A stretch of DNA of 64,000 nt from a virus: positions 52,689 to 116,688 of the IMG/VR virus record IMGVR_UViG_3300010883_000003, one strand, 5' to 3'. Below are positions 1 through 64,000 of this stretch, in pieces. How positions within the stretch are numbered: position 1 is the stretch's first letter; each line of letters starts with the position of its first letter. The notes under the pieces are model-generated. The model made no database searches and had not been told where the DNA came from. It saw only the letters and a program-made list of their open reading frames with translations. The translations under genes were made by a program, and so were the position numbers.

Positions 1-1
1 T

Positions 2-2563
2 AAAGACCTATTCTCTGCCTTATACGAAAAAATCGAACCGTTCTTGATGTTCGGACTTAAGCGTATCATCCTATTTGCTGTAGTGAAAGCAGTCGTGTCC
101 GCGCTGGCTAACGCCGCCGCGGGAGCAGCAATCGGCGGCGCCGCGAAGCTCCTCGCAAAGGGTCTAGGCATGAAGATGGGTAAGGGTATGGACGAAACCG
201 CCGGCAAGCAGATGCAGAAGAGCGGCGGCGGATTCTTTAAGGGCTTAAAAAGTATGCTCCAATCTATTGGCAAGATCAAGCCCACCACCGTTGCCAAAGC
301 AGGATTTAATTTGCTGATTTTGGCCGCCTTCGCGGCTGGATCAATGGTCGCATTTGCACTAGGTATTAGGGCTGCTTACGAAATCTTAAAATCTGTTTCA
401 TGGGAAGGTCTAGCGAAGGTTTTTGTTGTATTAGCAATCTCTATTTTGGCAATGATACCGTTTGTGTTGGCTGCGCTAATGATGGAACCAACAACCATCA
501 CCACGGCCGGTTTAATGATGCTTATCGGCGCCACCTTCTTCGCCATCTCTGTCGTCGCATTTGCGGGTGCTATTAGAATAGCGTACGAGATTCTAAAGCC
601 CGTGGCCTGGTCGGCTTTTGCATCCATACTCGGGATGGTTGGTGTTGCCATTCTGGCTACTATCGCTCTTGCAGTTGTTGGATTAGCTTTTGCGAGCGTA
701 GCCCCTGCGGTACCAGCTATGATTGTTGGTCTAGTCGCAGCAGCCCTCTTATTCACTGCAGGAATAGTAATATACGCTAAAGCCATTGCCATAGCTTATG
801 ATATACTAAAATCTGTACCGCTGGCAGAGTTCGCGGAACAAATAAAAACAGTAGGGCTGGCTCTTGCAGCCACTGTCGCGTTTGGGGTGATCGGAGGTAC
901 TCTTGCAGCGTTCTTCCCTCTTGTTCCGATGATGGTTATTGGCCTAGTCGCAGCAGGTACCTTGTTCACAGCCGGGGTCTTCATCTTTGGTGAAGCAATT
1001 ATGATGTCTCTCCCTATGTTTAAAAAGATTGCCCAAAATGAACAGGCTGTTACTGCAGGTATGTCCGCACTAGATACAGTCGTCAACGCCCTGGGCAAAA
1101 TGGGTTTATTGGCTGCGGTATTTACTGCTTTTGGACCGTTCGTCGGTATTCTTAAGCGGGGGTTTGCCAAAGCCGCTGACTTCTTTGTAAGCTCGGCTGG
1201 TCATATAGAGGGAATGATCGGCGCTGTTCTAAAGATCCCCATGTCAAACCCTGAAGACGTTGCAAAACGAATAGAGATTGTTGCACTAATAGCTGAAGCG
1301 ATGCAAAGTCTAGCCGGTATCGGTCTAGAAGCTGCCAAAATGGGTATTGTTTCTGAGCTAATGGGCGGGACAGATATGCCTACGATGTTTAAATCAATGG
1401 GAGACTTTCTCGGTAAGATAGCGAACATCATGATTGTGATGATATCGCTGATCGTTTCTCTTGCATCTGGCTTGAGCGAAAGTGACATGAAGGGTGTGGA
1501 AGTCATTGCGACAGTTCTACAAGCTATCGCCGCCCTCGCCTCCGCACTGTTCTCCCCGCTTGAAGCTGTGTCAAAAATGTCATCAGGTATGTTCGGTCCT
1601 AGTGTCTCGGAAGCTATGGGTGCTGTTGTCGGAGGTATCACTCAGCTCATGCTCGCAATCTATATCTTCTTACCAGCGCTGATTACTAAAATAATCGAAA
1701 TTGCGAACGGTATTCCAGGAGATCCGGCAGCGCTAAAACCAAGGATGGAAGTAATCGCAATAGCGCTAGGAGCCGTTGGGAGTTTTGCTAAAGCCATCGG
1801 TGACGTGGCTAAGCTCATGCCGGAAGAGGGCGGCGGCTTCTTCGGTGGCGGAGCTAGTATGGCTGAGCGGCTCGCCGATATGAGCAAAATTATCAGATCG
1901 GTTGTCGAGTCAGTAAAGAAGCATATGCCACCTCTTATAAAGGATCTCCTAAAAATAGAGATCCCGGGAGATCCAGCCACTGCCAAAGCAAAAATTGAAA
2001 TCATTGGATCTGCCATGACGGCCATCAGTCAATTTGCGGATGTCATCTCAAAGCTAGCTGGTATGGCCGTCCCAGATGGCGCATCAATGGGAAGCTTAAT
2101 TCGAAATATCGTTACCGGTGTTAAATCTGCTTTAACTGGTGACGACGGTCTGCAAGGATTGTTTACAGCACTGGGCGGCGTAACTCTTGATGAGTCCGCG
2201 CTGGCACCCCTTGATGCAGCGAATACAGCTTTAGAAAAGTTAACGAGCTTCGGTGCCAATATTATTAAGATGCAAGAGAAAATGGCGGAAGTCCCGGGCG
2301 GCGGTCTAGCCACAGCCGTGACGTCGATGGTTACAGAGGCGAAACTAGCCGTTGAAGCGATGAACTCCCTCGGCGAACTAGACGCCACAGTAGCGCTTGA
2401 TAACTTTGCTTCCGCCATCGGAACGGGTCAGGGAGAATTTACTATCACCAATGAACCAATTAATATTACGATCAATATGAATGTCACTATGGACGCGAAC
2501 GAGGTCGGTAAGGTGCTGGTTAATAAATCAGTAATGACAACGCCTCTAACAACTGCGGAGTAA
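2..2563 (+). CDS. Tape-measure-like tail protein, C-terminal part (5' end outside window)
   Basis: The frame is open to the left edge (reading from base 2), so the true start lies upstream and only the C-terminal ~850 residues are seen; the in-frame ATG at 47 has no ribosome site. The protein is Ala/Gly/Ile-rich. It contains at least three imperfect hydrophobic modules of about 75 residues, each with a sequence like AYEILKSV followed by two apolar helices, in the first third. After that come long helical stretches without strong charge. Such hydrophobic helical repeats directly upstream of baseplate-like genes are typical of tape measure proteins, which set tail length and may form a membrane channel. 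The function is inferred from composition and position. An alternative is a different large virion membrane-active protein. Confidence 0.55.
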   Translation, partial: KDLFSALYEKIEPFLMFGLKRIILFAVVKAVVSALANAAAGAAIGGAAKLLAKGLGMKMGKGMDETAGKQMQKSGGGFFKGLKSMLQSIGKIKPTTVAKAGFNLLILAAFAAGSMVAFALGIRAAYEILKSVSWEGLAKVFVVLAISILAMIPFVLAALMMEPTTITTAGLMMLIGATFFAISVVAFAGAIRIAYEILKPVAWSAFASILGMVGVAILATIALAVVGLAFASVAPAVPAMIVGLVAAALLFTAGIVIYAKAIAIAYDILKSVPLAEFAEQIKTVGLALAATVAFGVIGGTLAAFFPLVPMMVIGLVAAGTLFTAGVFIFGEAIMMSLPMFKKIAQNEQAVTAGMSALDTVVNALGKMGLLAAVFTAFGPFVGILKRGFAKAADFFVSSAGHIEGMIGAVLKIPMSNPEDVAKRIEIVALIAEAMQSLAGIGLEAAKMGIVSELMGGTDMPTMFKSMGDFLGKIANIMIVMISLIVSLASGLSESDMKGVEVIATVLQAIAALASALFSPLEAVSKMSSGMFGPSVSEAMGAVVGGITQLMLAIYIFLPALITKIIEIANGIPGDPAALKPRMEVIAIALGAVGSFAKAIGDVAKLMPEEGGGFFGGGASMAERLADMSKIIRSVVESVKKHMPPLIKDLLKIEIPGDPATAKAKIEIIGSAMTAISQFADVISKLAGMAVPDGASMGSLIRNIVTGVKSALTGDDGLQGLFTALGGVTLDESALAPLDAANTALEKLTSFGANIIKMQEKMAEVPGGGLATAVTSMVTEAKLAVEAMNSLGELDATVALDNFASAIGTGQGEFTITNEPINITINMNVTMDANEVGKVLVNKSVMTTPLTTAE

Positions 2564-2565
2564 TA

Positions 2566-2763
2566 ATGAAAGATAATAACCAAGGATTAGAAGAAGTACT
2601 TCGGCAACAAAAGTCTGGTTTTACAAAGATTAAAAACGATTTTAAAGAAGGTAGCACGAGTCCTGCGATTAATAGCTTACTAGAGCTTATAGACTTTATT
2701 CGTAATGACGAAGACGCCTTAAGCAAACTACAAGAAGAGATTGTTAGACATTATGGCGAATGA
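2566..2763 (+). CDS. Small helical protein between tail genes
   Basis: This 65-residue protein begins two bases after the preceding stop and its end overlaps the next gene by 11 bp, so it is translationally coupled within the tail operon. It is highly charged and predicted helical, with no recognised motif. A small chaperone or baseplate accessory role would fit the position, but nothing in the sequence proves it. Confidence 0.6.
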   Translation: MKDNNQGLEEVLRQQKSGFTKIKNDFKEGSTSPAINSLLELIDFIRNDEDALSKLQEEIVRHYGE

Positions 2764-5700
2764 AAAAGATTATATTCCCGAAGGTTCTGGTACAGAAGGT
2801 CAGTTTAAAGAGGGCGATGATCTAAAAAACTCTTCAAAAGATACTCTAGGCTCATTTTTGAGCGCAAAAACAACTAACGCTGCTACACTTAATGAGTTCC
2901 CTATAGAAGACGCACCGCGTACTGAAATTTCGTTACAAGGGTCCGCTGGTCGTCCTGCAGAGTTCACAACAGGTGGCCAGGATGGAAACCCTGGCTTTAC
3001 GAATACATTCCCTTCTGGACCAGGTTCTTCCGAAACCAGTGTGAGCGATTTTGACACACTAAGCGATTCTGGGAAAATTGAAACGCTTTCCGATGTATTA
3101 AACAAAAACGCACAGTCTGATGGACATTCACTTCTTAGGGATATCGTTTCGAATCGCCAGCCTGGTGAACCCGGTATCGGCGCTACTGCCGGTGCTAGCG
3201 CAGCAGCAGATCCAACCAAAGCCACTCCGCTGCAGAAAAAAATATCGTCGATGTTAAAGATGGGTAATAGATTTGATCCAACTCCTGGTTCATCACCCTA
3301 TATAGAGGATGGACAGTTTACAGAACCAGGGATCCCTATAGAGCAAGGAGCGTTTGGTGTATACAATGACGATGCTGTAAGAACATCACTTGAAGATCTG
3401 CACAAGATATCTTCATCTATGCTAGTTCGACAAGCTGGACATGCATATGGTAACACAGATCCGGAAAGCGTGAGTAGTTTGTCAACCACGGGTGTTCAGA
3501 TGGGCAGCGAAAAAGTTGGCGTATCTAGGTTAAGACCTCGGAATGCTTATAACGCACCCTCAAAAATAGATCTGCAAAATGCCGAACTAAGATTTGATGA
3601 TCTGACGGGAGACGCGTTACTAGATAAAGAGTCTTACGGTGTCTTATCGACATATAAAGAGCCGTTTGGCAAAGCCCCTCTAGCAAATATGAATACCGCG
3701 CTACAGTCACTGGCGGAGTATCTTGTAGGTGCTGCTGTTTTTACTGCCATTACTTCGCTGGTCGAGGTTCTTGAAGTAGGTACCGCTACCCCCTTGCCAG
3801 GAAAGCCTCACACGTTAAAGAAGGGTTCTTGGAAAAAAGAGCCGGCACAGTTGCGTATGATTCGTCAACTAGGGTTCCCATCCCTAGACCGTCCCGCGTG
3901 GTTATGCTTTTGTTATGGCTTAGGGGCATTTTTAAAGCTTCCGCCCTCCGCCTTACCTGACCCATCTGGACCGCCACCTCCTATTCCAGGCGGCTGGACA
4001 GCCGTAGGCGCATGGTTCACAGGTGTTTTGGCGGATGCCGACTCTGTCTTCTTTAACATGCTGTATGGGGCTGGATATTACGCAAACATTATGCGGGTAA
4101 TGAGAAGAGATTTAGAGACTATGCTAGAAGAAATAGAACTAGCTACATCTTCCTCAGGTCCAGATCCAGCGATTATAATGTTTAATATGATAACTAGTCT
4201 AAACAGCTATCCGGCTTGGAATTTCTTTACAGCGATACTAAGAATGGGCGATGTATGGTTATCATCATACGAAAGACACATCAGATTCGCCAGTATGAAT
4301 ACCACAGGTCAGACCCGCCAGAGACTTAGTCGAGATCCGGGGGGATCAAAAGGTCTGGCATGGAGGCATAGCAGTGCTCCAGCATTAACTCTGTTAAACG
4401 AAAAATATGTAAATGCGTCTACGGTGTTTGGTTATGATCCTACGTTTATGCAACAACTGCATAATACTATAGGAGATACTTATTCTAGAAGTGATAAGAG
4501 CCCGTATAAAGACAGTGGTAAAAGAGGTACTCAAGCGAGAGGACTATTTGCAAGTAAGCCGCAGGCAGGAAAAAGATACACATCAGAACAAGTCACGGAA
4601 ATAGAAAATGAGCTTGATGCAGAGTATTGCCCGTTTTATCTACATGATCTAAGGACTAATGAAGTTCTTGGGTTCCATGCTTTCTTAGGTGACTTAAAAG
4701 ATTCGTATTCAATATCTTATGCCGAGTCTGGTGGATATGGCAGGATTGATAAAGTCAAGATATACCAAGATACGACTAGATCTATAAGCTTGAGCTGGAC
4801 CATGGTCGCAACAAGTCCTTCAGACTTTGATTCTATGTGGTGGAGCTTAAATAAGCTTATATCTATGATATACCCACAGTTTTCGATGGGTAAGCCTGTT
4901 ACGGCTGGTAGCAAAAAGTTCATTATGCCATTCTCTCAAATTCCAACTGCTAGTCCTGTTTTGAGACTGAGAGTTGGTGATGTAATTCGTAGCAATTATA
5001 GCAGATTTAATCTAGCTAGAATATTCGGTCTAAGTGAGGTAATGCCGGCACCAGACACCGAAGCCGGCGCCACGAGTGGGACTGGTCCAGCCGGCGCAGA
5101 GTTTAGGGCAATCGCCGGCGCCACGTTTGATATATCTGCAACAGCAAAGGTGGATTCTGCTACCGCAGCTGCGTCAAGCGCAACAGCTACCGCGGCGTCG
5201 ACTCACGCGGATGCTTTAATTGCGAGGTTTAAAGATGAGCCATCATCGTACTCTGACGTTAAGCAGGGCTTTTTACCAGGTGACCCAACCTGGGGTAAAG
5301 CTACACTCAAGCCCGGTGCATATACAACATATGATACTAAAGCCGGTAATGTGGTAGAGGTCACAGACGGTACTGCATCACCAGAATTAGCAAAAAATAA
5401 GCACACCGCAAACACACCTGATACTGGAGCGACCCACGTCTCCACCGTACCGTTTGTTAGTAGGCCTTCAGCTGCGGGTACAGTCACTATCTGTGAGAGA
5501 ATTGTTGTACCGCCTAACACCGGCGATGCTATAGACCAAGATTCTGACGAAGCAAAAGAAAAGCCTCACGCAGAATATTACGTTCAATATGTTAACCAAG
5601 ATGATGAAGCTGATCCTTATGGCAAAGCTTCAGACAAACGTCACTTTCACACATATGTTGTTACTTCTGCGGATTTAGATCCTATTCCGCCACCTCCCCC

Positions 5701-6169
5701 CGCCGCAACACTACCAGCTGATTCTACAGTAACTCTCTCCGATCAAATAACAGACGTTGGTGACTTTTTTAAGCCCGAAAATAACGCGATAGTAAGATCA
5801 TTCGAAGCTGCCGGCGGCCGTGGTCTCGCTGGTGTTATAACAAGCTTTGATATGGATTGGGGTGAAGCACAATGGGACATGAGTGGGATAGGTAGACGAG
5901 CACCAACTATGTTAAATATCTCCATATCATTTAGCCCAATCCATGATATCATACCAGGTCTTGATAACAACGGTATGATGCGCGCCATAAACTATCCAGT
6001 CGGTAATATAGCAGGACCTCTAGGCACAGACTTTTACGATAAGGGTGGCATAAAAAACGATTCAATTGCAACTACAGGTAGGATACCCGGTTCCGATTCA
6101 CCTAACGACGCCGCGAGAGAAAATTATGTTAAATTCGCAAAATCTGCTAAAATGCCTGGAGGAGAATAA
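2753..6169 (+). CDS. Large tail/baseplate structural protein
   Basis: The start is taken as ATG 2753, behind an AGAAGAG ribosome site; the in-frame TTG at 2741 is less likely. The product is 1138 residues. The N-terminal ~280 residues are polar and low in complexity. The middle (about 330-560) is aromatic-rich. Around residues 640-760 there is a Tyr/Trp-rich region with alternating beta pattern, followed by an Ala/Thr-rich linker and a Pro-rich stretch near residue 980. The C-terminal ~130 residues look folded again. No catalytic motif was seen. Its place between the tape-measure-like gene and a LysM-like baseplate gene argues for a large virion baseplate or tail protein. Confidence 0.55.
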   Translation: MANEKDYIPEGSGTEGQFKEGDDLKNSSKDTLGSFLSAKTTNAATLNEFPIEDAPRTEISLQGSAGRPAEFTTGGQDGNPGFTNTFPSGPGSSETSVSDFDTLSDSGKIETLSDVLNKNAQSDGHSLLRDIVSNRQPGEPGIGATAGASAAADPTKATPLQKKISSMLKMGNRFDPTPGSSPYIEDGQFTEPGIPIEQGAFGVYNDDAVRTSLEDLHKISSSMLVRQAGHAYGNTDPESVSSLSTTGVQMGSEKVGVSRLRPRNAYNAPSKIDLQNAELRFDDLTGDALLDKESYGVLSTYKEPFGKAPLANMNTALQSLAEYLVGAAVFTAITSLVEVLEVGTATPLPGKPHTLKKGSWKKEPAQLRMIRQLGFPSLDRPAWLCFCYGLGAFLKLPPSALPDPSGPPPPIPGGWTAVGAWFTGVLADADSVFFNMLYGAGYYANIMRVMRRDLETMLEEIELATSSSGPDPAIIMFNMITSLNSYPAWNFFTAILRMGDVWLSSYERHIRFASMNTTGQTRQRLSRDPGGSKGLAWRHSSAPALTLLNEKYVNASTVFGYDPTFMQQLHNTIGDTYSRSDKSPYKDSGKRGTQARGLFASKPQAGKRYTSEQVTEIENELDAEYCPFYLHDLRTNEVLGFHAFLGDLKDSYSISYAESGGYGRIDKVKIYQDTTRSISLSWTMVATSPSDFDSMWWSLNKLISMIYPQFSMGKPVTAGSKKFIMPFSQIPTASPVLRLRVGDVIRSNYSRFNLARIFGLSEVMPAPDTEAGATSGTGPAGAEFRAIAGATFDISATAKVDSATAAASSATATAASTHADALIARFKDEPSSYSDVKQGFLPGDPTWGKATLKPGAYTTYDTKAGNVVEVTDGTASPELAKNKHTANTPDTGATHVSTVPFVSRPSAAGTVTICERIVVPPNTGDAIDQDSDEAKEKPHAEYYVQYVNQDDEADPYGKASDKRHFHTYVVTSADLDPIPPPPPAATLPADSTVTLSDQITDVGDFFKPENNAIVRSFEAAGGRGLAGVITSFDMDWGEAQWDMSGIGRRAPTMLNISISFSPIHDIIPGLDNNGMMRAINYPVGNIAGPLGTDFYDKGGIKNDSIATTGRIPGSDSPNDAARENYVKFAKSAKMPGGE

Positions 6170-6462
6170 TGGCCACTAGATACCGTCGCGCCCCTAAGCT
6201 TAGAGGTGGTAAATCATACGGCACGTACGCAGCTGGTAATGTAATATACAGAGCATGTCAACAAAGCGCAATTGCATATACTACGTATGTAACGAAAGAA
6301 AGCGAAAGGCTTGACATCATCGCTGGTGAGCACTACGACGATGGTAACCTATGGTGGGTCATAGCTGCTGCAAGTAGCATCGGGTGGGGTCTACAAGTTC
6401 CTCCAGGCACGCAATTGTTAATACCCACAGATTTAGCACAAATAGAAGCGTTGATAGGTTAA
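6169..6462 (+). CDS. LysM-like baseplate protein (T4 gp53 type)
   Basis: This 97-residue protein starts at an ATG that shares one base with the preceding TAA. Residues ~44-93 match a LysM-like fold: a segment about 'ERLDIIAGEHYDD', then NLWWVIAAAS, then a Pro-Gly turn and a final LLIP strand. Short proteins with this domain (T4 gp53 and the tail protein X family) are baseplate wedge components that bind other tail proteins. The position among the tail genes agrees. A host-wall binding role for LysM is possible but less likely for so small a baseplate gene. Confidence 0.7.
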   Translation: MATRYRRAPKLRGGKSYGTYAAGNVIYRACQQSAIAYTTYVTKESERLDIIAGEHYDDGNLWWVIAAASSIGWGLQVPPGTQLLIPTDLAQIEALIG

Positions 6463-6465
6463 GCA

Positions 6466-9400
6466 ATGGCAATTTACGACTCAAAACTTGCTATGATTGT
6501 AGAGGCGTTAGGTCGCTACTATAGCGTTGTGTCAAAAGAGAAGTTTATGTCTATTCTCGCATTCGGCGACGACAATGCTATAAGCTCATTTGGCTCTGTA
6601 AACCTTGATCCAACACCAGAAATGAATAAACTAGTTCGTACGTTCACTGATGCTACTGAAGGCGGCGTCATTATGACAAAGAACTTTACTGCTCTTAAAG
6701 ATATTGCTACAGGTGATGAAGCTGGAGAGATTGAGCAAATGGCTCAAAAATTGTACCGATATGTTGGTGAGCCTTCTGCATTTGAAACTATATGGGACTC
6801 TTCGTGGACAAAAGTTTGTTCTCAAATAAGCGTATCTGATTTTTGCAAGATATCACCCGGTACCGATGGCAGCAGAGATGGGACCATTAACGGTGCGTTT
6901 GCTTCACCAACTAAATTTACACCTAATCTATGTGCACTAGAAGTAAAGAACCCTAAGTTAGTTCCAGCAGCAAGAGATTCCGGCGCAGCTGGTCTTTTCA
7001 TGAATTGTATACCTACTCTAGAATTCTCAAGACTTCAACCGCATCTGGATATTACGCTAGTGTCGCCCAGGGATGGGATGAGTGATTCCGGAAAAATTCA
7101 GTCTATTGGCTTAATGCAGCATCTTATTGGTCAAAGTCAACCTTCATCAGATGCTAATAAAAGTCTAGCGTCAGCAGTTGACGAAAGCGCTGTCCAAGGA
7201 ATGCTTGAGGCAGCGGATGCCGACGCAGCTGCTGGCGGGGCAGATACTCAAGTATCATCAGCCGATATTGCTGTTTCCACGGCAGGAATGGAGATGTTTA
7301 CAGCACCCCAGACGTTGGTCCCCCATATAAATGGTCAACTAGAAACCTATGGCGACTATGAGTCGTTTTCAAACGTGATAGGAGACGATGGTGAGCCTAT
7401 TTCATCAGGTGGCCGCCGCGGCGCAGCAATAATAGACCCATTTCGCCCTCTTATGAGTATCGAAGGTTTTGCAATAACAGTGAGCCCTTCACGTGGTATG
7501 ATGTCTCATAAGACTGCTGAACTATCACTTACACTACATGATCGGTCTAGACTATCTGAGGTTGCTGAATTTGTAAAGCCTGATCTATATGGTCACAGTG
7601 AGTTAATGATAACGTACGGGTGGTCTCATCCTGACGACTCTGCCTCGACTTCTACAGACGGTGTCAGGTCTGGTAATTTTTATGGTTCTTTCTTAAATGC
7701 CATGAAGGTCACTGAAAAATACATGATAGTCAATAGTAGCTTTAGCTTTGATGAAGTAGGACAAGTTAAAATTAAGCTTAAGCTTTCTATGAAAGGTGCT
7801 AGCAATCTAGACACGAATAATATAGGTCAAGGCGAAGATGTTGAGACTGCCGTCCAAGCCTTACAAGATATGGTGGAAGTGATTAGGCAACTGAAAGCAA
7901 CTGCAATATCTGAGGCATCCTCAATGGGCGGCGGTAGCGAAGCCAGAGATGTGTTCGGTGAATCTTTCTTTTCCGCCGCTTCCGACACTAGTCGAGCGAT
8001 GACTATAGATGAAGAAACCCAAAAAGCATTAAAGAAATACATCTCTGATAACAGAGGCGCAAGTGGGACAACAGGAGAGCTAGCAGGCACACTTGAAAAT
8101 ATGTTTGGTAGCGATGGGACCGGTGGCGCTGTCGAGGCGTTGCAAAAAACGATAGCCGACGCAATCTCTGCTAAGATGTCTCATCTTGTTTCACTGCGCA
8201 CCGCGAATAAAGATCCATTTGCTAAAACAATAACTGGTAATGAAGGAAGCACGAAGTACGTAAATATAACTAAAAGATCTTCAAAACACGTATCTCTCGG
8301 CGCCCTTGTCATGTATATGGTTGGAAAGCCTTTAGCATCGACAAAGAGATTTGACGAAATCCAGTTTATATTTTATCCTGTAAATGATAAAGCATCGTAT
8401 ATTAAAGACTGTACGACGGCTGAAATTCCTATAAACATGGTGGATTTTCAAAAGACTTTTAAAGAAAATACGAAAACTTCTATAAATCTGCCTCTTGGTC
8501 GTTTTATGAGCATGGTCGGTAAAGAATTCGTGCATAATCAGGCTTCTGAAGCATACGGTCTTGCAGCACTATATGACACAGATGAAGAGGGAAAAAAGAA
8601 GGTTAAGGAAGACCTCTCCGAAGATCCTACAAAGCTAAACGATGAAAAGAAAAAACGTCTTGAAGATGCTTACGGTATGGAGGCAGACATGGAATTCAAG
8701 ATGCCACGAATAAGGTTTCATCTTGAAGCCGTTCCAGCAAAAGAAACAGGTCACGACGAAGGTCGCCGCTCCACTATACTAAGGATACATGTATACGACT
8801 CTGTTTGCACTCCCCACACTGCTTTAGGAAAATTAATGGCCGCCTCAAGGTCAAACTCACTGGGGTTATTAACTTCCGCCGCCAGCAAAGCTGCTAGACC
8901 ACCGACGCCAGATACAGATAGCGACGAAGCAGAGGTGTCTGTATCCCACGCCGATGCATTTTATGATGAGCTACAAAAAGCGCTGGACTATGGTCTTCTA
9001 GAGGCTGTTCCGTCGCTCTCTGAAGATGATACATCGGGCTATGATCCAGCGACCCAGCCAAATACGTATTTTCGTGTAAAGGGCGGATTCAAGGCGTTGA
9101 AAAACTTTATGCAAGCCTCAATGCCTACCATAATATACGGTAGTACAAACTCTGCTGTTCTGTCAGCAGACGTTGCTTCTATGAATAATCCTAAGCTGGC
9201 ATCTATGAATATGATGAGAAGTGGCATGGGCGGCGGCACGACAGCTCAAGGCGCCCGAGACGCCGGCGTACCTCTTCAAACAGCGCCCGTTACTCTTTCA
9301 TTAACGACACTAGGGTGTCCAGTAGTCAGCTATGGCCAGAGCTTCTTTGTAGATTTTGGTACTGGGACGACAGTAGATAATGTCTTTGTAGTTTCTGGAA

Positions 9401-9537
9401 TAAGTCATACAATACAAAAAGGTAAGTTTGAAACAAAGTTAAAGATGACCCAAGTGGATGCTTTCGGTAAGTACGCTAGTATGATGGGTAACGTTACTAA
9501 GGCGCTAACAGCATTATCCGAAAGCAAAGAAGAATAA
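6466..9537 (+). CDS. Baseplate hub-like structural protein
   Basis: The product is 1023 residues. Residues ~325-450 contain a beta-rich stretch (RPLMSIEGFAITVSPSRG, then ELSLTLHDRS and ELMITYGWSHP) that resembles the first domains of hub proteins such as gp27 or the late control D family. The last ~60 residues (VVSGISHTIQKGKFETKL) resemble the closing strand pair found in such hubs. A long charged helical insertion lies between. It follows the LysM-like gene by three bases. The hub assignment is inference from motif shape and context. No lysozyme active site was seen. Confidence 0.5.
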   Translation: MAIYDSKLAMIVEALGRYYSVVSKEKFMSILAFGDDNAISSFGSVNLDPTPEMNKLVRTFTDATEGGVIMTKNFTALKDIATGDEAGEIEQMAQKLYRYVGEPSAFETIWDSSWTKVCSQISVSDFCKISPGTDGSRDGTINGAFASPTKFTPNLCALEVKNPKLVPAARDSGAAGLFMNCIPTLEFSRLQPHLDITLVSPRDGMSDSGKIQSIGLMQHLIGQSQPSSDANKSLASAVDESAVQGMLEAADADAAAGGADTQVSSADIAVSTAGMEMFTAPQTLVPHINGQLETYGDYESFSNVIGDDGEPISSGGRRGAAIIDPFRPLMSIEGFAITVSPSRGMMSHKTAELSLTLHDRSRLSEVAEFVKPDLYGHSELMITYGWSHPDDSASTSTDGVRSGNFYGSFLNAMKVTEKYMIVNSSFSFDEVGQVKIKLKLSMKGASNLDTNNIGQGEDVETAVQALQDMVEVIRQLKATAISEASSMGGGSEARDVFGESFFSAASDTSRAMTIDEETQKALKKYISDNRGASGTTGELAGTLENMFGSDGTGGAVEALQKTIADAISAKMSHLVSLRTANKDPFAKTITGNEGSTKYVNITKRSSKHVSLGALVMYMVGKPLASTKRFDEIQFIFYPVNDKASYIKDCTTAEIPINMVDFQKTFKENTKTSINLPLGRFMSMVGKEFVHNQASEAYGLAALYDTDEEGKKKVKEDLSEDPTKLNDEKKKRLEDAYGMEADMEFKMPRIRFHLEAVPAKETGHDEGRRSTILRIHVYDSVCTPHTALGKLMAASRSNSLGLLTSAASKAARPPTPDTDSDEAEVSVSHADAFYDELQKALDYGLLEAVPSLSEDDTSGYDPATQPNTYFRVKGGFKALKNFMQASMPTIIYGSTNSAVLSADVASMNNPKLASMNMMRSGMGGGTTAQGARDAGVPLQTAPVTLSLTTLGCPVVSYGQSFFVDFGTGTTVDNVFVVSGISHTIQKGKFETKLKMTQVDAFGKYASMMGNVTKALTALSESKEE

Positions 9538-9544
9538 CTTACAC

Positions 9545-9573
9545 TTGAAAATAAGTTCGCGTTATGATATAAT
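9545..9573 (+). promoter_or_regulatory. Sigma70-like promoter of the polymerase gene
   Basis: TTGAAA (9545-9550), a 17-bp spacer and TATAAT (9568-9573), with an extended TGA before the -10. The ATG of the polymerase begins five bases after the -10, so the start site would fall on or next to the start codon. Confidence 0.75.
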
Positions 9574-9578
9574 CTACT

Positions 9579-10766
9579 ATGTCTATCCTTATTAACAAAC
9601 ATATTATAGGTTCTTCCTATCACGCAGCACTTGACGGTGAGTTGTTAAGCTGGTCTGATAATAAGGAGACAGGTTATCGTTATGGATTCGAAGGCGCTCA
9701 AAATTCAATTGAACCTTTGTTGACTTTGTTTGCATGTCAGCAACCTTCTTTAGTTCCTACTCCGGTTATTAATTCGTTTAAGGAATGCGGATATAACTCG
9801 GCGCCATGGAGCAAAGTTATACCTCCAAAAAAGTTTAAGAAGCTGTTTATGGAGTTTATATCAGAGATGCAGACAGCTATCGGTATTATAGATCATAGTG
9901 AGTACCCTAGTTTCTTTATTGAGACAAACAAGCTATTTTCATATCTTGGATCTAGTACAGTTTCTAAAGCAAGGTGTGATAGCTACCTTAAAGTAAACGA
10001 TAACCACTCTCTTAAAGCGATAACAGGTATGCTTAAAGGTAATAAGCTTCCAGTCCCGCTATATAACAGGGTCTCGACTAAGACCGGTCGCTTAACAATA
10101 AAAGCTGGACCGCAAATACTAACACTAAAGAAAGACTTTAGATCAATATTTATTCCGAGTATACCGGGTAATAAGCTATATGAGATAGATTTTACTTCTC
10201 TTGAGCCACGTGTGGCCTTGAATATAGCAGGAAAGCAGGCAGACACAGACGTGTACACTTCTTTTTCTGTAAGTAGCGGTTTCGATATACCTCGCGACGT
10301 TTCCAAGCTGGCTACTCTTTGTGCCTTGTACGGAGCCGGAACTTCAAAACTAGAAAGTGTTTTACGTACAAACGATCACAAGATAACAGCAAAAAGATTG
10401 CTCAAAGAAGTTAAGCAGTACTTTCAAATTTCTTCCTTGTCAAAGTCTCTAAGATCTCAAGCATCAGCTGGAACAATAACAAACTGCTTTGGTCGACCCA
10501 TTATAGTCGACGATGCGCGAGATTCTATTTTGGTTAATAACTTCTTACAGTCTTCAGCTACTGACATTGCCCTACTTGGTTTTTTAGATTTTTGTGAAAC
10601 GTTAAAAGACATCGTCAAGCCCATATTTATTATTCATGATGCTTTAATTTTCGAAGCTGATCCTGAGCAATTAGGACCGGTAGTTGAATACGTAAACAGC
10701 GGATTTGAGTTAAAAGAAATGGGAAATTTTCCACTAAAAATTTCGGAGTTTAGTTCTAATGAATGA
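9579..10766 (+). CDS. Family A DNA polymerase, polymerase domain only
   Basis: At 395 residues it carries the palm/fingers core and lacks a 3'-5' exonuclease domain. Motif A is DFTSLEPRVA (Asp204), motif B is R239-x3-K243-x7-Y251-G, and motif C is H353-D354 in IIHDALIFE. Aligning motif B to E. coli Pol I (R754, K758, Y766) puts Leu247 at the Phe762 position, a variant known from marine phages. It is the first gene after the tail block and has its own promoter. There is no Shine-Dalgarno sequence, so the mRNA may be leaderless. The separate DnaQ-like exonuclease just downstream could supply proofreading. A DnaE-type polymerase is also encoded in this window, so this enzyme may act in gap filling or in part of replication. 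Confidence 0.9.
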   Translation: MSILINKHIIGSSYHAALDGELLSWSDNKETGYRYGFEGAQNSIEPLLTLFACQQPSLVPTPVINSFKECGYNSAPWSKVIPPKKFKKLFMEFISEMQTAIGIIDHSEYPSFFIETNKLFSYLGSSTVSKARCDSYLKVNDNHSLKAITGMLKGNKLPVPLYNRVSTKTGRLTIKAGPQILTLKKDFRSIFIPSIPGNKLYEIDFTSLEPRVALNIAGKQADTDVYTSFSVSSGFDIPRDVSKLATLCALYGAGTSKLESVLRTNDHKITAKRLLKEVKQYFQISSLSKSLRSQASAGTITNCFGRPIIVDDARDSILVNNFLQSSATDIALLGFLDFCETLKDIVKPIFIIHDALIFEADPEQLGPVVEYVNSGFELKEMGNFPLKISEFSSNE

Positions 10767-11316
10767 AGATAAGTTAAGAGTTTATATACGTAAGATGTTA
10801 GCTGAGGGACCAGATGTACCTGCGACAGATGATAAAGAAAAGAAACCACCCTCAAAACGCAAAAAGAAAAAAGCTGATACTGCACCAGGCGAAATTGGTG
10901 TCACTGCCGGTAGAGGTAGCTGGAGTAAGTCTGTAAAGGAAGCCGGCGCTCTTGCTGAAGAGGCTCCTGATGAACTTATGAGTAATCTTGGTATTAAAAA
11001 TGCTGCATCCGGATTTGCTGGAATTTCAAAACTGCTAAATCAAGCATTTAAAGAATCTGATGTTATGAAGCGCTCATACGGAGGAATTTCTAACGTAACA
11101 CAAGGAAAAAGCAAGGGAATTATGATCTCTATGGGCGAGCTAGACAGCCGTAATGGTGCAAAATATCTTCACCACACGCTGATCGGCGCCCAGAACGCTG
11201 GAAAGCTATCTCTTGACGTGCCTGTGCAGATCCAGCGAATTGACACCGGTACGGTAGTTATTCACTCTTCACCTATGAAAAATTCATGGGTTGTAAAAGA
11301 TAAAAAGCAAGAATAA
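10759..11316 (+). CDS. Unknown protein with N-terminal L-x-E tag
   Basis: This 185-residue protein overlaps the polymerase gene by 8 bp. It begins with a basic amphipathic helix, MNEDKLRVYIRKMLAEG, ending in L-A-E before Gly. A Lys/Arg/Pro-rich linker (residues ~25-45) follows, then a folded domain of ~130 residues ending in beta strands (VPVQIQRIDTGTVVIHS). The N-terminal helix is shared with many other proteins in this window and resembles T4 capsid-targeting peptides cleaved after (L/I)-x-E. No function is recognised for the C-terminal domain. Confidence 0.65.
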   Translation: MNEDKLRVYIRKMLAEGPDVPATDDKEKKPPSKRKKKKADTAPGEIGVTAGRGSWSKSVKEAGALAEEAPDELMSNLGIKNAASGFAGISKLLNQAFKESDVMKRSYGGISNVTQGKSKGIMISMGELDSRNGAKYLHHTLIGAQNAGKLSLDVPVQIQRIDTGTVVIHSSPMKNSWVVKDKKQE

Positions 11317-11378
11317 GTTATGTAAAACTTAGGGTGTACCTTTATACTTCTATAGTACTTTGATTAACTGAGGAAAAT

Positions 11379-12218
11379 ATGAAGCATCTTGAACATAATG
11401 GAAAAGTAACACTTACCAAACTGGTACAGTTAGGATCACCAGACCGTGAACCAGCTAAAGGAGACGTTCCCGCCATAGTGCTTGACGTCGAAACAACTGG
11501 TTTAAATAGCGATAGGGATGAAGTAATCCAGATTGCAATGAGACCTTTCTTTGTCTCCCCAACAACCGGTGAAATCTCTGGTGTTAAAAAGAGTATCGAA
11601 TACTTTCAGGAACCATCGAAACCACTTGACCCTATTATCACACAGATAACTGGTTTTGTTGATAGCGATCTAAAGGGTAAATCAATCCCATGGGATAAGG
11701 TCGCCGCAATATTATCTAAGTGCCAATTTGTGATTTGTCATAATGCTTCTTTCGATAGACAATGGGTTGACAAAGCTATCGCCAACAGCGGTCATACAGT
11801 GCCTTCAGATGTTGTCTGGTGTTGTTCAATGAGTCAAGTTGATTGGTCTAATGTCTGTCGTGCTTCGAAGGCTCTAGAGGTCCTCTGCGCATGGCACGGA
11901 TTTTACTATGATTCGCACAATGCCATCGCAGACGTTGATGCAACCTTACATCTTCTTAGAAAAGAAGACTATATGAAGACGATGCTTGGTAACGCTATCG
12001 AATCAGATTATCATGTTTTCGCCGCCGGTTCGCTTCGGGAAGAAAACCCCCTGCTTAAGCAGCGTCGTTATAGATGGAATCCTGATCTTGTTGTCTGGTG
12101 GAAATCTGTTAACAATATTAGTGAGGCAGAGATTGAATCTGCATGGCTATCTGAGAACTTACAAAAATGTGAACCTCAATATTTTGAGATCGAGGCTCAT
12201 CATAGATTTACTCCATAG
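11379..12218 (+). CDS. DnaQ-like 3'-5' exonuclease (DEDDh)
   Basis: The 279-residue protein has all three exonuclease motifs: Exo I LDVETTGL (residues ~33-40), Exo II CHNASFDRQW (~122-131) and Exo III with the H-x4-D pattern in SHNAIADVDATLHLL. These bind the two metal ions for phosphodiester hydrolysis. It is a stand-alone protein, as in the bacterial epsilon proofreading subunit. The phage encodes a polymerase without an exonuclease domain just upstream and a DnaE-type subunit at 25.9 kb, so either could be its partner. The start has a GAGGAAAAT ribosome site. Confidence 0.88.
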   Translation: MKHLEHNGKVTLTKLVQLGSPDREPAKGDVPAIVLDVETTGLNSDRDEVIQIAMRPFFVSPTTGEISGVKKSIEYFQEPSKPLDPIITQITGFVDSDLKGKSIPWDKVAAILSKCQFVICHNASFDRQWVDKAIANSGHTVPSDVVWCCSMSQVDWSNVCRASKALEVLCAWHGFYYDSHNAIADVDATLHLLRKEDYMKTMLGNAIESDYHVFAAGSLREENPLLKQRRYRWNPDLVVWWKSVNNISEAEIESAWLSENLQKCEPQYFEIEAHHRFTP

Positions 12219-12226
12219 TTATATAC

Positions 12227-12445
12227 ATGCAAAATCTTAGAGAAATCATTAGACGTATACTTCTAGAGGAAGAGATCCTGACTGAGCCAGATGAAACTAA
12301 CCAAGAGCAACATGATCAAGAAGAGCAAAGCGTTGCCGGTATTGCCGGCGCCACTACACCTCTTGGTACCGGCCCAACTTATCCCGATAAGCTTAAGAAA
12401 AAGCATAAAAAAAGACAAAAAACAAATAAAAATTTGAAAAAATAA
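12227..12445 (+). CDS. Short protein with L-x-E N-terminal tag and basic tail
   Basis: The product is 72 residues. It starts MQNLREIIRRILLEEE, the same basic amphipathic helix followed by acidic residues that recurs in this window. A Gln/Glu-rich and Gly/Thr-rich linker follows, then a strongly basic Lys-rich C-terminus that could contact nucleic acid. Nothing else is recognisable. A small internal head protein is a reasonable guess, given the tag and the basic tail. Confidence 0.6.
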   Translation: MQNLREIIRRILLEEEILTEPDETNQEQHDQEEQSVAGIAGATTPLGTGPTYPDKLKKKHKKRQKTNKNLKK

Positions 12446-12462
12446 CAAGTTGTTATTATACT
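12434..12462 (+). promoter_or_regulatory. Sigma70-like promoter of the SSB gene
   Basis: TTGAAA (12434-12439), 17-bp spacer, TATACT (12457-12462). It overlaps the end of the preceding small gene and would start transcription about 12469. Confidence 0.7.
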
Positions 12463-12467
12463 AAGAA

Positions 12468-12481
12468 TGTCCTTGAGGACA
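12468..12481 (+). promoter_or_regulatory. Hairpin at the 5' end of the SSB transcript
   Basis: TGTCC-TTGA-GGACA is a perfect 5-bp stem with a 4-base loop, lying at or right after the predicted transcription start. It could stabilise the mRNA 5' end, or serve SSB autoregulation as known for T4 gp32 mRNA. Confidence 0.4.
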
Positions 12482-12520
12482 AACAGTTGAATATTGCATA
12501 TTAAACATTTGGAGGTTAAC

Positions 12521-13321
12521 ATGGCAATTGATTTTGATGCGCTTCGTAAGAAGCTCGGCCAACTTTCTGGCACTAATTCCCGGCGAAACACGATGTGGCG
12601 CCCCACCGAAGGTGAAGAAGCTGTAGTTCGTCTACTAGCATTCGCCGATAATGAAGACGGTCTTCCGTTCGCTGAACGATGGTTTTATTATAATATCGGT
12701 ACAAATCCAGGACTTCTAGCGCCCTATCAGTTTGGTAATCCTGATCCGATTCAAGAATTGATCACAAAGCTGCGCGATGAAGGTACTAAAGAGTCATACG
12801 ATTTGGCTAAAAAGCTATATCCTAAGGCTCGCTACTACGCTCCTGTTGTAGTTCGAGGTGAAGAAGAGAAGGGTGTCCGCATTTGGTCTTTTGGTAAGAC
12901 AGTCTATCAGTCTCTTTTAAACATTATGCTTGATGAAGACTATGGCGATATCACAGACCCAGTTGACGGTCGTGATATCAAAGTCGTCTGCTCGAAAGCC
13001 CCGGGTCGACAATGGGCCACAACAGAAGTTCGCCCTCGAGGCAAGACATGTGCACTTGGTGAAACCACTAAGCAGATGAAAGACTGGACCGATGCGATTC
13101 CTGCAATTGGAGATATGTACGAAGAAAAGTCAGTCGATGTCTTAACAAAGATCGTAAATGACTGGCTTAACGGCGATGACGAAGCATCTGGCAATTCTTA
13201 TGGAACTTCTAGAAATGACGCTCCCACAAAGACACCGTCTGCTTCTACATCTAAGCCCTCTGTTGACTCTAAGTTTAAGAGTCTAGATGACGCGTTCGCC
13301 GATCTTGAAGATGATTTTTAA
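12521..13321 (+). CDS. Single-stranded DNA-binding protein, T4 gp32-like
   Basis: The start is ATG 12521 behind a strong GGAGG (12511-12515); the TTG further upstream is ignored. The 266-residue protein shows the gp32 layout. A basic N-terminal segment (DFDALRKKLGQL) for cooperative binding comes first. An OB-fold core with aromatic-rich strands (ARYYAPVVVRG, VRIWSFGKTVYQSLLNIM) follows. Then come a Ser/Thr-rich linker and an acidic tail (DDAFADLEDDF) that recruits partner proteins. It is the single-strand coat for replication and recombination beside the RecA-like gene. A strong terminator follows, so this is a monocistronic high-level unit. Confidence 0.88.
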   Translation: MAIDFDALRKKLGQLSGTNSRRNTMWRPTEGEEAVVRLLAFADNEDGLPFAERWFYYNIGTNPGLLAPYQFGNPDPIQELITKLRDEGTKESYDLAKKLYPKARYYAPVVVRGEEEKGVRIWSFGKTVYQSLLNIMLDEDYGDITDPVDGRDIKVVCSKAPGRQWATTEVRPRGKTCALGETTKQMKDWTDAIPAIGDMYEEKSVDVLTKIVNDWLNGDDEASGNSYGTSRNDAPTKTPSASTSKPSVDSKFKSLDDAFADLEDDF

Positions 13322-13346
13322 GTCATAACATAGCTGCATTATACGA

Positions 13347-13380
13347 CAAGGGGAAGAAGCAATTCTTCCCCTTGTTTTTT
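13347..13380 (+). terminator. Rho-independent terminator after SSB
   Basis: A 12-bp perfect stem (left arm 13347-13358 beginning CAAGGGGAAG, right arm 13363-13374) is capped by a GCAA tetraloop and followed by six T. This is the clearest terminator in the window. Confidence 0.92.
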
Positions 13381-13409
13381 ATGAACATGTCTCAATTAAT
13401 CCTTATAGT
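13381..13409 (+). promoter_or_regulatory. Probable promoter of the recombinase gene
   Basis: ATGAAC (13381-13386), 17-bp spacer, TATAGT (13404-13409), just after the terminator. The -35 matches the TTGAAA consensus of this phage only in its core TGAA. Confidence 0.5.
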
Positions 13410-13437
13410 AGTATAGACTTCATGGAGCTAAAAGAAT

Positions 13438-14640
13438 ATGCCGAGAAAAAAAATCAAAACTAATCCTGTTAACGATGAATTTACTTCTGATCTGATTAAG
13501 TCGCTAAACAAGGAGCACGGATCCAGGGTAGCTTACAATCTTTCGACAGACGAATCACCGACCCATGTTAATCGATGGATCAGTACTGGCTCAAAGCAGC
13601 TAGATTATATTATAGCAAACCGTCCGAATGGTGGCCTTCCAGAAGGTCGTATCATCGAGATCTTCGGACCTCCGTCTATTGGAAAATCTCATATCGCAAT
13701 TCAGATTGCTAGATCAACCCAAGAGCTAGGCGGAATCTGTGTATATATTGATACAGAGAACGCAACATCGGTAGAAAATCTTGGTTTGCTTGGCGTAGAT
13801 ATTAATAAGCGGTTTGTATATGTCGACACTCACTGTACGGAAGAAGTTCTATCCATCGCAGAGTCGACTATATTAAAGGCAAAGGCAATGGACAAAGATG
13901 TACCAGTTACAATTATTTGGGACTCGGTAGCAGCATCTTCTCCTAAGGCGGAGCTTGATGGGACGTATGAACAAAACTCCATTGGTCTTCAAGCCAGAGC
14001 TATATCAAAAGGCATGCGAAAAATAACAGGAGTTATTGCGAATCAAAACGTGTTGTTTATCTGCTTGAATCAGATCAGAACTAAGATCGGAGTTATGTAC
14101 GGTGATCCCACTACAACCCCTGGTGGGAAAGCCATTCCATTCCATTCGTCAGTTCGTATTAAGCTTGGCGCTGGACAACATATAACAAATAAAGCAAAAG
14201 AAGTTATTGGTATCCACGTTAGGGCGAAAACGATCAAAAATAAAGTCGCACCTCCGTTTCGAGAAGTTAACTTCGAGATACATTTCGGTAAAGGTATCGT
14301 GGAGCACGAACAAGTATTTGACGAATTACGTAAGCACGGATCTGCCGTTCTGGGTGGCAAGGAAATAACGGTATCTGGTACTAGTTCATGGAAAAATTTA
14401 ATTGTCGCTAACGCTAAAACTGGTGAAGTAGAAGTTGAGAAGAAGTTCTATAAAGCAGACTTTGGTGAAGTGTGGAAAGATCCAGAGTACAAAGACTACA
14501 TTGACGCATTGTTATCTGACTGTATGCTAAGAAAGCTGTCGAATGATAATGAAGCTGTACTCGATACTGAATCTTATGAAGAAGTAAGAGCGGTTGCAAT
14601 TGACCTAAACCTAGAGGGGATTGAAGATCTAGATGTCTAG
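13438..14640 (+). CDS. recA: RecA/UvsX-like recombinase
   Basis: The product is 400 residues. It contains a Walker A GPPSIGKSH (residues ~77-85), a Walker B strand VTIIWDSVAA, a loop L1/L2 region with GGKAIPFHSSVRI, and the QIRTKIGVMYGDP segment characteristic of RecA. It forms the ATP-dependent filament on single strands for strand exchange and repair, working with the gp32-like protein encoded just upstream. The C-terminal ~100 residues are acidic and less conserved. It overlaps the nuclease gene downstream by 8 bp. Confidence 0.9.
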   Translation: MPRKKIKTNPVNDEFTSDLIKSLNKEHGSRVAYNLSTDESPTHVNRWISTGSKQLDYIIANRPNGGLPEGRIIEIFGPPSIGKSHIAIQIARSTQELGGICVYIDTENATSVENLGLLGVDINKRFVYVDTHCTEEVLSIAESTILKAKAMDKDVPVTIIWDSVAASSPKAELDGTYEQNSIGLQARAISKGMRKITGVIANQNVLFICLNQIRTKIGVMYGDPTTTPGGKAIPFHSSVRIKLGAGQHITNKAKEVIGIHVRAKTIKNKVAPPFREVNFEIHFGKGIVEHEQVFDELRKHGSAVLGGKEITVSGTSSWKNLIVANAKTGEVEVEKKFYKADFGEVWKDPEYKDYIDALLSDCMLRKLSNDNEAVLDTESYEEVRAVAIDLNLEGIEDLDV

Positions 14641-15589
14641 TAGCGTACGACCCACGCTAATAATAGATGGCTTAAATGTCTTCTATAGGCATTGGGTCGC
14701 GAATCCAACAATGGACGCAAACGGCGAGCATGTCGGAGGTATAGTAGGGTTCTTAAAAAATCTACAATTGCTGTGCGAAAGGTATACTCCAGAAGACATG
14801 ATTGTTGTTTGGGAAGGCGGAGGATCCACACGCAGAAGGTCTATAGATTCGAATTATAAGAATGGTCGTAAACCAGCAAAGTTAAATCGCTTTTATGATG
14901 AAATACCTGATACTGTCCAGAACAGAAATTCGCAAGTTTCCCAACTTGTTTCTCTCTTAAGGAAAGCCGGCGTAAAGCAATTGTACGTTCCTGATTGTGA
15001 AGCAGACGATGTCATAGCGTATATAGTTTCATCACGCTTTCGTAAGAAAGAAAAAAAATGTGTTATCGTATCTACGGATAAAGATTTCTATCAGTTAGTT
15101 AGTGAGCAAGTTAACGTGTGGTCTCCAGGAAGTAAAAAGCAGTGGGACATTTCTTCTATAGTAAATACGTTTAGCATACATCCCGAAAACTTTTGTCTTG
15201 CAAGATGCTTTATTGGTGATCCTTCTGACGGTCTAAAGGGTGCCCCCGGCGTTGGCTTTAAGAGTCTAGCTAAAAGATTTCCAAATTTGTCTAAACGTGA
15301 TAGTCTAACAATCAGCGACATAGTTACAGAATGTAGAAAACTTCAAGAACAAAGCAAGCTTAAGCTTTATGATAGCATTATCAATCATGAAGATGAAATA
15401 CGAAAAAATTGGAAGCTTATGTATCTAGGGTTTGGAAAACTGTCTGCATCACAAGTTGATAAAATTAGTTTTGCATTCGAGCAAACTCCTACAAGAGATA
15501 AGCTAGGCTTTATAAGAAGTCTTATGAATCTACAGATAACAAACGTTGATTATGATAAGCTTTTTATGAATCTCAAAATCTTAAGATAG
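14633..15589 (+). CDS. 5'-3' exonuclease / flap endonuclease (T4 RNase H type), first copy
   Basis: The 318-residue protein starts LIIDGLNVFYRHW, the N-terminal Asp motif of the FEN family. It continues with the acidic EADDVIAYI cluster (residues ~123-131), VSTDKDFYQL, and a helix-3-turn-helix DNA-binding motif with G-DPSDGLKGAPGVGFKSLAKRF character. These enzymes remove RNA primers and 5' flaps. It sits between the recombinase and the replicative helicase in one operon. A second, shorter paralogue lies at 49356. Confidence 0.88.
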   Translation: MSSSVRPTLIIDGLNVFYRHWVANPTMDANGEHVGGIVGFLKNLQLLCERYTPEDMIVVWEGGGSTRRRSIDSNYKNGRKPAKLNRFYDEIPDTVQNRNSQVSQLVSLLRKAGVKQLYVPDCEADDVIAYIVSSRFRKKEKKCVIVSTDKDFYQLVSEQVNVWSPGSKKQWDISSIVNTFSIHPENFCLARCFIGDPSDGLKGAPGVGFKSLAKRFPNLSKRDSLTISDIVTECRKLQEQSKLKLYDSIINHEDEIRKNWKLMYLGFGKLSASQVDKISFAFEQTPTRDKLGFIRSLMNLQITNVDYDKLFMNLKILR

Positions 15590-15604
15590 AACAAAGGAAA
15601 AAAC

Positions 15605-17014
15605 ATGACATCTGCTGTTGCAAAAACAGAAATATTGACAGACCTCGCCGCAGGCCAATTTTCTCAGTATAACAAACCATTCCAGGAAAAAATCTTCCAA
15701 GGCTTGTTAACTGATCTAAAGTGGTCTGCTCAGATGGTTGAAGTTATGAGACCTGACTTCTTTGAGCTTCGTTATCTTGAATATCTCTGTGATAAGTACT
15801 TTAACTACTTCAAGCAGTACCGCTGTTTTCCAACACAGTCATTATTGATCAGCATTATCAAAGATTCACTTAGTGAAGACGGTGACGTATTACTTAGAGA
15901 TCAAATCGTGTCGTATCTAATCCGTATGCGCGAAAACCCTAATCCGGGAGATATCGCTTATGTCAAGGAGAAATCTTTAGACTTCTGTAAGAGACAGGCA
16001 TTTAAAGAAGCCCTAGAGCAATCTGTCGAGTTGATCGGTTCTGATAATTTTGAGTCTGTCATTACACTGATGAAGTCTGCGATATCAATTGGCATGCCGA
16101 ATACAGTTGGTCATGACTTTTTTGAAGATCTAGAGGCGAGATTTCAAAAGATTGACAGGTGTGTATGTCCAACCGGTATACCCGAGCTAGATGCAAAAGA
16201 TATTTTAGCTGGTGGTCTAGGTAGAGGAGAAATCGGTGTCATCACCGCGAACACTGGTGTCGGCAAATCTCACTTCTTGGTGCAAATGGGTGCCAATGCC
16301 ATGAAGGCTGGTAAGAATGTCCTTCATTACACCTTCGAATTGACAGAGCAAGCAGTTGGTATTCGTTACGACTCTAACTTATGTGGTATATCTTCTTCTG
16401 ACGTTGTTGATAATAAAGATAGAGTAATCGATTTCTATGAAAAGTCTGAAGACTTAGGTCGGTTGATAATTAAGGAATACCCAACTGGCGCTGCTACCGT
16501 GAACACAATTCGGAATCACATTGAGAAGCTAGCACTGAGAAATTTTAAACCGTCAGTTATCTTAATCGACTATGCGGATATCATGAGGTCTTCAAGACAG
16601 TATGATTCTCTTCGTCATGAGCTGAAGTTAATCTACGAGGAACTTCGTAATCTTGCCATGGAATTAAGGGTACCTGTTTGGACAGCTAGTCAAGCAAACC
16701 GGGACTCTGCGAATTCCGATATTGTTGGCCTTGAGAACATGGCTGAGGCATACGGGAAAGCGATGGTGGCTGATTTAGTGGTATCAATATCTAGAAAACC
16801 TTCTGAGAAAGCCACCGGCGCAGGAAGACTTTTTATCGCAAAAAACCGAGCCGGCAAAGACGGCATACTTTTTCCTATACACATTGACACAGCACGCTCT
16901 AGTATTAGAGTAGTAGATAGCGAATCATCAACGCTAGCGCAAGCTCAAAAAGACGAAAAGGTCGAGGCTCGTGAGCTGATAAAGAAAAGATGGAAAGAAA
17001 TTAATAAGATCTAA
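15605..17014 (+). CDS. dnaB: Replicative DNA helicase, DnaB family
   Basis: The product is 469 residues. The N-terminal ~180 residues are helical (primase or loader interaction region). The C-terminal RecA-like ATPase has Walker A ITANTGVGKSH (~residues 213-223), the DnaB H1a-type motif HYTFELTEQAVGIRYDSN, Walker B VILIDYADIMRSS, and the arginine-finger region VSISRKPSEKATG. It unwinds DNA at the fork as a hexamer. The gene follows the FEN nuclease by 15 bp. No separate primase was seen in this window. Confidence 0.9.
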   Translation: MTSAVAKTEILTDLAAGQFSQYNKPFQEKIFQGLLTDLKWSAQMVEVMRPDFFELRYLEYLCDKYFNYFKQYRCFPTQSLLISIIKDSLSEDGDVLLRDQIVSYLIRMRENPNPGDIAYVKEKSLDFCKRQAFKEALEQSVELIGSDNFESVITLMKSAISIGMPNTVGHDFFEDLEARFQKIDRCVCPTGIPELDAKDILAGGLGRGEIGVITANTGVGKSHFLVQMGANAMKAGKNVLHYTFELTEQAVGIRYDSNLCGISSSDVVDNKDRVIDFYEKSEDLGRLIIKEYPTGAATVNTIRNHIEKLALRNFKPSVILIDYADIMRSSRQYDSLRHELKLIYEELRNLAMELRVPVWTASQANRDSANSDIVGLENMAEAYGKAMVADLVVSISRKPSEKATGAGRLFIAKNRAGKDGILFPIHIDTARSSIRVVDSESSTLAQAQKDEKVEARELIKKRWKEINKI

Positions 17015-17028
17015 TAGGAGCAAGATAG

Positions 17029-19539
17029 GTGTCAAAAACATACACATACCAAGAGGCTTATGACAAATGCCTGGAATACTTTAATGGCGATGAGTTAGCT
17101 GCAAATGTTATCGTAACGAAGTATTTATTAACAGATAATGATGGAAGTTTTTTAGAGCTTTCACCAGATGATATGCATCAAAGAATCGCTTCCGAACTTT
17201 CAAGGATTGAGTCTAATTATTCTAATCCTATGACAGAGGAAGAGATCTACAATTTGTTAAAAGACTTCAGGTATGTAGTTCCTCAAGGGTCACCAATGTC
17301 TGGTATCGGAAATAATACTAGACTTCAGTCACTATCAAACTGTTTTGTTCTTCCCTCTCCAGAAGACAGCTACGGAGGAATTCTTAAAACTGATCAAGAG
17401 TTAGTACAGATCGCGAAGCGTCGCGGTGGTGTTGGTTTTGATCTTAGTACCATACGTCCAAAAGGTTTGTTAACGGCCAACGCAGCTCGAACTACAGATG
17501 GTATAGAAGTGTTCATGGACAGGTTTAGCAATTCATGCCGTGAGGTCGCCCAAGGAGGCCGCCGCGGCGCATTGATGTTAACAATATCCGTTCATCATCC
17601 ACAAATTCGTGACTTTATAAAAATCAAGCAAAATTTGTCACGAGTTACCGGTGCCAATATCTCTATTCGCATTTCTGATGAGTTTATGCATGCCGTAGAG
17701 TCTTCTGGACAAGTTGAACTTCGCTGGCCAGTCGATTCACCTTCTCCTAAAATATCTCTAATGGATAGTGCTACAGAAATTTGGGATGAGATTGTCGAGG
17801 GCGCCCACGCTGCTGCAGAGCCAGGTGTATTGTTTTGGGACACTGCAAAAAAAATGACGCCGTCTGATGCGTACGATGATGTAGGATTCGGTTCAGTCAG
17901 TACCAACCCTTGCGGAGAGATCATATTATCTCCATATGACTCCTGCCGGTTGATGTTAATGAATTTAACGTCTTTCGTTGAAGAACCATGGACAGATTCA
18001 GCAAAGTTTGATTATGGCGAGTTTGGTAAAAAAGTCCGACAAGCGCAGCGCCTGATGGATGATATGATTGATCTTGAGATCGAGCAAATAGATAAGATAT
18101 TAGAAAAAATTGATAATGATCCTGAGTCCGATGAAGTAAAATATCACGAAAGAGAATTGTGGTGGAATGTTAGACAAGCAGCCCTTAACGGTCGCAGGAC
18201 AGGTTTGGGGATAACAGGATTAGGCGATATGCTGGCGATGCTAAGCATCACATACGGCTCTGATAGCGCCATTTCGACTACAGAAGAAGTATATAAGTGG
18301 CTAGCCGTAAATTCCTATGAGTCATCGATCGTGCTCGCTAAAGAGCGCGGCGCGTTCCCCATATGGGACTATAAGAAAGAGTCTGATCACCCATTTATAT
18401 CTAATATAATAAGCGAGCTGCTACCTCACCGTGTAAAAGATTATAAGGAGTACGGCCGCCGAAATATTGCTAATACAACGACTGCGCCTGCGGGCTCTGT
18501 ATCTGTTCTGACACAAACTACATCTGGTATAGAGCCAGCGTTCATGCTACATTACACTCGTCGCAAAAAGTTAACAGGTCAAGATGAGAGTGCAAGAGTT
18601 GACTTTACGGACGCTAGCGGAGATAAGTGGCAAGAATATACTGTCTATCACCACGGCTTTAAGCAGTGGTTAGATAATTGGGATGATGAAGCTACGGGTG
18701 ATCTGGATAATGCAATTGCCCATAGTCCTTATCATGGCGCGACAGCTAATGAGATAAACTGGGTGAATAAAGTTGGAATGCAGGCAGCTGCCCAAAGATG
18801 GGTATGCCATGCAATATCAAACACAACAAATCTTCCATCAGATATTGGTGTTGATACTGTAAAAAATGTATATATGAAAGCGTGGACGCTTGGGTGCAAA
18901 GGTGTAACTGTTTACAGGGACGGTTCTAGAACCGGAGTTTTAGTTTCGTCAACAGAAGAAAAGAAAAATAGCAGGGACTCCACCGAAATAAGTACCAATG
19001 TAGCCCCTAAGAGACCTGATGAGCTGTCATGTGATATTCATCAAGCAAATATTAAGGGTGAGGCCTGGACGATACTTGTGGGCCTTCTAGAAGGTAGACC
19101 CTATGAGGTAATAGGCGGATTATCTGAGTATGTAGAGATCCCAAGAAGATACCAGGCTGGAATGATCAGGAAAAGAACAAGAAAATCTGTTCTTTCAAAA
19201 TATGATCTAGTCGTTGGTACTAACGGTGACGAGTTCGTAATAAAAGATGTTGTGAAAGTTTTTGATAATCCAAACTACTCTGCATTTACTAGAACTATAT
19301 CTCTCGCGCTACGGCACGGAGTACCTGTACAATACATGGTTGAGCAGTTACAGAAAGATAAGGACGCCGACCTGTTTAGCTTTTCGAAAGTAATTGCTAG
19401 ATGTTTAAAGAAGTATATCACTGACGGAACAAAAGTCAGCAATGGTGTATTTGATCTTGGCTGTTGTGACAGCCCAAATGTAGTATATCAAGAAGGTTGT
19501 GCTACATGTATAAATTGTGGCATAGCAAAATGTGGATAG
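17029..19539 (+). CDS. nrdJ: Adenosylcobalamin-dependent (class II) ribonucleotide reductase
   Basis: GTG start with AGGAG eight bases upstream; 836 residues. Features in order: an N-terminal lobe; SNCFVLPSPEDSYGGI, carrying the first active-site Cys; KRRGGVGFDLS; the NPCGE motif (N293-E297); the TTAPAGSVSVLTQTTSGIEP segment; TLGCKGVTVYRDGSR; and a C-terminal Cys tail (CATCINCGIAKCG) for re-reduction. There is no second small subunit gene, as expected for the B12 class, which generates its radical from adenosylcobalamin. It supplies deoxynucleotides for phage replication and depends on host cobalamin. A roughly 60-residue acidic linker precedes the last domain. Confidence 0.93.
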   Translation: MSKTYTYQEAYDKCLEYFNGDELAANVIVTKYLLTDNDGSFLELSPDDMHQRIASELSRIESNYSNPMTEEEIYNLLKDFRYVVPQGSPMSGIGNNTRLQSLSNCFVLPSPEDSYGGILKTDQELVQIAKRRGGVGFDLSTIRPKGLLTANAARTTDGIEVFMDRFSNSCREVAQGGRRGALMLTISVHHPQIRDFIKIKQNLSRVTGANISIRISDEFMHAVESSGQVELRWPVDSPSPKISLMDSATEIWDEIVEGAHAAAEPGVLFWDTAKKMTPSDAYDDVGFGSVSTNPCGEIILSPYDSCRLMLMNLTSFVEEPWTDSAKFDYGEFGKKVRQAQRLMDDMIDLEIEQIDKILEKIDNDPESDEVKYHERELWWNVRQAALNGRRTGLGITGLGDMLAMLSITYGSDSAISTTEEVYKWLAVNSYESSIVLAKERGAFPIWDYKKESDHPFISNIISELLPHRVKDYKEYGRRNIANTTTAPAGSVSVLTQTTSGIEPAFMLHYTRRKKLTGQDESARVDFTDASGDKWQEYTVYHHGFKQWLDNWDDEATGDLDNAIAHSPYHGATANEINWVNKVGMQAAAQRWVCHAISNTTNLPSDIGVDTVKNVYMKAWTLGCKGVTVYRDGSRTGVLVSSTEEKKNSRDSTEISTNVAPKRPDELSCDIHQANIKGEAWTILVGLLEGRPYEVIGGLSEYVEIPRRYQAGMIRKRTRKSVLSKYDLVVGTNGDEFVIKDVVKVFDNPNYSAFTRTISLALRHGVPVQYMVEQLQKDKDADLFSFSKVIARCLKKYITDGTKVSNGVFDLGCCDSPNVVYQEGCATCINCGIAKCG

Positions 19540-19591
19540 TAATAGTTGCCCAATAGGTAATTTTTTAAGTTTCAGTTTTTAGGAGTGTTTA

Positions 19592-20194
19592 ATGCGCTGG
19601 ACAACAAAGATCGATTCAAAGATCAAAGAAATAGAGTTAAGAAAACAACCTGTTATAATTCGGGTCAACAAGTTCGACGAAGAGTCTGCCAGCAAGTTCG
19701 CTATGGAAGTAGCGGCTGCTCATAATACAGGCCAGAAAGTCATACCTGTTGTAATCGATTCATACGGAGGTCAAGTTTATGGCTTGATGAGTATGATAAG
19801 TGCGATCAAGCACGCAGAGCTACCGGTTGCCACCATAGTGGAAGGAAAAGCAATGTCATGTGGCGCGATTCTTTTTTCATGTGGTACTGAGGGTTACAGG
19901 TTTATGGACCCTGATGCTACACTTATGATTCATGATGTTTCATCAATGGATATGGGTAAAGTAGAAGAATTAAAGGCTGGCGCAAAAGAAGCTGACAGGC
20001 TGAATGAAAAAGTCTATAAGATGATGGCCCAAAACTGCGGAAAGAAAGATGACTATTTTCTTAAGATCGTGGACAAAAAGAAGCATGCAGACTGGTTTCT
20101 GGACGCGAATGAAACAAAGAAGCACGGACTAGCAAACCACTTACGAGTTCCAAAGCTTCATATTGATGTTACTGTAAACATAGATTTTGAGTAG
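19592..20194 (+). CDS. clpP: ClpP-like serine protease
   Basis: The product is 200 residues, the usual ClpP length. The catalytic triad is visible: Ser89 in KAMSCGAILFSCG, His114 in LMIHDVSS, and probably Asp167 in HADWFLDANETKKHGLAN. The SYGGQVYGLMSMISAI segment is the oxyanion-hole and substrate-strand region. Phage ClpP-like proteins either act as prohead maturation proteases or modify host proteolysis. Here it lies upstream of lysis and metabolic genes, not capsid genes, so the target is unclear. No Clp ATPase gene is present in the window. The start has an AGGAGTG ribosome site. Confidence 0.85.
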   Translation: MRWTTKIDSKIKEIELRKQPVIIRVNKFDEESASKFAMEVAAAHNTGQKVIPVVIDSYGGQVYGLMSMISAIKHAELPVATIVEGKAMSCGAILFSCGTEGYRFMDPDATLMIHDVSSMDMGKVEELKAGAKEADRLNEKVYKMMAQNCGKKDDYFLKIVDKKKHADWFLDANETKKHGLANHLRVPKLHIDVTVNIDFE

Positions 20195-20203
20195 AGAGTG
20201 AGT

Positions 20204-20455
20204 ATGGATAGCGCTAGCAGAAGGGTCCTTCTTGAAGTATTGGCAGATCTTGAACACCGTCAATGGGCTCACTGGACTAGATATATGCTCGATAACTATA
20301 CTCCGGAAAATGTCGAAAGGTGGCGAAAGCAAGTCCTGACTGAATATGAGGACTTGTCCGAAAGAGAGAAAGACAGTGACAGAACCTGGGCTTCTACGGT
20401 CTTATTTCATATAGACGAGTACGAACGAGAAAAAGAGAGAAAAAAAGATGGATAA
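20204..20455 (+). CDS. Small conserved-type phage protein, function unknown
   Basis: This 83-residue protein is charged and helical, with HRQWAHW near residue 18 and a C-terminal EREKDSDRTWAST segment, a pattern found in small phage proteins of unknown function. ATG 20204 is chosen; an in-frame GTG lies two codons upstream. It ends inside the endolysin gene, overlapping 8 bp. Confidence 0.6.
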   Translation: MDSASRRVLLEVLADLEHRQWAHWTRYMLDNYTPENVERWRKQVLTEYEDLSEREKDSDRTWASTVLFHIDEYEREKERKKDG

Positions 20456-21365
20456 AGTTTTTTATAATAAGAGTTCTGCTGACTCCCTAGGATGGGAGCC
20501 TTCTTGGTTCGGTGCTGTTGACCACGATGATGATCTAGTAAAAGCAATCAGAAAGTGGCAAAAGAAAAATGATCTAACCGCGGACGGTCTATGTGGTCCT
20601 TCAACATATAGAAGGATATGGACCGAACGAGAAGACGAGATATCTGATCATAAGCCAAGTTACCGCTCTTGCTCTGCTAGCGATAAGTTTATAGTTCATA
20701 ATGGCAAATTTCTTCCGATTGAGTGGGATGATGTCATACTATGGGATGATCCTAACGGGTTCGTTTGTAAAGATGGAACGTACACTAGCTACGCAGGCAA
20801 GCCTGATAGAAAGCCACACTTCTTTGTCAATCATTGGGATGTTTGTTTATCCACAGAGTCTATGTCTAGAGTAATCAATAACCGCGGAATATCAATTCAC
20901 TTCGGTATAGATAACGACGGAACGATATACCAACTATTAGATACGCAACACGCTGCATGGCAAGCTGGTGGTCGTAAATGGAATCATGATAGTATTGGTG
21001 TTGAGATAGCAAATGCCTTTTATCCGAAGTACCAAAGCTGGTATGTTAAGAACGGTTTTGGCGAGCGACCTTTGAATAAGAAGGGAGATGTCAAAGTCCA
21101 CGGCAGCAGCCTAAAAGAGCACTTAGGTTTTTATGACATCCAGCTTGAGGCGCTAAAGGCTCTTTGGTCTGCTATCCATAGTGGTATTGGTATTCCGCTT
21201 GAATGCCCAACAGACTCATCTGGAAAGCTAGTGCAGGGTGTTGATAAAGACTGCGCGGCTTCAAAATTCGAGGGTTTTATAAACCACTTTAATTTAACAA
21301 GAAAAAAAATTGATTGCGCCGGTCTAGATATAGCCGGTCTTTTAAAAGAATGTAAGGAAGACTAG
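20448..21365 (+). CDS. Endolysin: peptidoglycan-binding domain plus N-acetylmuramoyl-L-alanine amidase
   Basis: The product is 305 residues. Residues ~28-60 (VKAIRKWQKKNDLTADGLCG) form a PG_binding_1 repeat. Residues ~120-300 form an Amidase_2 (T7-lysozyme-like) domain with zinc ligands in FFVNHWD and near the end in FINHFNLTRKKIDCAG, plus the IHFGIDNDGTIYQLLD and HDSIGVEIAN strands. It cuts the bond between muramic acid and the stem peptide to release progeny. There is no signal peptide, so it needs a holin; candidates are the gene remnant at 23.8-24.1 kb and the membrane protein at 40.4 kb. The next gene begins at the very next base. Confidence 0.9.
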   Translation: MDKVFYNKSSADSLGWEPSWFGAVDHDDDLVKAIRKWQKKNDLTADGLCGPSTYRRIWTEREDEISDHKPSYRSCSASDKFIVHNGKFLPIEWDDVILWDDPNGFVCKDGTYTSYAGKPDRKPHFFVNHWDVCLSTESMSRVINNRGISIHFGIDNDGTIYQLLDTQHAAWQAGGRKWNHDSIGVEIANAFYPKYQSWYVKNGFGERPLNKKGDVKVHGSSLKEHLGFYDIQLEALKALWSAIHSGIGIPLECPTDSSGKLVQGVDKDCAASKFEGFINHFNLTRKKIDCAGLDIAGLLKECKED

Positions 21366-22373
21366 ATGATTCACGTTGATTATATATGGGTAGATGGTTT
21401 AGAGGCCCCGCTTATTCGCTCAAAGACCAAGATTGTAAACCCAATTGTTGGCACCGACGGCGAGTTCGAAATATCTGTTCCTGAGTGGAACTTTGATGGC
21501 TCTTCAACAAGTCAAGCAACAACAACTGATTCCGAAAGAGTGATCCAGCCTCAAAGAGTTTATAAGCTATCTGATAAGCACTACATCGCGTTATGTGAGG
21601 TATGTTTACCTGACAAAAACAGGACCCCTCACAGCTCAAACCATCGCGCCGTTCTCAGAAAAAGATTGTCTGATGGAGCGTCTAGCAAGAAGTTGTGGCT
21701 CGGTTTTGAGCAAGAGTTTTTTGTTACGATAGACGGTAAGAATGTTTTGTGGCCAAAAGAAGGACTACCAATCGATGACAGTCGCTATTATTGCTCATCA
21801 GGTTCTCCAATAAAGTTTAGGAGACTGATTAGGGAACACGCGTCCCTTTGTACTTCTATAGGTATAAATATCGTAGGATATAACACAGAGGTAAGTCCTG
21901 GACAATGGGAATATCAGCTGTTTAACGAAGATCCCTTAAAAGCAGCTGATGATATGTGGGTTAGCAGATACCTTCTACAACTATCCGCCGAAACATATGA
22001 TGCTGGTATTGATTGGCATCCTAAACCTCATGACGGATGGAACGGCTCCGGATGCCACACTAATTTTTCCACTGAAAAAATGCGAGATGTAGGCGGCCAA
22101 ACATTATTCGAATCAATAATGTCTAATGCTAAAGAAGCACATTCTTCGCATATGCTACTTTACGGTGATCTTAATGATAGAAGAATGACAGGAATTCATG
22201 AAACGTCTAGTTTCGGAAATTTCACGTCTGGGGTTGGCGACCGCTCGGCATCGATTAGGATACCTACCGGAACGACAGAAAATAACTGGTCAGGTTACGC
22301 TGAAGACCGCCGCCCTGGTTCAAATTGTGATCCGTATCGCGTCGCTTGTTGCGTTTTAGAGTACGCGGAGTAA
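21366..22373 (+). CDS. Glutamine synthetase, type II (eukaryote-like GSII)
   Basis: The 335-residue protein shows GSII hallmarks in order: beta-Grasp EWNFDGSSTSQA; CEVCLPDKNRTPHSSNHR; the catalytic Glu strand WLGFEQEFFVT; VSPGQWEYQLF; the substrate and ATP segment GWNGSGCHTNFSTEKMRD; then SFGNFTSGVGDRSASIRIP and EDRRPGSNCDPYRV. GS makes glutamine from glutamate, ammonia and ATP. The length is typical and the catalytic residues look intact, so it may be active. It is the middle gene of a tight unit (endolysin, GS, thioesterase, ThyX) with spacings of 0-4 bp. Glutamine feeds purine and CTP synthesis, and infection may make nitrogen assimilation limiting. An altered substrate (a gamma-glutamyl ligase) cannot be excluded. 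Confidence 0.9.
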   Translation: MIHVDYIWVDGLEAPLIRSKTKIVNPIVGTDGEFEISVPEWNFDGSSTSQATTTDSERVIQPQRVYKLSDKHYIALCEVCLPDKNRTPHSSNHRAVLRKRLSDGASSKKLWLGFEQEFFVTIDGKNVLWPKEGLPIDDSRYYCSSGSPIKFRRLIREHASLCTSIGINIVGYNTEVSPGQWEYQLFNEDPLKAADDMWVSRYLLQLSAETYDAGIDWHPKPHDGWNGSGCHTNFSTEKMRDVGGQTLFESIMSNAKEAHSSHMLLYGDLNDRRMTGIHETSSFGNFTSGVGDRSASIRIPTGTTENNWSGYAEDRRPGSNCDPYRVACCVLEYAE

Positions 22374-22377
22374 AAAA

Positions 22378-22809
22378 ATGTCTGAGCTTATAGCGACCCA
22401 TATGTGCAAAGAGTCGAATGTGGGTTATCACGGTAACTTATTCGGCGGAACAATGTTAGCTTGGCTTGACGAAGCAGGAGCAGTTTTTACTGCGCAGGTA
22501 TGTGGAACACCTCGAGTGGTCACAAAATGTATTTCTGAAGTTATTTTTAAGAAACCTGTTCGTCCAGGCCAGATCATAAAGATCTATGGCGATGTCGTTA
22601 AGATTGGTACATCATCTATAACAATCAAATTATCTGCTCGTCGACACAGCGTCGTGAACGGATCTCAACGTGCCGTATGTGACGTCGAGATGACGTTTGT
22701 TAGAATAGATGGCGATGGTGAGCCTGTACCAATCCAGAATGTAAAGCAAAAATACGCCGATAGAAGAATAAAGAAAGAAGAAGATGTGCGTAAAGATATG
22801 GAGTATTAA
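22378..22809 (+). CDS. Acyl-CoA thioesterase, hotdog fold (YciA/BACH type)
   Basis: The product is 143 residues, a normal single hotdog domain. It has the signature N-x-x-G-NLFGGTMLAWLDEAG (residues ~14-30) with the Asp near the substrate, followed by the strands VVTKCISEVIFKKPVRPGQ and IKIYGDVVKIGTSSITI. The family hydrolyses acyl-CoA thioesters in the cytoplasm. This is uncommon in a phage. Placed between glutamine synthetase and ThyX, it may adjust host lipid or CoA pools, but the substrate cannot be read from the sequence. Confidence 0.85.
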   Translation: MSELIATHMCKESNVGYHGNLFGGTMLAWLDEAGAVFTAQVCGTPRVVTKCISEVIFKKPVRPGQIIKIYGDVVKIGTSSITIKLSARRHSVVNGSQRAVCDVEMTFVRIDGDGEPVPIQNVKQKYADRRIKKEEDVRKDMEY

Positions 22810-23505
22810 GTGAAAAAAGTAGAGCTTTATGAAGATGGTATTGGCGCAGTTGAGTATGTTGAGCATATGGGCTCTGATTTAACCATAGTCAATAGCGCCC
22901 GCGTTTCTTTTGGGAAGCATAAAGAAACGTTAGATGAGAAAGACGAAAAGCTTATCAAGTATCTTGTTAATCATAAGCACACTAGCACTTTCGAACATAA
23001 CGTCGTAACTTTTCGCTTTGTAGTTCCGCTCTTTATAAGGAGCCAACATCACAGACATCGTACTTGGAGCTATAACGAGATTAGTAGAAGATACACTGAC
23101 TTTGATTTAAGATTTTACGAACCCAAAGAGTTTAGAACTCAACACAAGAGTAATCGACAAGCTTCCAATCTTTCAGATTTAATAAATCCAGATATGTCTA
23201 TGGGCACTGAAGCAAACTTTTCTGCATCATACATGGTTGAAAGTCACCACAAACAATCGCTACACATCTATAATAGACTCATCGAAGAAGGAGTCTGCAG
23301 AGAGCAAGCTAGGGGAGTTCTTCCACAAAATCTCTATACAGAGTATTACGGTACTTGCAATCTTTCAAATCTTTTAAAATTTATTGAGCTACGTACGCAT
23401 ACAGGAGCTCAGTGGGAAATACAACAGGTAGCGAACGCCTGCATGGACATAGCTGAATCACTCTGGCCGACAGCTGTAGGCACCTATAGAAAATCGAGAA
23501 AATGA
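22810..23505 (+). CDS. thyX: Flavin-dependent thymidylate synthase ThyX
   Basis: GTG start; 231 residues. The ThyX motif is present as RHRTWSYNEISRRY (residues ~78-91), and the C-terminal GAQWEIQQVANACMDIAESLWP helix is also typical. ThyX methylates dUMP to dTMP with methylene-tetrahydrofolate and FAD/NADPH. A ThyA-fold enzyme is also encoded at 29566, but that one has an Asp where dUMP-specific enzymes have Asn. ThyX is therefore the likely thymidylate source. Confidence 0.93.
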   Translation: MKKVELYEDGIGAVEYVEHMGSDLTIVNSARVSFGKHKETLDEKDEKLIKYLVNHKHTSTFEHNVVTFRFVVPLFIRSQHHRHRTWSYNEISRRYTDFDLRFYEPKEFRTQHKSNRQASNLSDLINPDMSMGTEANFSASYMVESHHKQSLHIYNRLIEEGVCREQARGVLPQNLYTEYYGTCNLSNLLKFIELRTHTGAQWEIQQVANACMDIAESLWPTAVGTYRKSRK

Positions 23506-23574
23506 CACAAGAATAGTTGCGCTTTTATGCATATTTAAAGAATGTTACGTTACGTCATTTCTTGGAGTTACCTT

Positions 23575-23805
23575 ATGTCAAGCCTTGAGAAGCTAAGAGA
23601 GCTAAGAGACCAAATATGCCAAAAAAAGCCAGCAGGCCAGGTCACTAGCGGATGCAAAGAGCGCGTCTTAAGAGAGCTTGCTAGCCTTCATACAGATATG
23701 TGTATAGATGAAAGTGTCTCAATAGAATATACTGAGAAGATTTTTAAAATATTAAGCATCCTAAAAGACTCGAAGTCTAGTGATCTGGAGGTTACAAATG
23801 TCTGA
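23575..23805 (+). CDS. Small helical protein of unknown function
   Basis: ATG 23575 is chosen because TTGGAG lies seven bases upstream; an in-frame ATG at 23542 is not preceded by a ribosome site. The 76-residue product is charged and all-helical (SSLEKLRELRDQICQKK). It overlaps the following coiled-coil gene by 8 bp. No motif was recognised. Confidence 0.55.
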   Translation: MSSLEKLRELRDQICQKKPAGQVTSGCKERVLRELASLHTDMCIDESVSIEYTEKIFKILSILKDSKSSDLEVTNV

Positions 23806-23995
23806 GAACGGATGGGCCGAATACTCCAGACTGGTATTAAAGGAGTTAGAAACTTTAGCGACTGGAATTGAAGCTTTACGCTCGGAACTACAAGACGTAA
23901 AGCAAGAGCTGGCAAAAATGCAAGTCCGTGAAGACAAAGTCGATGAGCTTAAAACGTGGAAAGAAAAAATTGATGAAGTTGCCTCACCTTCATAA
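23798..23995 (+). CDS. Coiled-coil half of an interrupted holin/XhlA-like gene
   Basis: The 65-residue product has GGAGG six bases before ATG 23798. It is a continuous coiled coil (VLKELETLATGIEALRSELQ, then QELAKMQVREDKVDEL). It stops at TAA 23993-23995. The same frame stays open after that stop and encodes a coiled-coil end plus one membrane helix, the usual layout of XhlA-type or short holin-like proteins. As annotated it makes a soluble half only, unless the stop is read through. Confidence 0.55.
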   Translation: MSENGWAEYSRLVLKELETLATGIEALRSELQDVKQELAKMQVREDKVDELKTWKEKIDEVASPS

Positions 23996-23998
23996 ATA

Positions 23999-24118
23999 AA
24001 AGAATTGGTGGATGAAGTTCAAGAGCTCAAAGCTTTTCGAACTAAAGCAGTTACCGTCTTCACCGTTGTACAGTTCGGTATGGCTTTTTGGGCCTGGGCA
24101 ACGAAATTTATGAATTAA
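23999..24118 (+). pseudogene. In-frame membrane-helix half after an internal stop (holin/XhlA-like)
   Basis: Codons 23999-24115 continue the frame of the upstream coiled coil without a shift: KELVDEVQELKAFRTK, then the apolar AVTVFTVVQFGMAFWAWATK, and a stop at 24116-24118. TTG (24005) or GTG (24008) could restart translation, but no ribosome site is visible. It is either a nonsense-mutated gene, a readthrough product or a separately started small membrane protein. Confidence 0.5.
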
Positions 24119-24130
24119 CGATTCATTTTA

Positions 24131-24173
24131 TGTACAATTCATAAAGTATCCTTTATAATCAATCAATGATTAT
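24131..24173 (+). promoter_or_regulatory. Candidate promoter overlapped by an inverted repeat
   Basis: TGTACA (24131-24136) lies 17 bp before TATAAT (24154-24159). The inverted repeat ATAATCA-ATCAA-TGATTAT (24155-24173) covers the -10 and the expected start, as an operator would. Confidence 0.45.
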
Positions 24174-24193
24174 CTTTCTTTAGAGGAGAAAAA

Positions 24194-24427
24194 ATGAAAA
24201 ATACAACGTTAACAGACAACGCAATTTCCCACATCGCGCAACTAGTACAGGTTGCTATTCTAACAGGTACTGACATCGTAGATAACCTCCGTGCAGCTCA
24301 GTTTGTAGATAAGAATGGACAAATTGATATCTCACCTGACTATTACGAAAATTTTAACAGTAATATCCAAAAGATGCTATCCGACGCCGAAGAGCTTGCA
24401 GCAACACCGGCTGAAGAAGAGGCATAA
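24194..24427 (+). CDS. Small acidic protein of unknown function
   Basis: The 77-residue product has an AGAGGAG ribosome site. It is helical with an acidic C-terminus (AEELAATPAEEEA). It forms a pair with the NTP pyrophosphatase gene two bases downstream. No family was recognised. Its own promoter with a possible operator suggests regulated expression. Confidence 0.55.
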   Translation: MKNTTLTDNAISHIAQLVQVAILTGTDIVDNLRAAQFVDKNGQIDISPDYYENFNSNIQKMLSDAEELAATPAEEEA

Positions 24428-24429
24428 AA

Positions 24430-24795
24430 ATGAAAGACCGTCTTGGTGAAATCTTTGCATTACGTGAAGAATTCATGCGTAGAATCAATAAGAGCATCCC
24501 TGGCGCGTATCCAGAAGAATGGCCAATTGATCTAACAGTTAAATCGAACCAAAAAGATGTTAGGGAACTCGCTTTTCGCGGGATCGAAGAGCTCTTTGAA
24601 GCGCTTCTTCATCTTAAGAATTGGAAAGATCATCGCACCGGTACAGGTGAGTTTGACAGGGCTGAGTTCCTGGAAGAGATGATCGATGCCTACAAGTACT
24701 TTACAGCGATTTTAGTTCTTACTGGTGTTGATAGCGAAGAGTTTTTTAACGCTTACAAGAAGAAGCATGACGTAATCTGTTCAAGGCTTGAATAA
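24430..24795 (+). CDS. All-alpha NTP pyrophosphatase (dimeric dUTPase/MazG-like)
   Basis: This 121-residue helical protein has the metal-binding pattern of the family: EELFEALLHLKNWK (residues ~55-68) followed by EFLEEMIDAYKYF (~80-92), where the paired acidic residues bind magnesium. The family includes dimeric dUTPases and the T4 dCTPase/dUTPase gp56. It probably converts dUTP and/or dCTP to the monophosphate. With dCMP deaminase and ThyX this lowers uracil in DNA. If the phage uses modified cytosine, removal of dCTP would be the more important role. Confidence 0.7.
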   Translation: MKDRLGEIFALREEFMRRINKSIPGAYPEEWPIDLTVKSNQKDVRELAFRGIEELFEALLHLKNWKDHRTGTGEFDRAEFLEEMIDAYKYFTAILVLTGVDSEEFFNAYKKKHDVICSRLE

Positions 24796-24828
24796 GACAA
24801 CTATATTTTTTCTTCCATACTTAGATTT

Positions 24829-25578
24829 ATGAAGAAAAAGTCTCGCATCGCGACAAGAAAGGTTCGTTTTCTAGAAGCAGAATTACGAATGTTGCAAAAA
24901 TATAGTATGCAAGTAGACGCTCTTTATAGTGAGTATTCTGTAGAATATACTAAAGATATGTCAACCCTGTTAGAGTCTGCCGCGAATATAGCACCGAGAC
25001 CAGAAGATCCTGAGCGCCCAACCGATCAAGACAACCATGATGGGGAGACTATTAACATAGACCCAACTAAATCGTCACAAACTTGGCGTAAGACAGCTGA
25101 TGGCTGGGTTCTTGAAGACTCTGAAGACTTGATTGATGAAGACGAATATCACGAGCCAGACAAGCAAGCTAGAGACGTTCCTCATTGGGCAAAAAAAATA
25201 TACAAAAAAATTGCTTTAGCTTCGCATCCTGACCGAACGTCGAAAGATCTCCAGCACAAAAAACTAAAAGAAATCTTTCTACAGTCTGCAGCAGCAATGG
25301 ATTCCGGCGACTTTTCAAAGCTTCTTGGTCTCGCTTTAGAGATAGACATTGATATAGCTAGTGACAACGACGTAGATATGTTGCCTCTTTTGTCAAGCAG
25401 AGTCTCCGCTTTAAAGCAAGAACTATCTGGGACTGAATCAACTCCCGAGTGGCTCTGGGGAGAAGGATTAGGAACACCTGAAATAAGGTTCCCGCTAGCC
25501 AACCTATTTCTTACCAGTAAAGGCTATAACTTGAAAAGAGACGATATACTGGATATAATCCTCCAAATAGAGGAATAG
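24829..25578 (+). CDS. J-domain protein (DnaJ-like co-chaperone)
   Basis: The product is 249 residues. The N-terminus is a basic coiled coil, followed by an acidic linker (residues ~60-115) with the segment TWRKTADGWVLED. A J-domain-like helix pair with KKIYKKIALASHPDRTS (HPD at ~residues 132-134) then stimulates Hsp70 ATPase in this family. A helical C-terminal domain ends the protein. No DnaK is seen here, so it would work with the host Hsp70. The ATG has no clear ribosome site, and a CATACT box lies seven bases before it. Confidence 0.7.
   Translation: MKKKSRIATRKVRFLEAELRMLQKYSMQVDALYSEYSVEYTKDMSTLLESAANIAPRPEDPERPTDQDNHDGETINIDPTKSSQTWRKTADGWVLEDSEDLIDEDEYHEPDKQARDVPHWAKKIYKKIALASHPDRTSKDLQHKKLKEIFLQSAAAMDSGDFSKLLGLALEIDIDIASDNDVDMLPLLSSRVSALKQELSGTESTPEWLWGEGLGTPEIRFPLANLFLTSKGYNLKRDDILDIILQIEE
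25531..25559 (+). promoter_or_regulatory. Sigma70-like promoter inside the J-domain gene
   Basis: TTGAAA (25531-25536), 17-bp spacer, TATAAT (25554-25559). It would drive the small gene at 25582. Confidence 0.65.
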
Positions 25579-25581
25579 CAA

Positions 25582-25812
25582 ATGATATTAGGAAATCTAG
25601 TAATGTTTCAAGCCCCAGTCGATGCTTTTGATAATAAGGGTGAACCGTTTTACATCTATCCCGGGAACTCTGCATTAGTACTGGGATATAATGAATATGA
25701 CATCACACTACTGGTTTGTGGAGAGGTTTTGTATACCTCAGTATCTAATGAACGAAACATTAAAAAACTCAGGACAACAAACGTGAATCTTGGGGTTCAC
25801 AAAATTATTTAA
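25582..25812 (+). CDS. Small beta-rich protein, SH3-like size
   Basis: This 76-residue protein is dominated by alternating apolar strands (ILGNLVMFQAPVDAF, SALVLGYNEYDITLLVCG), as in small SH3-like phage barrels. It has its own promoter within the previous gene and an AGAGGA ribosome site. No function was recognised. Confidence 0.55.
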   Translation: MILGNLVMFQAPVDAFDNKGEPFYIYPGNSALVLGYNEYDITLLVCGEVLYTSVSNERNIKKLRTTNVNLGVHKII

Positions 25813-25839
25813 GATTACACAAAAATCCTTACTAAATCG

Positions 25840-25868
25840 TTGAAAAAAGCTCTTGTTTATGGTATAAT
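25840..25868 (+). promoter_or_regulatory. Sigma70-like promoter of dnaE
   Basis: TTGAAA (25840-25845), 17-bp spacer, extended TGG, TATAAT (25863-25868). The 15 bases GGTATAATAGTATTA are identical to the sigma-gene leader promoters at 52260 and 52399. Confidence 0.85.
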
Positions 25869-25897
25869 AGTATTAATCACAACAGGAGCTTTCTCAT

Positions 25898-28800
25898 ATG
25901 AGCAAATCACTTATCACCCCACCGAATAAGTTCATTTCCCTACATTCGCATGACGGATTCAGCACTTTTGATGGACTTGGATATCCACAAGAGCATATCG
26001 ATTATGTCATTGAGAATGGTATGGACGGCTGGTGTCTCACAAACCACGGTCATATGAACTCGTTTGGTCATGCATTTCTACATGCTGAGAAGATCCAGAA
26101 AAGAGGTGGCTTGTTTAAGTTCGTTCCAGGATGTGAAATGTATGTCCATCCTGATCTTGATGCGTGGAAGCTCGACATGGAGATTAATCAGGCTGCCAAG
26201 AAAGGTGATAAAGAGTCTCTTAGAATTCTTCGTGCCCAACGTGAAGCAATTGCAACTCCCTTAACGGCTATCACCGACGGAGATGATGAGATTGTAGATA
26301 TCGGAAAGTCTGAAGTAGGTCTCACGGTGGAGAATGAGGAAGAGACTAAGTCTGGAAAATTTTATGACCCGATTAAGCGCCGCCACCACTTGGTTGTTCT
26401 TCCAAAAACGTCTATTGGTTTACAGCGGCTATTTCATCTTGTCAGTAGAGGGTACAGAGAGGGCTTCTATCGCTTTCCCCGTATTGACTATAAGATGTTA
26501 AGGGAAGCAGCTGAGGGTGGCCATCTGATGGTATCAACAGCTTGTATCGGTGGCCCAATAGCATACGAGGTGTTTAAGCACGCTCAACAAGTGGAATTTG
26601 ATGAGCTAAAGCATAATCTAATGGATGATGAGTCGTTTCGGTCTAAGGTTATGACTGGTGTAGGTAATGCATATCAAGGTCTCGTAGATGCTGTTGGGAT
26701 TGATGATGTACATCTAGAGATACAATTTAATAAGCTTCCCGCTCAGCACCTTGTGAACCGTGCAATTATTGAATTTGCAAATAGCAACGGTTTAAATGAC
26801 AAGATAGTTGTAACTACCGACTCACATTATGCTCGCCCAGAGCATTGGCGTGAGCGTGAGCTATACAAGAAGTTAGGCTGGTTGAACTATAAAGAATTTG
26901 ACCCCTCCAAGCTGCCACAATCAAGAGAGGATCTTAAGTGCGAGCTGTATCCGAAGAATGCTCACCAGCTTTGGGATACATATCTTGAGACCACTGAGGA
27001 TATGTCATTCTATAATGACGAGGTTGTGAAAGCAGCCATGGAATTGCCACATCAGATTGTCCATGAAAAGATTTCTGCGATTGTTCCTGACCGTACGATG
27101 AAACTACCTTCGTACGTTGTTCCTGAGGGAATGACGGATGATAAGGCCTTGCTTGAAGCATGTAAGAAAGGACTAGTTTATCGTGGTCTTGCCGATGACC
27201 CGAAGTACGTCGAAAGAATAAAGCATGAGCTCAAGATCATCAAGGATAAGAAGTTCTCCAGATACTTCCTAACAATGGAGGCAATCATTAAAATCGCCAA
27301 GAAAGCTATGCTTGTCGGTCCAGGCCGTGGGTCTGCCGCTGGTAGTCTCGTTGCGTATGTCCTCAGGCTTACCGATGTTGACCCGTTCGAGTATGACCTC
27401 ATGTTCGGTCGCTTTCTAAATCCGTCTCGAGAAGGTGCTCCGGATATCGACACCGATGTAGGTGATCGAGACATGCTTATTAATATGATGAAAGACAAGT
27501 GGGGCGATGAGAACATCATTCCAATCTCTAACTACAATACATTCAAACTCAAGTCACTTGTTAAAGATATTTCTCGCTTCTACGGCATCCCATATACCGA
27601 AGTGAATAAGGCATTAGCGTCTGTCGAGGATGACGTAAAGCGCGCGGTCTTTAAGCAGGGGACAGATAAGAACTTGTTCGTACTGTTATACGAGGATGCT
27701 ATGTCACACTCAAAGGTGTTTAGAGAATTTATCGAGTCTCATCCAGAAGTAGCCGCCCCGATTCAGGTTCTGTTTAAGCAGAATAAGGCTCTTGGTCGTC
27801 ACGCTGGAGGTGTAGTTGTCGCGGAAGATATAGCTGAAAGGATGCCGCTGATCAAGGCTCGAGGCGAGTTACAAACACCTTGGGCGGAGGGTATGAACTA
27901 TAAGCATCTTGAGACATTCGGATGGATTAAGTTTGACCTCCTCGGCTTGGAAACACTAAGGGTGATCCAGCGTACTATTGAGTTAATCCTACAAAGAAAA
28001 GAAGGTATTGAAAATCCATCGTTTGAGCAAGTCTATGACTGGTTTAATAACAACATGGATCCAAAAGTACTTGATATGGATGATCAGCATGTATACGAGC
28101 ACGTCTACGCTAAGGGTCGCTGGGCTGGAATCTTTCAGCTTGCTGGTCGAGGTGCACAAAACTTATTCAAGAGAGCCAAGCCAAAGAGCATCATCGATAT
28201 TGCAACGCTAACGTCAATTTATCGTCCGGGCCCACTTACTGCGAAGGTTGATAAGCTCTACATCGATGCGAAGAATAACCCTGATGACATTGATTATGGT
28301 CACCCGTTAATTAAAGAGGTGCTAGAAGAAACATACGGCTTGATTGTATTCCAAGAGCAGATCATGAAGCTATGCTCTGTGGTGGCTGGCTTCCCTGAGG
28401 AGGAAACAGATACGGTTAGACGTAGTATTATGAAGCGTAAAGCTTCCGAAGCAGCAGAGTCGCTAGCTAAGGCTAGGGCAATCAAAGAGAAGTTCGTAGC
28501 TGGCTCTGTAAAGAACGGTGTTGACGCTCAGTTAGCCGATGACCTATATGAAAAGATTCTATTCTTTGCAGGGTATGGGTTTAATAAGTCTCATGCCGTG
28601 TGTTACGCGATTGATTCATATTACTGCGCTTGGTTGTTAACTTACTTCGAGGAAGAGTGGTTATGCGCATATCTTGAAGCAATGTCAGGTAACGATAAGA
28701 AGCGAGCTAAGGCTTTCGCTGAAGTAAAGGCTCTTGATTATAGGGTTGTACCACTTGATATTAATTATGCCACGAAGAACTGGACTATTCTTGAAGGTAA

Positions 28801-29512
28801 GAAGTTCATGCCGTCGCTCTTATCATGTAAGGGTATCGGTGAGTCAGCGGTCGATGAGCTTGTTGCGAATAGACCGTATGAAAGTGTTAATGACTTGTTG
28901 TGGACAGACGAAGGTAAGTGGAGGCATTCAAAATTCAATAAGCGCGCTATGGAAGCATTAATCAACATCAGGGCGTTTGAGTCAATGGATTTAGTTGGTA
29001 AAGATAAGACTTTCGAGAGCTACAAGCACATGCATGAAGTTATTATTAATAAGCAAAATGATATTAAGAAGTGGACCAAGAGAGATCCGCAACGTGGAAA
29101 GAACAACTACAATGAGCTGCTGTTAGAGTCGCAAGGTATCGGACCATGGTCTCGCCGCGAGATGGTTGAAAATAGCGTAAAGCATTTTGGATCGTTTAAC
29201 GCATCGACTCTTGTAAGCGAAGAAATACAAGAAAGACTAGCAGCAAAAGATGTACGTTGTATTGATGAAATTGACGGACATGATGTATACTGGTTCTTGG
29301 TATCTGATGTCAAGGCAAAGCTTACGAAAAACAAAAAGCCATATCTTCTGGTTACAGCAACAGGACTGGGAGGTAAAAACTTTAGAATGTTTTGTTGGGG
29401 ATGGGATGGACAAACTGAACTTCCGCTATACAGCTTATGCTTGGCAGAGATTAAGAAAACAGACTTTGGATTCCAAACTTCTATGAGTAAAGTCAAGCTT
29501 CTTCGTATATGA
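25898..29512 (+). CDS. dnaE: DNA polymerase III alpha subunit, DnaE family
   Basis: The 1204-residue protein has an N-terminal PHP domain (SLHSHDGFSTFDGLG, His16 and His18). The polymerase core shows GPGRGSAAGSLVAYVL, the catalytic PDIDTDVGDRD with Asp516 and Asp518, IYRPGPLTAKVDKL and FAGYGFNKSHAVCYA, then a helix-hairpin-helix region (SCKGIGESAVDEL) and a C-terminal OB-like part. The family is the bacterial replicative polymerase. Length and active site look complete. It has a strong own promoter. The DnaQ-like exonuclease at 11379 could be its proofreading partner. No clamp or clamp loader is in this window. Confidence 0.93.
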   Translation: MSKSLITPPNKFISLHSHDGFSTFDGLGYPQEHIDYVIENGMDGWCLTNHGHMNSFGHAFLHAEKIQKRGGLFKFVPGCEMYVHPDLDAWKLDMEINQAAKKGDKESLRILRAQREAIATPLTAITDGDDEIVDIGKSEVGLTVENEEETKSGKFYDPIKRRHHLVVLPKTSIGLQRLFHLVSRGYREGFYRFPRIDYKMLREAAEGGHLMVSTACIGGPIAYEVFKHAQQVEFDELKHNLMDDESFRSKVMTGVGNAYQGLVDAVGIDDVHLEIQFNKLPAQHLVNRAIIEFANSNGLNDKIVVTTDSHYARPEHWRERELYKKLGWLNYKEFDPSKLPQSREDLKCELYPKNAHQLWDTYLETTEDMSFYNDEVVKAAMELPHQIVHEKISAIVPDRTMKLPSYVVPEGMTDDKALLEACKKGLVYRGLADDPKYVERIKHELKIIKDKKFSRYFLTMEAIIKIAKKAMLVGPGRGSAAGSLVAYVLRLTDVDPFEYDLMFGRFLNPSREGAPDIDTDVGDRDMLINMMKDKWGDENIIPISNYNTFKLKSLVKDISRFYGIPYTEVNKALASVEDDVKRAVFKQGTDKNLFVLLYEDAMSHSKVFREFIESHPEVAAPIQVLFKQNKALGRHAGGVVVAEDIAERMPLIKARGELQTPWAEGMNYKHLETFGWIKFDLLGLETLRVIQRTIELILQRKEGIENPSFEQVYDWFNNNMDPKVLDMDDQHVYEHVYAKGRWAGIFQLAGRGAQNLFKRAKPKSIIDIATLTSIYRPGPLTAKVDKLYIDAKNNPDDIDYGHPLIKEVLEETYGLIVFQEQIMKLCSVVAGFPEEETDTVRRSIMKRKASEAAESLAKARAIKEKFVAGSVKNGVDAQLADDLYEKILFFAGYGFNKSHAVCYAIDSYYCAWLLTYFEEEWLCAYLEAMSGNDKKRAKAFAEVKALDYRVVPLDINYATKNWTILEGKKFMPSLLSCKGIGESAVDELVANRPYESVNDLLWTDEGKWRHSKFNKRAMEALINIRAFESMDLVGKDKTFESYKHMHEVIINKQNDIKKWTKRDPQRGKNNYNELLLESQGIGPWSRREMVENSVKHFGSFNASTLVSEEIQERLAAKDVRCIDEIDGHDVYWFLVSDVKAKLTKNKKPYLLVTATGLGGKNFRMFCWGWDGQTELPLYSLCLAEIKKTDFGFQTSMSKVKLLRI

Positions 29513-29565
29513 TTAGCTTGGTACAAAAAGTCTACACTTATTAACAGATGGAGTAAAAAAGTAAC

Positions 29566-30585
29566 ATGCACTTAGGTCGATACAAAAACTTTACAGAATG
29601 CTATTTAGGCCTTCTAGACAAAGTTATGAATGAGCCCCAATACGAGTCCGCACCCAGGGGTCAGAATATCAAGGAGATCTTAGGCGCATCATTTACGATT
29701 GATAACCCTCGAGATCGAATTCCATATGTAGTGGCAAGAAAGTTTGGAATGAGCTATATGGTTGCTGAGCTGGTTTGGTATCTGTCCGGAAACAACAGGA
29801 CTGACTGGATATCTAAGTACTCTGCGTTTTGGAAGAATATTAGTGATGATGGTATCACCGCAAACTCGGCATACGGCGCGCGTCTATTCAAAAGACATTC
29901 TTCAATTGCTCAAGGAAGATTCACACAGCTAGAATATGTGGTTAATGAATTAAAGAGTGATCCAGATTCTCGGCGTGCCATAATGCATCTTAGAGTACCT
30001 GACGATTCTATTGACGCAAAGCTTGATGTCCCATGTACACTGGCGCTACAATACTTCATAAGAGACGGTGAGCTACATCAGGTAGTTAATATGAGAAGCT
30101 CTGATTTAGTTTTCGGAATTGCATATGACGTTCCTGCATTCACAGTATTCCAGGAAATGATCGCGAATGAGTTAAATGTAGGGCTAGGAAGTTACACACA
30201 TGTTAGCAATTCCTTACACATTTATGAGACTCATTTTGATATGGTCAATAAAATACTGGAGCCTGATAATATCGACAAGTCGATAAATTTACATCAGACA
30301 CACGGCCCGATGCCATCACTTCCTGGATCTATCGATCAAACGGCTACTGACGTAGATAGAGTCTTTGCGTTTGAGGGAGATCTACAGACTGATGAGTCAT
30401 TTGAAGCTGTATTAAATACTTTGCAGCGCTGGTACCATGATTATGGCTCTTCATACTTTTACGATTGGGCAAAGGTCTTAGCTTCCTCAAGACTAAGAAA
30501 GCTTGGACTAAAAGCAGACGCGAATAAAACACTTACAACAACAAAATTCACGGGATACTCGTTTAACGCTAAGAGGAAAAATTGA
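29566..30585 (+). CDS. ThyA-fold pyrimidine (hydroxy)methylase, probably dCMP-specific
   Basis: The product is 339 residues. It has the thymidylate synthase fold with catalytic Cys157 in DVPCTLALQYF, the phosphate-binding MRSSDLVFG and the LHIYETH motif. At the position of E. coli Asn177 it has Asp188 (FGIAYDVPAF). In this superfamily Asn selects dUMP, and Asp is found in dCMP hydroxymethylases such as T4 gp42. It therefore probably makes 5-hydroxymethyl-dCMP (or 5-methyl-dCMP). ThyX in the same genome covers dTMP. The next genes are a UDP-furanose mutase, a glycosyltransferase and a dNMP kinase, as expected for a glycosylated base pathway. Plain thymidylate synthase remains possible. Confidence 0.8.
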   Translation: MHLGRYKNFTECYLGLLDKVMNEPQYESAPRGQNIKEILGASFTIDNPRDRIPYVVARKFGMSYMVAELVWYLSGNNRTDWISKYSAFWKNISDDGITANSAYGARLFKRHSSIAQGRFTQLEYVVNELKSDPDSRRAIMHLRVPDDSIDAKLDVPCTLALQYFIRDGELHQVVNMRSSDLVFGIAYDVPAFTVFQEMIANELNVGLGSYTHVSNSLHIYETHFDMVNKILEPDNIDKSINLHQTHGPMPSLPGSIDQTATDVDRVFAFEGDLQTDESFEAVLNTLQRWYHDYGSSYFYDWAKVLASSRLRKLGLKADANKTLTTTKFTGYSFNAKRKN

Positions 30586-31727
30586 TGCAGCAAGAATATG
30601 ACTATTTAATCGTTGGCGCCGGCTTATTTGGCGCTACATTTGCAAGAGAAATGACAGATGCTGGATATAAATGTCTTGTTATAGACAAACGCGAACACAT
30701 TGGTGGAAATGTATATTCAGAAAAGCGTAATGGTATCGATGTTCATGTCTATGGCGCCCACATCTTTCATACGAATAATGACGGGATCTGGAACTACGTA
30801 AATCGATTTGCAACTTTTAATAACTACATTAATAAACCAAAGGTGAGATTTGGGGACAAGATTTTTTCGTTTCCGATTAACTTAATGACACTTCACCAGC
30901 TGTGGGGTGTTACTTCGCCCGCAGAAGCAGAGGCAAAGCTTAAGGAAGTCCGTATTCCTTGTGAAAATCCAGACAATCTTGAAGACTGGATTCTGTCACA
31001 GGTCGGTAGGGAAGTTTATGAAACTTTCATTAAGGGTTATACGATGAAGCAATGGCAGCGTGATCCTAAGGAGCTGCCTGCATCTATTATTAAGCGATTA
31101 CCCATTAGAATGGTGTTTGAAGAGAACTACTTTTTTGATAAGTACCAAGGTATTCCTGTAGAAGGCTATACAGCGATGGTTGATAACATGCTTGACGGTA
31201 TTACGGTAAAAACGGGAATAGATTACTTTGCTGATAAAGAACACTGGAATGGTCTTGCAAACAAGATTATATTTTCTGGAAAGATTGACGAGTATTTTGA
31301 CTTTCGCTTTGGTGAACTCGAGTATAGAACACTACGTTTTGAACACGAAGAACTAGAAGGTGATTTTCAGGGCAACGCTGTTATAAACTATACACATCCT
31401 GACACACCGTTTACTCGTATTCTGGAGCATAAGCATTTCCAGCCTCAAACAGCCGGTAAGATTAATAACACTATAATCACCAGAGAATATTCTGATGAGT
31501 ATAAGAGGGGTAAGACGCCCTATTATCCGATTAATGACGACAAGAATACCAAGATGTACAAAAAGTATGAGCACCTTGCTAAGAATGAAGGTGGCGTAAT
31601 TTTTGGTGGTCGATTATCTGAATACAAGTATTATGATATGCGTCAAGTTATTGGATCTGCGCTCGTAAAAGCTAAAAGAGAGCTTGAAAACCAGGCAGAA
31701 ATAGGTTATAATAGTCTTACTGATTAA
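30585..31727 (+). CDS. glf: UDP-galactopyranose mutase
   Basis: ATG 30585 shares its first base with the previous TGA. The 380-residue product has the Rossmann FAD motif VGAGLFGATFA, IGGNVYS, the active-site segment YGAHIFHTN, KGYTMKQW, PVEGYTAMVDNML and the C-terminal GRLSEYKYYDM. All are standard UGM signatures including the conserved Arg residues. It interconverts UDP-Galp and UDP-Galf using reduced flavin; some relatives act on UDP-arabinose. It is placed between a dCMP-type methylase and a GT-B enzyme, so its product may be used on DNA rather than on a polysaccharide. Confidence 0.93.
   Translation: MQQEYDYLIVGAGLFGATFAREMTDAGYKCLVIDKREHIGGNVYSEKRNGIDVHVYGAHIFHTNNDGIWNYVNRFATFNNYINKPKVRFGDKIFSFPINLMTLHQLWGVTSPAEAEAKLKEVRIPCENPDNLEDWILSQVGREVYETFIKGYTMKQWQRDPKELPASIIKRLPIRMVFEENYFFDKYQGIPVEGYTAMVDNMLDGITVKTGIDYFADKEHWNGLANKIIFSGKIDEYFDFRFGELEYRTLRFEHEELEGDFQGNAVINYTHPDTPFTRILEHKHFQPQTAGKINNTIITREYSDEYKRGKTPYYPINDDKNTKMYKKYEHLAKNEGGVIFGGRLSEYKYYDMRQVIGSALVKAKRELENQAEIGYNSLTD
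31684..31712 (+). promoter_or_regulatory. Sigma70-like promoter inside the end of glf
   Basis: TTGAAA (31684-31689), 17-bp spacer, TATAAT (31707-31712). It would transcribe the glycosyltransferase, kinase and epimerase genes. Confidence 0.7.
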
Positions 31728-31737
31728 GGAGAGCAAT

Positions 31738-32793
31738 ATGAAAGTACTTTATAGTTTTTGGGGGTTTATTACTCCTCTTGAAAAAAATAGCATTGTCGAT
31801 ACGCCTGATGGAGAGAGAGGCAATCGAGTTGACTGGGTCAATGAACTTCTTAAGCGCGGACATACACCTATTCAGCTTCAAAAAATGAGGGATGATGAAC
31901 AGTATCCGGGTGTTGAGTATGATGCCTCTGGGTACCCGGATGGTGATGTGTTATATGTTGAGTGGCGTTGGCCCACATATAAGAATTCTGGTGAGCATGC
32001 TGTAGAACCTGATTATAATAGACAATGCGCAGTGCTAGATTATTATCATGACCAAGGCATTCCGATTGTAATTGTAGACGGTGATCTTAAGATGACACCT
32101 GAAGAAGAACTTAGGTGGCCAAACGCTATCTTAGCTGATGCGTGTGTAAACCCTCAGCACCAGACGCGTAAGAGGATTACGATCCCATGGTGCAATTACA
32201 TGAAGCGTTATTTTGACCCTGTTGAGTATTCATACAACTACACTTACGTCGGTAATAATTACGAGCGTGAAGACCCTTTCGCGAAATACTACACAGGTCC
32301 AAGCGCTGCTTTACGCTCCCAAGGCATCCAGACTATGATTTACGGAAACTGGCTTAGCAAATCTCCTGAGAGAATTGATCCAGCCGTCTTGCTAGCTCAA
32401 ACACCTAGCGTAGCTTTTGGCCCTCGGCTAGCGTACAAAGACATTTTCAAGGCTCTAAATGAGTCGATCGCTGTTACTCATATTACAAAACCTTCGTATA
32501 CTCCTTACGGAAATATTACAGGCAGATTTTTTGAAGCAATCAAGAGTAACGTCCCGGCGCTGGTACCAGTAGAGTTTCAACACGCTGTTCCAGTGGGACT
32601 AGCAGATAAGTCACTGCTGGTAGAGAGTACCGAAGATGTTGTTAGAAAAGTTAAATGGTTAACTACACTGGACGCGTCATCACGTAAAGCTTTAGTCGAT
32701 GCCCAGGAAGAGGCTCTGAGGACAGTGATTAATCCTTCACCTGAATATAGGACCGATCTGCTAGAACACATTCTAGGGGACTACAGAGCATGA
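31738..32793 (+). CDS. GT-B type glycosyltransferase
   Basis: The product is 351 residues. The N-terminal half is a Rossmann-like domain (RVDWVNELLKRGHTPIQL, VLYVEWRWPTY, IPIVIVDGD). The C-terminal half has the nucleotide-sugar end of GT-B enzymes (YGNITGRFFEAIKSNVPALV), with a Glu in the R-x-x-E-A pattern, followed by helices seen in CgeB/GT1-like proteins. It has the GGAGAGC ribosome site and its own promoter. In context its donor may be the furanose made by the adjacent mutase, and its acceptor could be hydroxymethylcytosine in DNA. A virion or host surface glycan is the alternative. Confidence 0.7.
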   Translation: MKVLYSFWGFITPLEKNSIVDTPDGERGNRVDWVNELLKRGHTPIQLQKMRDDEQYPGVEYDASGYPDGDVLYVEWRWPTYKNSGEHAVEPDYNRQCAVLDYYHDQGIPIVIVDGDLKMTPEEELRWPNAILADACVNPQHQTRKRITIPWCNYMKRYFDPVEYSYNYTYVGNNYEREDPFAKYYTGPSAALRSQGIQTMIYGNWLSKSPERIDPAVLLAQTPSVAFGPRLAYKDIFKALNESIAVTHITKPSYTPYGNITGRFFEAIKSNVPALVPVEFQHAVPVGLADKSLLVESTEDVVRKVKWLTTLDASSRKALVDAQEEALRTVINPSPEYRTDLLEHILGDYRA

Positions 32794-33308
32794 AGATTGC
32801 GTTCATAGGTCCTGACATGACAGGTAAGTCTAACATTGCAAAAGAGCTTTCAAACCGATTAGAGCTCCCGGTTTTTAAGAACTCTGGAGAATGGAAAACA
32901 CAGCTGGATAGCGCTGACTACTTCTTGAACTTGCTTAAGTTCGGCGGTCCGTTTCTCATGGATTTTATAACCCAAACAAACATCAGTGTTATACTTGATA
33001 GATTTTATCCTTGTGAGCTAGTATACGCCGACGCGTTTAATAGGGAAACAGATATGTCTGCAATAGCATGGATGGATAGAGAATTTACAAAAGCTGGTGG
33101 AAAGTTTATCGTCTGCTTAAGGAAAGACTACAGCGGTTTGGTCGATGATCAGTATCCTGACCAACTGCCAACATCTATGCTGGAGAAACTAGATGAACTA
33201 TATCGTACATTTTGTGATACCACAGAATGTGAATATCTTGTTTTGGAAACTGATGACTTTGATTTAGACAGACAGGTTTCAGATATTATTAAGTTTTTAG
33301 AAAAATAA
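32790..33308 (+). CDS. Deoxynucleoside monophosphate kinase-like P-loop protein
   Basis: This 172-residue protein overlaps the previous gene by 4 bp. It starts with a P-loop (FIGPDMTGKSNIAKEL). VILDRFYPCELVYADAF resembles the DR-(F/Y) motif of thymidylate-type kinases, and a lid-like KDYSGLVDDQYPDQL follows. The fold is that of thymidylate/dNMP kinases. A dedicated kinase would be needed for a modified dCMP, as with T4 gp1. Substrate unproven. Confidence 0.7.
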   Translation: MKIAFIGPDMTGKSNIAKELSNRLELPVFKNSGEWKTQLDSADYFLNLLKFGGPFLMDFITQTNISVILDRFYPCELVYADAFNRETDMSAIAWMDREFTKAGGKFIVCLRKDYSGLVDDQYPDQLPTSMLEKLDELYRTFCDTTECEYLVLETDDFDLDRQVSDIIKFLEK

Positions 33309-33322
33309 GGAGAGTATTTATT

Positions 33323-34327
33323 ATGACGTTTCGTAGAGCATTAGTCACTGGGTGTTGCGGGTTTATTGGCGCGCACGTTACCCGCTTGTTGGTAAACGAA
33401 GGATGGTATGTAGAGGGAGTAGATGACTTATCAAATGGAGATCTCGCTGCCATCTCAGATCTTAAGTTCCGCGCAGTCCATGAAGGATTGCTTGGTATGC
33501 TTGAGAAAACAGACTTAAAGGCCGAAGCTGGCGGGCTTATGGTCGTCACCGGAGATTTTGCTTCTCCAGCTATGTTACAAAGGGTCGAAGAGGGTAGATA
33601 CGATGTTATTTTTCATCTAGCGGCAAATCCAAGAGTTGAGTTTTCTGTCAAGCATCCTGCCTTGACAACTCATCATAATATTCAGAAGACTGTCGAACTT
33701 ATGACTTCTGCAAGAGATAAGATAGATAGATTTGTCTTTGCATCTTCGTCCGCATGCTATGGGAATGTTGAAGTCTTACCAACTGTTGAGGGAAGTGTTA
33801 CTGATAATCCTACGTCACCGTATGGTCTTCAAAAGCTAGTAATAGAGCAATTCGGTAAGCTATACGATAGTTTATATGATATGGATTTCGTGGCTCTTAG
33901 GTTCTTTAATGCGTATGGACCAGGCCAAGATGGCACAAGCCCGTATTCTACAGCGATCTCCGCGTGGTGCACTCGTCTTAACAATGGTGAGCCTTTGCGT
34001 AGCGACGGCGACGGCCAACAAACTAGAGACATGGTCTATGTTGAAGATTTAGCAAGTGCTATGTTGTCGGTCGCTAATCATCCAGAGCGTATTGGGTTCG
34101 ATGTATTCAACGTTGGAAATGGAGAGTCTTTTAAAAATAAGCAGATATTAAGCTACCTTGTGGATAAATTTCCAAAAGCACAGATTGACTATGCTCCCGA
34201 GAGACCAGGCGATGTAAAGCATACTCTGGCCTCAATCTCTAAAATTCATGACGCCATCGGCTGGAGTCCAGAAGTACAGTTTTGGGATGGCCTAAATAGA
34301 ACGCTAGCTTGGTGGAAGCTTCTATGA
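33323..34327 (+). CDS. NAD-dependent nucleotide-sugar epimerase/dehydratase
   Basis: The product is 334 residues of the extended SDR type. It has the NAD-binding ALVTGCCGFIGAHVTRLL, VDDLSNGD, the HLAANPRVEFSV strand, a catalytic Ser in ASSSACYG, the YGLQK (Tyr-x3-Lys) pair, and the C-terminal RDMVYVEDLASAML. The family includes UDP-glucose/UDP-GlcNAc 4-epimerase. Production of UDP-Gal from UDP-Glc would feed the UDP-galactopyranose mutase in the same block. A different sugar (for example UDP-arabinose) is also possible. Confidence 0.85.
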   Translation: MTFRRALVTGCCGFIGAHVTRLLVNEGWYVEGVDDLSNGDLAAISDLKFRAVHEGLLGMLEKTDLKAEAGGLMVVTGDFASPAMLQRVEEGRYDVIFHLAANPRVEFSVKHPALTTHHNIQKTVELMTSARDKIDRFVFASSSACYGNVEVLPTVEGSVTDNPTSPYGLQKLVIEQFGKLYDSLYDMDFVALRFFNAYGPGQDGTSPYSTAISAWCTRLNNGEPLRSDGDGQQTRDMVYVEDLASAMLSVANHPERIGFDVFNVGNGESFKNKQILSYLVDKFPKAQIDYAPERPGDVKHTLASISKIHDAIGWSPEVQFWDGLNRTLAWWKLL

Positions 34328-34758
34328 ACAGATGCAGCTGGCCAGGTACTTCTTCTAAAGAAGAAAAGCCTTGGGGACATGAAATATCATGGACCGGTTT
34401 ATTTCACGGGAAAGAAATTTTTATTAAATCTGGGTTTAGGACAAGTCTAAAGTTTAACGTACAAAAAAATGAATTACTATACGTCCAGTCAGGAAGAGTT
34501 ATCGCCGAATATGCAGATGAAGGTCACTTTAAAGACTCAAATAAATGTCCAGCTAGTGCAAGAGAACTGCTTCCGGGGGATATACTAAATGTCCAAGCCG
34601 GCTGTCCCTATCGTCTATCTGCGCTGGATAACAGTATTGTTTTCGAAATATCTGACCGCGGAGCTTTCCGCAGAGTTATAATTGAAGATGATTACGGTAG
34701 AGAATCTAAGGACTCGAGCCAAGAGAAACTAATATTTAAGCCTCTAATAGGGCAATGA
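34324..34758 (+). CDS. Cupin protein resembling the C-terminal domain of mannose-6-phosphate isomerase/GMP
   Basis: ATG 34324 forms an ATGA overlap with the epimerase stop. The 144-residue product is beta-rich. It has EKPWGHEISWTGLFHGKEIF, like the PWG-containing start of sugar-phosphate isomerase cupins, and SLKFNVQKNELLYVQSGRV followed by LLPGDILNVQAGCPYRL. The usual metal His cluster is partly replaced (N and K where His is common), so the metal site may be altered. It probably acts on a nucleotide sugar or sugar phosphate in the same pathway. Confidence 0.65.
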   Translation: MNRCSWPGTSSKEEKPWGHEISWTGLFHGKEIFIKSGFRTSLKFNVQKNELLYVQSGRVIAEYADEGHFKDSNKCPASARELLPGDILNVQAGCPYRLSALDNSIVFEISDRGAFRRVIIEDDYGRESKDSSQEKLIFKPLIGQ

Positions 34759-34783
34759 AAAAAACACAATCAATGTCTATAAT
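34755..34783 (+). promoter_or_regulatory. Possible promoter before the DHH gene
   Basis: ATGAAA (34755-34760), 17-bp spacer, TATAAT (34778-34783). The predicted start would leave almost no leader before ATG 34793. Confidence 0.45.
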
Positions 34784-34792
34784 GGAGATAGT

Positions 34793-35689
34793 ATGACTGT
34801 AATGGATCCAAATTCGGTTAACGCCGTGATATACCACGCTGACTGTACTGACGGTTTTGGCGCCGCATATTCTGCATGGAAGTGTTTAGGAAATCGAGCA
34901 GAGTATTACCCGTGTAAGCACGGAACAACGCCTCCTGATGTTAAAGGAAAGAATGTCGTTATACTAGATTTTTCTTTTGATAATAAAACTACAAAGAAAA
35001 TGATTGAGGATGCTGCCGCCTTAATAGTAATTGACCATCATAAGTCTGCAGTCGTTGAACTACATGACATACCAAACACGTTATTTGATATGACAAAGTC
35101 TGGAGCAATTCTTTCATGGGAATGGTTCCATCCGGGTAAAGAGCCTCCGAAGTTCATTCGATATATTCAAGATAGGGACCTGTGGAAGTGGGAACTAGAG
35201 TATTCTAAAGAGTTTTCCGCCGCATTTGATATGATTCAATTTGAGTTCGAGGAATTTGAAAAGTTCGAAGATGACTCTGTATTTGATGATGCCTGTAAGC
35301 GCGGCTCGTACATTCTTGCGTATAGTAAGACTGTGGTAAAGAAAGTTTGCGAAAAAGCCCAGCCTCGAAAAATGGACGGAAAAGACGTGCTAGTCGTAAA
35401 TGCTTCTCATTGGATGTCTGAAATCGGCGCTCGTCTTGCTCCTGATTGTGACTTTGCCTTGATTTGGTATTGGGATCATGAGTCTAAAAACACTAAGGTA
35501 AGTTTAAGGGCGTTCCATGACGCCGCAGACGTTTCTGAGATCTCCAAAAGGTTCGGCGGCGGCGGCCACAGGAAGGCAGCTGGTTTTCAGCTGTCCGCAG
35601 ATAAGCATATCGAGGATATTTTTGACCAACCAAAAAAGGCGTCTAGGTCAAGACGCGCTTCTACGAAAAGTAAGGATTCGAATGAGTAA
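34793..35689 (+). CDS. DHH-family phosphoesterase (NrnA-like or RecJ-like)
   Basis: The product is 298 residues. The DHH motif cluster is NAVIYHADCTDGFGAAY, VVILDFSF, and ALIVIDHHKS (residues ~76-85, with the name-giving D-H-H). The DHHA1 C-terminal motif is RFGGGGHRKAAGF. The size and architecture without a large insertion fit nano-RNase/pAp phosphatase rather than full RecJ. The likely role is degradation of short oligonucleotides, or of c-di-nucleotides or pApA, returning mononucleotides. Basic residues form the C-terminus. It overlaps the next gene by 8 bp. Confidence 0.82.
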   Translation: MTVMDPNSVNAVIYHADCTDGFGAAYSAWKCLGNRAEYYPCKHGTTPPDVKGKNVVILDFSFDNKTTKKMIEDAAALIVIDHHKSAVVELHDIPNTLFDMTKSGAILSWEWFHPGKEPPKFIRYIQDRDLWKWELEYSKEFSAAFDMIQFEFEEFEKFEDDSVFDDACKRGSYILAYSKTVVKKVCEKAQPRKMDGKDVLVVNASHWMSEIGARLAPDCDFALIWYWDHESKNTKVSLRAFHDAADVSEISKRFGGGGHRKAAGFQLSADKHIEDIFDQPKKASRSRRASTKSKDSNE

Positions 35690-36221
35690 GATTTATTCAA
35701 CAATTATGGCCGATCCACCGTGGTACCAACGCGGAGGCGGAAAATCAAAGCGCGGCGCGGATAGGCATTATGACATTTTAAAAGAGCATGAAATTAAAGC
35801 AGTGATGTCTAAAATGTTACAAGGCAAAGTTGCTGAAAACGCTCATATGTATATGTGGGTTGCAAATAATCACCTTGCTGAAGGTTTACGAATTCTAGAA
35901 CATCTAGAGTTCAGGTATATAACCAACTTAGTATGGGCAAAGCCAAGCTTTGGACTAGGGAGATATTTTCGCGGACAGCACGAGATATGTTTATTTGCCA
36001 CAAGAGGTAGAGGGTTTTCTGTTCGATCTGAAGCTAATAATGTTTCTACACTCATCGGTGGTAGTATGATCAAACCGACCAAGCACAGCACAAAGCCGCA
36101 AGAAATATACGACTTAGTAGAATCTAGAAGCAGAGGAAGCTATCTTGAACTGTTTGCCAGAAACAGCCGACCCGGCTGGGATTGCTTGGGTAACGAAGCA
36201 CCTAGCGAGGAAAATGAATGA
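35682..36221 (+). CDS. MT-A70 family adenine N6-methyltransferase
   Basis: The start is ATG 35682; the longer open frame upstream lies inside the DHH gene. The 179-residue product has the MT-A70 catalytic tetrad DPPW (MADPPWYQRGG, residues ~9-13) at its N-terminus, LVWAKPSFGLGRYFRGQHE, KPTKHSTKPQEIYDLVE, and SYLELFARNSRPGW. The motif order is the permuted beta class of MT-A70 enzymes. It probably makes m6A in DNA, which may shield phage DNA from restriction. Confidence 0.88.
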   Translation: MSKIYSTIMADPPWYQRGGGKSKRGADRHYDILKEHEIKAVMSKMLQGKVAENAHMYMWVANNHLAEGLRILEHLEFRYITNLVWAKPSFGLGRYFRGQHEICLFATRGRGFSVRSEANNVSTLIGGSMIKPTKHSTKPQEIYDLVESRSRGSYLELFARNSRPGWDCLGNEAPSEENE

Positions 36222-36628
36222 GGGCATCATGGGATGACGTCTGGATGGACTTCGCTTATCTAATAGCTAAGCGCTCCTATGACCCAAGATATCAGGTCGG
36301 ATCTGTTATTGTTACCGATACTAATACACAGGTCTTGGCAGTAGGATATAACGGCAATTACTCTGGTGGCCCTAATGAGGTAGAGTCTACGTTACCAGGT
36401 CAATCAGGAATGATACATGCAGAAATTAACGCATTGATAAAACTTGATTATAATAACCCTAATAAGAAAATTATGTACCTTACGCTTAGTCCGTGTAGAG
36501 GCTGCGCAAAGGCAATTATAAACGGGGGAATATCTGAAGTGGTTTATCATAAACAATATAGAGATACCTCTGGTATAGAGCTACTACAGTCAGCCGGAAT
36601 AAAAGTTCGTCAGCACTGTATGGAGTAA
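36218..36628 (+). CDS. Deoxycytidylate deaminase
   Basis: The 136-residue protein carries zinc ligands in GMIHAEINAL (HAE) and LSPCRGCAKAI (PCxxC), as in dCMP and cytidine deaminases, with the N-terminal WDDVWMDFAYLIAKRS typical of dCMP deaminases. It converts dCMP to dUMP for ThyX. It overlaps the methyltransferase gene by 4 bp and ends the nucleotide block. Confidence 0.9.
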   Translation: MRASWDDVWMDFAYLIAKRSYDPRYQVGSVIVTDTNTQVLAVGYNGNYSGGPNEVESTLPGQSGMIHAEINALIKLDYNNPNKKIMYLTLSPCRGCAKAIINGGISEVVYHKQYRDTSGIELLQSAGIKVRQHCME

Positions 36629-36685
36629 GACTCCTTGCGCGTGTATATTTAATGATGATACTAACTTTATGTGGAGTTTAATAGA

Positions 36686-38092
36686 ATGAAAAAAGCCTTA
36701 ATAGAAAGCATATCTAAGCAGTGTATAAAGCTCGTTTATAGATCTAGATTAAATGATCTCACTACAGCAGCACTTAGCGAAGGAATGACAGATGGAATTC
36801 TTTTACAGGAAGCGTTTACAAGCGAGGACGCGAACGAGTTAGAGGCTGCCACGAAAGAAATGTCTGCGGTAATTGGTTCTTTAGAAAATCGTCTTGCTGA
36901 TGCCGGCGAAGGCTGGGCACCGGTTATAGACTCTTTAAAGTCAGCAGCTGGCAATTTAGATAGTAAAGCAATCGCTCAAATGGCTCTTAGCGGCGAAACC
37001 AAAAAATTAGCTAAGGCGTCCACTGAGTTCACAAAGTCTTTGCAAAGCGTAGCGGCAGAAACGGCTGCAGTCCTTGCAGCCGTAGATGGCATAAAAAAGA
37101 ACTTATCGAATTTTGAGAAAGATGTTGGTGATAAAGGTGGTGAGACCATCGCAGCGTTATCGGACTCAATCGAGAAGTTCCCAGATATCTCTAAGCTAGA
37201 TAAAGGTATAAGCAGCGTGTATCAGATACCAAAGTGGTTTGATTCCGCTTGGGCTGACGGCTCGAAGGCAGCCGAGAGCGAAACAGAGGGGGGCTTTTTT
37301 AAGAAAGCAATGGCATTTGTTGGTGGTATGTTTAAAGCCGATAAGACTGGCCGCTTAGTTGATGCGAAAGTGTTAGCTGATGCTGTTAAGGCAACGTCTT
37401 TCACCGCGTTAATGGATCTGGATGTGCAAGGTGAAGTAGCAGCCTTAACTCAAGGCGCTGAAACTGCTGGTACCGAGTCAACAGAACTGGCTGCCGCCGG
37501 CGCTGGTGGTGCTGAAGGTAGCGAGGGTGGTGAAGACGACGCCGGCGGCAACGAAACCGAAGACGGCGTTACTGTTGCTACAGAAGAAGAAGCAGAAGAA
37601 GAGCAAGCTGCCGCTGAAGAAGAATTAACTGCCGCCGCTGAAGAAGTTGTCGCAGAGCCTGAGTCACCAGGCGTAGCTATCGCAAACGCTCTTGATACTT
37701 GGGCTTCCTCGTTATCTAAGTCTTCACAGTCTGCATTAGCAGCAAAGAAGAGGTTAGACAGTCTTAAGACAGGTGTTGCTGCCTCTCTAGAGAAAGCAGC
37801 TGCTGCGGTTGAATCTGAGGTTGCTGGTGCTGTACAGGCTTGGCGAGCAGAAAACGAAGAAACGCTAATGAAGAGTAAAAGGTTCGCCAAGAAGAATTTT
37901 GATGCGCTTGAAAAAGTCATTCCTCAAATTGCGTCAGTTATGTTAAAGAAAACATCTGAGACTAAGATAAAAATGACGAAAGGCATGGTACGTAAGTCTG
38001 TCTTTAATTACCTCGATAAGCAATTTGCGAATGAAGGTATCTTATTTGAGTCAAAAAGATGGCAGTCTCTAGCAGGTATGGGGAGAAAATAA
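36686..38092 (+). CDS. Large Ala/Glu-rich coiled-coil protein, probable internal head or scaffold component
   Basis: ATG 36686 with GGAG upstream; 468 residues. The N-terminal helix (MKKALIESISKQCIKLVYRS) is followed by long heptad stretches. A low-complexity acidic Ala/Gly/Glu region lies at ~residues 250-315, and helices with a basic end follow. The C-terminal ESKRWQSLAGMGRK matches a small motif (R-W-x-x-(I/L)-A-G) also present at 41057. It opens the block of unknown, often L-x-E-tagged genes. A scaffold or core-protein role is inferred from composition only. Confidence 0.5.
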   Translation: MKKALIESISKQCIKLVYRSRLNDLTTAALSEGMTDGILLQEAFTSEDANELEAATKEMSAVIGSLENRLADAGEGWAPVIDSLKSAAGNLDSKAIAQMALSGETKKLAKASTEFTKSLQSVAAETAAVLAAVDGIKKNLSNFEKDVGDKGGETIAALSDSIEKFPDISKLDKGISSVYQIPKWFDSAWADGSKAAESETEGGFFKKAMAFVGGMFKADKTGRLVDAKVLADAVKATSFTALMDLDVQGEVAALTQGAETAGTESTELAAAGAGGAEGSEGGEDDAGGNETEDGVTVATEEEAEEEQAAAEEELTAAAEEVVAEPESPGVAIANALDTWASSLSKSSQSALAAKKRLDSLKTGVAASLEKAAAAVESEVAGAVQAWRAENEETLMKSKRFAKKNFDALEKVIPQIASVMLKKTSETKIKMTKGMVRKSVFNYLDKQFANEGILFESKRWQSLAGMGRK

Positions 38093-38500
38093 ATGTCTTC
38101 TACTAATACAAGGTTTCTATCCGAAATGCTACGAAACCAATATGTCGGTCGTCTTAACGAAGTTATAAAAGAAGCTGATGTATTCGATGATGAAGGCAAT
38201 ATGATATTGTCACCTGACTTAAAAGTGAAACACCGTGACTCTGGTTATGAGTATACTATAGATCATGTTGAAGGTGATACCGACAATGAGATACAAATTT
38301 ATCTTAGGTCACCTGAGTCACCGAGAGTTCACCCGGCCCCTGAAGAAAAGTCGCTGTTAGGCGAACCGCGACAGGAAGATATACTAGGTGAGCAAGATCC
38401 CGCAGCAAATATAGAGGAAGAGTTACCAAGCGAAGATCAAGAAGATGTGATCTTTGTCATCAACCAACAAGAATTTGAAAAAGAGTATGAGGTAGATTAA
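38093..38500 (+). CDS. Acidic protein of unknown function
   Basis: 135 residues, starting at the base after the preceding stop. The N-terminal helix (FLSEMLRNQYVGRLNEVIKE) resembles the tag found in neighbouring proteins. A short beta region (DLKVKHRDSGYEYTIDHVEG) and a long acidic tail rich in Glu/Pro follow. No known motif was recognised. Confidence 0.55.
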   Translation: MSSTNTRFLSEMLRNQYVGRLNEVIKEADVFDDEGNMILSPDLKVKHRDSGYEYTIDHVEGDTDNEIQIYLRSPESPRVHPAPEEKSLLGEPRQEDILGEQDPAANIEEELPSEDQEDVIFVINQQEFEKEYEVD

Positions 38501-39228
38501 TGTCAACAATCAGTGATAAAGAGATTATGAAAGTTATTAGCGAAACGTTAGGTGTCGATGACATGTCTTCTCGTAAGAGCAAGCCTTTAAATGAGGCATA
38601 CGTACTTGAGCCTAAGAAGTATGACATTCAAACCGATATCTTAAGCCAAAAAGCAATAAGTGCAAATATCGAAGACTTTAAGTCTGCTGTTGATATAGTA
38701 AATGAAATATCTGCGAAGCTTGATTCTGTTGATAGAAGCAATTCTAATCCAAAAGACGCTGCATTCCGGGAGCTAAAATCAGCAGAAGCCTACAATCTAA
38801 ACTATGTTTTTCTAACGTCTCTTCATTTTGATAATATCGCAGACCCTACCTCAAAAGTTATGATGGATTCATTGTCATACATGAGATTGTCAAGAGACTT
38901 CGGAACGTTTGAAGATTGGCAGAAAGATTTTATTGCTTGTGCAATGGGGGCTCGTAATGGATATGTTGCGACTGTGTTCAACGGATCGCTGAACCGCTAT
39001 ATGAATGTCATGGTCGATGAAAATTCTTCTGGTCCTATGATGAACTGTATTCCCGTAATATGCCTGTGTGTTAAAGATAGCTTTTATTTCCGTGATTACT
39101 TAAATGACCGTAAAGCCTACATCTTCGCAATGATGAAAGAGTTAAGGTGGTCTTTAATTGAGGAAAGATTTAAGCGCGCCGACAAGCTTTCAAAAATCAT
39201 GTCTAGGCCATTAGGAGATAACTCATGA
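38500..39228 (+). CDS. Unknown protein, folded domain with tag-like start
   Basis: The 242-residue product starts with the KEIMKVISETL helix and then a basic stretch (SSRKSKPLNEAYVLEPKKYD). The rest is a mixed alpha/beta domain of normal composition. It overlaps the previous stop by one base and the next start by four. Position and start pattern place it with the probable virion proteins of this block. Confidence 0.5.
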   Translation: MSTISDKEIMKVISETLGVDDMSSRKSKPLNEAYVLEPKKYDIQTDILSQKAISANIEDFKSAVDIVNEISAKLDSVDRSNSNPKDAAFRELKSAEAYNLNYVFLTSLHFDNIADPTSKVMMDSLSYMRLSRDFGTFEDWQKDFIACAMGARNGYVATVFNGSLNRYMNVMVDENSSGPMMNCIPVICLCVKDSFYFRDYLNDRKAYIFAMMKELRWSLIEERFKRADKLSKIMSRPLGDNS

Positions 39229-39848
39229 AAAGAGAACAACTAAAGAATTATTTTAGGAAGCAATACAGCTTGCTAGCAGAGCAAGATGAAGAAGATCCAT
39301 TCGCGACAGATGATGCTGCAGCCGACGAAGAGCCAGATGATGCTGCAGCCGACGAAGAGCCAGCCGACGATACTGGTGAAGAAGGCGAAGACGAAGACGA
39401 AGGCGAAGGCGAAGATGAAGATGAAGTAGAGGTTGATGAGGATGATGAACAGCGTTTTCAAAAGTCTATAGATGATCAACTCCAGGCACTCCTAATAGAC
39501 ATTGAGGCTGACTCTATCAAGTCTGCAGTAGTACAGCAAGAAAGCTATAGCCTAAAGCAAATGTATATAAATGAGTCTGGCGATGTACCTATCGATACAG
39601 ATAAGTTTGCATCTGAGGTTGCCAGGCTAATATTAAATTTTGACGCTTTCCTTGATCTTGAAACGATGCTATTATCTAAAGTTAGAAGCTTTCTGGTAGA
39701 CAAGCATGGCGAAGAAGCTGCTGACGAAGTTGAGAAATTATTATCCGACCGTCATGATCTTAAGCGCAGAGAAGAAGTCGAAGAAGCAGATGATATAGAA
39801 GAGCAGGTTCCTATAGCTGTAGGCGCTACTCCAGGGGCGGGTGTGTGA
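39225..39848 (+). CDS. Highly acidic L-x-E-tagged protein
   Basis: The product is 207 residues. It starts with KREQLKNYFRKQYSLLAE, an amphipathic basic helix ending in L-A-E. Residues ~20-80 are almost all Asp/Glu with Ala and Gly, encoded in part by a 27-bp tandem repeat (39309-39362). A helical C-terminal domain follows. The layout (cleavable-looking helix, then acidic segment) fits a small internal head or core protein. Confidence 0.5.
   Translation: MKREQLKNYFRKQYSLLAEQDEEDPFATDDAAADEEPDDAAADEEPADDTGEEGEDEDEGEGEDEDEVEVDEDDEQRFQKSIDDQLQALLIDIEADSIKSAVVQQESYSLKQMYINESGDVPIDTDKFASEVARLILNFDAFLDLETMLLSKVRSFLVDKHGEEAADEVEKLLSDRHDLKRREEVEEADDIEEQVPIAVGATPGAGV
39309..39362 (+). repeat. 27-bp tandem repeat (2 copies) in an acidic coding region
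   Basis: Two identical 27-bp units encode DDAAADEEP twice, in frame. They are followed by GAA/GAC/GGC-rich low-complexity sequence. Replication slippage is the likely origin. Confidence 0.85.
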
Positions 39849-40123
39849 GTGATTTATTCGTAGTAAGGAAATCTGTCCATATTAACCTTATGAAAGAAAC
39901 CCACGCAGAGCTCAGAGTTCTGGCTTTTAGAAAAAAGCTCTCTATGCAATCGATAGTCGAGGGTTTGGTTTCAAGATTAGTTAACGGTGACCCTACTTTG
40001 AGTAAAATGGTAAATCAGATGGCGGAAGAAAAATATAAAGTTGAACTTCGGAAAGTCGTTGGTACTGATGCTAGTAGTGTATACGACATTCTTGAAGGTC
40101 TAGATTCTATAAAGGACAATTAA
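39845..40123 (+). CDS. Ribbon-helix-helix-like small regulator
   Basis: GTG start with a GTGA overlap to the previous gene. In this 92-residue product, residues ~8-45 fit an RHH fold: strand RKSVHINLM, helix ETHAELRVLAFRKK, then LSMQSIVEGLVSRL. RHH proteins bind operators as dimers. It may regulate this operon or act on the host. The regulatory role is inferred from the fold. Confidence 0.55.
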   Translation: MSDLFVVRKSVHINLMKETHAELRVLAFRKKLSMQSIVEGLVSRLVNGDPTLSKMVNQMAEEKYKVELRKVVGTDASSVYDILEGLDSIKDN

Positions 40124-40374
40124 TGTTTTGGTCAAATAACTCGAGAAGACTTAAATCACTAGAAGATAAAGTAGATCAGCTTGAGAAACAAAACGCGATT
40201 TTTGTTTTAAGCATGCAGAACATTCAAGCTGCATTACTGAGTGCCTCTAATCTACAACAAGCTGTCGCCGGCGACGTTAGAGAGATACAAGACTTGATAA
40301 ATTCCATACTGCAACAAGCTGAACAAGCGTCAACGTTACATGGTTTTGACCCAGGCGATGGGTATGAGCACTAG
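40123..40374 (+). CDS. Small coiled-coil protein
   Basis: The 83-residue product is nearly all coiled coil (LKSLEDKVDQLEKQNAIFVL, REIQDLINSILQQAEQ). Start ATG 40123 shares a base with the previous stop. No function was recognised; it lies just before membrane proteins of the probable lysis group. Confidence 0.5.
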   Translation: MFWSNNSRRLKSLEDKVDQLEKQNAIFVLSMQNIQAALLSASNLQQAVAGDVREIQDLINSILQQAEQASTLHGFDPGDGYEH

Positions 40375-40418
40375 CGTTCATAATAATTAGAGTAAAATCA
40401 CTTGCGGAGAAAATAGAG

Positions 40419-40670
40419 ATGACACCCAACCCATCTAATGATAACCAGCAGGACACTACACCAGTGATAATCCCCAAAGAATCGCTCGGCGCTATCGACC
40501 TGATTGTTGGCCGGGTGATATCTAGAAAGTTCTTTGTATTTTTAACAGCAACAGGACTGCTCACGTGGTCTAATCTAGACAGCGATACGTGGGGCATGAT
40601 TGCAATGATATACATTGGCGGTCAAACAGTCATAGACGCCGCCATCGCATGGAAACATGGATCTAAATAA
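40419..40670 (+). CDS. Two-helix membrane protein, holin candidate
   Basis: 83 residues. A polar N-terminus is followed by two apolar stretches (KFFVFLTATGLLTWSN and WGMIAMIYIGGQTVIDAAIA), with a charged end. The size and two membrane helices fit a class II holin. The coiled-coil membrane protein next to it could act as a spanin. The endolysin gene is 20 kb away, so the grouping is tentative. Confidence 0.5.
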   Translation: MTPNPSNDNQQDTTPVIIPKESLGAIDLIVGRVISRKFFVFLTATGLLTWSNLDSDTWGMIAMIYIGGQTVIDAAIAWKHGSK

Positions 40671-41036
40671 ATGAGCATTTTTTGGACAAAATTTTTGTTG
40701 TGCTGTAAAAGGCAATGGAAGCTGATAGTTGGTTTTATCACTGGCGTCTTCGCTATAGCATTGATAATTAAAAGAGGTCCCAGCAAGAAGATGTTCGAAA
40801 AAAAATCTGAGCTACAGGATAAAGTCTCTGACTCTGAGTCTACAGCACGCGAAAAGCTAGACACAGAATATCAAAAAAACCTAGAAGCGTTTCTTGATAA
40901 GAATGAACAGATAGAAGAAGAAACGCGACAAAAGTTAAAAAGTTTAGATGATGAAAAGAAAGACAGGGTGAAAGAGCTATTAAGTTCGTCTAACCCTGAA
41001 AATGAGATTGCAAAAGCTTTAAAGAAGCTACTTTAG
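40671..41036 (+). CDS. Membrane-anchored coiled-coil protein, i-spanin-like
   Basis: The 121-residue product has an N-terminal membrane helix (LIVGFITGVFAIALIIKRG) followed by a long charged coiled coil to the C-terminus. This is the layout of inner-membrane spanins, which span the periplasm during lysis. It starts immediately after the holin-like gene. The partner could be the signal-peptide protein at 42080. Inferred from topology only. Confidence 0.45.
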   Translation: MSIFWTKFLLCCKRQWKLIVGFITGVFAIALIIKRGPSKKMFEKKSELQDKVSDSESTAREKLDTEYQKNLEAFLDKNEQIEEETRQKLKSLDDEKKDRVKELLSSSNPENEIAKALKKLL

Positions 41037-41056
41037 ATTAAAATTGGAGAATAACC

Positions 41057-42034
41057 GTGAGTAAAAAATTATCGTTAAAAAGCGCGCTACTCGGAGAAGT
41101 AGAAGCAAAAAAAATATCTGGCCGAGATTTTAGGAAGTTAATTCTCGAGCAAGTTTCTTTTCTTAAAGAGCAAGACACACCCGGTGTTACTGGGGGTACT
41201 AAATTTACAGAACAGTCAAACTTCAAAGATTTTGACGATGCTATGATAGATGAGCTTTTTGCCCAAATTAAGACTCGAGATATGAGTCAGCCGATATTCG
41301 GAGCAATGTGGGAAGCGGATCCTGATAAGACTGCTGACTGGCTCGCGAGCAAAGGTGAAGACGCAGTACGCGAAAGAATTAAGGCCGTCGCCGCAAAGAT
41401 TCCAGCTACAGGACTGCCTAAGTCTGAAATGCCGTTTCTGCCAGGCCCTCCAGACGCTGCAGGCGAAGTTGCTGACGTTGTAGATGCTCTTTCACCGGGC
41501 GGTAAAATAAACATTGACTTTAAAGAATCTAAAAAATCTAAGTCTAATGATCTTATAACAGAGAGATGGGGAAAAATAGCAGGTATACTTCCACTAAGCG
41601 AGATCGCACCACCAAGTAAAGACTCTCTAGCACCCGGTACTCCTGAAACTGAAGAATACCTCACATCTGGTAACGAAGAAAATGATGGCAAGGCAGATGA
41701 CGATGACGCAAATATCAACCAGCCAGCCCAAGTCGCTGCCGCCGACGCGATTCCAACACAATCGAATATATTAATACCGAAGGCACTAGGAATGGCAGTC
41801 GGAAGTGGGGGAAACCCTCCTGTAGAAGGTGGCGACATGGGCGCTTATTTCTCCACAGACGATGAGATCCTCGACGGTCACCACCGCTGGGCTGCCACGA
41901 TGCTGAACAACCCAGGTGCTTCTATAGGCGGTTTCGCAGCGATTGATTTAAAGGCTATGGGTGGAACCGAGCAGGCTCTAAAACACTTAACAGCACTCGG
42001 TAACGCTCTGGGTAACAAGACTAAAACTTCATAA
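41057..42034 (+). CDS. Tagged protein with ParB-like DGHHRWAA motif
   Basis: GTG start with GGAG eight bases before; 325 residues. The N-terminal helix (DFRKLILEQVSFLKEQ) follows the L-x-E pattern. An acidic/Pro-rich middle contains LITERWGKIAGIL, the R-W-x-x-I-A-G mini-motif. The C-terminal domain has ILDGHHRWAATML, the G-H-H-R signature seen in ParB/sulfiredoxin-like domains that bind nucleotide or DNA. The exact activity is unknown. Confidence 0.5.
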   Translation: MSKKLSLKSALLGEVEAKKISGRDFRKLILEQVSFLKEQDTPGVTGGTKFTEQSNFKDFDDAMIDELFAQIKTRDMSQPIFGAMWEADPDKTADWLASKGEDAVRERIKAVAAKIPATGLPKSEMPFLPGPPDAAGEVADVVDALSPGGKINIDFKESKKSKSNDLITERWGKIAGILPLSEIAPPSKDSLAPGTPETEEYLTSGNEENDGKADDDDANINQPAQVAAADAIPTQSNILIPKALGMAVGSGGNPPVEGGDMGAYFSTDDEILDGHHRWAATMLNNPGASIGGFAAIDLKAMGGTEQALKHLTALGNALGNKTKTS

Positions 42035-42045
42035 GATAAAACTGC

Positions 42046-42074
42046 TTTTACCTTATACTTTTCACGCGTAGAAT
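42046..42074 (+). promoter_or_regulatory. Candidate promoter with TTTTAC -35
   Basis: TTTTAC (42046-42051), 17-bp spacer, TAGAAT (42069-42074). The ATG at 42080 follows five bases after the -10, so the mRNA may be leaderless. Confidence 0.35.
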
Positions 42075-42079
42075 ACTAT

Positions 42080-42544
42080 ATGAATAAAGTACTTACTAGT
42101 TTGCTCTGTGCGTGGATTTGTTGTTGGCTTGTGGTGGCTCCTACCATTTCTTACGCTCAAGAAGCAGCACCTGAGCCTACACCGATCAAAGTTAACGATC
42201 CGGCACCATTTAGCGGAGTACTAATACCTACTATTCAAGCTGCAGATATGGTCGCTAGACTAGAGCAACAAGGGCAGGTGTGCCAAGGTAGGGTAGACAC
42301 AGAGGTTGCTGCAGCTGTAAACGTTATAGATCTTCGTTTAAACAACTGTATTTCTTCAAAGGCAGTTATGGAAGAGATGTATACGTCACAACTAGTTGCT
42401 AATCGTGATTATATAGATTTTTTAGAAAAAAAAGCGATGGGTCCTAGAATACCACAGGAGTGGGTATTTATAATCGGGATAGTAGCTGGTGCGGGTATAG
42501 CGATTGGCGCTGGATATGCAATGCATGAAGCGGCTTCTCATTAG
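42080..42544 (+). CDS. Exported protein with C-terminal membrane helix
   Basis: The 154-residue product has a signal peptide (residues 1-26, LLCAWICCWLVVAP then SYAQ). The mature part begins with a Pro-rich DPAPFSGVLIPTIQAADMV segment and a helical region with two Cys. A C-terminal membrane helix (WVFIIGIVAGAGIAIGAGYA) ends it. The layout fits an envelope protein of the lysis or adsorption group. There is no ribosome site at the start. Confidence 0.55.
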   Translation: MNKVLTSLLCAWICCWLVVAPTISYAQEAAPEPTPIKVNDPAPFSGVLIPTIQAADMVARLEQQGQVCQGRVDTEVAAAVNVIDLRLNNCISSKAVMEEMYTSQLVANRDYIDFLEKKAMGPRIPQEWVFIIGIVAGAGIAIGAGYAMHEAASH

Positions 42545-42589
42545 CAAACTAACTACTAACTCCATACTTAATATGTGAGGTGTTTTATT

Positions 42590-43597
42590 ATGTCTAGAAA
42601 CTTTAAGAAATTCCAACGAGAGATCGATTCGCTGTTATTCGAAGACTCGTACGTCACTCATGGTACAATAGATAATCTAAGGGCTGGTAACATAGATATA
42701 TCACTAGATGATGAAGATCCTGATATAGATTTGCCCATAGAACCGGGTCCTCAAGCTGCATCACAATTATCACATGATGTTCCTCCCGTAGAAGATCCTG
42801 AATACATACCAGCTAACAGCAAAGAGTTATCTAAGGCGCTAGCTGCGCTAGCCGTAGATATACCAGACAAAACAAGCATAGTTCAAAAAACATACGAAAA
42901 ATTTAAAAAGTTTGTGGACGATTCCCAAGAGGAGAGTATTGACGTGGACAACCAAGAATCAAAAGTAGAAGAAGCAAGAAAGCTTATTAAGAATCAACTG
43001 TTAATAAACATCATGAAAGAGCAGATGCAAGACCGTGATGCATACGGTAACCGTTATGACGACGAAGATCCGCTTGGAGATCTAGACGGTCCATCACCGG
43101 AAGAGCTTGAAGCAATGGAAACTCCATCGCCGAAAAAAGCAGAGCCTACAAAAGATGAGTCTACACTGGCTGATTTAGCGAAAGACATGGGGCTAAGCAC
43201 GTCAGGTGTTAAGAGACTAGAGGCTGAAGCTGTCAAAAAAATGAGGCTGTTTGCAGTACACTTTCCAGATGATGCTGACGGCGTAAAAGAATTAGCAATG
43301 AGATATTACGCTAAAGGACTCTACGAGCTGGAGCTAATAGACGCTGAAGAGGCCGCTGACCTAATGTCTGCTACACATGCATATGAGCTTCATTCGTTTA
43401 GGCAGTTCATGTGGGATAGCTTCCTAAACAACGTGTATAAAAAGATGTTGCGTGATGCCGACGCTCAAGGCATATCTGAAGATAATCTTGCTGACTTACA
43501 ACCCGGCCTTCTTGATAGGGCAACAAGTTACTTCAATGGATTACCTGATACGAAGAAAATGAAAGTATTAGTTTCTTCGCTCGGAGCCGCGGAATAG
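42590..43597 (+). CDS. Tagged protein with sigma-region-4-like helix-turn-helix
   Basis: ATG 42590 behind GAGG; the in-frame GTG upstream is not used. The product is 335 residues. The N-terminal tag-like helix is FKKFQREIDSLLFED. A long acidic region follows. Residues ~191-222 (STLADLAKDMGLSTSG, then VKRLEAEAVKKMRLF) match the sigma70 region 4.2 helix-turn-helix pattern, which binds the -35 element. The C-terminal ~100 residues form a separate helical domain. It may be a DNA-binding protein delivered with the virion. Whether it binds RNA polymerase is unknown. Confidence 0.5.
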   Translation: MSRNFKKFQREIDSLLFEDSYVTHGTIDNLRAGNIDISLDDEDPDIDLPIEPGPQAASQLSHDVPPVEDPEYIPANSKELSKALAALAVDIPDKTSIVQKTYEKFKKFVDDSQEESIDVDNQESKVEEARKLIKNQLLINIMKEQMQDRDAYGNRYDDEDPLGDLDGPSPEELEAMETPSPKKAEPTKDESTLADLAKDMGLSTSGVKRLEAEAVKKMRLFAVHFPDDADGVKELAMRYYAKGLYELELIDAEEAADLMSATHAYELHSFRQFMWDSFLNNVYKKMLRDADAQGISEDNLADLQPGLLDRATSYFNGLPDTKKMKVLVSSLGAAE

Positions 43598-43600
43598 AAA

Positions 43601-43999
43601 ATGAAAGTAAGCACTTTGATGAAAGACTACCTGGATAAGGGATTGCTCAAGGAACAAACTGTTTCTCGTGGTTTCCTACCTAAGTCTTTCGTCACCCAAA
43701 GCGACTTGCCTCTTCAACCGGTTGAAAATAAATGGGTATATGTTACTGATCCCGAAAGACTTTTAAGATCTTACAAATTCGATAATAGCCGGCAGAGGTC
43801 TTTGTTCATAGAAGAGTTGATGAACGCAGAAGAGCAACACGGTCATAACGCAAAGATAACGATCACAGCGAACGAAGTTCTAGTAGAGGTATGGACCCAT
43901 AGTATAAATACGGTAACGGAGCTTGATCAAGAGTACGCCTCAGTCTGTGACGAGTTGTATAACGATGTATCACTGATAGGTTTTGATTATGAATATTAA
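43601..43999 (+). CDS. Pterin-4a-carbinolamine dehydratase-like protein
   Basis: 132 residues. A short tag-like helix (MKDYLDKGLLKEQ) comes first. The PCD fold then shows SLFIEELMNAEEQHGHNAKI, then LVEVWTHSINTVTELDQEY, matching the AE-x-x-H-H-P and TH-x-x-G-L-T-x-x-D positions, although Pro and a second His are changed. PCD proteins recycle pterin cofactor or act as transcription co-factors. The altered active site and structural neighbours suggest a non-enzymatic or virion use. Confidence 0.6.
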   Translation: MKVSTLMKDYLDKGLLKEQTVSRGFLPKSFVTQSDLPLQPVENKWVYVTDPERLLRSYKFDNSRQRSLFIEELMNAEEQHGHNAKITITANEVLVEVWTHSINTVTELDQEYASVCDELYNDVSLIGFDYEY

Positions 44000-44459
44000 C
44001 GATGATGAAACAAGCGGTAACATAAAAGTTATAAATAAAGAGTATGACCGCGTACTCTCAAACCCAGAAAATGTCATAATGTCAGACGCATTACAAGACT
44101 TAATTGATTTGCCTATGCCACCTCACGATACCGTAGACACGGTCGACTCTTTGAGCGCCGAACAATTTATGGTAACTGTGTTGGACACATCTGGTATACC
44201 ATTCACTGTAAGAGGTGACCTTATAAAAATATCATCAAGTAATAGTAATTACGATATTGTTATAGAGACAGCAAACGTAAGAAAAGAGTTTCTGACATGT
44301 CTTGAAAAGTCTACTGTTACCAACTCTCTAACACTGCTTCTGTCTGGGATGTACGAGACAGAAGTGCAAACTACTAGTCTTACATGGTCTTTAAACAGGT
44401 CTATGCCGTATAGCTACCATCTTAGTATTAGTTTCAGGAGCGAAGATGCCATCTTTTGA
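43989..44459 (+). CDS. Unknown protein, probable virion component
   Basis: 156 residues, with ATG 43989 inside the end of the preceding gene. The N-terminus is acidic; the C-terminal ~100 residues are beta-rich (EQFMVTVLDTSGIPFTVRG, LTLLLSGMYETEVQT). No family was recognised. It lies in the run of late-type genes. Confidence 0.45.
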   Translation: MNINDDETSGNIKVINKEYDRVLSNPENVIMSDALQDLIDLPMPPHDTVDTVDSLSAEQFMVTVLDTSGIPFTVRGDLIKISSSNSNYDIVIETANVRKEFLTCLEKSTVTNSLTLLLSGMYETEVQTTSLTWSLNRSMPYSYHLSISFRSEDAIF

Positions 44460-44613
44460 TAAATTCATAAAAGACCTTGAAAAAAGGCAAAAAGAAAAAA
44501 TAGCCAGAAACCAGATTAAGCAACAGGATATTCCTTGCTCTACCAGACAAAGGGTTCATTTTTACGCCGAAAAATGGCAGAACTCTATAAAATATTCTGG
44601 AGAAAAGAAATGA
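44446..44613 (+). CDS. Short basic protein
   Basis: A 55-residue protein with GGAG five bases before ATG 44446. It overlaps both neighbours and ends in an ATGA with the next gene. It is rich in Lys/Arg/Gln and predicted helical, with one Cys. No known motif. Confidence 0.5.
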   Translation: MPSFDKFIKDLEKRQKEKIARNQIKQQDIPCSTRQRVHFYAEKWQNSIKYSGEKK

Positions 44614-45473
44614 AAAAAATAGACCTAGAGCTTATCTCGCAACGTATCGCTAGTCAAATACTCTCTGAAGAGTTTTCTACAGAAAAAGATAGACAGCAAA
44701 TGGTATCGAAACAAATCGCCAGTTCCGGTCTCGAAGCCCCGCAAAAAGATGAAGAAGATAAAGAGAAACTCACAGATGAAGGTGAGGATGAAGAGGAAGA
44801 AGATGTTGAGATAGAGCCAAAAGCCAAGCCAGATGATACTGAAGACAAAGATTCTGGTGATGATTTTGAAGTTGAAGCTGTAGAAAAAGTTCCTGAAAAT
44901 ATAAGTTTCGATGAAATTAAGAAGCAGATCAATAATTTAAGGGCTGGTAAGAGTCTAAAAGATGAAGCGATATCTTCACAGCTTGAAGACTACTACGATA
45001 AACTAGGGATGGCTGAAGAACGATCATTATACGTCTTCTTGAGTTCTTTAGGTGCTATTCTTACTGGCGGTACGCTAGGCGAAGAAGCCCCAAGACCAGA
45101 AGGTATGGGTGTTGACATAAGCATAAGAAAGAAGAAAGAAAAAACAAAAGATAATATGTCTGGTATCCGTGGTGTAGATAAAGATGGCGCTCAAGCTCCA
45201 ATAGTCGTTGGCGAATCAGCAGACACCATAAGCTACAAACTACGCTTACTAGAGAGCATAACTAGCGATGATAAGCACCGGTGCTTAAACGGCAAATTAA
45301 CAAACTTTGGATCCGAAAAATGTGTCTCCGACATTACATCGCGAATAGAAGATGCAGTATTTAATAGAGACAAATGCTCTCAAGGATCGGCTGATAGATC
45401 AAGCTTGAATGGCACCTTGAAATATCTTAGGCAAAAACTTCGCCGTGCGAATAAGATATCGGCCATTAAGTAA
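44610..45473 (+). CDS. L-x-E-tagged protein with acidic linker
   Basis: The product is 287 residues. It starts MKKIDLELISQRIASQILSE, an amphipathic helix ending in L-S-E. A strongly acidic region (residues ~50-105) and a folded C-terminal domain follow. The last ~60 residues are basic with two Cys (DDKHRCLNGKLTNFGSEKC). It probably belongs to the same internal-protein set as its tagged neighbours. Confidence 0.55.
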   Translation: MKKIDLELISQRIASQILSEEFSTEKDRQQMVSKQIASSGLEAPQKDEEDKEKLTDEGEDEEEEDVEIEPKAKPDDTEDKDSGDDFEVEAVEKVPENISFDEIKKQINNLRAGKSLKDEAISSQLEDYYDKLGMAEERSLYVFLSSLGAILTGGTLGEEAPRPEGMGVDISIRKKKEKTKDNMSGIRGVDKDGAQAPIVVGESADTISYKLRLLESITSDDKHRCLNGKLTNFGSEKCVSDITSRIEDAVFNRDKCSQGSADRSSLNGTLKYLRQKLRRANKISAIK

Positions 45474-45484
45474 GAGAGTGATGT

Positions 45485-46294
45485 ATGTTCAGTCAAAAAT
45501 GCCCTACGCTACAATCGTTACCCGCACATGAGCTTCTGGCTGTATCTGAATATTTATGTTACAACTCGCCTAACGCAGCTCCGATTTACGAATGTATAAA
45601 AGTCTTCATGAAGCTCACGCCAGATGGAGATTTTACGTATGCTAGGCACCCGGATGACCTCGGATTAGGAAAAATAACTGCACCCATTATAGTTGGTAGG
45701 TTTCGCAATAAAGATAGGTCTGAAGTAGTTCTAGAGGCCCTACAAGCTGTTGAGGAAGCTCTATTGGAGTCCTGGCCTTTCCAGCCAGGTTCAGCTAGCT
45801 GGTTACAACTCGAAATATTAGATCCTATGATTAGATTTAGCGGTCCGATTAATAAGTCTACAGTTGTTTTTCGTAGAGCTGTAAGACTCAATAGACTAAA
45901 CAAAAAGCTATCAATCTCTTCAACACCTCTTATAGAGAATATCTTTTCTAGGCTTGAACATGATCTCCCGAGTCATATCGGAAAGTTTAGCACTTCATTC
46001 TCACCGCTAATCAAGCTAAAGAACATTGCTGGTTCCGGCGTAATATCTGAAGGAAGAATGAATATAGAGGATGGCTTAAAAAATGACTACGAAGTTGCCG
46101 AAGATATTACTACAGAAATATTATCTGTGAACTTTAGCCACGATACATCAATAAACCCTGGGATGTATATATCTTTCGAAGGAAAAGAATATAAGATTGT
46201 TAGTAATAGATATGGACGCAGCACAGAGGGTAAAGAGGTAACAACAGGTAAAATTGCGTTGCCTCCTTTACCAATTGCTGGAGTGCTGAAGTGA
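45485..46294 (+). CDS. Unknown mid-size protein in the late block
   Basis: 269 residues without the N-terminal tag. Mixed alpha/beta composition, with a beta-rich C-terminus (YISFEGKEYKIVSNRYG, KIALPPLPIAGVL). A run of Pro/Trp at the middle (LESWPFQPGSASWLQLEI) is notable. The GTGA overlap to the next gene shows co-translation. Perhaps a connector or tail-completion protein; not proven. Confidence 0.5.
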   Translation: MFSQKCPTLQSLPAHELLAVSEYLCYNSPNAAPIYECIKVFMKLTPDGDFTYARHPDDLGLGKITAPIIVGRFRNKDRSEVVLEALQAVEEALLESWPFQPGSASWLQLEILDPMIRFSGPINKSTVVFRRAVRLNRLNKKLSISSTPLIENIFSRLEHDLPSHIGKFSTSFSPLIKLKNIAGSGVISEGRMNIEDGLKNDYEVAEDITTEILSVNFSHDTSINPGMYISFEGKEYKIVSNRYGRSTEGKEVTTGKIALPPLPIAGVLK

Positions 46295-46521
46295 ACGTAG
46301 ATGAGATAATTAATGCTGCTATAGATTTAGGGACTAAATGTGACATTGAGTCATGGATAGACTTAAAGAAGATCGTTTTAATCAGCATACCGTCAAAAGA
46401 TCGGTCTTTATTTTCTACAAGGGATCCAAAAACAAAAGAACAAAGTCTGAATCAGCTAGAGCATGCCATCATTAGCAGCTATGAAGAAAGAACAGGGATT
46501 AAACTTAGGATATCAGAATGA
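46291..46521 (+). CDS. Small helical protein
   Basis: 76 residues from GTG 46291, coupled to both neighbours by 4-bp overlaps. Charged, helical, no motif recognised. Confidence 0.5.
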   Translation: MNVDEIINAAIDLGTKCDIESWIDLKKIVLISIPSKDRSLFSTRDPKTKEQSLNQLEHAIISSYEERTGIKLRISE

Positions 46522-47744
46522 ATAGAGATAACGAAAATTTTATTAGAGAAGAAGTCAAGAAAATTCTTAGTGAAGAAAAAAAGATCCTAAACGAGCTGTC
46601 ATGGGGTGATGATGATTCTTCTTATGGCGGTGGTCCAGAGCTTCAGGTATTTAACACGATATTTCAACCGTTTGTAGATGTTTTTAACGTCGCAACTGTT
46701 GCGTTACAAGATATAGCTTCTATAACAATGGATGTCACCAAATATGCTTTTACATTCGACGATGAAAAGCGTAAAAATATAAAAGAGCGGTATAGACAAC
46801 GTAGAAAAAAATACAAAGAGAAGATGGGTAAAGCTTTTAAATCCACAGAAGATATTTTTAATAACGAAGATGTCCAGATGCTTGCACTACTCGCAAACCC
46901 TGGAGCTGTTTTTACAAAAAAAGCGGCGGAGATGGTATGGTCCGGTTCTGAGCCAATAAGAGACCAGGTAGAAGAACAGTTTGGTGGAATGTTAGGCATC
47001 GGCGACCGCGACATCGCGTCAACGACTGATAGAGATAAATCTCCAGCACTATTTGCCGATCTAAAAAGAGCTTTCTTTGGTGAGGGCCTTGATGAGATTG
47101 ATGATATAGAGTTTATATTACTAGAGCAAGAAAAAGAAGCTGATGCCGGACCTGCACCATCCACTGCGGAAATACAAGAAGAAATTAATGACTTCCTGGT
47201 AAGGAGTGGCAAGCAGGAAGAGTTTAGTGCCATGTGGAATGAAATCATCAGTGATAAAAAAGCTGAGATTGAAAATATTCTAAAAGAAAAAGGCGAGCAA
47301 ACTACACTTCTTGGCGAGCTATCCGTATCTGAATCTGTCCAGAGTGCTGAGAAAATAATAGCTTCACTCAAAGCTGTAGACGTTGACTTGTCTGAAGTAT
47401 TCGGAAAAGTAATAAAAGAAATTGAGTCACAAGTTGCCATGATAAAAGACGGCGGCCCAGAAGCTGAAAAAATTATGAAAAGTCTTAAGAAACACCCAGA
47501 TGCTGCATCAATCGCAGAAGACGCTCCAGTAGAACAGTATTATCCTCTCATCGAAAGAGGTCTTTTAGCAACTGCATTCGGAGAAGCAGTCAATGACGCA
47601 AAGACAGCGGGCGTTGGCGAGCTATTGGGACTAGTTGCAGAAGTAAGTAAAGATGATCTTGCTCAAATTGCCGCGCAAGGTCCAGAGGGGAAAGAGTACT
47701 CTGATCTAATATTCTCTTTTCGTGATGAGCTACTAAGCATTTAA
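46518..47744 (+). CDS. L-x-E-tagged helical protein
   Basis: The product is 408 residues. It starts with NFIREEVKKILSEE and a second LxE-like ILNE within 25 residues. Residues ~40-130 hold an apolar helix and a very basic stretch (KERYRQRRKKYKEKMGKA). The remaining ~270 residues are helical and mostly acidic. There is no recognised domain. The tag, size and placement suggest an internal head or ejection protein. Confidence 0.5.
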   Translation: MNRDNENFIREEVKKILSEEKKILNELSWGDDDSSYGGGPELQVFNTIFQPFVDVFNVATVALQDIASITMDVTKYAFTFDDEKRKNIKERYRQRRKKYKEKMGKAFKSTEDIFNNEDVQMLALLANPGAVFTKKAAEMVWSGSEPIRDQVEEQFGGMLGIGDRDIASTTDRDKSPALFADLKRAFFGEGLDEIDDIEFILLEQEKEADAGPAPSTAEIQEEINDFLVRSGKQEEFSAMWNEIISDKKAEIENILKEKGEQTTLLGELSVSESVQSAEKIIASLKAVDVDLSEVFGKVIKEIESQVAMIKDGGPEAEKIMKSLKKHPDAASIAEDAPVEQYYPLIERGLLATAFGEAVNDAKTAGVGELLGLVAEVSKDDLAQIAAQGPEGKEYSDLIFSFRDELLSI

Positions 47745-47749
47745 ATGGC

Positions 47750-47788
47750 TTTTATTTCTGTCAGTATGTCCATATAATCATGACATAC
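47750..47788 (+). promoter_or_regulatory. Promoter with palindromic operator-like repeat
   Basis: TTTTAT (47750-47755), 17-bp spacer, TATAAT (47773-47778). The -10 sits in the centre of the inverted repeat GTATGTC-(11)-GACATAC (47764-47788), whose right arm covers the predicted start site. This arrangement fits repressor control. Confidence 0.55.
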
Positions 47789-47802
47789 ATAGGAGCTCTT
47801 AA

Positions 47803-48159
47803 ATGAACATAAACAACAAGCAGTGGATACCAGAGATATATTACGAAGAAGACTCTGATGGCCAAACTTCTCACATCCCCTTTATATCTGTACCAATCGG
47901 TGAAAAAATGCCAAATATCCTCTTTATGTTCGGCTCTATAGAGACGGGCGAAGAAGAAATAGGCCCTGCTGGTGAACCTTTACCAATCGTTGATCTAGAT
48001 CTACACCAGTATGCGAATATGAACACTCTCAGAGATAACCTCACTATAGAGATGTATGACTGTGTTCGTACATGTCTAGGCCTAGAGTCGCTAGCGGAAG
48101 CTACCATAAAAGGTAAGAAGCTGACAGACAACATAAGAACGAACATAGAGGGTAGCTAA
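47803..48159 (+). CDS. Conserved-type phage protein of unknown function
   Basis: 118 residues with an AGGAG ribosome site. It contains HIPFISVPIGEKMPNILFMF and PIVDLDLHQYANMNTLRD, a composition typical of a family of small phage proteins with no known role. It is the first gene after an operator-bearing promoter. Confidence 0.6.
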   Translation: MNINNKQWIPEIYYEEDSDGQTSHIPFISVPIGEKMPNILFMFGSIETGEEEIGPAGEPLPIVDLDLHQYANMNTLRDNLTIEMYDCVRTCLGLESLAEATIKGKKLTDNIRTNIEGS

Positions 48160-48188
48160 CTTAACCCTACATTCGTGTAAATCTAAGA

Positions 48189-48223
48189 CTATTGTGGTAT
48201 AATAAACCTGTTAGTAACAATAG
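48189..48223 (+). promoter_or_regulatory. Extended -10 promoter framed by an inverted repeat
   Basis: TGGTATAAT (-10 at 48198-48203) has an extended TG but no clear -35. CTATTGT (48189-48195) and ACAATAG (48217-48223) form an inverted repeat around it. Confidence 0.5.
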
Positions 48224-48232
48224 GGAGAGATT

Positions 48233-48901
48233 ATGCACGAGTATCTAGACAGGTCATCTTCGGTAAAAGCTATTAAAAGTATTAAATCATTATTTGGTGA
48301 TCTAGATAGTGTTTATGCAAAATATGGTATTGATATAGGTCGAGATGTAGGCAGGAAAAATATCTTGATCTCTGCTGCGCAGGAGCACTTTTTTGCTGAA
48401 GCCATCGCGAGTGTGGTCGGCGAATGTTCTAATGACGGTCGTACTGGGATGGCAGATATTGTCATCGGCAGTCTTGATGACCGTGAGGTTGAATGTAAGG
48501 TAGTATGTCAAGGTAAAAAAGGCTCATGGTCGCTACAAACTGATAGAGCCACGCTTCAAAGAAAAGGAAGCTGCGATTTTCTTTATCTACTATTTGACAG
48601 AACCCACGATAATGTTGCGCTTCTGTTATTTGATGAATTAACGCCAGCAGACTTCGCAGATCCATCCCCCGGCTCAAGGGGAAAGTCACGCCTTAAGAAA
48701 TCCACCGCATTTAAGAAGTGCACAGCTCTAATCGGCAACTTTACAAACTTACGTGAAGGATGGATTGAGAAGTATTCACATGATGTTGTCAAAGCAAAGA
48801 CAGCATTAGAAAAACAAAAAGCTGAACAAAAGATGAATATGTGGTACAATAAACCTGATTCATACAACATTAAACTGGAGAGTATAAATGGACTTATCTG
48901 A
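48233..48901 (+). CDS. PD-(D/E)XK-like endonuclease
   Basis: The product is 222 residues. A helical start is followed by the core GMADIVIGSLDDREVECKVV (residues ~78-96), where D and E-x-K sit on adjacent strands as in restriction-type nucleases. A further strand (CDFLYLLFDRTHDNVALLLF) and a basic C-terminal helix region follow. The fold call rests on this motif. It could degrade host DNA, or process or repair phage DNA. Its last codons carry a promoter box for the next gene. Confidence 0.6.
   Translation: MHEYLDRSSSVKAIKSIKSLFGDLDSVYAKYGIDIGRDVGRKNILISAAQEHFFAEAIASVVGECSNDGRTGMADIVIGSLDDREVECKVVCQGKKGSWSLQTDRATLQRKGSCDFLYLLFDRTHDNVALLLFDELTPADFADPSPGSRGKSRLKKSTAFKKCTALIGNFTNLREGWIEKYSHDVVKAKTALEKQKAEQKMNMWYNKPDSYNIKLESINGLI
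48822..48850 (+). promoter_or_regulatory. Promoter inside the nuclease gene
   Basis: CTGAAC (48822-48827), 17-bp spacer, TACAAT (48845-48850). The stretch GTGGTACAATAAACCTG matches the promoter at 48194 in 16 of 17 bases. Confidence 0.5.
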
Positions 48902-49349
48902 TTTTCCTGTAGGGAGTATAGTATATTTTCTTCATAACAAAACTGAGCGTGTGCTTCCTGCACAGGTGACCGAGAAAATTGTTCGCACTTCGGTGGATGG
49001 GTCTCGTGCGACCTATATCATAGCTGTAAAGTCAAAAGACTCGCTAAAGAATATAGAAATTGATCCAAGAGATGTATCAGTGTTTCAAACTCCGGACGAA
49101 ATGAAGTCTTTTATGGTCTCAAGAGCCACGTCTGCAATATCCAATCTCGTGCAAGCTGCAGTAAAAAGTTCTGAAATATTTCAAAACGTAACAGAACCTT
49201 TAGAAAGTCCAGAAACCACATCTAACGAGTTTAACGAAATCATGGCCGGCCTTGAAGACGCAAATAAGATGGCAAAGCTTTCAGCTGATAGTGGTGGATA
49301 CACAGAGGTAGATCTTGGTGATGGTACAAAAGCAAGACTTAAGGCGTGA
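48888..49349 (+). CDS. Conserved-type phage protein with SH3-like N-terminus
   Basis: 153 residues. The first ~60 form a small beta barrel pattern (VGSIVYFLHNKTERVLPAQV, RATYIIAVKSKD). The rest is helical and acidic, with a beta-hairpin end (YTEVDLGDGTKARLK). The gene overlaps the nuclease by 14 bp and has a GGAGAG ribosome site. Function unknown. Confidence 0.6.
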   Translation: MDLSDFPVGSIVYFLHNKTERVLPAQVTEKIVRTSVDGSRATYIIAVKSKDSLKNIEIDPRDVSVFQTPDEMKSFMVSRATSAISNLVQAAVKSSEIFQNVTEPLESPETTSNEFNEIMAGLEDANKMAKLSADSGGYTEVDLGDGTKARLKA

Positions 49350-49355
49350 GGAACA

Positions 49356-50198
49356 ATGAAACACTTAATTTTAGACGCAAATAATTTACTCTTTAGAGCT
49401 CGACATGCTTGTTACCGCCGAGACTATGATCATGTAATTGTCCATACATTTTTTAGAACGATCAAGCCAATTATAGAGAAGTTCCAGCCAGACTGTGTGT
49501 ATTTTGTTCTAGATGGGTACCCCAAGAAAAGAATGACTATGCAACCCGATTATAAGGGTACTAGAGAGTATCATGATAAAGACGGCTTTAGAGCGCAGAG
49601 GAGAAAGTCGATTGATATGATCAAGGAAAGTGTTCCTTTTCTGGTTATGAGACATCATGAAATGGAAGCTGATGATGTAATCGCTGACCTTGCAATCCAC
49701 ACGTTACCAAAGGGTGACGAAAAGATTATAGTCTCGAGCGATACAGATTTTATACAGTTATGTCAAATTGAGAATAACGACGTTAAGCTGTATAATCCTA
49801 TAAAGAAAGATTATCGTTTACCTCCTGAGTACCCATACGCTTTATGGAAGGCGCTAAGAGGAGATTCAGCAGATAACATCGGTGGAATTAAAGGTATAGG
49901 TGATAAACGAGCCACAATGCTACTGACTCAACCGAATGCACTAAGCGAGTTTTTTAAGGGAAAACCTGAGGTAAAAGACAAATATCTTCATAACGTAGAA
50001 ATGATTGAGTTACGAAAAATGTCTAACGAAGAGTTTGATCAGGTTGAAATGTCTTGGAGCACGAAAACACTAGATACTTTACGTGATACCTTTACGCAAA
50101 TGAAGCTTAAAAGTATGATTACAGACAAGGCATGGACAAACTATTCAAAGCCATTTGGAGGATTAAAAGATGGAAGAAACTACTTTACCAAACGATAA
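49356..50198 (+). CDS. 5'-3' exonuclease / flap endonuclease, second copy
   Basis: The 280-residue FEN-family protein starts LILDANNLLFRARH and continues with CVYFVLDGYPKKR, EMEADDVIADLA, VSSDTDFIQLC and an H3TH motif with ALRGDSADNIGGIKGIGDKR. All acidic metal ligands appear present. It is only distantly similar to the copy at 14633. One may process primers at the fork and the other act in recombination or host DNA breakdown. Confidence 0.85.
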   Translation: MKHLILDANNLLFRARHACYRRDYDHVIVHTFFRTIKPIIEKFQPDCVYFVLDGYPKKRMTMQPDYKGTREYHDKDGFRAQRRKSIDMIKESVPFLVMRHHEMEADDVIADLAIHTLPKGDEKIIVSSDTDFIQLCQIENNDVKLYNPIKKDYRLPPEYPYALWKALRGDSADNIGGIKGIGDKRATMLLTQPNALSEFFKGKPEVKDKYLHNVEMIELRKMSNEEFDQVEMSWSTKTLDTLRDTFTQMKLKSMITDKAWTNYSKPFGGLKDGRNYFTKR

Positions 50199-50361
50199 AA
50201 TTCAACACCTTCGCGCAACAGGTATATTAAGCGAAAGTGAGATCGCCGCTAAAAGCGGTGACTTGATTATTGCGATCGACGTTGTGACTCATATTAGAAG
50301 AGTTATCACTGTTGAGAACTTAGCAGAGGGCTCTTCTGTGAAGAGGTTGTTGAAAGGATGA
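50170..50361 (+). CDS. Small protein preceding groEL
   Basis: 63 residues, starting inside the FEN gene (29-bp overlap) and coupled by ATGA to groEL. It occupies the place where groES is usually found, but at 63 residues (LSESEIAAKSGDLIIAIDVV) it is too short and lacks the GroES mobile loop pattern. Function unknown. Confidence 0.55.
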   Translation: MEETTLPNDKIQHLRATGILSESEIAAKSGDLIIAIDVVTHIRRVITVENLAEGSSVKRLLKG

Positions 50362-51944
50362 TCGAGCAAACATACAAGGTTATAACATTCGGCGCAGATG
50401 CACGAGAAAAAATAAAAGTCGGTGTTGAGCAGCTTACGGATGCAGTAAAAGTCACTATGGGGCCTAGCGGAAATAACGTATTAATTGAACAACCTAATAG
50501 CGCCCCCATTTTGACAAAAGACGGAGTTACAGTTGCTAGAGCAATTCATCTAAAAGATAGGTTCGCGAACCTCGGCGTCCAACTTGTCCGTGAAGCTGCT
50601 CAAAGAACAGCAGAAGAAGCCGGCGATGGTACGACAACAGCAACGGTATTGGCAAATGCGTTGTATCAAGAAGGACTTAAGGCACTGTCTGCTGGTCATG
50701 GTTTGAGAGAGATAAAAGAGGAAATGCTAGTAGCATCTAGAGAGCTATGTGATGAAATTCAAGCCGCATCTACACCAGTAAGCTCTGATGAAGACTTACA
50801 AAAAGTCGCGAATATTTCTGTAAATCATGAGTCTGAATTAGCTAATTTAATAGTAAAGGCTATCAAAGCCGTCGGTGACCATGGTACAGTGACCGTTGAT
50901 GAAGCTAAGGGCTTTGATAGCTCTCTAGAGGTCGTAGATGGTTGTGAACTTGACAGAGGATATACTTCACCTTATTTCGTCAACAAGCCTGCCAGAATGG
51001 CGTGTGAGCTTACAAACCCCGCTATATTGATCACTGATCAAAAGATCTCCTCAGTATCTCACATCATGCACTTTATGGAAGAGTCTGCAAGAATTGATAG
51101 GCCTTTTGTGATAATTGGTTCAGAAACAGCAGGGGAGGCTATGCAGGCCTTGATAATGAATACCACAAAGGGGAACATAAAGTCTTGTGTTCTGGCCGCA
51201 CCAGAATTTGGTGGCGCTCGCTTAGAAGCGTTAAGAGACCTTTGTGTACTTCTCAATACAGAGATGCTAACTGGTGATCCTTCATCATGGCGTGATAAAA
51301 AGCTGTCTGATCTTGGTGGATGTAAAAAGTTAAATGCATTTCGTTTTCGTACTATATTCGTGGGCGCAAAAGGAAGCAAAAAGAAATGTAAGCAACGTTC
51401 GGACGAGATTAAGTCTGCTATGAGATCAGCTGACGACGAGATGAACCAGATCCTAAACAGACGACTACGTCGCTTAAATAGCGGAATTGGAATCTTGCGT
51501 GTTGGAGGATCAACAGAAGCTGAAATTGGAGAAAGAAAAGACAGAGTAGAAGATGCGCTATATGCAACAAAAGCTGCTATGCAGGAAGGTGTCGTAGCTG
51601 GTGGCGGCTCGCTACTGGCAAAGCTTGCAAAGAAAAAGTTGGATTCCGACACGAATTTATCTCCGGGAAGAGTAGTTGTATATAAGGCAGCATGTGAACC
51701 ACTTCGACAAATTGTGTCTAATTGTGGATCCGTTCCTGATATTATTTTAGAAAAAATAAGTGAAAAACCTGATGGATTTGGCTATAATGGAATCACTGGA
51801 GAAATTTGCGATTTGTTGGCTGAGGGAGTAATCGACCCAGTTCGTGTTACTAGGTTAGCGCTACAAAACGCTACAAGCGTTTCGGTCAATTTGTTGTCTA
51901 TTGGTTGTTCTATGATTGAAGATAATACTGAAAAAGATACTTAG
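50358..51944 (+). CDS. groEL: GroEL-like chaperonin
   Basis: The 528-residue protein is collinear with GroEL. Equatorial domain: VTMGPSGNNVLIEQ, LTKDGVTVARAI, and the ATP-binding EEAGDGTTTATVLA with catalytic Asp90. Apical domain: residues ~190-370, including DRGYTSPYFVNKP. Second equatorial half: GGSTEAEIGERKDRVEDAL and EGVVAGGGSLL. The C-terminal GGM repeat is missing. It probably folds phage proteins in a double ring, using the host GroES or no co-chaperonin. Confidence 0.92.
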   Translation: MIEQTYKVITFGADAREKIKVGVEQLTDAVKVTMGPSGNNVLIEQPNSAPILTKDGVTVARAIHLKDRFANLGVQLVREAAQRTAEEAGDGTTTATVLANALYQEGLKALSAGHGLREIKEEMLVASRELCDEIQAASTPVSSDEDLQKVANISVNHESELANLIVKAIKAVGDHGTVTVDEAKGFDSSLEVVDGCELDRGYTSPYFVNKPARMACELTNPAILITDQKISSVSHIMHFMEESARIDRPFVIIGSETAGEAMQALIMNTTKGNIKSCVLAAPEFGGARLEALRDLCVLLNTEMLTGDPSSWRDKKLSDLGGCKKLNAFRFRTIFVGAKGSKKKCKQRSDEIKSAMRSADDEMNQILNRRLRRLNSGIGILRVGGSTEAEIGERKDRVEDALYATKAAMQEGVVAGGGSLLAKLAKKKLDSDTNLSPGRVVVYKAACEPLRQIVSNCGSVPDIILEKISEKPDGFGYNGITGEICDLLAEGVIDPVRVTRLALQNATSVSVNLLSIGCSMIEDNTEKDT

Positions 51945-51961
51945 GAGTATAAATAAAAGTT

Positions 51962-52264
51962 ATGACGAAAGCATTGATTGTTATTGAGCCACAAAGCATT
52001 CCCTATCTAAGAGAAGATAAGCTACGCAGAGAAGTGTACAGTCTTGAAAATAAAAAGAGCGCTATTTTACGAAATAGCGAAAAGTCAAGATCGAAAGATG
52101 ATTCACGGACTATTGCGCGCCTTGAGCTTGAAGTTTGCTATTTACAAAGAGAGCTTGAAATTAGAGAATCAAGAAAGCTTGCCCACACGGCATTTTTACA
52201 AAAAAAGCAAAAAAGAGCACCTCATAGAGATAATCGTGCAAGACGACCCCGTAATGTGGTATAA
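51962..52264 (+). CDS. Small coiled-coil protein after groEL
   Basis: 100 residues. An N-terminal strand (ALIVIEPQSIPYLRED) leads into a charged coiled coil and a very basic C-terminus (HRDNRARRPRNVV). The C-terminal 23 codons lie in the first copy of the 139-bp repeat. A competing frame (52044-52286) shares its last ~28 codons with the small leader ORF of the second copy; this frame is preferred because it starts just after groEL. Confidence 0.5.
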   Translation: MTKALIVIEPQSIPYLREDKLRREVYSLENKKSAILRNSEKSRSKDDSRTIARLELEVCYLQRELEIRESRKLAHTAFLQKKQKRAPHRDNRARRPRNVV

Positions 52265-52265
52265 T
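52257..52265 (+). promoter_or_regulatory. Extended -10 promoter, repeat copy 1
   Basis: TGGTATAAT with TATAAT at 52260-52265, inside the palindrome ATAATA-G-TATTAT. The palindrome GTTAGCTAAC (52291-52300) follows in the leader. Confidence 0.55.
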
Positions 52266-52329
52266 AGTATTATGGTTGGTTGGTAATAACGTTAGCTAAC
52301 TTTTATTAATGTACCAAACGGAGGATCTT

Positions 52330-52425
52330 ATGATTTGCAAAAAAAGCAAAAAAGAGCAACTTATAGAGATAATCGTGCAAGATGACCTCAGAGTGTGGTA
52401 TAATAGTATTATGGTTGGTTGGTAA
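52330..52425 (+). CDS. 31-residue leader ORF before the sigma gene
   Basis: It begins ATG ATT TGC behind GGAGGATCTT and ends at TAA 52423-52425. Its last 28 residues (ending VWYNSIMVGW) are nearly repeated by the third frame of repeat copy 1. The codons for W-Y-N-S-I double as the promoter box of copy 2. It could be a leader peptide or a remnant of the duplication. Confidence 0.4.
   Translation: MICKKSKKEQLIEIIVQDDLRVWYNSIMVGW
52396..52404 (+). promoter_or_regulatory. Extended -10 promoter of the sigma gene, repeat copy 2
   Basis: TGGTATAAT with TATAAT at 52399-52404, again inside ATAATA-G-TATTAT. It lies ~64 bp before the sigma start codon. No convincing -35. Confidence 0.55.
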
Positions 52426-52467
52426 TGATACTGGTTAACTTTTATTGATGTACTTAATGGAGGATCT

Positions 52468-53229
52468 ATGATCTTAGATACATATTTCGAAAACGTTGGA
52501 AAACATTCTCTTCTTTCAAGGGAGGAAGAAGTTGAGCTAGCAAAAGCTATAGAGGCAGGCGATCAGCGCGCCCGCAACAAGATGATTGAGTCAAATCTTC
52601 GTCTTGCCATCTCGATTGCAAAGAACTTTCGAGACAAGGGGTGTTCTTTTGAAGACCTGATCCAAGAGTCAAATCTTGGACTGATTAGAGCTGTTGATAG
52701 GTTCGATTGGCGTAAGGGATTTAAGTTTTCTACATACGCTGTTTGGTGGATTAGACAGGCTGTGCAATCTCATGTCGCCGGACAATCTGGCGCGATTAAA
52801 ATGCCTACATCGGCACGAGCCATTATGTACAAGGCGTCTAAGTTCAAGGAAGAATACTCTGAAGAGTTCGGATGTGATCCTTCGCCAGCGGAAGTTGCAG
52901 CGTCGGTTGGCATCCCCGTTGATACATTACGGTCTATCTATAAGTCAGGCTCCACCGCGATGTCTTTGGATCGTTCGATGTCTCCAGATGATTCTGGCGG
53001 TCGTACTTTTGCCGAAGTTGTAGGTGGGGTTGATGATACTGATCCTGGTGAGGAAATGGATAAGACTGCTATCAGAAATATCCTTATTACTGCGCTTAAA
53101 AAGCTAACGCCTCGAGAAGAAAACATTATTAGGCTTAGATTTGGATTGTCTGAAGATCCAGAAGACCACGTAAAGTTTCCTGTTACCAACACTATGAAAA
53201 ATGAAATTATCGCAAGGAGTTCACGATGA
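52468..53229 (+). CDS. Sigma70-family factor lacking region 4.2
   Basis: The 253-residue protein has region 1.2 (YFENVGKHSLLSREEEVELA), region 2 (RLAISIAKNFRDKGCSFEDL, GLIRAVDRFDW, FSTYAVWWIRQAVQ), region 3 (PSPAEVAASVGIPVDTLRSI) and the first part of region 4 (LKKLTPREENIIRLRFGLSE). It then stops after ~20 further residues, where the -35-binding helix-turn-helix should be. The stop overlaps the next gene (ATGA at 53226), which encodes an HTH of the expected kind. It may therefore work as a two-piece factor. Confidence 0.88.
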   Translation: MILDTYFENVGKHSLLSREEEVELAKAIEAGDQRARNKMIESNLRLAISIAKNFRDKGCSFEDLIQESNLGLIRAVDRFDWRKGFKFSTYAVWWIRQAVQSHVAGQSGAIKMPTSARAIMYKASKFKEEYSEEFGCDPSPAEVAASVGIPVDTLRSIYKSGSTAMSLDRSMSPDDSGGRTFAEVVGGVDDTDPGEEMDKTAIRNILITALKKLTPREENIIRLRFGLSEDPEDHVKFPVTNTMKNEIIARSSR

Positions 53230-53507
53230 GTATGCCAAAAGGTTTTAAAGCAAAGAATGGATATGCAACAGTAGGTGATCGTGGTGGCTTAGGCTATCGT
53301 GAGATTGCTGAAATAATGTCTGATAAAGGTCACCCAATGAAGCATTCGGCGGCTAGGAACTATTTCCTTCAAGGAATGAGGAAGCTGGCTGGCCCTGTAT
53401 TGGAACAATATGGGCTATCAAAAGATCAAGTTGACAGAATTGCTCTAGATCCCAGGTTTCAAGAGTCTATTGCTGATATCATTGATGAAGAAGGCGTCGT
53501 ACTATGA
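53226..53507 (+). CDS. Detached sigma region 4-like helix-turn-helix protein
   Basis: 93 residues from ATG 53226. Residues ~22-58 (LGYREIAEIMSDKGH, then HSAARNYFLQGMRKLAG) follow the region 4.2 pattern (E-I-A ... A-R ... A/M-R-K-L), with a short insertion in the turn. A helical C-terminus follows. It is directly coupled to the sigma gene that lacks this part. It could instead act as an independent small regulator. Confidence 0.6.
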   Translation: MSMPKGFKAKNGYATVGDRGGLGYREIAEIMSDKGHPMKHSAARNYFLQGMRKLAGPVLEQYGLSKDQVDRIALDPRFQESIADIIDEEGVVL

Positions 53508-53857
53508 TCACTACTCTTTATGATGACCTGCAGAACTTACGGTCGTCTACTGAGATATTAGAAGCATTAGACTGGGATGATGATAAATTTTCATCATTTA
53601 TGAATGAGCTAGAGCTCATGTTGATATCTGCTCCTCCGAACGTTGAAAAAGCGTTGTTCTGGATGAAGAATACGCCTTGGGAAACGTTCGATAGGGAGCA
53701 TATCCCGCCTAACGTCTACGTTCTGCTTGAGAAGAATATAAGAATGTGGGAACTTAAAATGAAGGGTAGGATTAGTATGGCTAAAAAAATTAACAGACCA
53801 GCCAGTAAGCTGGGGTCTAAACCCAGATGGGGTCAAGACTACGATGAGTGGAACTAA
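53504..53857 (+). CDS. Unknown protein in the sigma operon
   Basis: 117 residues, coupled by ATGA to the HTH gene. Helical N-terminal ~90 residues (FSSFMNELELMLISAPPNVE, PWETFDREHIPPNVYVLLEK) and a basic C-terminus. No motif recognised. Confidence 0.5.
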   Translation: MITTLYDDLQNLRSSTEILEALDWDDDKFSSFMNELELMLISAPPNVEKALFWMKNTPWETFDREHIPPNVYVLLEKNIRMWELKMKGRISMAKKINRPASKLGSKPRWGQDYDEWN

Positions 53858-53859
53858 AA

Positions 53860-54219
53860 ATGAGAAACCTTAAGCGTTATTTAAACAGAAGAAAAATCAT
53901 GAATGTAAAAGCTTGGGCCAAGGCATCTGGAATTACGAGCATTGATGAGCTTTCTTTGTTCTGTAAAGAAAGAGACCTGTATATTGACGTCGAGCAATAC
54001 ATCAATATGTTCAACGATGGCGAAAAATCTGAATTACCTGACACTGTCATCGAAGATTCACAGACTCAACCAGCTAAAGTCGAACAAGCTCAAGAAGGTC
54101 CTTTAGCAAAATCCACTGATGCTACAAAGACCTGGCACACACCGGCAGCAAAAAGGCCACTTAAGAAACCCAGCACAAAGGTAAAGACTGCTAAGGTATC
54201 TTCTCATAATAAGAAGTAG
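53860..54219 (+). CDS. Unknown protein with basic Lys/Pro-rich tail
   Basis: The start is uncertain (ATG 53860 chosen; GTG 53848 in frame); 119 residues. A basic helical start (NLKRYLNRRKIMNVKAWAKA) is followed by a helix-turn-helix-like segment, an acidic linker and a Lys/Thr/Pro-rich end. No function was recognised. Confidence 0.45.
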   Translation: MRNLKRYLNRRKIMNVKAWAKASGITSIDELSLFCKERDLYIDVEQYINMFNDGEKSELPDTVIEDSQTQPAKVEQAQEGPLAKSTDATKTWHTPAAKRPLKKPSTKVKTAKVSSHNKK

Positions 54220-54227
54220 GATTTAAA

Positions 54228-54407
54228 ATGATTCCAAGGTCAATTAAGGGTAAAGTTTTCGTTATACTAACGTTTATCAATCTTGGACTCGCGTCTTATT
54301 TTGCCGCAACCAACTTTATTGATCAAGCGGTAATCAGCGGCATCACATCACTTCTTTGTCTGGCAGTTTGGATGACAGAAGCAATAGACAAAAAATCTGG
54401 AGAATAA
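54228..54407 (+). CDS. Small two-helix membrane protein
   Basis: 59 residues with AGGA upstream of ATG 54228. There are two apolar segments (VFVILTFINLGLASYFAAT and VISGITSLLCLAVWM), a short loop and a charged end. It sits just upstream of the deformylase gene. Role unknown. Confidence 0.5.
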   Translation: MIPRSIKGKVFVILTFINLGLASYFAATNFIDQAVISGITSLLCLAVWMTEAIDKKSGE

Positions 54408-54411
54408 CTAC

Positions 54412-55086
54412 ATGCGCAAAAAAATTATTACAGTTTTGTCAAACCCCATAGCTCTTCGCCGAAAGTGCGTACCGTTCCCAGATAATAAAAACTTCACAGA
54501 AGATCATAAGCTATCAATTAAAGACTTGAAGGATACGTTTGATATCGTACAAGGATATGGTTTAGCGCTACCGCAGATTGGCATTTCTAAAAGAGCAGTT
54601 GTGGTAAGTTTCCCCGCGTTAGGTCTTAATCCTGAGCTAGGTAACGTTGTAATGATTAATCCTGAAATTGAAACGTCCGGCGACACTTCTAGATTTGAGG
54701 AGTCGTGCTTTTCGGTACCCCACATTTCTGCGAATGTCAGCAGATACACGACCGCAACAGTAAGATATACTTCTGAGTCTGGTGAACTATGCGCTCTACC
54801 TCTAGAAGGATTTCCAGCTGTGTGCCTACAGCATGAGATAGATCATCTAGACGGCTTAACTTTTCTTAACAGAGTTGGTAACGTATGGCGGTCTATGTTA
54901 ATGAAAAAGATTAATAAAATAGAGAAGCGTCATAAAGCAGAAGAAAAATTAGCGAAGGACTCATTTGAGCAAGAACACAAAGAGATAATGGGCGTTTCTG
55001 CAAAAAAGAAAGTCACTGGTCATTCAAAGAAAAGAAAGCCGAAGCCCAGAAAAAAGCGCCTTAGCAAGTCTAAAAAGAGAAGTTAA
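54412..55086 (+). CDS. def: Peptide deformylase with basic C-terminal extension
   Basis: The product is 224 residues. Motif 1 is GYGLALPQIG. Motif 2 reads ESCFS where most bacterial enzymes have EGCLS, with the metal Cys kept. Motif 3 is LQHEIDHLDG with the metal His pair and catalytic Glu. It removes the formyl group from new proteins. A Lys/Arg-rich tail of ~55 residues (for example KKRKPKPRKKRLSKSK) after the catalytic domain is unusual and may bind ribosomal RNA or DNA. Confidence 0.9.
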   Translation: MRKKIITVLSNPIALRRKCVPFPDNKNFTEDHKLSIKDLKDTFDIVQGYGLALPQIGISKRAVVVSFPALGLNPELGNVVMINPEIETSGDTSRFEESCFSVPHISANVSRYTTATVRYTSESGELCALPLEGFPAVCLQHEIDHLDGLTFLNRVGNVWRSMLMKKINKIEKRHKAEEKLAKDSFEQEHKEIMGVSAKKKVTGHSKKRKPKPRKKRLSKSKKRS

Positions 55087-55105
55087 ATTAAAGAAGGAAA
55101 TTCTT

Positions 55106-55462
55106 ATGAAGAAAAAGAAGAGAGTAAGCAGAGTTAAAAAGGGTTCGACCGCAAACTGGGGTCATAAAGGTGTATCTGTAGGCATTCCTGCAACGGTGTC
55201 TGTTCCAGCCGGCAGATGTCCTTTTACTATGGAAGACGCTAGCGAAGAAACAGTCACAGACTGGGCCGTGCAGCTAACGAGGTGGAAGAGCCCTGTAGTT
55301 ACATACAAGCGTTCAGTCTATACATACTGGTTACGCCACTCCTTCGATTTTCAAACAGATGAATATCGCGATGCAAAGACGATTATTGAGTATATCATTC
55401 CTGATTCTGTACAGACTGTCGACGACTTAATCATCGATCGCTCTTATTTGTCAGCCGGGTAA
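55106..55462 (+). CDS. Unknown protein with basic N-terminus
   Basis: 118 residues with an AGGAAATTCTT ribosome region. The basic start MKKKKRVSRVKKG is followed by a domain with aromatic residues (VYTYWLRHSFDFQTDEYRD). No family recognised. It lies between deformylase and a run of tiny beta-rich proteins. Confidence 0.5.
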   Translation: MKKKKRVSRVKKGSTANWGHKGVSVGIPATVSVPAGRCPFTMEDASEETVTDWAVQLTRWKSPVVTYKRSVYTYWLRHSFDFQTDEYRDAKTIIEYIIPDSVQTVDDLIIDRSYLSAG

Positions 55463-55466
55463 TTTG

Positions 55467-55769
55467 GTGGTCACTAGAGGATCTCTAGTCGAGAGAATAT
55501 CAGGCACTGGTGGCAGAGCTGGTAATGGAGAAGAAGGTTATCTGCGTCGCTGCACTAGCGAAGCTATAGATTCATATCCTCCTGAAAATGCATTATGCGT
55601 TGTGTTGACAGGTCCACGAAAGCGTAATCTGTCCAGCCAGCAACGCGTCGCCCCTAATGTAATATCCCTCTATTCTGCTGTGGATGTTTTATACGAAGGT
55701 AAAGTCTACTATGACTGTGAGTTAAGTGTGTTTAGAGAGGTAAAGAAAAATGATCGGAGAAATTTGTAA
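55467..55769 (+). CDS. Small basic/beta protein
   Basis: Start GTG 55467 (TTG 55464 also possible); 100 residues. Gly-rich N-terminus (ISGTGGRAGNGEEGYLRR), then beta strands with VYYDCELSVFREVKK. Similar in size to the SH3-like proteins nearby. Unknown function. Confidence 0.5.
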   Translation: MVTRGSLVERISGTGGRAGNGEEGYLRRCTSEAIDSYPPENALCVVLTGPRKRNLSSQQRVAPNVISLYSAVDVLYEGKVYYDCELSVFREVKKNDRRNL

Positions 55770-55947
55770 GATTGATTATCATATTATAGACGATCAGCTT
55801 CCATTATTTTACGACTTAAGCATAGAAGGCTCTCTTGCCCTTGTGGTATCTTCGCCTGGTGAATATATTATTGGTTGCGTATGCGCGTACGTATTTAGTA
55901 CAGGCCGTCTACACAACATACACTGCGGACATTTAGAGAGTGCGTAA
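55750..55947 (+). CDS. Small SH3-like size protein
   Basis: 65 residues, starting inside the previous gene. Beta-rich with many Cys/His at the end (GCVCAYVFSTGRLHNIHCGH), possibly a metal site. No family recognised. Confidence 0.5.
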   Translation: MIGEICKIDYHIIDDQLPLFYDLSIEGSLALVVSSPGEYIIGCVCAYVFSTGRLHNIHCGHLESA

Positions 55948-56113
55948 AAAACTTCTAAAGCCTGGCGACGTCGTAATAACAAGCTCTGGTGAAAAAGCTT
56001 TGATTATAAGTTATCATAAAGACGATTACCTTGGAACAATGTACAGCATATTAATAGAAGGCAACATCACCATTATTGACGAATCGCAAATAGCGACAAC
56101 CCACCGAGACTGA
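55940..56113 (+). CDS. Tiny SH3-like protein
   Basis: 57 residues from GTG 55940, overlapping the previous gene. KPGDVVITSSGEKALIISY is the usual opening of small SH3-like phage barrels; the closing strand is GNITIIDESQIA. Function unknown. Confidence 0.5.
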   Translation: MRKKLLKPGDVVITSSGEKALIISYHKDDYLGTMYSILIEGNITIIDESQIATTHRD

Positions 56114-56114
56114 A

Positions 56115-56468
56115 ATGATTATTAACGCAAATTTGCTCTATTGTTTCCTATGCTTCCTACTCTTCTACATTGGTGTATGGTTCAGCACGAACCTACAGTT
56201 AGTTAACGACTCACTCGCCGCTAAAAGCTTTCCCATAATGCTTACACTAGCTATTCCAACAGCAATGCTGGCGTACTATGGCACAAGATTCGGATCTGCC
56301 GCTTTTGGAGGTTCTGCGTGGAGTATAAGATTTTTTGCATTTGCAATATCATACTTTGTGCTACCTTTATTGACGTGGTGGCTTTTAGGCGAGTCAATTT
56401 TTACTGTTAAAACGATGTTATGTATATGTCTTTCATTCGTAATTCTAATGATCCAACTGTACATGTAG
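56115..56468 (+). CDS. Four-helix membrane protein
   Basis: 117 residues, ATG one base after the previous stop. Four apolar helices are visible (LLYCFLCFLLFYIGVWFST, FPIMLTLAIPTAMLAYY, FFAFAISYFVLPLLTWWLLG, MLCICLSFVILMIQLYM). The size and topology resemble half of a DMT-type transporter or a small permease-like phage protein. Transport substrate unknown. Confidence 0.55.
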   Translation: MIINANLLYCFLCFLLFYIGVWFSTNLQLVNDSLAAKSFPIMLTLAIPTAMLAYYGTRFGSAAFGGSAWSIRFFAFAISYFVLPLLTWWLLGESIFTVKTMLCICLSFVILMIQLYM

Positions 56469-56474
56469 AGCTGA

Positions 56475-56503
56475 TTTTAACGCAAGGTTATATTTAATAT
56501 AAT
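56475..56503 (+). promoter_or_regulatory. Candidate promoter of the tubulin-like gene
   Basis: TTTTAA (56475-56480), 17-bp spacer, TATAAT (56498-56503). This is the third case of TTTTA placed exactly 17 bp before a -10 in this window. Confidence 0.4.
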
Positions 56504-56615
56504 GAATGGGTAAGAGAAATTGGCTTCTACAACATTGTCGACCTATCACGGAAACGTCTCGGTCGTTAAAGAACACCCAACAATACAAAAAAGACTTATT
56601 GGAGAAAATAACAAA

Positions 56616-57704
56616 ATGCCAGGTAATAATAAAGACGATCAATACATAAACACTCCGGTTGCCGATGACGATGATTTCGATTTCGTAATTGCATACGATG
56701 ACGATCCTGTCGAAGGTGATGAAAGACTTTTACCTGATAATACAGCTCGTACTGCATTAAGCTGCGGATTTGTAGGAGTCGGAGGCGGCGGTGGTAAATT
56801 AGCAAATGCATTTTTAAGCATCGGTTATAACAAGACACTTTTAGTAAATACAACTGAAAAAGACCAGCCGGGTGGTTTACAGCAGAGTCATTTTATTCTA
56901 GTTCCAGGCGCCGATGGTGTCGGTAAAGATGTTAATTTAGGAAAGCAAGTTCTTAGTGAGAACAGCGCTCTAGTTGAAGACGCGATCAGGACTCGTATAG
57001 GTAAGGTGGATTGGTTGTTTGTTTTAGCTGGCGGCGGTGGTGGCACCGGCTCAGCATGTCATGAGCTGCATGGTTCTTTAAGCAGGTATCTAGAGTCCGT
57101 TGAGGCATCCGGACAGGTTGTATATATCGTTTCTAAGCCAACTGCTCAAGAGCTATTAAATCCCGCGATATCTAATAACTACAAATCTTTGATGGGGGAT
57201 ATCAAAGACTTGCCTCATATCGTTATCGATAATGAGAAGCAACTGCAGCTGCTACGAGGTAAGGTGGGAATGTTGAATATGTTTCCATCCGCAAATAAAA
57301 ACTTTGCAAAGTTGTTTGGGCAAATCTTAAAGCTGGCCGATGAGCATACAGAGATCCAAACTTTTGATAGCAAAGATTTGGAGCGATGTCTATCTGCTCC
57401 TGGTCGTATTGTTATTGGATCTACAATCATAAAAGATGTAAATAGAAACGACTTAGGTTCGCTTGTATATCAAGGCTGTCTTCGCTCTTCGCCCTGCCCT
57501 GCCCCAGCGGGTAACGCAGCGACAGGAACCCTATTACTTATCGTCGATGGAGATATGGCAGCAGATCCAGACGTTAGCCGCAGACTCGAATCTGCATTTT
57601 CTTATGTAGGGGGACGAGCAGATGTACTGTTCTCTGGCGTCTATATTAAAGAGAGAATACCTGGGCTAATTGCTCTAACAATGCTCGGTGGACTAGAACA
57701 GTAA
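56616..57704 (+). CDS. Tubulin/FtsZ-like GTPase
   Basis: The start is uncertain: ATG 56616 has GGAG upstream, while a TTG at 56520 would add 32 residues. The 362-residue product has an acidic N-terminal extension, then the nucleotide-binding GFVGVGGGGGK (residues ~49-60), the NTTEKDQ strand end, and the signature loop LAGGGGGTGSA (~137-147), where the usual final Gly is Ala. The T7-loop region TFDSKDLERCL carries acidic residues, then a long C-terminal domain follows. The family polymerises with GTP. In phages such proteins (PhuZ, TubZ) position DNA or an intracellular phage compartment. This copy is not obviously PhuZ. Confidence 0.8.
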   Translation: MPGNNKDDQYINTPVADDDDFDFVIAYDDDPVEGDERLLPDNTARTALSCGFVGVGGGGGKLANAFLSIGYNKTLLVNTTEKDQPGGLQQSHFILVPGADGVGKDVNLGKQVLSENSALVEDAIRTRIGKVDWLFVLAGGGGGTGSACHELHGSLSRYLESVEASGQVVYIVSKPTAQELLNPAISNNYKSLMGDIKDLPHIVIDNEKQLQLLRGKVGMLNMFPSANKNFAKLFGQILKLADEHTEIQTFDSKDLERCLSAPGRIVIGSTIIKDVNRNDLGSLVYQGCLRSSPCPAPAGNAATGTLLLIVDGDMAADPDVSRRLESAFSYVGGRADVLFSGVYIKERIPGLIALTMLGGLEQ

Positions 57705-58271
57705 GGTTTCTCTGATTAACAATCTTATCGAATTTCTAGATTTAGACTCTGTTAACGACATTAGCTGATCCCAATGCTTATTGGATATTCCCGCGGGTAT
57801 TCCGCCAGCCGCGTCAGATAGCACATCGAGAGCAGTGGAATATTTCTGCTTTTGTCTTGGTGTCGGACTAGAAGATAGATTATGGATCATGTCAGCCAAC
57901 TTAACTCTTAGAGCGAGTTCATTATCTAGTAGTCCTAAGACATATCCTGAGTACGGAGCGTTTTTTTCGTGAGTTAAGGCTTTCACTGCATCCACGACGG
58001 TACGCCCTGCTTCTGGGCTTTGGATAGAACCCCTTATGAACTCCTCCATCTCTTCGACAGTGTCTACAGTCGAACCAGGAGCGTCTTCTAAGCTATCATG
58101 GAGTAGCGCTGCCATTTGAGCCGCATGATCCTCTGGGTAGAGTCTTCTTACAATATTTCTTACCTCTGAAGGGTGTGTGAAATACTCTTCGCCTGACCTA
58201 CGCTTCTGTCCCATATGAGCCATTCTTGCTGTAGCGTATACATCCTTAAAATCGTCTTGTGTAAACTGCAT
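57693..58271 (-). CDS. HD-domain (p)ppGpp hydrolase-like protein (MESH1/SpoT-type)
   Basis: The 192-residue protein follows the RelA/SpoT hydrolase pattern: ARMAHMGQKRRSGEEYFTHP (HD motif 1), LLHDSLEDAPG with the H-D pair, and VKLADMIHNLSS (motif 4). The synthetase domain is absent, as in small alarmone hydrolases. It probably removes the stringent-response signal during infection. The C-terminus, SIRLLIRETLLF, resembles the amphipathic tag seen elsewhere. Its 3' end overlaps the convergent tubulin-like gene by 12 bp. Confidence 0.8.
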   Translation of the reverse strand: MQFTQDDFKDVYATARMAHMGQKRRSGEEYFTHPSEVRNIVRRLYPEDHAAQMAALLHDSLEDAPGSTVDTVEEMEEFIRGSIQSPEAGRTVVDAVKALTHEKNAPYSGYVLGLLDNELALRVKLADMIHNLSSSPTPRQKQKYSTALDVLSDAAGGIPAGISNKHWDQLMSLTESKSRNSIRLLIRETLLF

Positions 58272-58279
58272 ATTGATAA

Positions 58280-58546
58280 CTATGTTGGCTCTTCAATAAC
58301 TGTCAACATAGAGCACTTCGCAGGACCAAAAAAGCAGCACAATCCGCACTCGACACAATAGTCGCTTATTTCTTTTTCAGTGTTTATCTTAAGCTGTTCT
58401 TCTATCGTTCTCAGCTTTTTGTTTTCTACATCTACAAAGATACATTTTACGAAATGTGAGTTCGCGTGATTCCATGGGTAGCCTATACAAGGTTCAGGTC
58501 TTTTCTTGTAGATGCTACAGACATATTTTGTTTTAGTTTTATTCAT
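58280..58546 (-). CDS. Small Cys-cluster protein (YkgJ-like, motifs in swapped order)
   Basis: 88 residues. CSIYKKRPEPCIGYP is the second motif of YkgJ/UPF0153 metal-cluster proteins, and CVECGLCCFFGPAKC is their first; here the order is reversed, as in a circular permutation. It probably binds a zinc or iron site. It lies 8 bp upstream of the HD gene on the minus strand and has no ribosome site; TATAGT lies eight bases before its ATG. Confidence 0.6.
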   Translation of the reverse strand: MNKTKTKYVCSIYKKRPEPCIGYPWNHANSHFVKCIFVDVENKKLRTIEEQLKINTEKEISDYCVECGLCCFFGPAKCSMLTVIEEPT

Positions 58547-58580
58547 AAGAAAATACTATACGAAGTATGCGTGATATAAA

Positions 58581-58960
58581 TGGTGGAGGCGGCGGGAGTC
58601 GAACCCGCGTCCAGAATAAAGTCCCAGTTAAGTCATTCACAAGTTTATCTAGTTTATTCCCATACTAGCAAGGTATCCACAAATTTTCCCGTTTCCTATG
58701 TGGCCTTGGAAATCCACCTGTTATAGTTTGACATAATCAAAAAACAGGGTAACCATTTTGATCTTGTTTATTTCGGTGGGATCAACCACTTATCCTAAAT
58801 TGATGAGGTGGCTTTAGGAGACCACCCGATTAAGCAGCTAAGGCTAGTTCGTAATTGTTATTATTGGCAATTAAATTTTTGTAACGCTGTCAAGCCAAGT
58901 GTTACCGCTGGCTACTTGCACTCTTCTCTTTTTCTACCCTGTCGAAACCGTTTCGCCCCC
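58581..58960 (-). ncRNA. ssrA: tmRNA with tag peptide ANNNNYELALAA
   Basis: Read on the minus strand, the 5' end GGGGGCGAAACGG and the 3' end CGCCTCCACCA form a 7-bp acceptor stem with one G-U pair; CCA is encoded. The T arm GGGTTCGACTCCC and the conserved GGTTTCGACAGGGTAG segment are present. The resume codon GCC (58868-58866) opens the tag A-N-N-N-N-Y-E-L-A-L-A-A and a TAA (58832-58830). Pseudoknot-like G/C stems follow. Length 380 nt, one-piece form. It rescues stalled ribosomes with SmpB and marks products for ClpXP-type proteolysis through the LAA end. Confidence 0.95.
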
Positions 58961-58968
58961 GTGTTCAA

Positions 58969-58974
58969 TTTATA
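58969..58974 (-). promoter_or_regulatory. -10 box of the tmRNA gene
   Basis: TATAAA on the minus strand (58974-58969) ends 8 bases before the tmRNA 5' end. A TATAAT (58983-58978) lies just upstream. No clear -35. Confidence 0.5.
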
Positions 58975-59039
58975 CATATTATATAGAATATATATTAAGG
59001 TTTACAGCATATTTAAATCCAAAGAGGGAGTGATATTAT

Positions 59040-59924
59040 ATGTCAAGCAATAAGAGCGATGTTTTATTACAGAATGTAGTCAGCAGGTTGTTGCCTAATC
59101 ATATAGATGAGTGTATCATCGTCGCCGGCGAGACTGCTGGTAAGAATATTCTTGCGAAGTCTAGAGATAGAAATTACCATGCAAGAGTGAAAATTGTTCG
59201 GGATCTACATAATGATACCGAGCTCGTTTATTTCGAAGACATCGATACAGGTTATGCCGAAGGAATGAATAGTCACGGGCTAGGTATCGTGAATTCCGCT
59301 CTTTCAATATCTGACGATGAAAAAGCTAAGGATAAAACTAAAGATAAAGTCACATCTGACGATGGTCCCAGAATGATTCAAGCCCTGAAGTATTCGTCTA
59401 TCGACGATGCGGTGAGATCGCTTATCGGATTTAAGGGTGGTATTAAAGGACACACCTTTATAGGCACTCCAGATGCTGTGTACAGCATAGAAATGTCCTC
59501 TGAACATACACCTGTGATTAATAAACTGGATCCAACCACAGGGTTTGATGTGCGTACCAACCATGGTGCCGAGCACTCAGGCGCAGGATACACTCCCGAA
59601 AGACGGCCAACAGACTATTTATCATCAAAGATCAGGAAGGCTCAAGCAGAAGTAGAGCTCGCTGATATAGAATCATTTGACGACGTGGCTCCTTCTTTAG
59701 CAAAACAAAATTTTAGCCATGACTCTAACGATAACATGCTACGCAGAGTACCAGATGACGCGGGTATGGTAACGACCAGCCAGGTAGCGATGCATTTGCC
59801 CAATAGGGAAATGGTATTTTATTACTTTCCTAATGAATGTGATTTCACGGGGATAGAAGATAGGACACCTGATGACTACGAGCCCAGGGTTAACATCAGA
59901 GTAGTAAGAGTTAACGAAGATTAA
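59040..59924 (+). CDS. Ntn-hydrolase-like protein (C45/acyltransferase-like)
   Basis: 294 residues with GGGAG upstream of ATG 59040. Beta-rich start ECIIVAGETAGKNILAKSRD, then ELVYFEDIDTGYAEGMNSHG and LGIVNSAL, and later FDVRTNHGAEHSGAG. These resemble the strands and the R-x-N-H segment of the AAT/choloylglycine-hydrolase Ntn families. The usual N-terminal nucleophile Cys is not evident at the normal position, so activity is doubtful or the protein needs processing. Role unknown. Confidence 0.5.
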   Translation: MSSNKSDVLLQNVVSRLLPNHIDECIIVAGETAGKNILAKSRDRNYHARVKIVRDLHNDTELVYFEDIDTGYAEGMNSHGLGIVNSALSISDDEKAKDKTKDKVTSDDGPRMIQALKYSSIDDAVRSLIGFKGGIKGHTFIGTPDAVYSIEMSSEHTPVINKLDPTTGFDVRTNHGAEHSGAGYTPERRPTDYLSSKIRKAQAEVELADIESFDDVAPSLAKQNFSHDSNDNMLRRVPDDAGMVTTSQVAMHLPNREMVFYYFPNECDFTGIEDRTPDDYEPRVNIRVVRVNED

Positions 59925-59966
59925 AAAGGTAGTACAACGTCTACTAGCGTACTACAATTAGATTGG

Positions 59967-60713
59967 ATGAAAATTAAAAAAATTAAAAAAATAGTAGCTT
60001 TTGATTTCGACGATACACTAGCAGAAACGAATTCATCGATTGGTGTTCGTTTTAAGGATAGTGGCGACGATTTTGAGAAGTTTCTGTTTGATCGAAATAT
60101 CCAATTCGTAGAGTTTTCTGAAAGATTTTGGTGGTTAGACTCTGCCAATTATGCCTTAGTCGAAGACTCTACCTTACCTAAGGGCACAAGCCTTGAAGTA
60201 GATTACGGCCAGACTATGCACATTGACATGTCAACGCTAAGAGTCATATCTCCTATGTTAGCAAAAATGAGAGAGTCATTACAAGATCCAGAAACACTTA
60301 CGCTGGTCATAACAGCCCGAGCCGGAGATGCTGTAACGTTTAGCCCTTCGTTAGGTAAAGAAGTAAAATCTCAGAATCGTGAACAAATAATGAAGTTTTT
60401 AAGTGATCAAGGTTTAGGGATTTCCGCTTCAAATCTCCATACAGTAGGTGATACCGGAGGTGATACAGCGCAGGGTAAAGCAGACGTTTTATCGTCATAC
60501 CTCACAGAATATTTACCTGAAGAGCTCATCTTTTATGATGATAGTGACAGGAATGTTAGACGCGTAGCACAACTTTGTAAGGGCTCATCACCACACACTA
60601 AAATCTCTGCATATAAGGTAGCAAACGGCATGCCAACAGATCGCCAGGGCTGCGATCACAAAAAGGGATTAAAAGAGCGCTTGCGCGAAATACTTAGTTG
60701 TATATCGGAGTAA
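59967..60713 (+). CDS. HAD-superfamily phosphatase-like protein
   Basis: 248 residues. HAD motif I is VAFDFDDTLAET, motif II is LVITARAG, and motif IV is ELIFYDDSDRNVRRV. The insertion between motifs I and II is ~80 residues. The basic start KIKKIKK is short. Phage HAD proteins often act on nucleotides or polynucleotide 3' ends, but there is no kinase domain here. The substrate cannot be assigned. Confidence 0.72.
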   Translation: MKIKKIKKIVAFDFDDTLAETNSSIGVRFKDSGDDFEKFLFDRNIQFVEFSERFWWLDSANYALVEDSTLPKGTSLEVDYGQTMHIDMSTLRVISPMLAKMRESLQDPETLTLVITARAGDAVTFSPSLGKEVKSQNREQIMKFLSDQGLGISASNLHTVGDTGGDTAQGKADVLSSYLTEYLPEELIFYDDSDRNVRRVAQLCKGSSPHTKISAYKVANGMPTDRQGCDHKKGLKERLREILSCISE

Positions 60714-60719
60714 AGTTTT

Positions 60720-61622
60720 ATGAAAGAACTAAAAGAGCTTATATCTTTTATATTATCGGAAAGTTTTCAAAGTCATACCTTTGAACCGGTTATCGGTGAT
60801 ATTGTCGCTAATGATAATCCAAATTGCAAGCATAGGGGATCGGTGGGTGAAGTATTGTCTGTCCAGCCTCTACCCAGCGATGCAGGTAAAACAGCAACAT
60901 ACAGATGCTTAAATTCTGGAGAGAGCTGGGGTGCGGGAGAGTTGTTAACAAAAACGCTTGACCAGCTTGTACCTGCTGTCTCAACACACTTTGCGGATCT
61001 TATAGAAAGTAACATTCCAATCACTGAGTGTACTCTAGATAAAAGTGGTCTAGCGTTTAACCGACTTATAGCTGAGTCGAAAACGTTAATAGCTAGAGGT
61101 GCGTACAAGCCCTCTATAGAGGAAGTGTGTTATATATATGGCCAGTCTCACACCGCAAATATAACGGAAGACTTGCTTAGAAGTATTATTCGCCAAGCGA
61201 TCATCGGCGAGAAAAAGAACACGCTTTGGGGAAATATCGCTGCTAAGAAAGCCCGTGGCGAAAAGCCGGCGAAGAAGGGCGATCCTGATTATCCTGATGA
61301 AAAATCTTGGAAAGCAGCTCAAGAATCAGATGATACAGATGATGACGATCTTAACGAAGCAGAGTACGACGGCAGGAAAGTAAAGGTTAATAAGCCTACA
61401 GCTATCCGAAAGGGACAGACTGGCTACGGAAAGAAGCAAGACAAAGTTTATGTTAAGGACGGTCCAGAGGAAGATGACGTAAAAGTTGTCCGTTTTGGTG
61501 ACCCCGATTCTGAAATTAGAAGAGATAACCCAGCAGCAAAAAAGAACTTCCGCTCTAGGCATAACTGTGATAACCCAGGACCTAAAACAAAGGCTCGCTA
61601 TTGGTCTTGTAAGGCCTGGTAG
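60720..61622 (+). CDS. Doubly tagged phage protein with C-terminal conserved Cys domain
   Basis: The product is 300 residues. The first tag KELKELISFILSES is followed by a small beta domain (residues ~20-85). A second tag-like helix, LLRSIIRQAIIGEKKNTLWG, sits near residue 150, followed by a Lys/Gly/Pro-rich segment. The last ~75 residues (YDGRKVKVNKPTAIRKG, then RHNCDNPGPKTKARYWSCKA) are of a type seen at the end of several marine phage proteins. Two possible L/I-x-E cut sites could release the C-terminal domain. Confidence 0.6.
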   Translation: MKELKELISFILSESFQSHTFEPVIGDIVANDNPNCKHRGSVGEVLSVQPLPSDAGKTATYRCLNSGESWGAGELLTKTLDQLVPAVSTHFADLIESNIPITECTLDKSGLAFNRLIAESKTLIARGAYKPSIEEVCYIYGQSHTANITEDLLRSIIRQAIIGEKKNTLWGNIAAKKARGEKPAKKGDPDYPDEKSWKAAQESDDTDDDDLNEAEYDGRKVKVNKPTAIRKGQTGYGKKQDKVYVKDGPEEDDVKVVRFGDPDSEIRRDNPAAKKNFRSRHNCDNPGPKTKARYWSCKAW

Positions 61623-61650
61623 TTAGTCAATCATTAATGAGGATTTAGCT

Positions 61651-61977
61651 ATGTATGAATACAGAGCGTTTGTAAGAAAAGTATACGACGGTGATACTGT
61701 TACAGTAGATATCGATCTTGGTTTCGACACTATACTTAAAGCTCAAAAAATACGTCTCACTAAGATAAACGCTCCAGAAATCCGTGGTGACCAAAGGGAA
61801 GCGGGTCTCAAGTCTCGTGACGCTCTACGTACTAAGATTGGGAACAAGTGGATAAAGATCAAAACTCAAAAAGACAAAAAAGGCAAATGGGGTCGCTGGT
61901 TAGGCGAGATTTGGCTAGAAGAAGAATGTGTTAATGACTGGCTATTAAACGAGGGTCTGGCAGAGCTGTACAAATGA
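61651..61977 (+). CDS. Staphylococcal-nuclease-like protein
   Basis: 108 residues. It has VYDGDTVTVDIDLGF, KIRLTKINAPEIRGDQREAG and GRWLGEIWLEE, matching the calcium ligands, the Arg and the D/E residues of SNase. No signal peptide is seen, so it would act inside the cell or in the virion. It overlaps the next tagged gene by 4 bp. A DNA- or RNA-degrading role is likely. Confidence 0.82.
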   Translation: MYEYRAFVRKVYDGDTVTVDIDLGFDTILKAQKIRLTKINAPEIRGDQREAGLKSRDALRTKIGNKWIKIKTQKDKKGKWGRWLGEIWLEEECVNDWLLNEGLAELYK

Positions 61978-62426
61978 AAATCACAAGAAGAAGACTAGTA
62001 GAGATGATTAGGGAAGCTATGGACCCGATTCGGGTGAAGACCCTTGCCCCCGAAGATTTTGATCCTCCTGTCTGGTCCGACGCGACAGAACCAAAGTCAA
62101 GTGAGATCCCACTTAAAAAAGTCGGTAATTTCTTTATGACAAAAACGGATGCAGAAAGACTTCCCAAAAGAGGCTATGGCGCCGTGAAAAAGCTAAAAAA
62201 CTTTTATATGGTACTACCTGACGGTGACGGAATTAAAATAGGACCGTTCCCAGGTGAACCAAGCATTGCTAAGGTCAAAGACGGTGTAAGGTATCTAGAA
62301 GCACTAGATGCTGCAGTGGATGTGTTACCTGTCGGTGATGCCCTCAAACCCTCACAGGAAGATATGCAAAATATGCTGGCGATGCAAGATCAAATCATGG
62401 CTGTTGCAAGAGGGTTTAGTTTATGA
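61974..62426 (+). CDS. Tagged protein of unknown function
   Basis: 150 residues. It begins MKITRRRLVEMIREAM, the most typical form of the tag helix. The remaining domain is mixed (KKVGNFFMTKTDAERLPKRG, FYMVLPDGDGIKIGPFPGE). No motif recognised. It overlaps the next gene by ATGA. Confidence 0.6.
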   Translation: MKITRRRLVEMIREAMDPIRVKTLAPEDFDPPVWSDATEPKSSEIPLKKVGNFFMTKTDAERLPKRGYGAVKKLKNFYMVLPDGDGIKIGPFPGEPSIAKVKDGVRYLEALDAAVDVLPVGDALKPSQEDMQNMLAMQDQIMAVARGFSL

Positions 62427-64000
62427 GCGTCGATATCCGACATCTCCGCGAATGTATAAGAGAAATACTAACGAAAGAAAGTCTCTTAGCAGAATCGCAG
62501 GTGAATTTTGGTACCTACACTGTCAATATCTTACCTGAACTTCAGAGTGCTAGAACCAGCGCTGTAGTCCTTGATTTGTCTGACGTCGTAATTGACGATG
62601 GTACCGAAAAAATAATTAACCCCGCACAGGCTCAAAAGCTTTCGAATATTATGCTTATCAGGGTAATAATAGACTCGTTAGAAGGGGGTAAAGCAGCTCG
62701 TCTTGGTGACATGACGGAAGCTCTAACTACTACCCTATTTTCCGATGCGCAGAATATTAACCAATGGGGTGTCGCTGGAAATATGGCATTTGCAGATATA
62801 GAGTCTGGAGGTAATTATTATAGTGTAAAGTATTTTAAGGACTCCCTTCGCGACCAGAAAATAACCTACAGCAAAATAGCTACGCTCCTTGGCGAACTTG
62901 AGAGTCGTGAAATGGAGTCACCGCGCAGCAGATCCTTTGGTATTTTTGCTGCAACACCAAGCAAGGACAGCGACTCTATTGATTTTAAGACCTACGGTCC
63001 TGAAGCTAGCACGACATGGCTAAGAATGGCATCTAATAAAGCAGAAGTACCTTATGAACAAGCGAGCATCCTCAGTAAGAAGGATAGCAAAAGCGAAGAA
63101 GAAGCTGAAAACTGGAGTAAAGTGTCTCAAGCCAAGTGGGGCATCAAAATGCTGAATAAGGCTGAAATTGCTACGACAGCCGGCTCAATAAAAGTTCCGT
63201 CTGCTGACGATATCAATACTGAACTTACGAAGTTATCACAATTCACGAAAGACTCAAACCCATACTCTACATTCGTCAAGAAAATGATGAAAGGTGAGGA
63301 TCCACTTGAAGGTGACCAGTTAAAAACTGTTTCTGGAGCCTACAAAAAGGTAAGTGGCGACCTCGCGACGAATCTTGGTTCCTTTGTAACGAACGCTAGC
63401 GATGGCACGACAAAGGACCGCGTTGAGATGGGAAAAAGTGTTAATGCACTGCAAAAAACATTACGCTCCTCGTTTCAGGATGGTGTACCAGATAAGGTCG
63501 ATCCTGAAAAACTTAAGAAGGTTATCGCTGCGCTTAAAAAAGCTGAAGAAGAAGTCGATATCGCAGACAACAAGTCGGATAATAGGGTTAATTTTCAAAC
63601 TGAGTCATTACGTGAGTATATAAGGGAGAGCCTTCTAACCGAAGGAATTGATTTTCATGAGCTTGACTCGCCGCTCCGCTATAATAAGTCAGGGAATGTT
63701 AAGAGACTTGCTTATTGCGATTCAAGCGTTTCAGAACCCCCCGCATCACGAGACGCATATTTTAAAGAGTATCAAGAGATGCAAACTTTCGGTAAGAGTG
63801 GGCGCAGACTAAAGAAAGCTCGTAAGGGTGAGCTGATACCAGGTGTCTCGAATGTTTGTATTATCGGATTTTTAGACTTTCACGAATATGGAGAGAACGG
63901 ATGGTACATCGACTACATGAAAACGCGAGGTGATGCTAGCGGTCAAGGCGTTGCTAGTAAGCTGATGGATGAGTTTTTCGCCCGATACGCAAAGCCAGGC
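62423..64000 (+). CDS. Long tagged protein with an internal second tag and GNAT-like domain (3' end outside window)
   Basis: The frame is open from ATG 62423 to the right edge (526 codons seen). The N-terminus is HLRECIREILTKESLLAE. The middle ~370 residues are of unknown fold. A second tag helix, SLREYIRESLLTEGI, sits at residues ~395-409. After it comes a region ending in IDYMKTRGDASGQGVASKLM, which matches the acetyl-CoA loop pattern R-G-x-x-x-G-x-G of GNAT acetyltransferases. It looks like two tagged proteins joined in one frame, possibly separated by cleavage after LLTE. Confidence 0.65.
   Translation, partial: MSVDIRHLRECIREILTKESLLAESQVNFGTYTVNILPELQSARTSAVVLDLSDVVIDDGTEKIINPAQAQKLSNIMLIRVIIDSLEGGKAARLGDMTEALTTTLFSDAQNINQWGVAGNMAFADIESGGNYYSVKYFKDSLRDQKITYSKIATLLGELESREMESPRSRSFGIFAATPSKDSDSIDFKTYGPEASTTWLRMASNKAEVPYEQASILSKKDSKSEEEAENWSKVSQAKWGIKMLNKAEIATTAGSIKVPSADDINTELTKLSQFTKDSNPYSTFVKKMMKGEDPLEGDQLKTVSGAYKKVSGDLATNLGSFVTNASDGTTKDRVEMGKSVNALQKTLRSSFQDGVPDKVDPEKLKKVIAALKKAEEEVDIADNKSDNRVNFQTESLREYIRESLLTEGIDFHELDSPLRYNKSGNVKRLAYCDSSVSEPPASRDAYFKEYQEMQTFGKSGRRLKKARKGELIPGVSNVCIIGFLDFHEYGENGWYIDYMKTRGDASGQGVASKLMDEFFARYAKPG

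Follow-up and report, generated by a model that had tools for sequence, protein, structure and literature searches.

A shared amphipathic N-terminal tag ending in [L/I]-x-E on unrelated phage proteins as a probable head-targeting propeptide

The window (the whole 64,000-nucleotide stretch of viral DNA analyzed) encodes unrelated proteins with a short basic amphipathic N-terminal stretch closing on [L/I]-x-E (Table 1). All ten proteins for which the initial annotation had described such a shared tag possess it, with the [LI]xE at or before residue 38 in 10/10; some of the tags extend beyond 10 to 20 residues (up to residue 38). The proposed L-R-x-x-I-R-x-x-L spacing does not fit 39225 and 44610 (ORFs are named by their first position), hydrophobic P4 and P7 residues being seen in 8/10 listed tags, and 10759 and 12227 fall outside the interval 36686-64000 to which the set had been assigned. 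The ten named starts are genuine ORF starts on the plus strand, with a Shine-Dalgarno-like site at most of them. Full orthologues in a relative were found for 8/10; no orthologue in a relative was found for 61974, and the match of 62423 was limited to the C-terminal cargo part. Further tagged proteins beyond this list are 38093, 38500 and 43601, with 36686 as a weaker candidate, in the window, and L003:12686 and L003:13154 in the upstream head operon. No PHROGs match was found for the core tagged proteins of the window. The contig end coincides with the onset of the array genes 61974 and 62423.

Table 1. Tagged ORFs of the window and the prohead protease gene; a slash marks the predicted cut.
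Feature	Position	Strand	Tag end and cut	Remarks
ORF 10759-11316, tag	10759..10806	+	MNEDKLRVYIRKMLAE/G	
ORF 12227-12445, tag	12227..12268	+	MQNLREIIRRILLE/E	orthologues found
ORF 36686-38092, candidate tag	36686..36781	+	LSE/G, residue 32	[LI]xE site, composition less typical
ORF 38093-38500, tag	38093..38173	+	VIKE/A, residue 27	
ORF 38500-39228, tag	38500..38595	+	LNE/A, residue 32	superoxide dismutase-fold protein
ORF 39225-39848, tag	39225..39281	+	MKREQLKNYFRKQYSLLAE/Q (LLAE/Q)	orthologues LVE, LRE, LRE
ORF 41057-42034, tag	41057..41170	+	KISGRDFRKLILE/Q, residue 31; LKE/Q, residue 38	two sites
ORF 42590-43597, tag	42590..42643	+	MSRNFKKFQREIDSLLFE/D	
ORF 43601-43999, tag	43601..43654	+	LLKE/Q	
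ORF 44610-45473, tag	44610..44669	+	MKKIDLELISQRIASQILSE/E (ILSE/E)	orthologues LLLE
ORF 46518-47744, tag	46518..46574	+	MNRDNENFIREEVKKILSE/E (ILSE/E)	second site LNE, residue 26
ORF 60720-61622, tag	60720..60761	+	MKELKELISFILSE/S	
ORF 61974-62426, tag	61974..62015	+	MKITRRRLVEMIRE/A	type A
ORF 62423-64000, N-terminal tag	62423..62494	+	MSVDIRHLRECIREILTKESLLAE/S (LLAE/S), residue 24	ORF exceeds contig end
ORF 62423, internal tag	63608..63643	+	LREYIRESLLTE/G, residues 396-407	type B
S77 prohead protease	G000:30567-31181			between portal and scaffold; PF03420 match at G000:30651-31076

Among the individual proteins, 61974 ranked 2/117 with the type A profile (score 18.8), 41057, whose N-terminus reads ...ISGRDFRKLILE/QVSFLKE/Q, scored 12.8 with the same profile, and no protein of this genome scored higher than 12227 (25.4) with the type B profile. 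The 43601 product belongs to the pterin-4a-carbinolamine dehydratase family (PF01329, 1.7e-13), and its orthologues in genomes G006 and G007 start directly at the domain, without a tag. The cargo core SHTFEPVxGDIVANDNPNCKHRG of 60720 is kept in G001 and G007 after another tag. The internal tag of 62423 immediately precedes a GNAT-like cargo, which G001, G002 and G026 encode as a tagged protein in its own right. In the AlphaFold2 model of 38500, a helix (residues 6-17) and a disordered segment (residues 22-32) come before the SOD fold, while the model of 42590 was of too low quality for use. Identity of 42590 as a sigma-70 region 4 protein was rejected, the match being under the cut-off.

Enrichment of the tag was evaluated with a rule demanding a basic amphipathic N-terminus and an [LI]xE end by residue 28, with internal segments of the same proteins giving the expectation. 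The rule selected 18/117 proteins in this genome against 4.1 expected (binomial 1.8e-7), and 30/185 (3e-11), 40/285 (6e-16) and 25/175 (6e-10) in the relatives G001, G002 and G003, respectively. The control genomes are important because the rule was drawn up after the data had been seen, and they showed no excess under it (T4, 10 versus 10.6 expected; lambda, 2 versus 2.3). Hydrophobic P4/P7 spacing gave P = 0.09 in this genome alone and 8e-9 to 1.5e-3 in G001-G003; the finer spacing in this genome taken alone is only suggestive.

The motif search across related phages that the initial annotation had proposed uncovered tag arrays in the relatives, with consecutive unrelated genes beginning MKITKRQLRRIIKE(EKARLLxE) or MxLLREYIRxLLxE and a consensus of 14-22 residues common to entire arrays. 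The tag carriers are a family of large uncultured phages, apparently mostly marine. The tag A pattern read backwards had 0 matches versus >100 forward. The 289 tagged proteins fall into 186 cargo groups. The cargo is mostly acidic (median net charge -8 and -5), and many cargoes carry no virion-related annotation. One cargo can carry tag A, tag B or no tag, and 14 internal tags were located at the junctions of fused cargo proteins, compared to 0 in five other phages. Neither tag pattern occurs in Xanthomonas phage XacN1 or in the 484 kb LR756508. A short tblastn search with the tag among cultured phages returned no match, possibly a result of low-complexity masking; no useful cultured phage was found for the SOD-like cargo or for the core gene of the head operon, and the tag string was not found in openly licensed PMC papers.

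At the predicted cut, the scissile Glu (P1) is invariant in the aligned orthologues of 42590 and 38500, and P2 varies. M1 and E18 are the sole invariant columns of the 42590 tag in 5 orthologues, E32 of 38500 is invariant among 8, the P1 Glu and a hydrophobic P3 of 10759 are kept with a free P2 in 4 orthologues (MLAE, MILE, MLTE, ILLE and ILLE), and the orthologues of 46518 read ILLE, ILAE and ILHE. Where the first site of a type A tag is followed by Glu, 71% of the tags have a further [LIVM]xE at most 12 residues on (background 20%). The tripeptide [LI]xE is frequent in itself and is present in 20% of internal 24-mers. When capsid proteins are aligned with that of T4, which is cut at residues 65/66 (SFLTE/A), the corresponding site holds L in 72/75 and E in 74/75 of them, with x variable. 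Heterozygosity at codon positions 1, 2 and 3 was 0.20, 0.19 and 0.45 in the tag and 0.70, 0.72 and 0.73 in the cargo; the third positions of the tag being far more variable than the first and second, the peptide is under selection.

A gp21-like protease, anticipated elsewhere in the genome, was identified as an S77 family member (PF03420, E 2.7e-27) on a contig that also encodes a T4-type portal (E 2e-76), terminase, a gp23-type major capsid protein and a scaffold-like protein. Among tagged contigs of 120 kb or more, 15/15 carry such a protease, but so do 4/6 random contigs of 100 kb or more, and its presence was therefore discounted as proof; a second random 16-mer scan yielded no large contigs. 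The type A profile was trained on 168 cargo tags after removal of core homologues and of genome G018. Applied to the head operon, it scored L003:13154 and L003:12686 or their positional counterparts at 6.3-21.7 in all seven genomes searched that had no detected tag array, whereas 904 control N-termini reached at most -0.4 and the 99.9% point of 6887 internal segments was 2.7. This match persists once homologues of the core genes are taken out of the training set. The matched proteins are small and encoded between protease and scaffold, a position and size that make L003:13154 and L003:12686 putative prohead-core proteins. T4 gp67 as a source of the tag did not match the profile. The match is claimed for type A only, because the type B profile ranks L003:12686 at only 5 to 103; type B as a sequence copy of this protein was rejected.

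The tag is very probably a capsid-targeting, protease-removed propeptide that works as in T4. The conserved cut-site residue, the capsid LxE and the head-operon match support the head targeting and cleavage suggested in the initial annotation. The internal tags at the junctions of fused cargo, as in 62423, likewise link the tag to the head. We infer packaging, cleavage, injection, docking and cargo function from the sequences. The amphipathic helix would dock the new protein onto the prohead scaffold or core before shell closure, and the phage's own gp21-type protease would then cleave after [L/I]-x-E and release the cargo within the head, from which it would pass into the host together with the DNA. 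The helix resembles the N-termini of the two small head-operon proteins, and hence these core proteins probably share their docking site with the cargo, whose tags apparently copy the core N-termini. Unrelated genes may have gained the tag and accumulated in arrays, and some may have fused to poly-cargo proteins whose internal tags would be separable by the same protease.

An uncut helix docking onto another phage or host complex, e.g., the replication or transcription machinery, with LxE as a mere helix end, is an unlikely alternative: amphipathic helices often act as docking motifs and virion-related annotation is missing from many cargoes, but the Glu is invariant while its neighbour is free, LxE equals the capsid protein's own site, the tag resembles head-operon proteins, and a second LxE is present in the majority of type A tags whose first site is followed by Glu. 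That the tag DNA serves mainly as a homology cassette for gene shuffling among phages, the peptide having slight function, is very improbable. The cargo arrays, fusions and swaps point to frequent recombination at tags, but the codon position bias indicates a selected peptide and most tag DNA copies differ (194 distinct among 201); a recombination role may exist in addition to the peptide function. Membranes can be bound by basic amphipathic N-terminal helices, yet membrane targeting, which is slightly less probable still, leaves unexplained why the tag has a fixed [LI]xE end, why tags occur inside proteins at fusion junctions and why head-operon proteins match. Chance or a gene-calling artefact, with N-termini chosen to fit the common LxE, is refuted for the relatives by the control genomes, the reversed pattern and the array-wide consensus, although this genome has several degenerate members and single ones could be false.

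For the head-targeting propeptide, we lean modestly towards a modular delivery platform in which core-mimicking tags load tens of effectors per virion, some as poly-cargo split by the prohead protease in the head. If the head-targeting reading is right, the tag would be a readable label of proteins packaged in the heads of a widespread group of uncultured phages, and proheads could be loaded with proteins by way of a new short tag. Hundreds of unknown genes would then be definable as candidate first-minute effectors, among them already zeta-toxin-like kinases, HD hydrolases, GNAT-like proteins, a tRNA nucleotidyltransferase and SOD-fold proteins. The head-operon match suggests an origin of the tags, with the cargo copying the address of the core.

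The closest known system is that of the T4 proteins IPI-III and Alt, cut by gp21 (Peptidase_S77), with which the present proteins share a short N-terminal propeptide, the (L/I)-x-E motif, a gp21-family protease, T4-type portal and capsid genes, one leader on unrelated mature domains and, apparently, a hydrophobic P3/P4/P7 spacing. In the 10-residue T4 tag, targeting depends on residues 4 and 7 and cutting on residues 8 and 10 (PMC9026906). These key residues of MKTYQEFIAE/A are P7, P4, P3 and P1, a spacing equal to that of L8, I11, I12 and E14 in type A. In contrast to T4, the tag reads MKITKRQLRRIIKE... or MxLLREYIRxLLxE (the new profile gives T4 proteins background scores) and resembles proteins in the core position of the head operon, and dozens of cargoes stand in arrays or in fused poly-cargo with internal tags. 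The T4 internal proteins are small and basic, and the mostly acidic cargo here counts against the proposed reading. T4 Ip1-3 block GmrSD restriction enzymes (PMC12373910). Other T-even phages likewise have diverse, unrelated internal-protein genes with only the packaging leader in common; at least ten have been reported across T-even phages, compared to tens per genome here. The inner-body and ejection proteins of phiKZ and SPN3US (cut by gp175 and gp245, respectively) are also packed into the head in bulk and carry N-terminal propeptides, each with several cut sites, but there an S80 protease, an S/A-x-E motif and mostly long cargo-specific propeptides are used instead of an S77 protease, LxE and a single short shared tag. 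Redundant cut sites occur in the propeptides of other phages (PMC5694885), similar to the second LxE of type A. Flavobacterium phage immuto, a distant S77 phage, repeats the N-terminus MENFDLKKFLVENKLTxNSxLLxE on four proteins, mostly with an [LI]xE end, and follows the same repeated-leader logic with a leader of unrelated sequence. Relative to T4-type tags, the system is best read as having a tag sequence of its own, many more cargoes per genome and an apparent copying of prohead-core N-termini.

Comparison of sequences supports a tag system that works like the capsid-targeting system of phage T4, with the tagged proteins predicted to be packaged into the head. The initial annotation had proposed such T4-style head cargo, and this reading gains support from a conserved cut-site Glu, LxE in the capsid protein, and an N-terminal match in the head operon. 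The tag is a short basic amphipathic N-terminal stretch with an [L/I]-x-E site, the Glu being P1. All ten unrelated proteins originally named as beginning with such a helix have [LI]xE within residues 1 to 38; ORFs 38093, 38500, and 43601 (window coordinates) are further clear cases, and ORF 36686 is a weaker candidate. The window covers positions 52,689-116,688 of its contig, G000, which is 116,688 bp long. Among the 117 proteins called on the window and on the upstream part of G000, 18 had a basic and amphipathic N-terminus reaching [LI]xE by residue 28, compared to 4.1 predicted from internal segments of the same proteins (P = 1.8e-7). As this rule was devised post hoc, with the data already seen, its fair test is against control genomes: no excess was observed in T4 (10 versus 10.6 expected) or lambda (2 versus 2.3).

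Relatives were found via the major capsid protein (80 IMG/VR loci). As the initial annotation anticipated for related phages, the tag recurs in the closest large contigs in stereotyped form, type A (MKITKRQLRRIIRE or MKITKRQLRRIIKEEKARLLxE) and type B (MxLLREYIRxLLxE), on runs of adjacent genes otherwise without anything in common. A single type A DNA pattern matched 24 times in contig G026, 21 in G032, and 18 in G021, with no match to the reversed pattern; the type B pattern gave at most 10 matches per genome and one in total in the controls. The strict type A pattern was found in at least 120 stretches of the viral collection. Bacterial and archaeal genomes totalling 257 billion bases gave just 7 matches, of which at least some lie on phage-like contigs. 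Long tag arrays are carried by contig C5 of G032 (NHDW01000006.1, 305,838 bp) and by PBIO01000025.1, which look like misbinned phage genomes though binned as Methylococcaceae and Halobacteriovorax MAGs; PBIO01000025.1 is exactly as long as one IMG/VR contig. Searches of cultured phages found no relative carrying these genes, and a few record titles suggest a marine habitat.

Selection works on the tag peptide. The 201 type A tags, comprising 194 distinct sequences at the DNA level, have heterozygosities of 0.20, 0.19, and 0.45 at the first, second, and third codon positions, compared to 0.70, 0.72, and 0.73 in the cargo directly behind them. Glu 14 of the type A set is imposed by the search rule, so that independent conservation tests weigh more. 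The sole invariant columns in the ORF 42590 tag are M1 and E18 (five orthologues), and E32 is the first invariant column of the superoxide dismutase (SOD)-like 38500 (eight orthologues). Orthologues of ORFs 10759 (MLAE/MILE/MLTE/ILLE) and 46518 (ILSE/ILLE/ILAE/ILHE) retain the P1 Glu and a hydrophobic P3, with P2 free. In the AlphaFold2 model of 38500, a helix (residues 6 to 17) and disorder (22 to 32) up to E32 precede the SOD fold. The metal ligands of this fold are gone in G000 and G001 and retained (WEHAYY-like) in G002, G003, and G011; in the G000/G001 branch, it is possibly an inactive head-cargo enzyme.

The gp21-like protease whose presence elsewhere in the genome had been in question was located in a T4-type head operon of G000, which encodes, among others, terminase, gp20 portal, S77 protease, two small tagged proteins, a scaffold-like protein (assigned by position, acidity, and a T4 gp22-like N-terminus, without a family match), and gp23 capsid protein. 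At the capsid position aligned to the T4 capsid-protein cut site, SFLTE|A, L is conserved in 72/75 and E in 74/75 sequences, with a variable middle residue; the protease of this lineage should therefore prefer LxE. An S77 protease occurred in every tagged contig of 120 kb or more (15/15) and in 4/6 random contigs of 100 kb or more; because this protease is common in large contigs, its co-occurrence with the tag is weak evidence. In G005 and G012, an intein at GEC|...TGN|CDHP, adjoining the presumed catalytic His motif, apparently interrupts the protease. Flavobacterium phage immuto, a distant S77 phage, carries another repeated leader, MENFDLKKFLVENKLTxNSxLLxE, on four proteins, possibly another packaging tag.

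The strongest link of the tag to head maturation was unexpected. A tag profile trained solely on cargo tags from other phages, with core homologues removed, ranked two small head-operon genes fourth or higher in seven genomes without a detected tag array; in G007 and G011, only one such gene reached that rank. Core-position genes scored 6.3 to 21.7 in seven genomes, compared to a maximum of -0.4 in 904 control N-termini. The G000 pair, L003:12686 and L003:13154, lies between protease and scaffold, and KLTPSLLRRIVLEEKKKIMET of L003:13154 aligns gap-free with KITKRQLRRIIKEEKARLLSE. T4 prohead-core genes occupy a comparable neighbourhood. No similarity of the core-position genes to T4 gp67 was found. 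Type B was rejected as a counterpart of the second head-operon gene, having no match by profile, so the match is claimed for type A only. The tag is apparently an imitation of prohead-core proteins.

The cargo is diverse and modular. The 289 tagged proteins represent 186 cargo groups, 138 with a single member, and one cargo can carry either tag type or none. The pterin dehydratase-like 43601 lacks the tag in G006 and G007, and the untagged HD hydrolase 57693 has a tagged homologue in G023 and tagged members of its family in G022 and G032. Fourteen internal tag motifs were found, most at two-cargo junctions, and none in five other phages. In ORF 62423, the tag is followed by about 370 residues, an internal tag LREYIRESLLTE|G, and a GNAT-like cargo, which G001, G002, and G026 encode as a tagged protein in its own right. 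If the protease acts as proposed, such fusions would be poly-cargo split inside the head. The majority of cargo has no known domain; zeta-toxin/AAA kinases, DUF192, PAP2, HD_4, tRNA nucleotidyltransferase, and ribosome modulation factor-like and SprT-like proteins were recognised, as were SOD and pterin dehydratase folds among the window's cargo.

Coordinates of tagged head-operon genes and of other genes in the window and in other phages
Feature	Coordinates	Remark
Tagged head-operon gene L003:12686	G000:31686-32102	Upstream of the window
Tagged head-operon gene L003:13154	G000:32154-32429	Upstream of the window
SOD-like tagged protein	window 38500-39228	
DnaE-type DNA polymerase III alpha	window 25898-29512	
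UDP-galactopyranose mutase	window 30585-31727	
GroEL-type chaperonin	window 50358-51944	Phage-encoded
Sigma-70 factor	window 52468-53229	Phage-encoded
Peptide deformylase	window 54412-55086	Phage-encoded
Tubulin/FtsZ GTPase domain	window 56616-57704	Weak match, PF00091, E 9e-5, below cut-off
S77 prohead protease	L479:1367-3076 (-)	G005
S77 prohead protease	L480:1207-2874 (-)	G012
Immuto repeated-leader proteins	L186:1803, L191:3762, L191:17587, L191:18588	

In the ten-residue T4 leader, targeting depends on residues 4 and 7, and cutting on residues 8 and 10 (PMC9026906). These residues of MKTYQEFIAE|A correspond to P7, P4, P3, and P1, the positions occupied by L8, I11, I12, and E14 of the type A tag. 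At [LI]xE sites close to the N-termini of G001 to G003 proteins, P4 and P7 are hydrophobic more often than expected (P = 8e-9 to 1.5e-3). Of the 112 type A tags whose first site is followed by Glu, 79 have a second [LIVM]xE within 12 residues, compared to a 20% background; this resembles the redundant cut sites of giant-phage propeptides (PMC5694885). The T4 internal proteins Ip1-3, each blocking a different GmrSD restriction enzyme and having the leader alone in common (PMC12373910), are a fair model for a possible role of the small tagged-protein arrays. The testable defining features of the T4 capsid-targeting system are found here, except for the leader sequence itself and the P4/P7 spacing, which is only suggestive in G000 alone (P = 0.09); the scale is larger than in T4.
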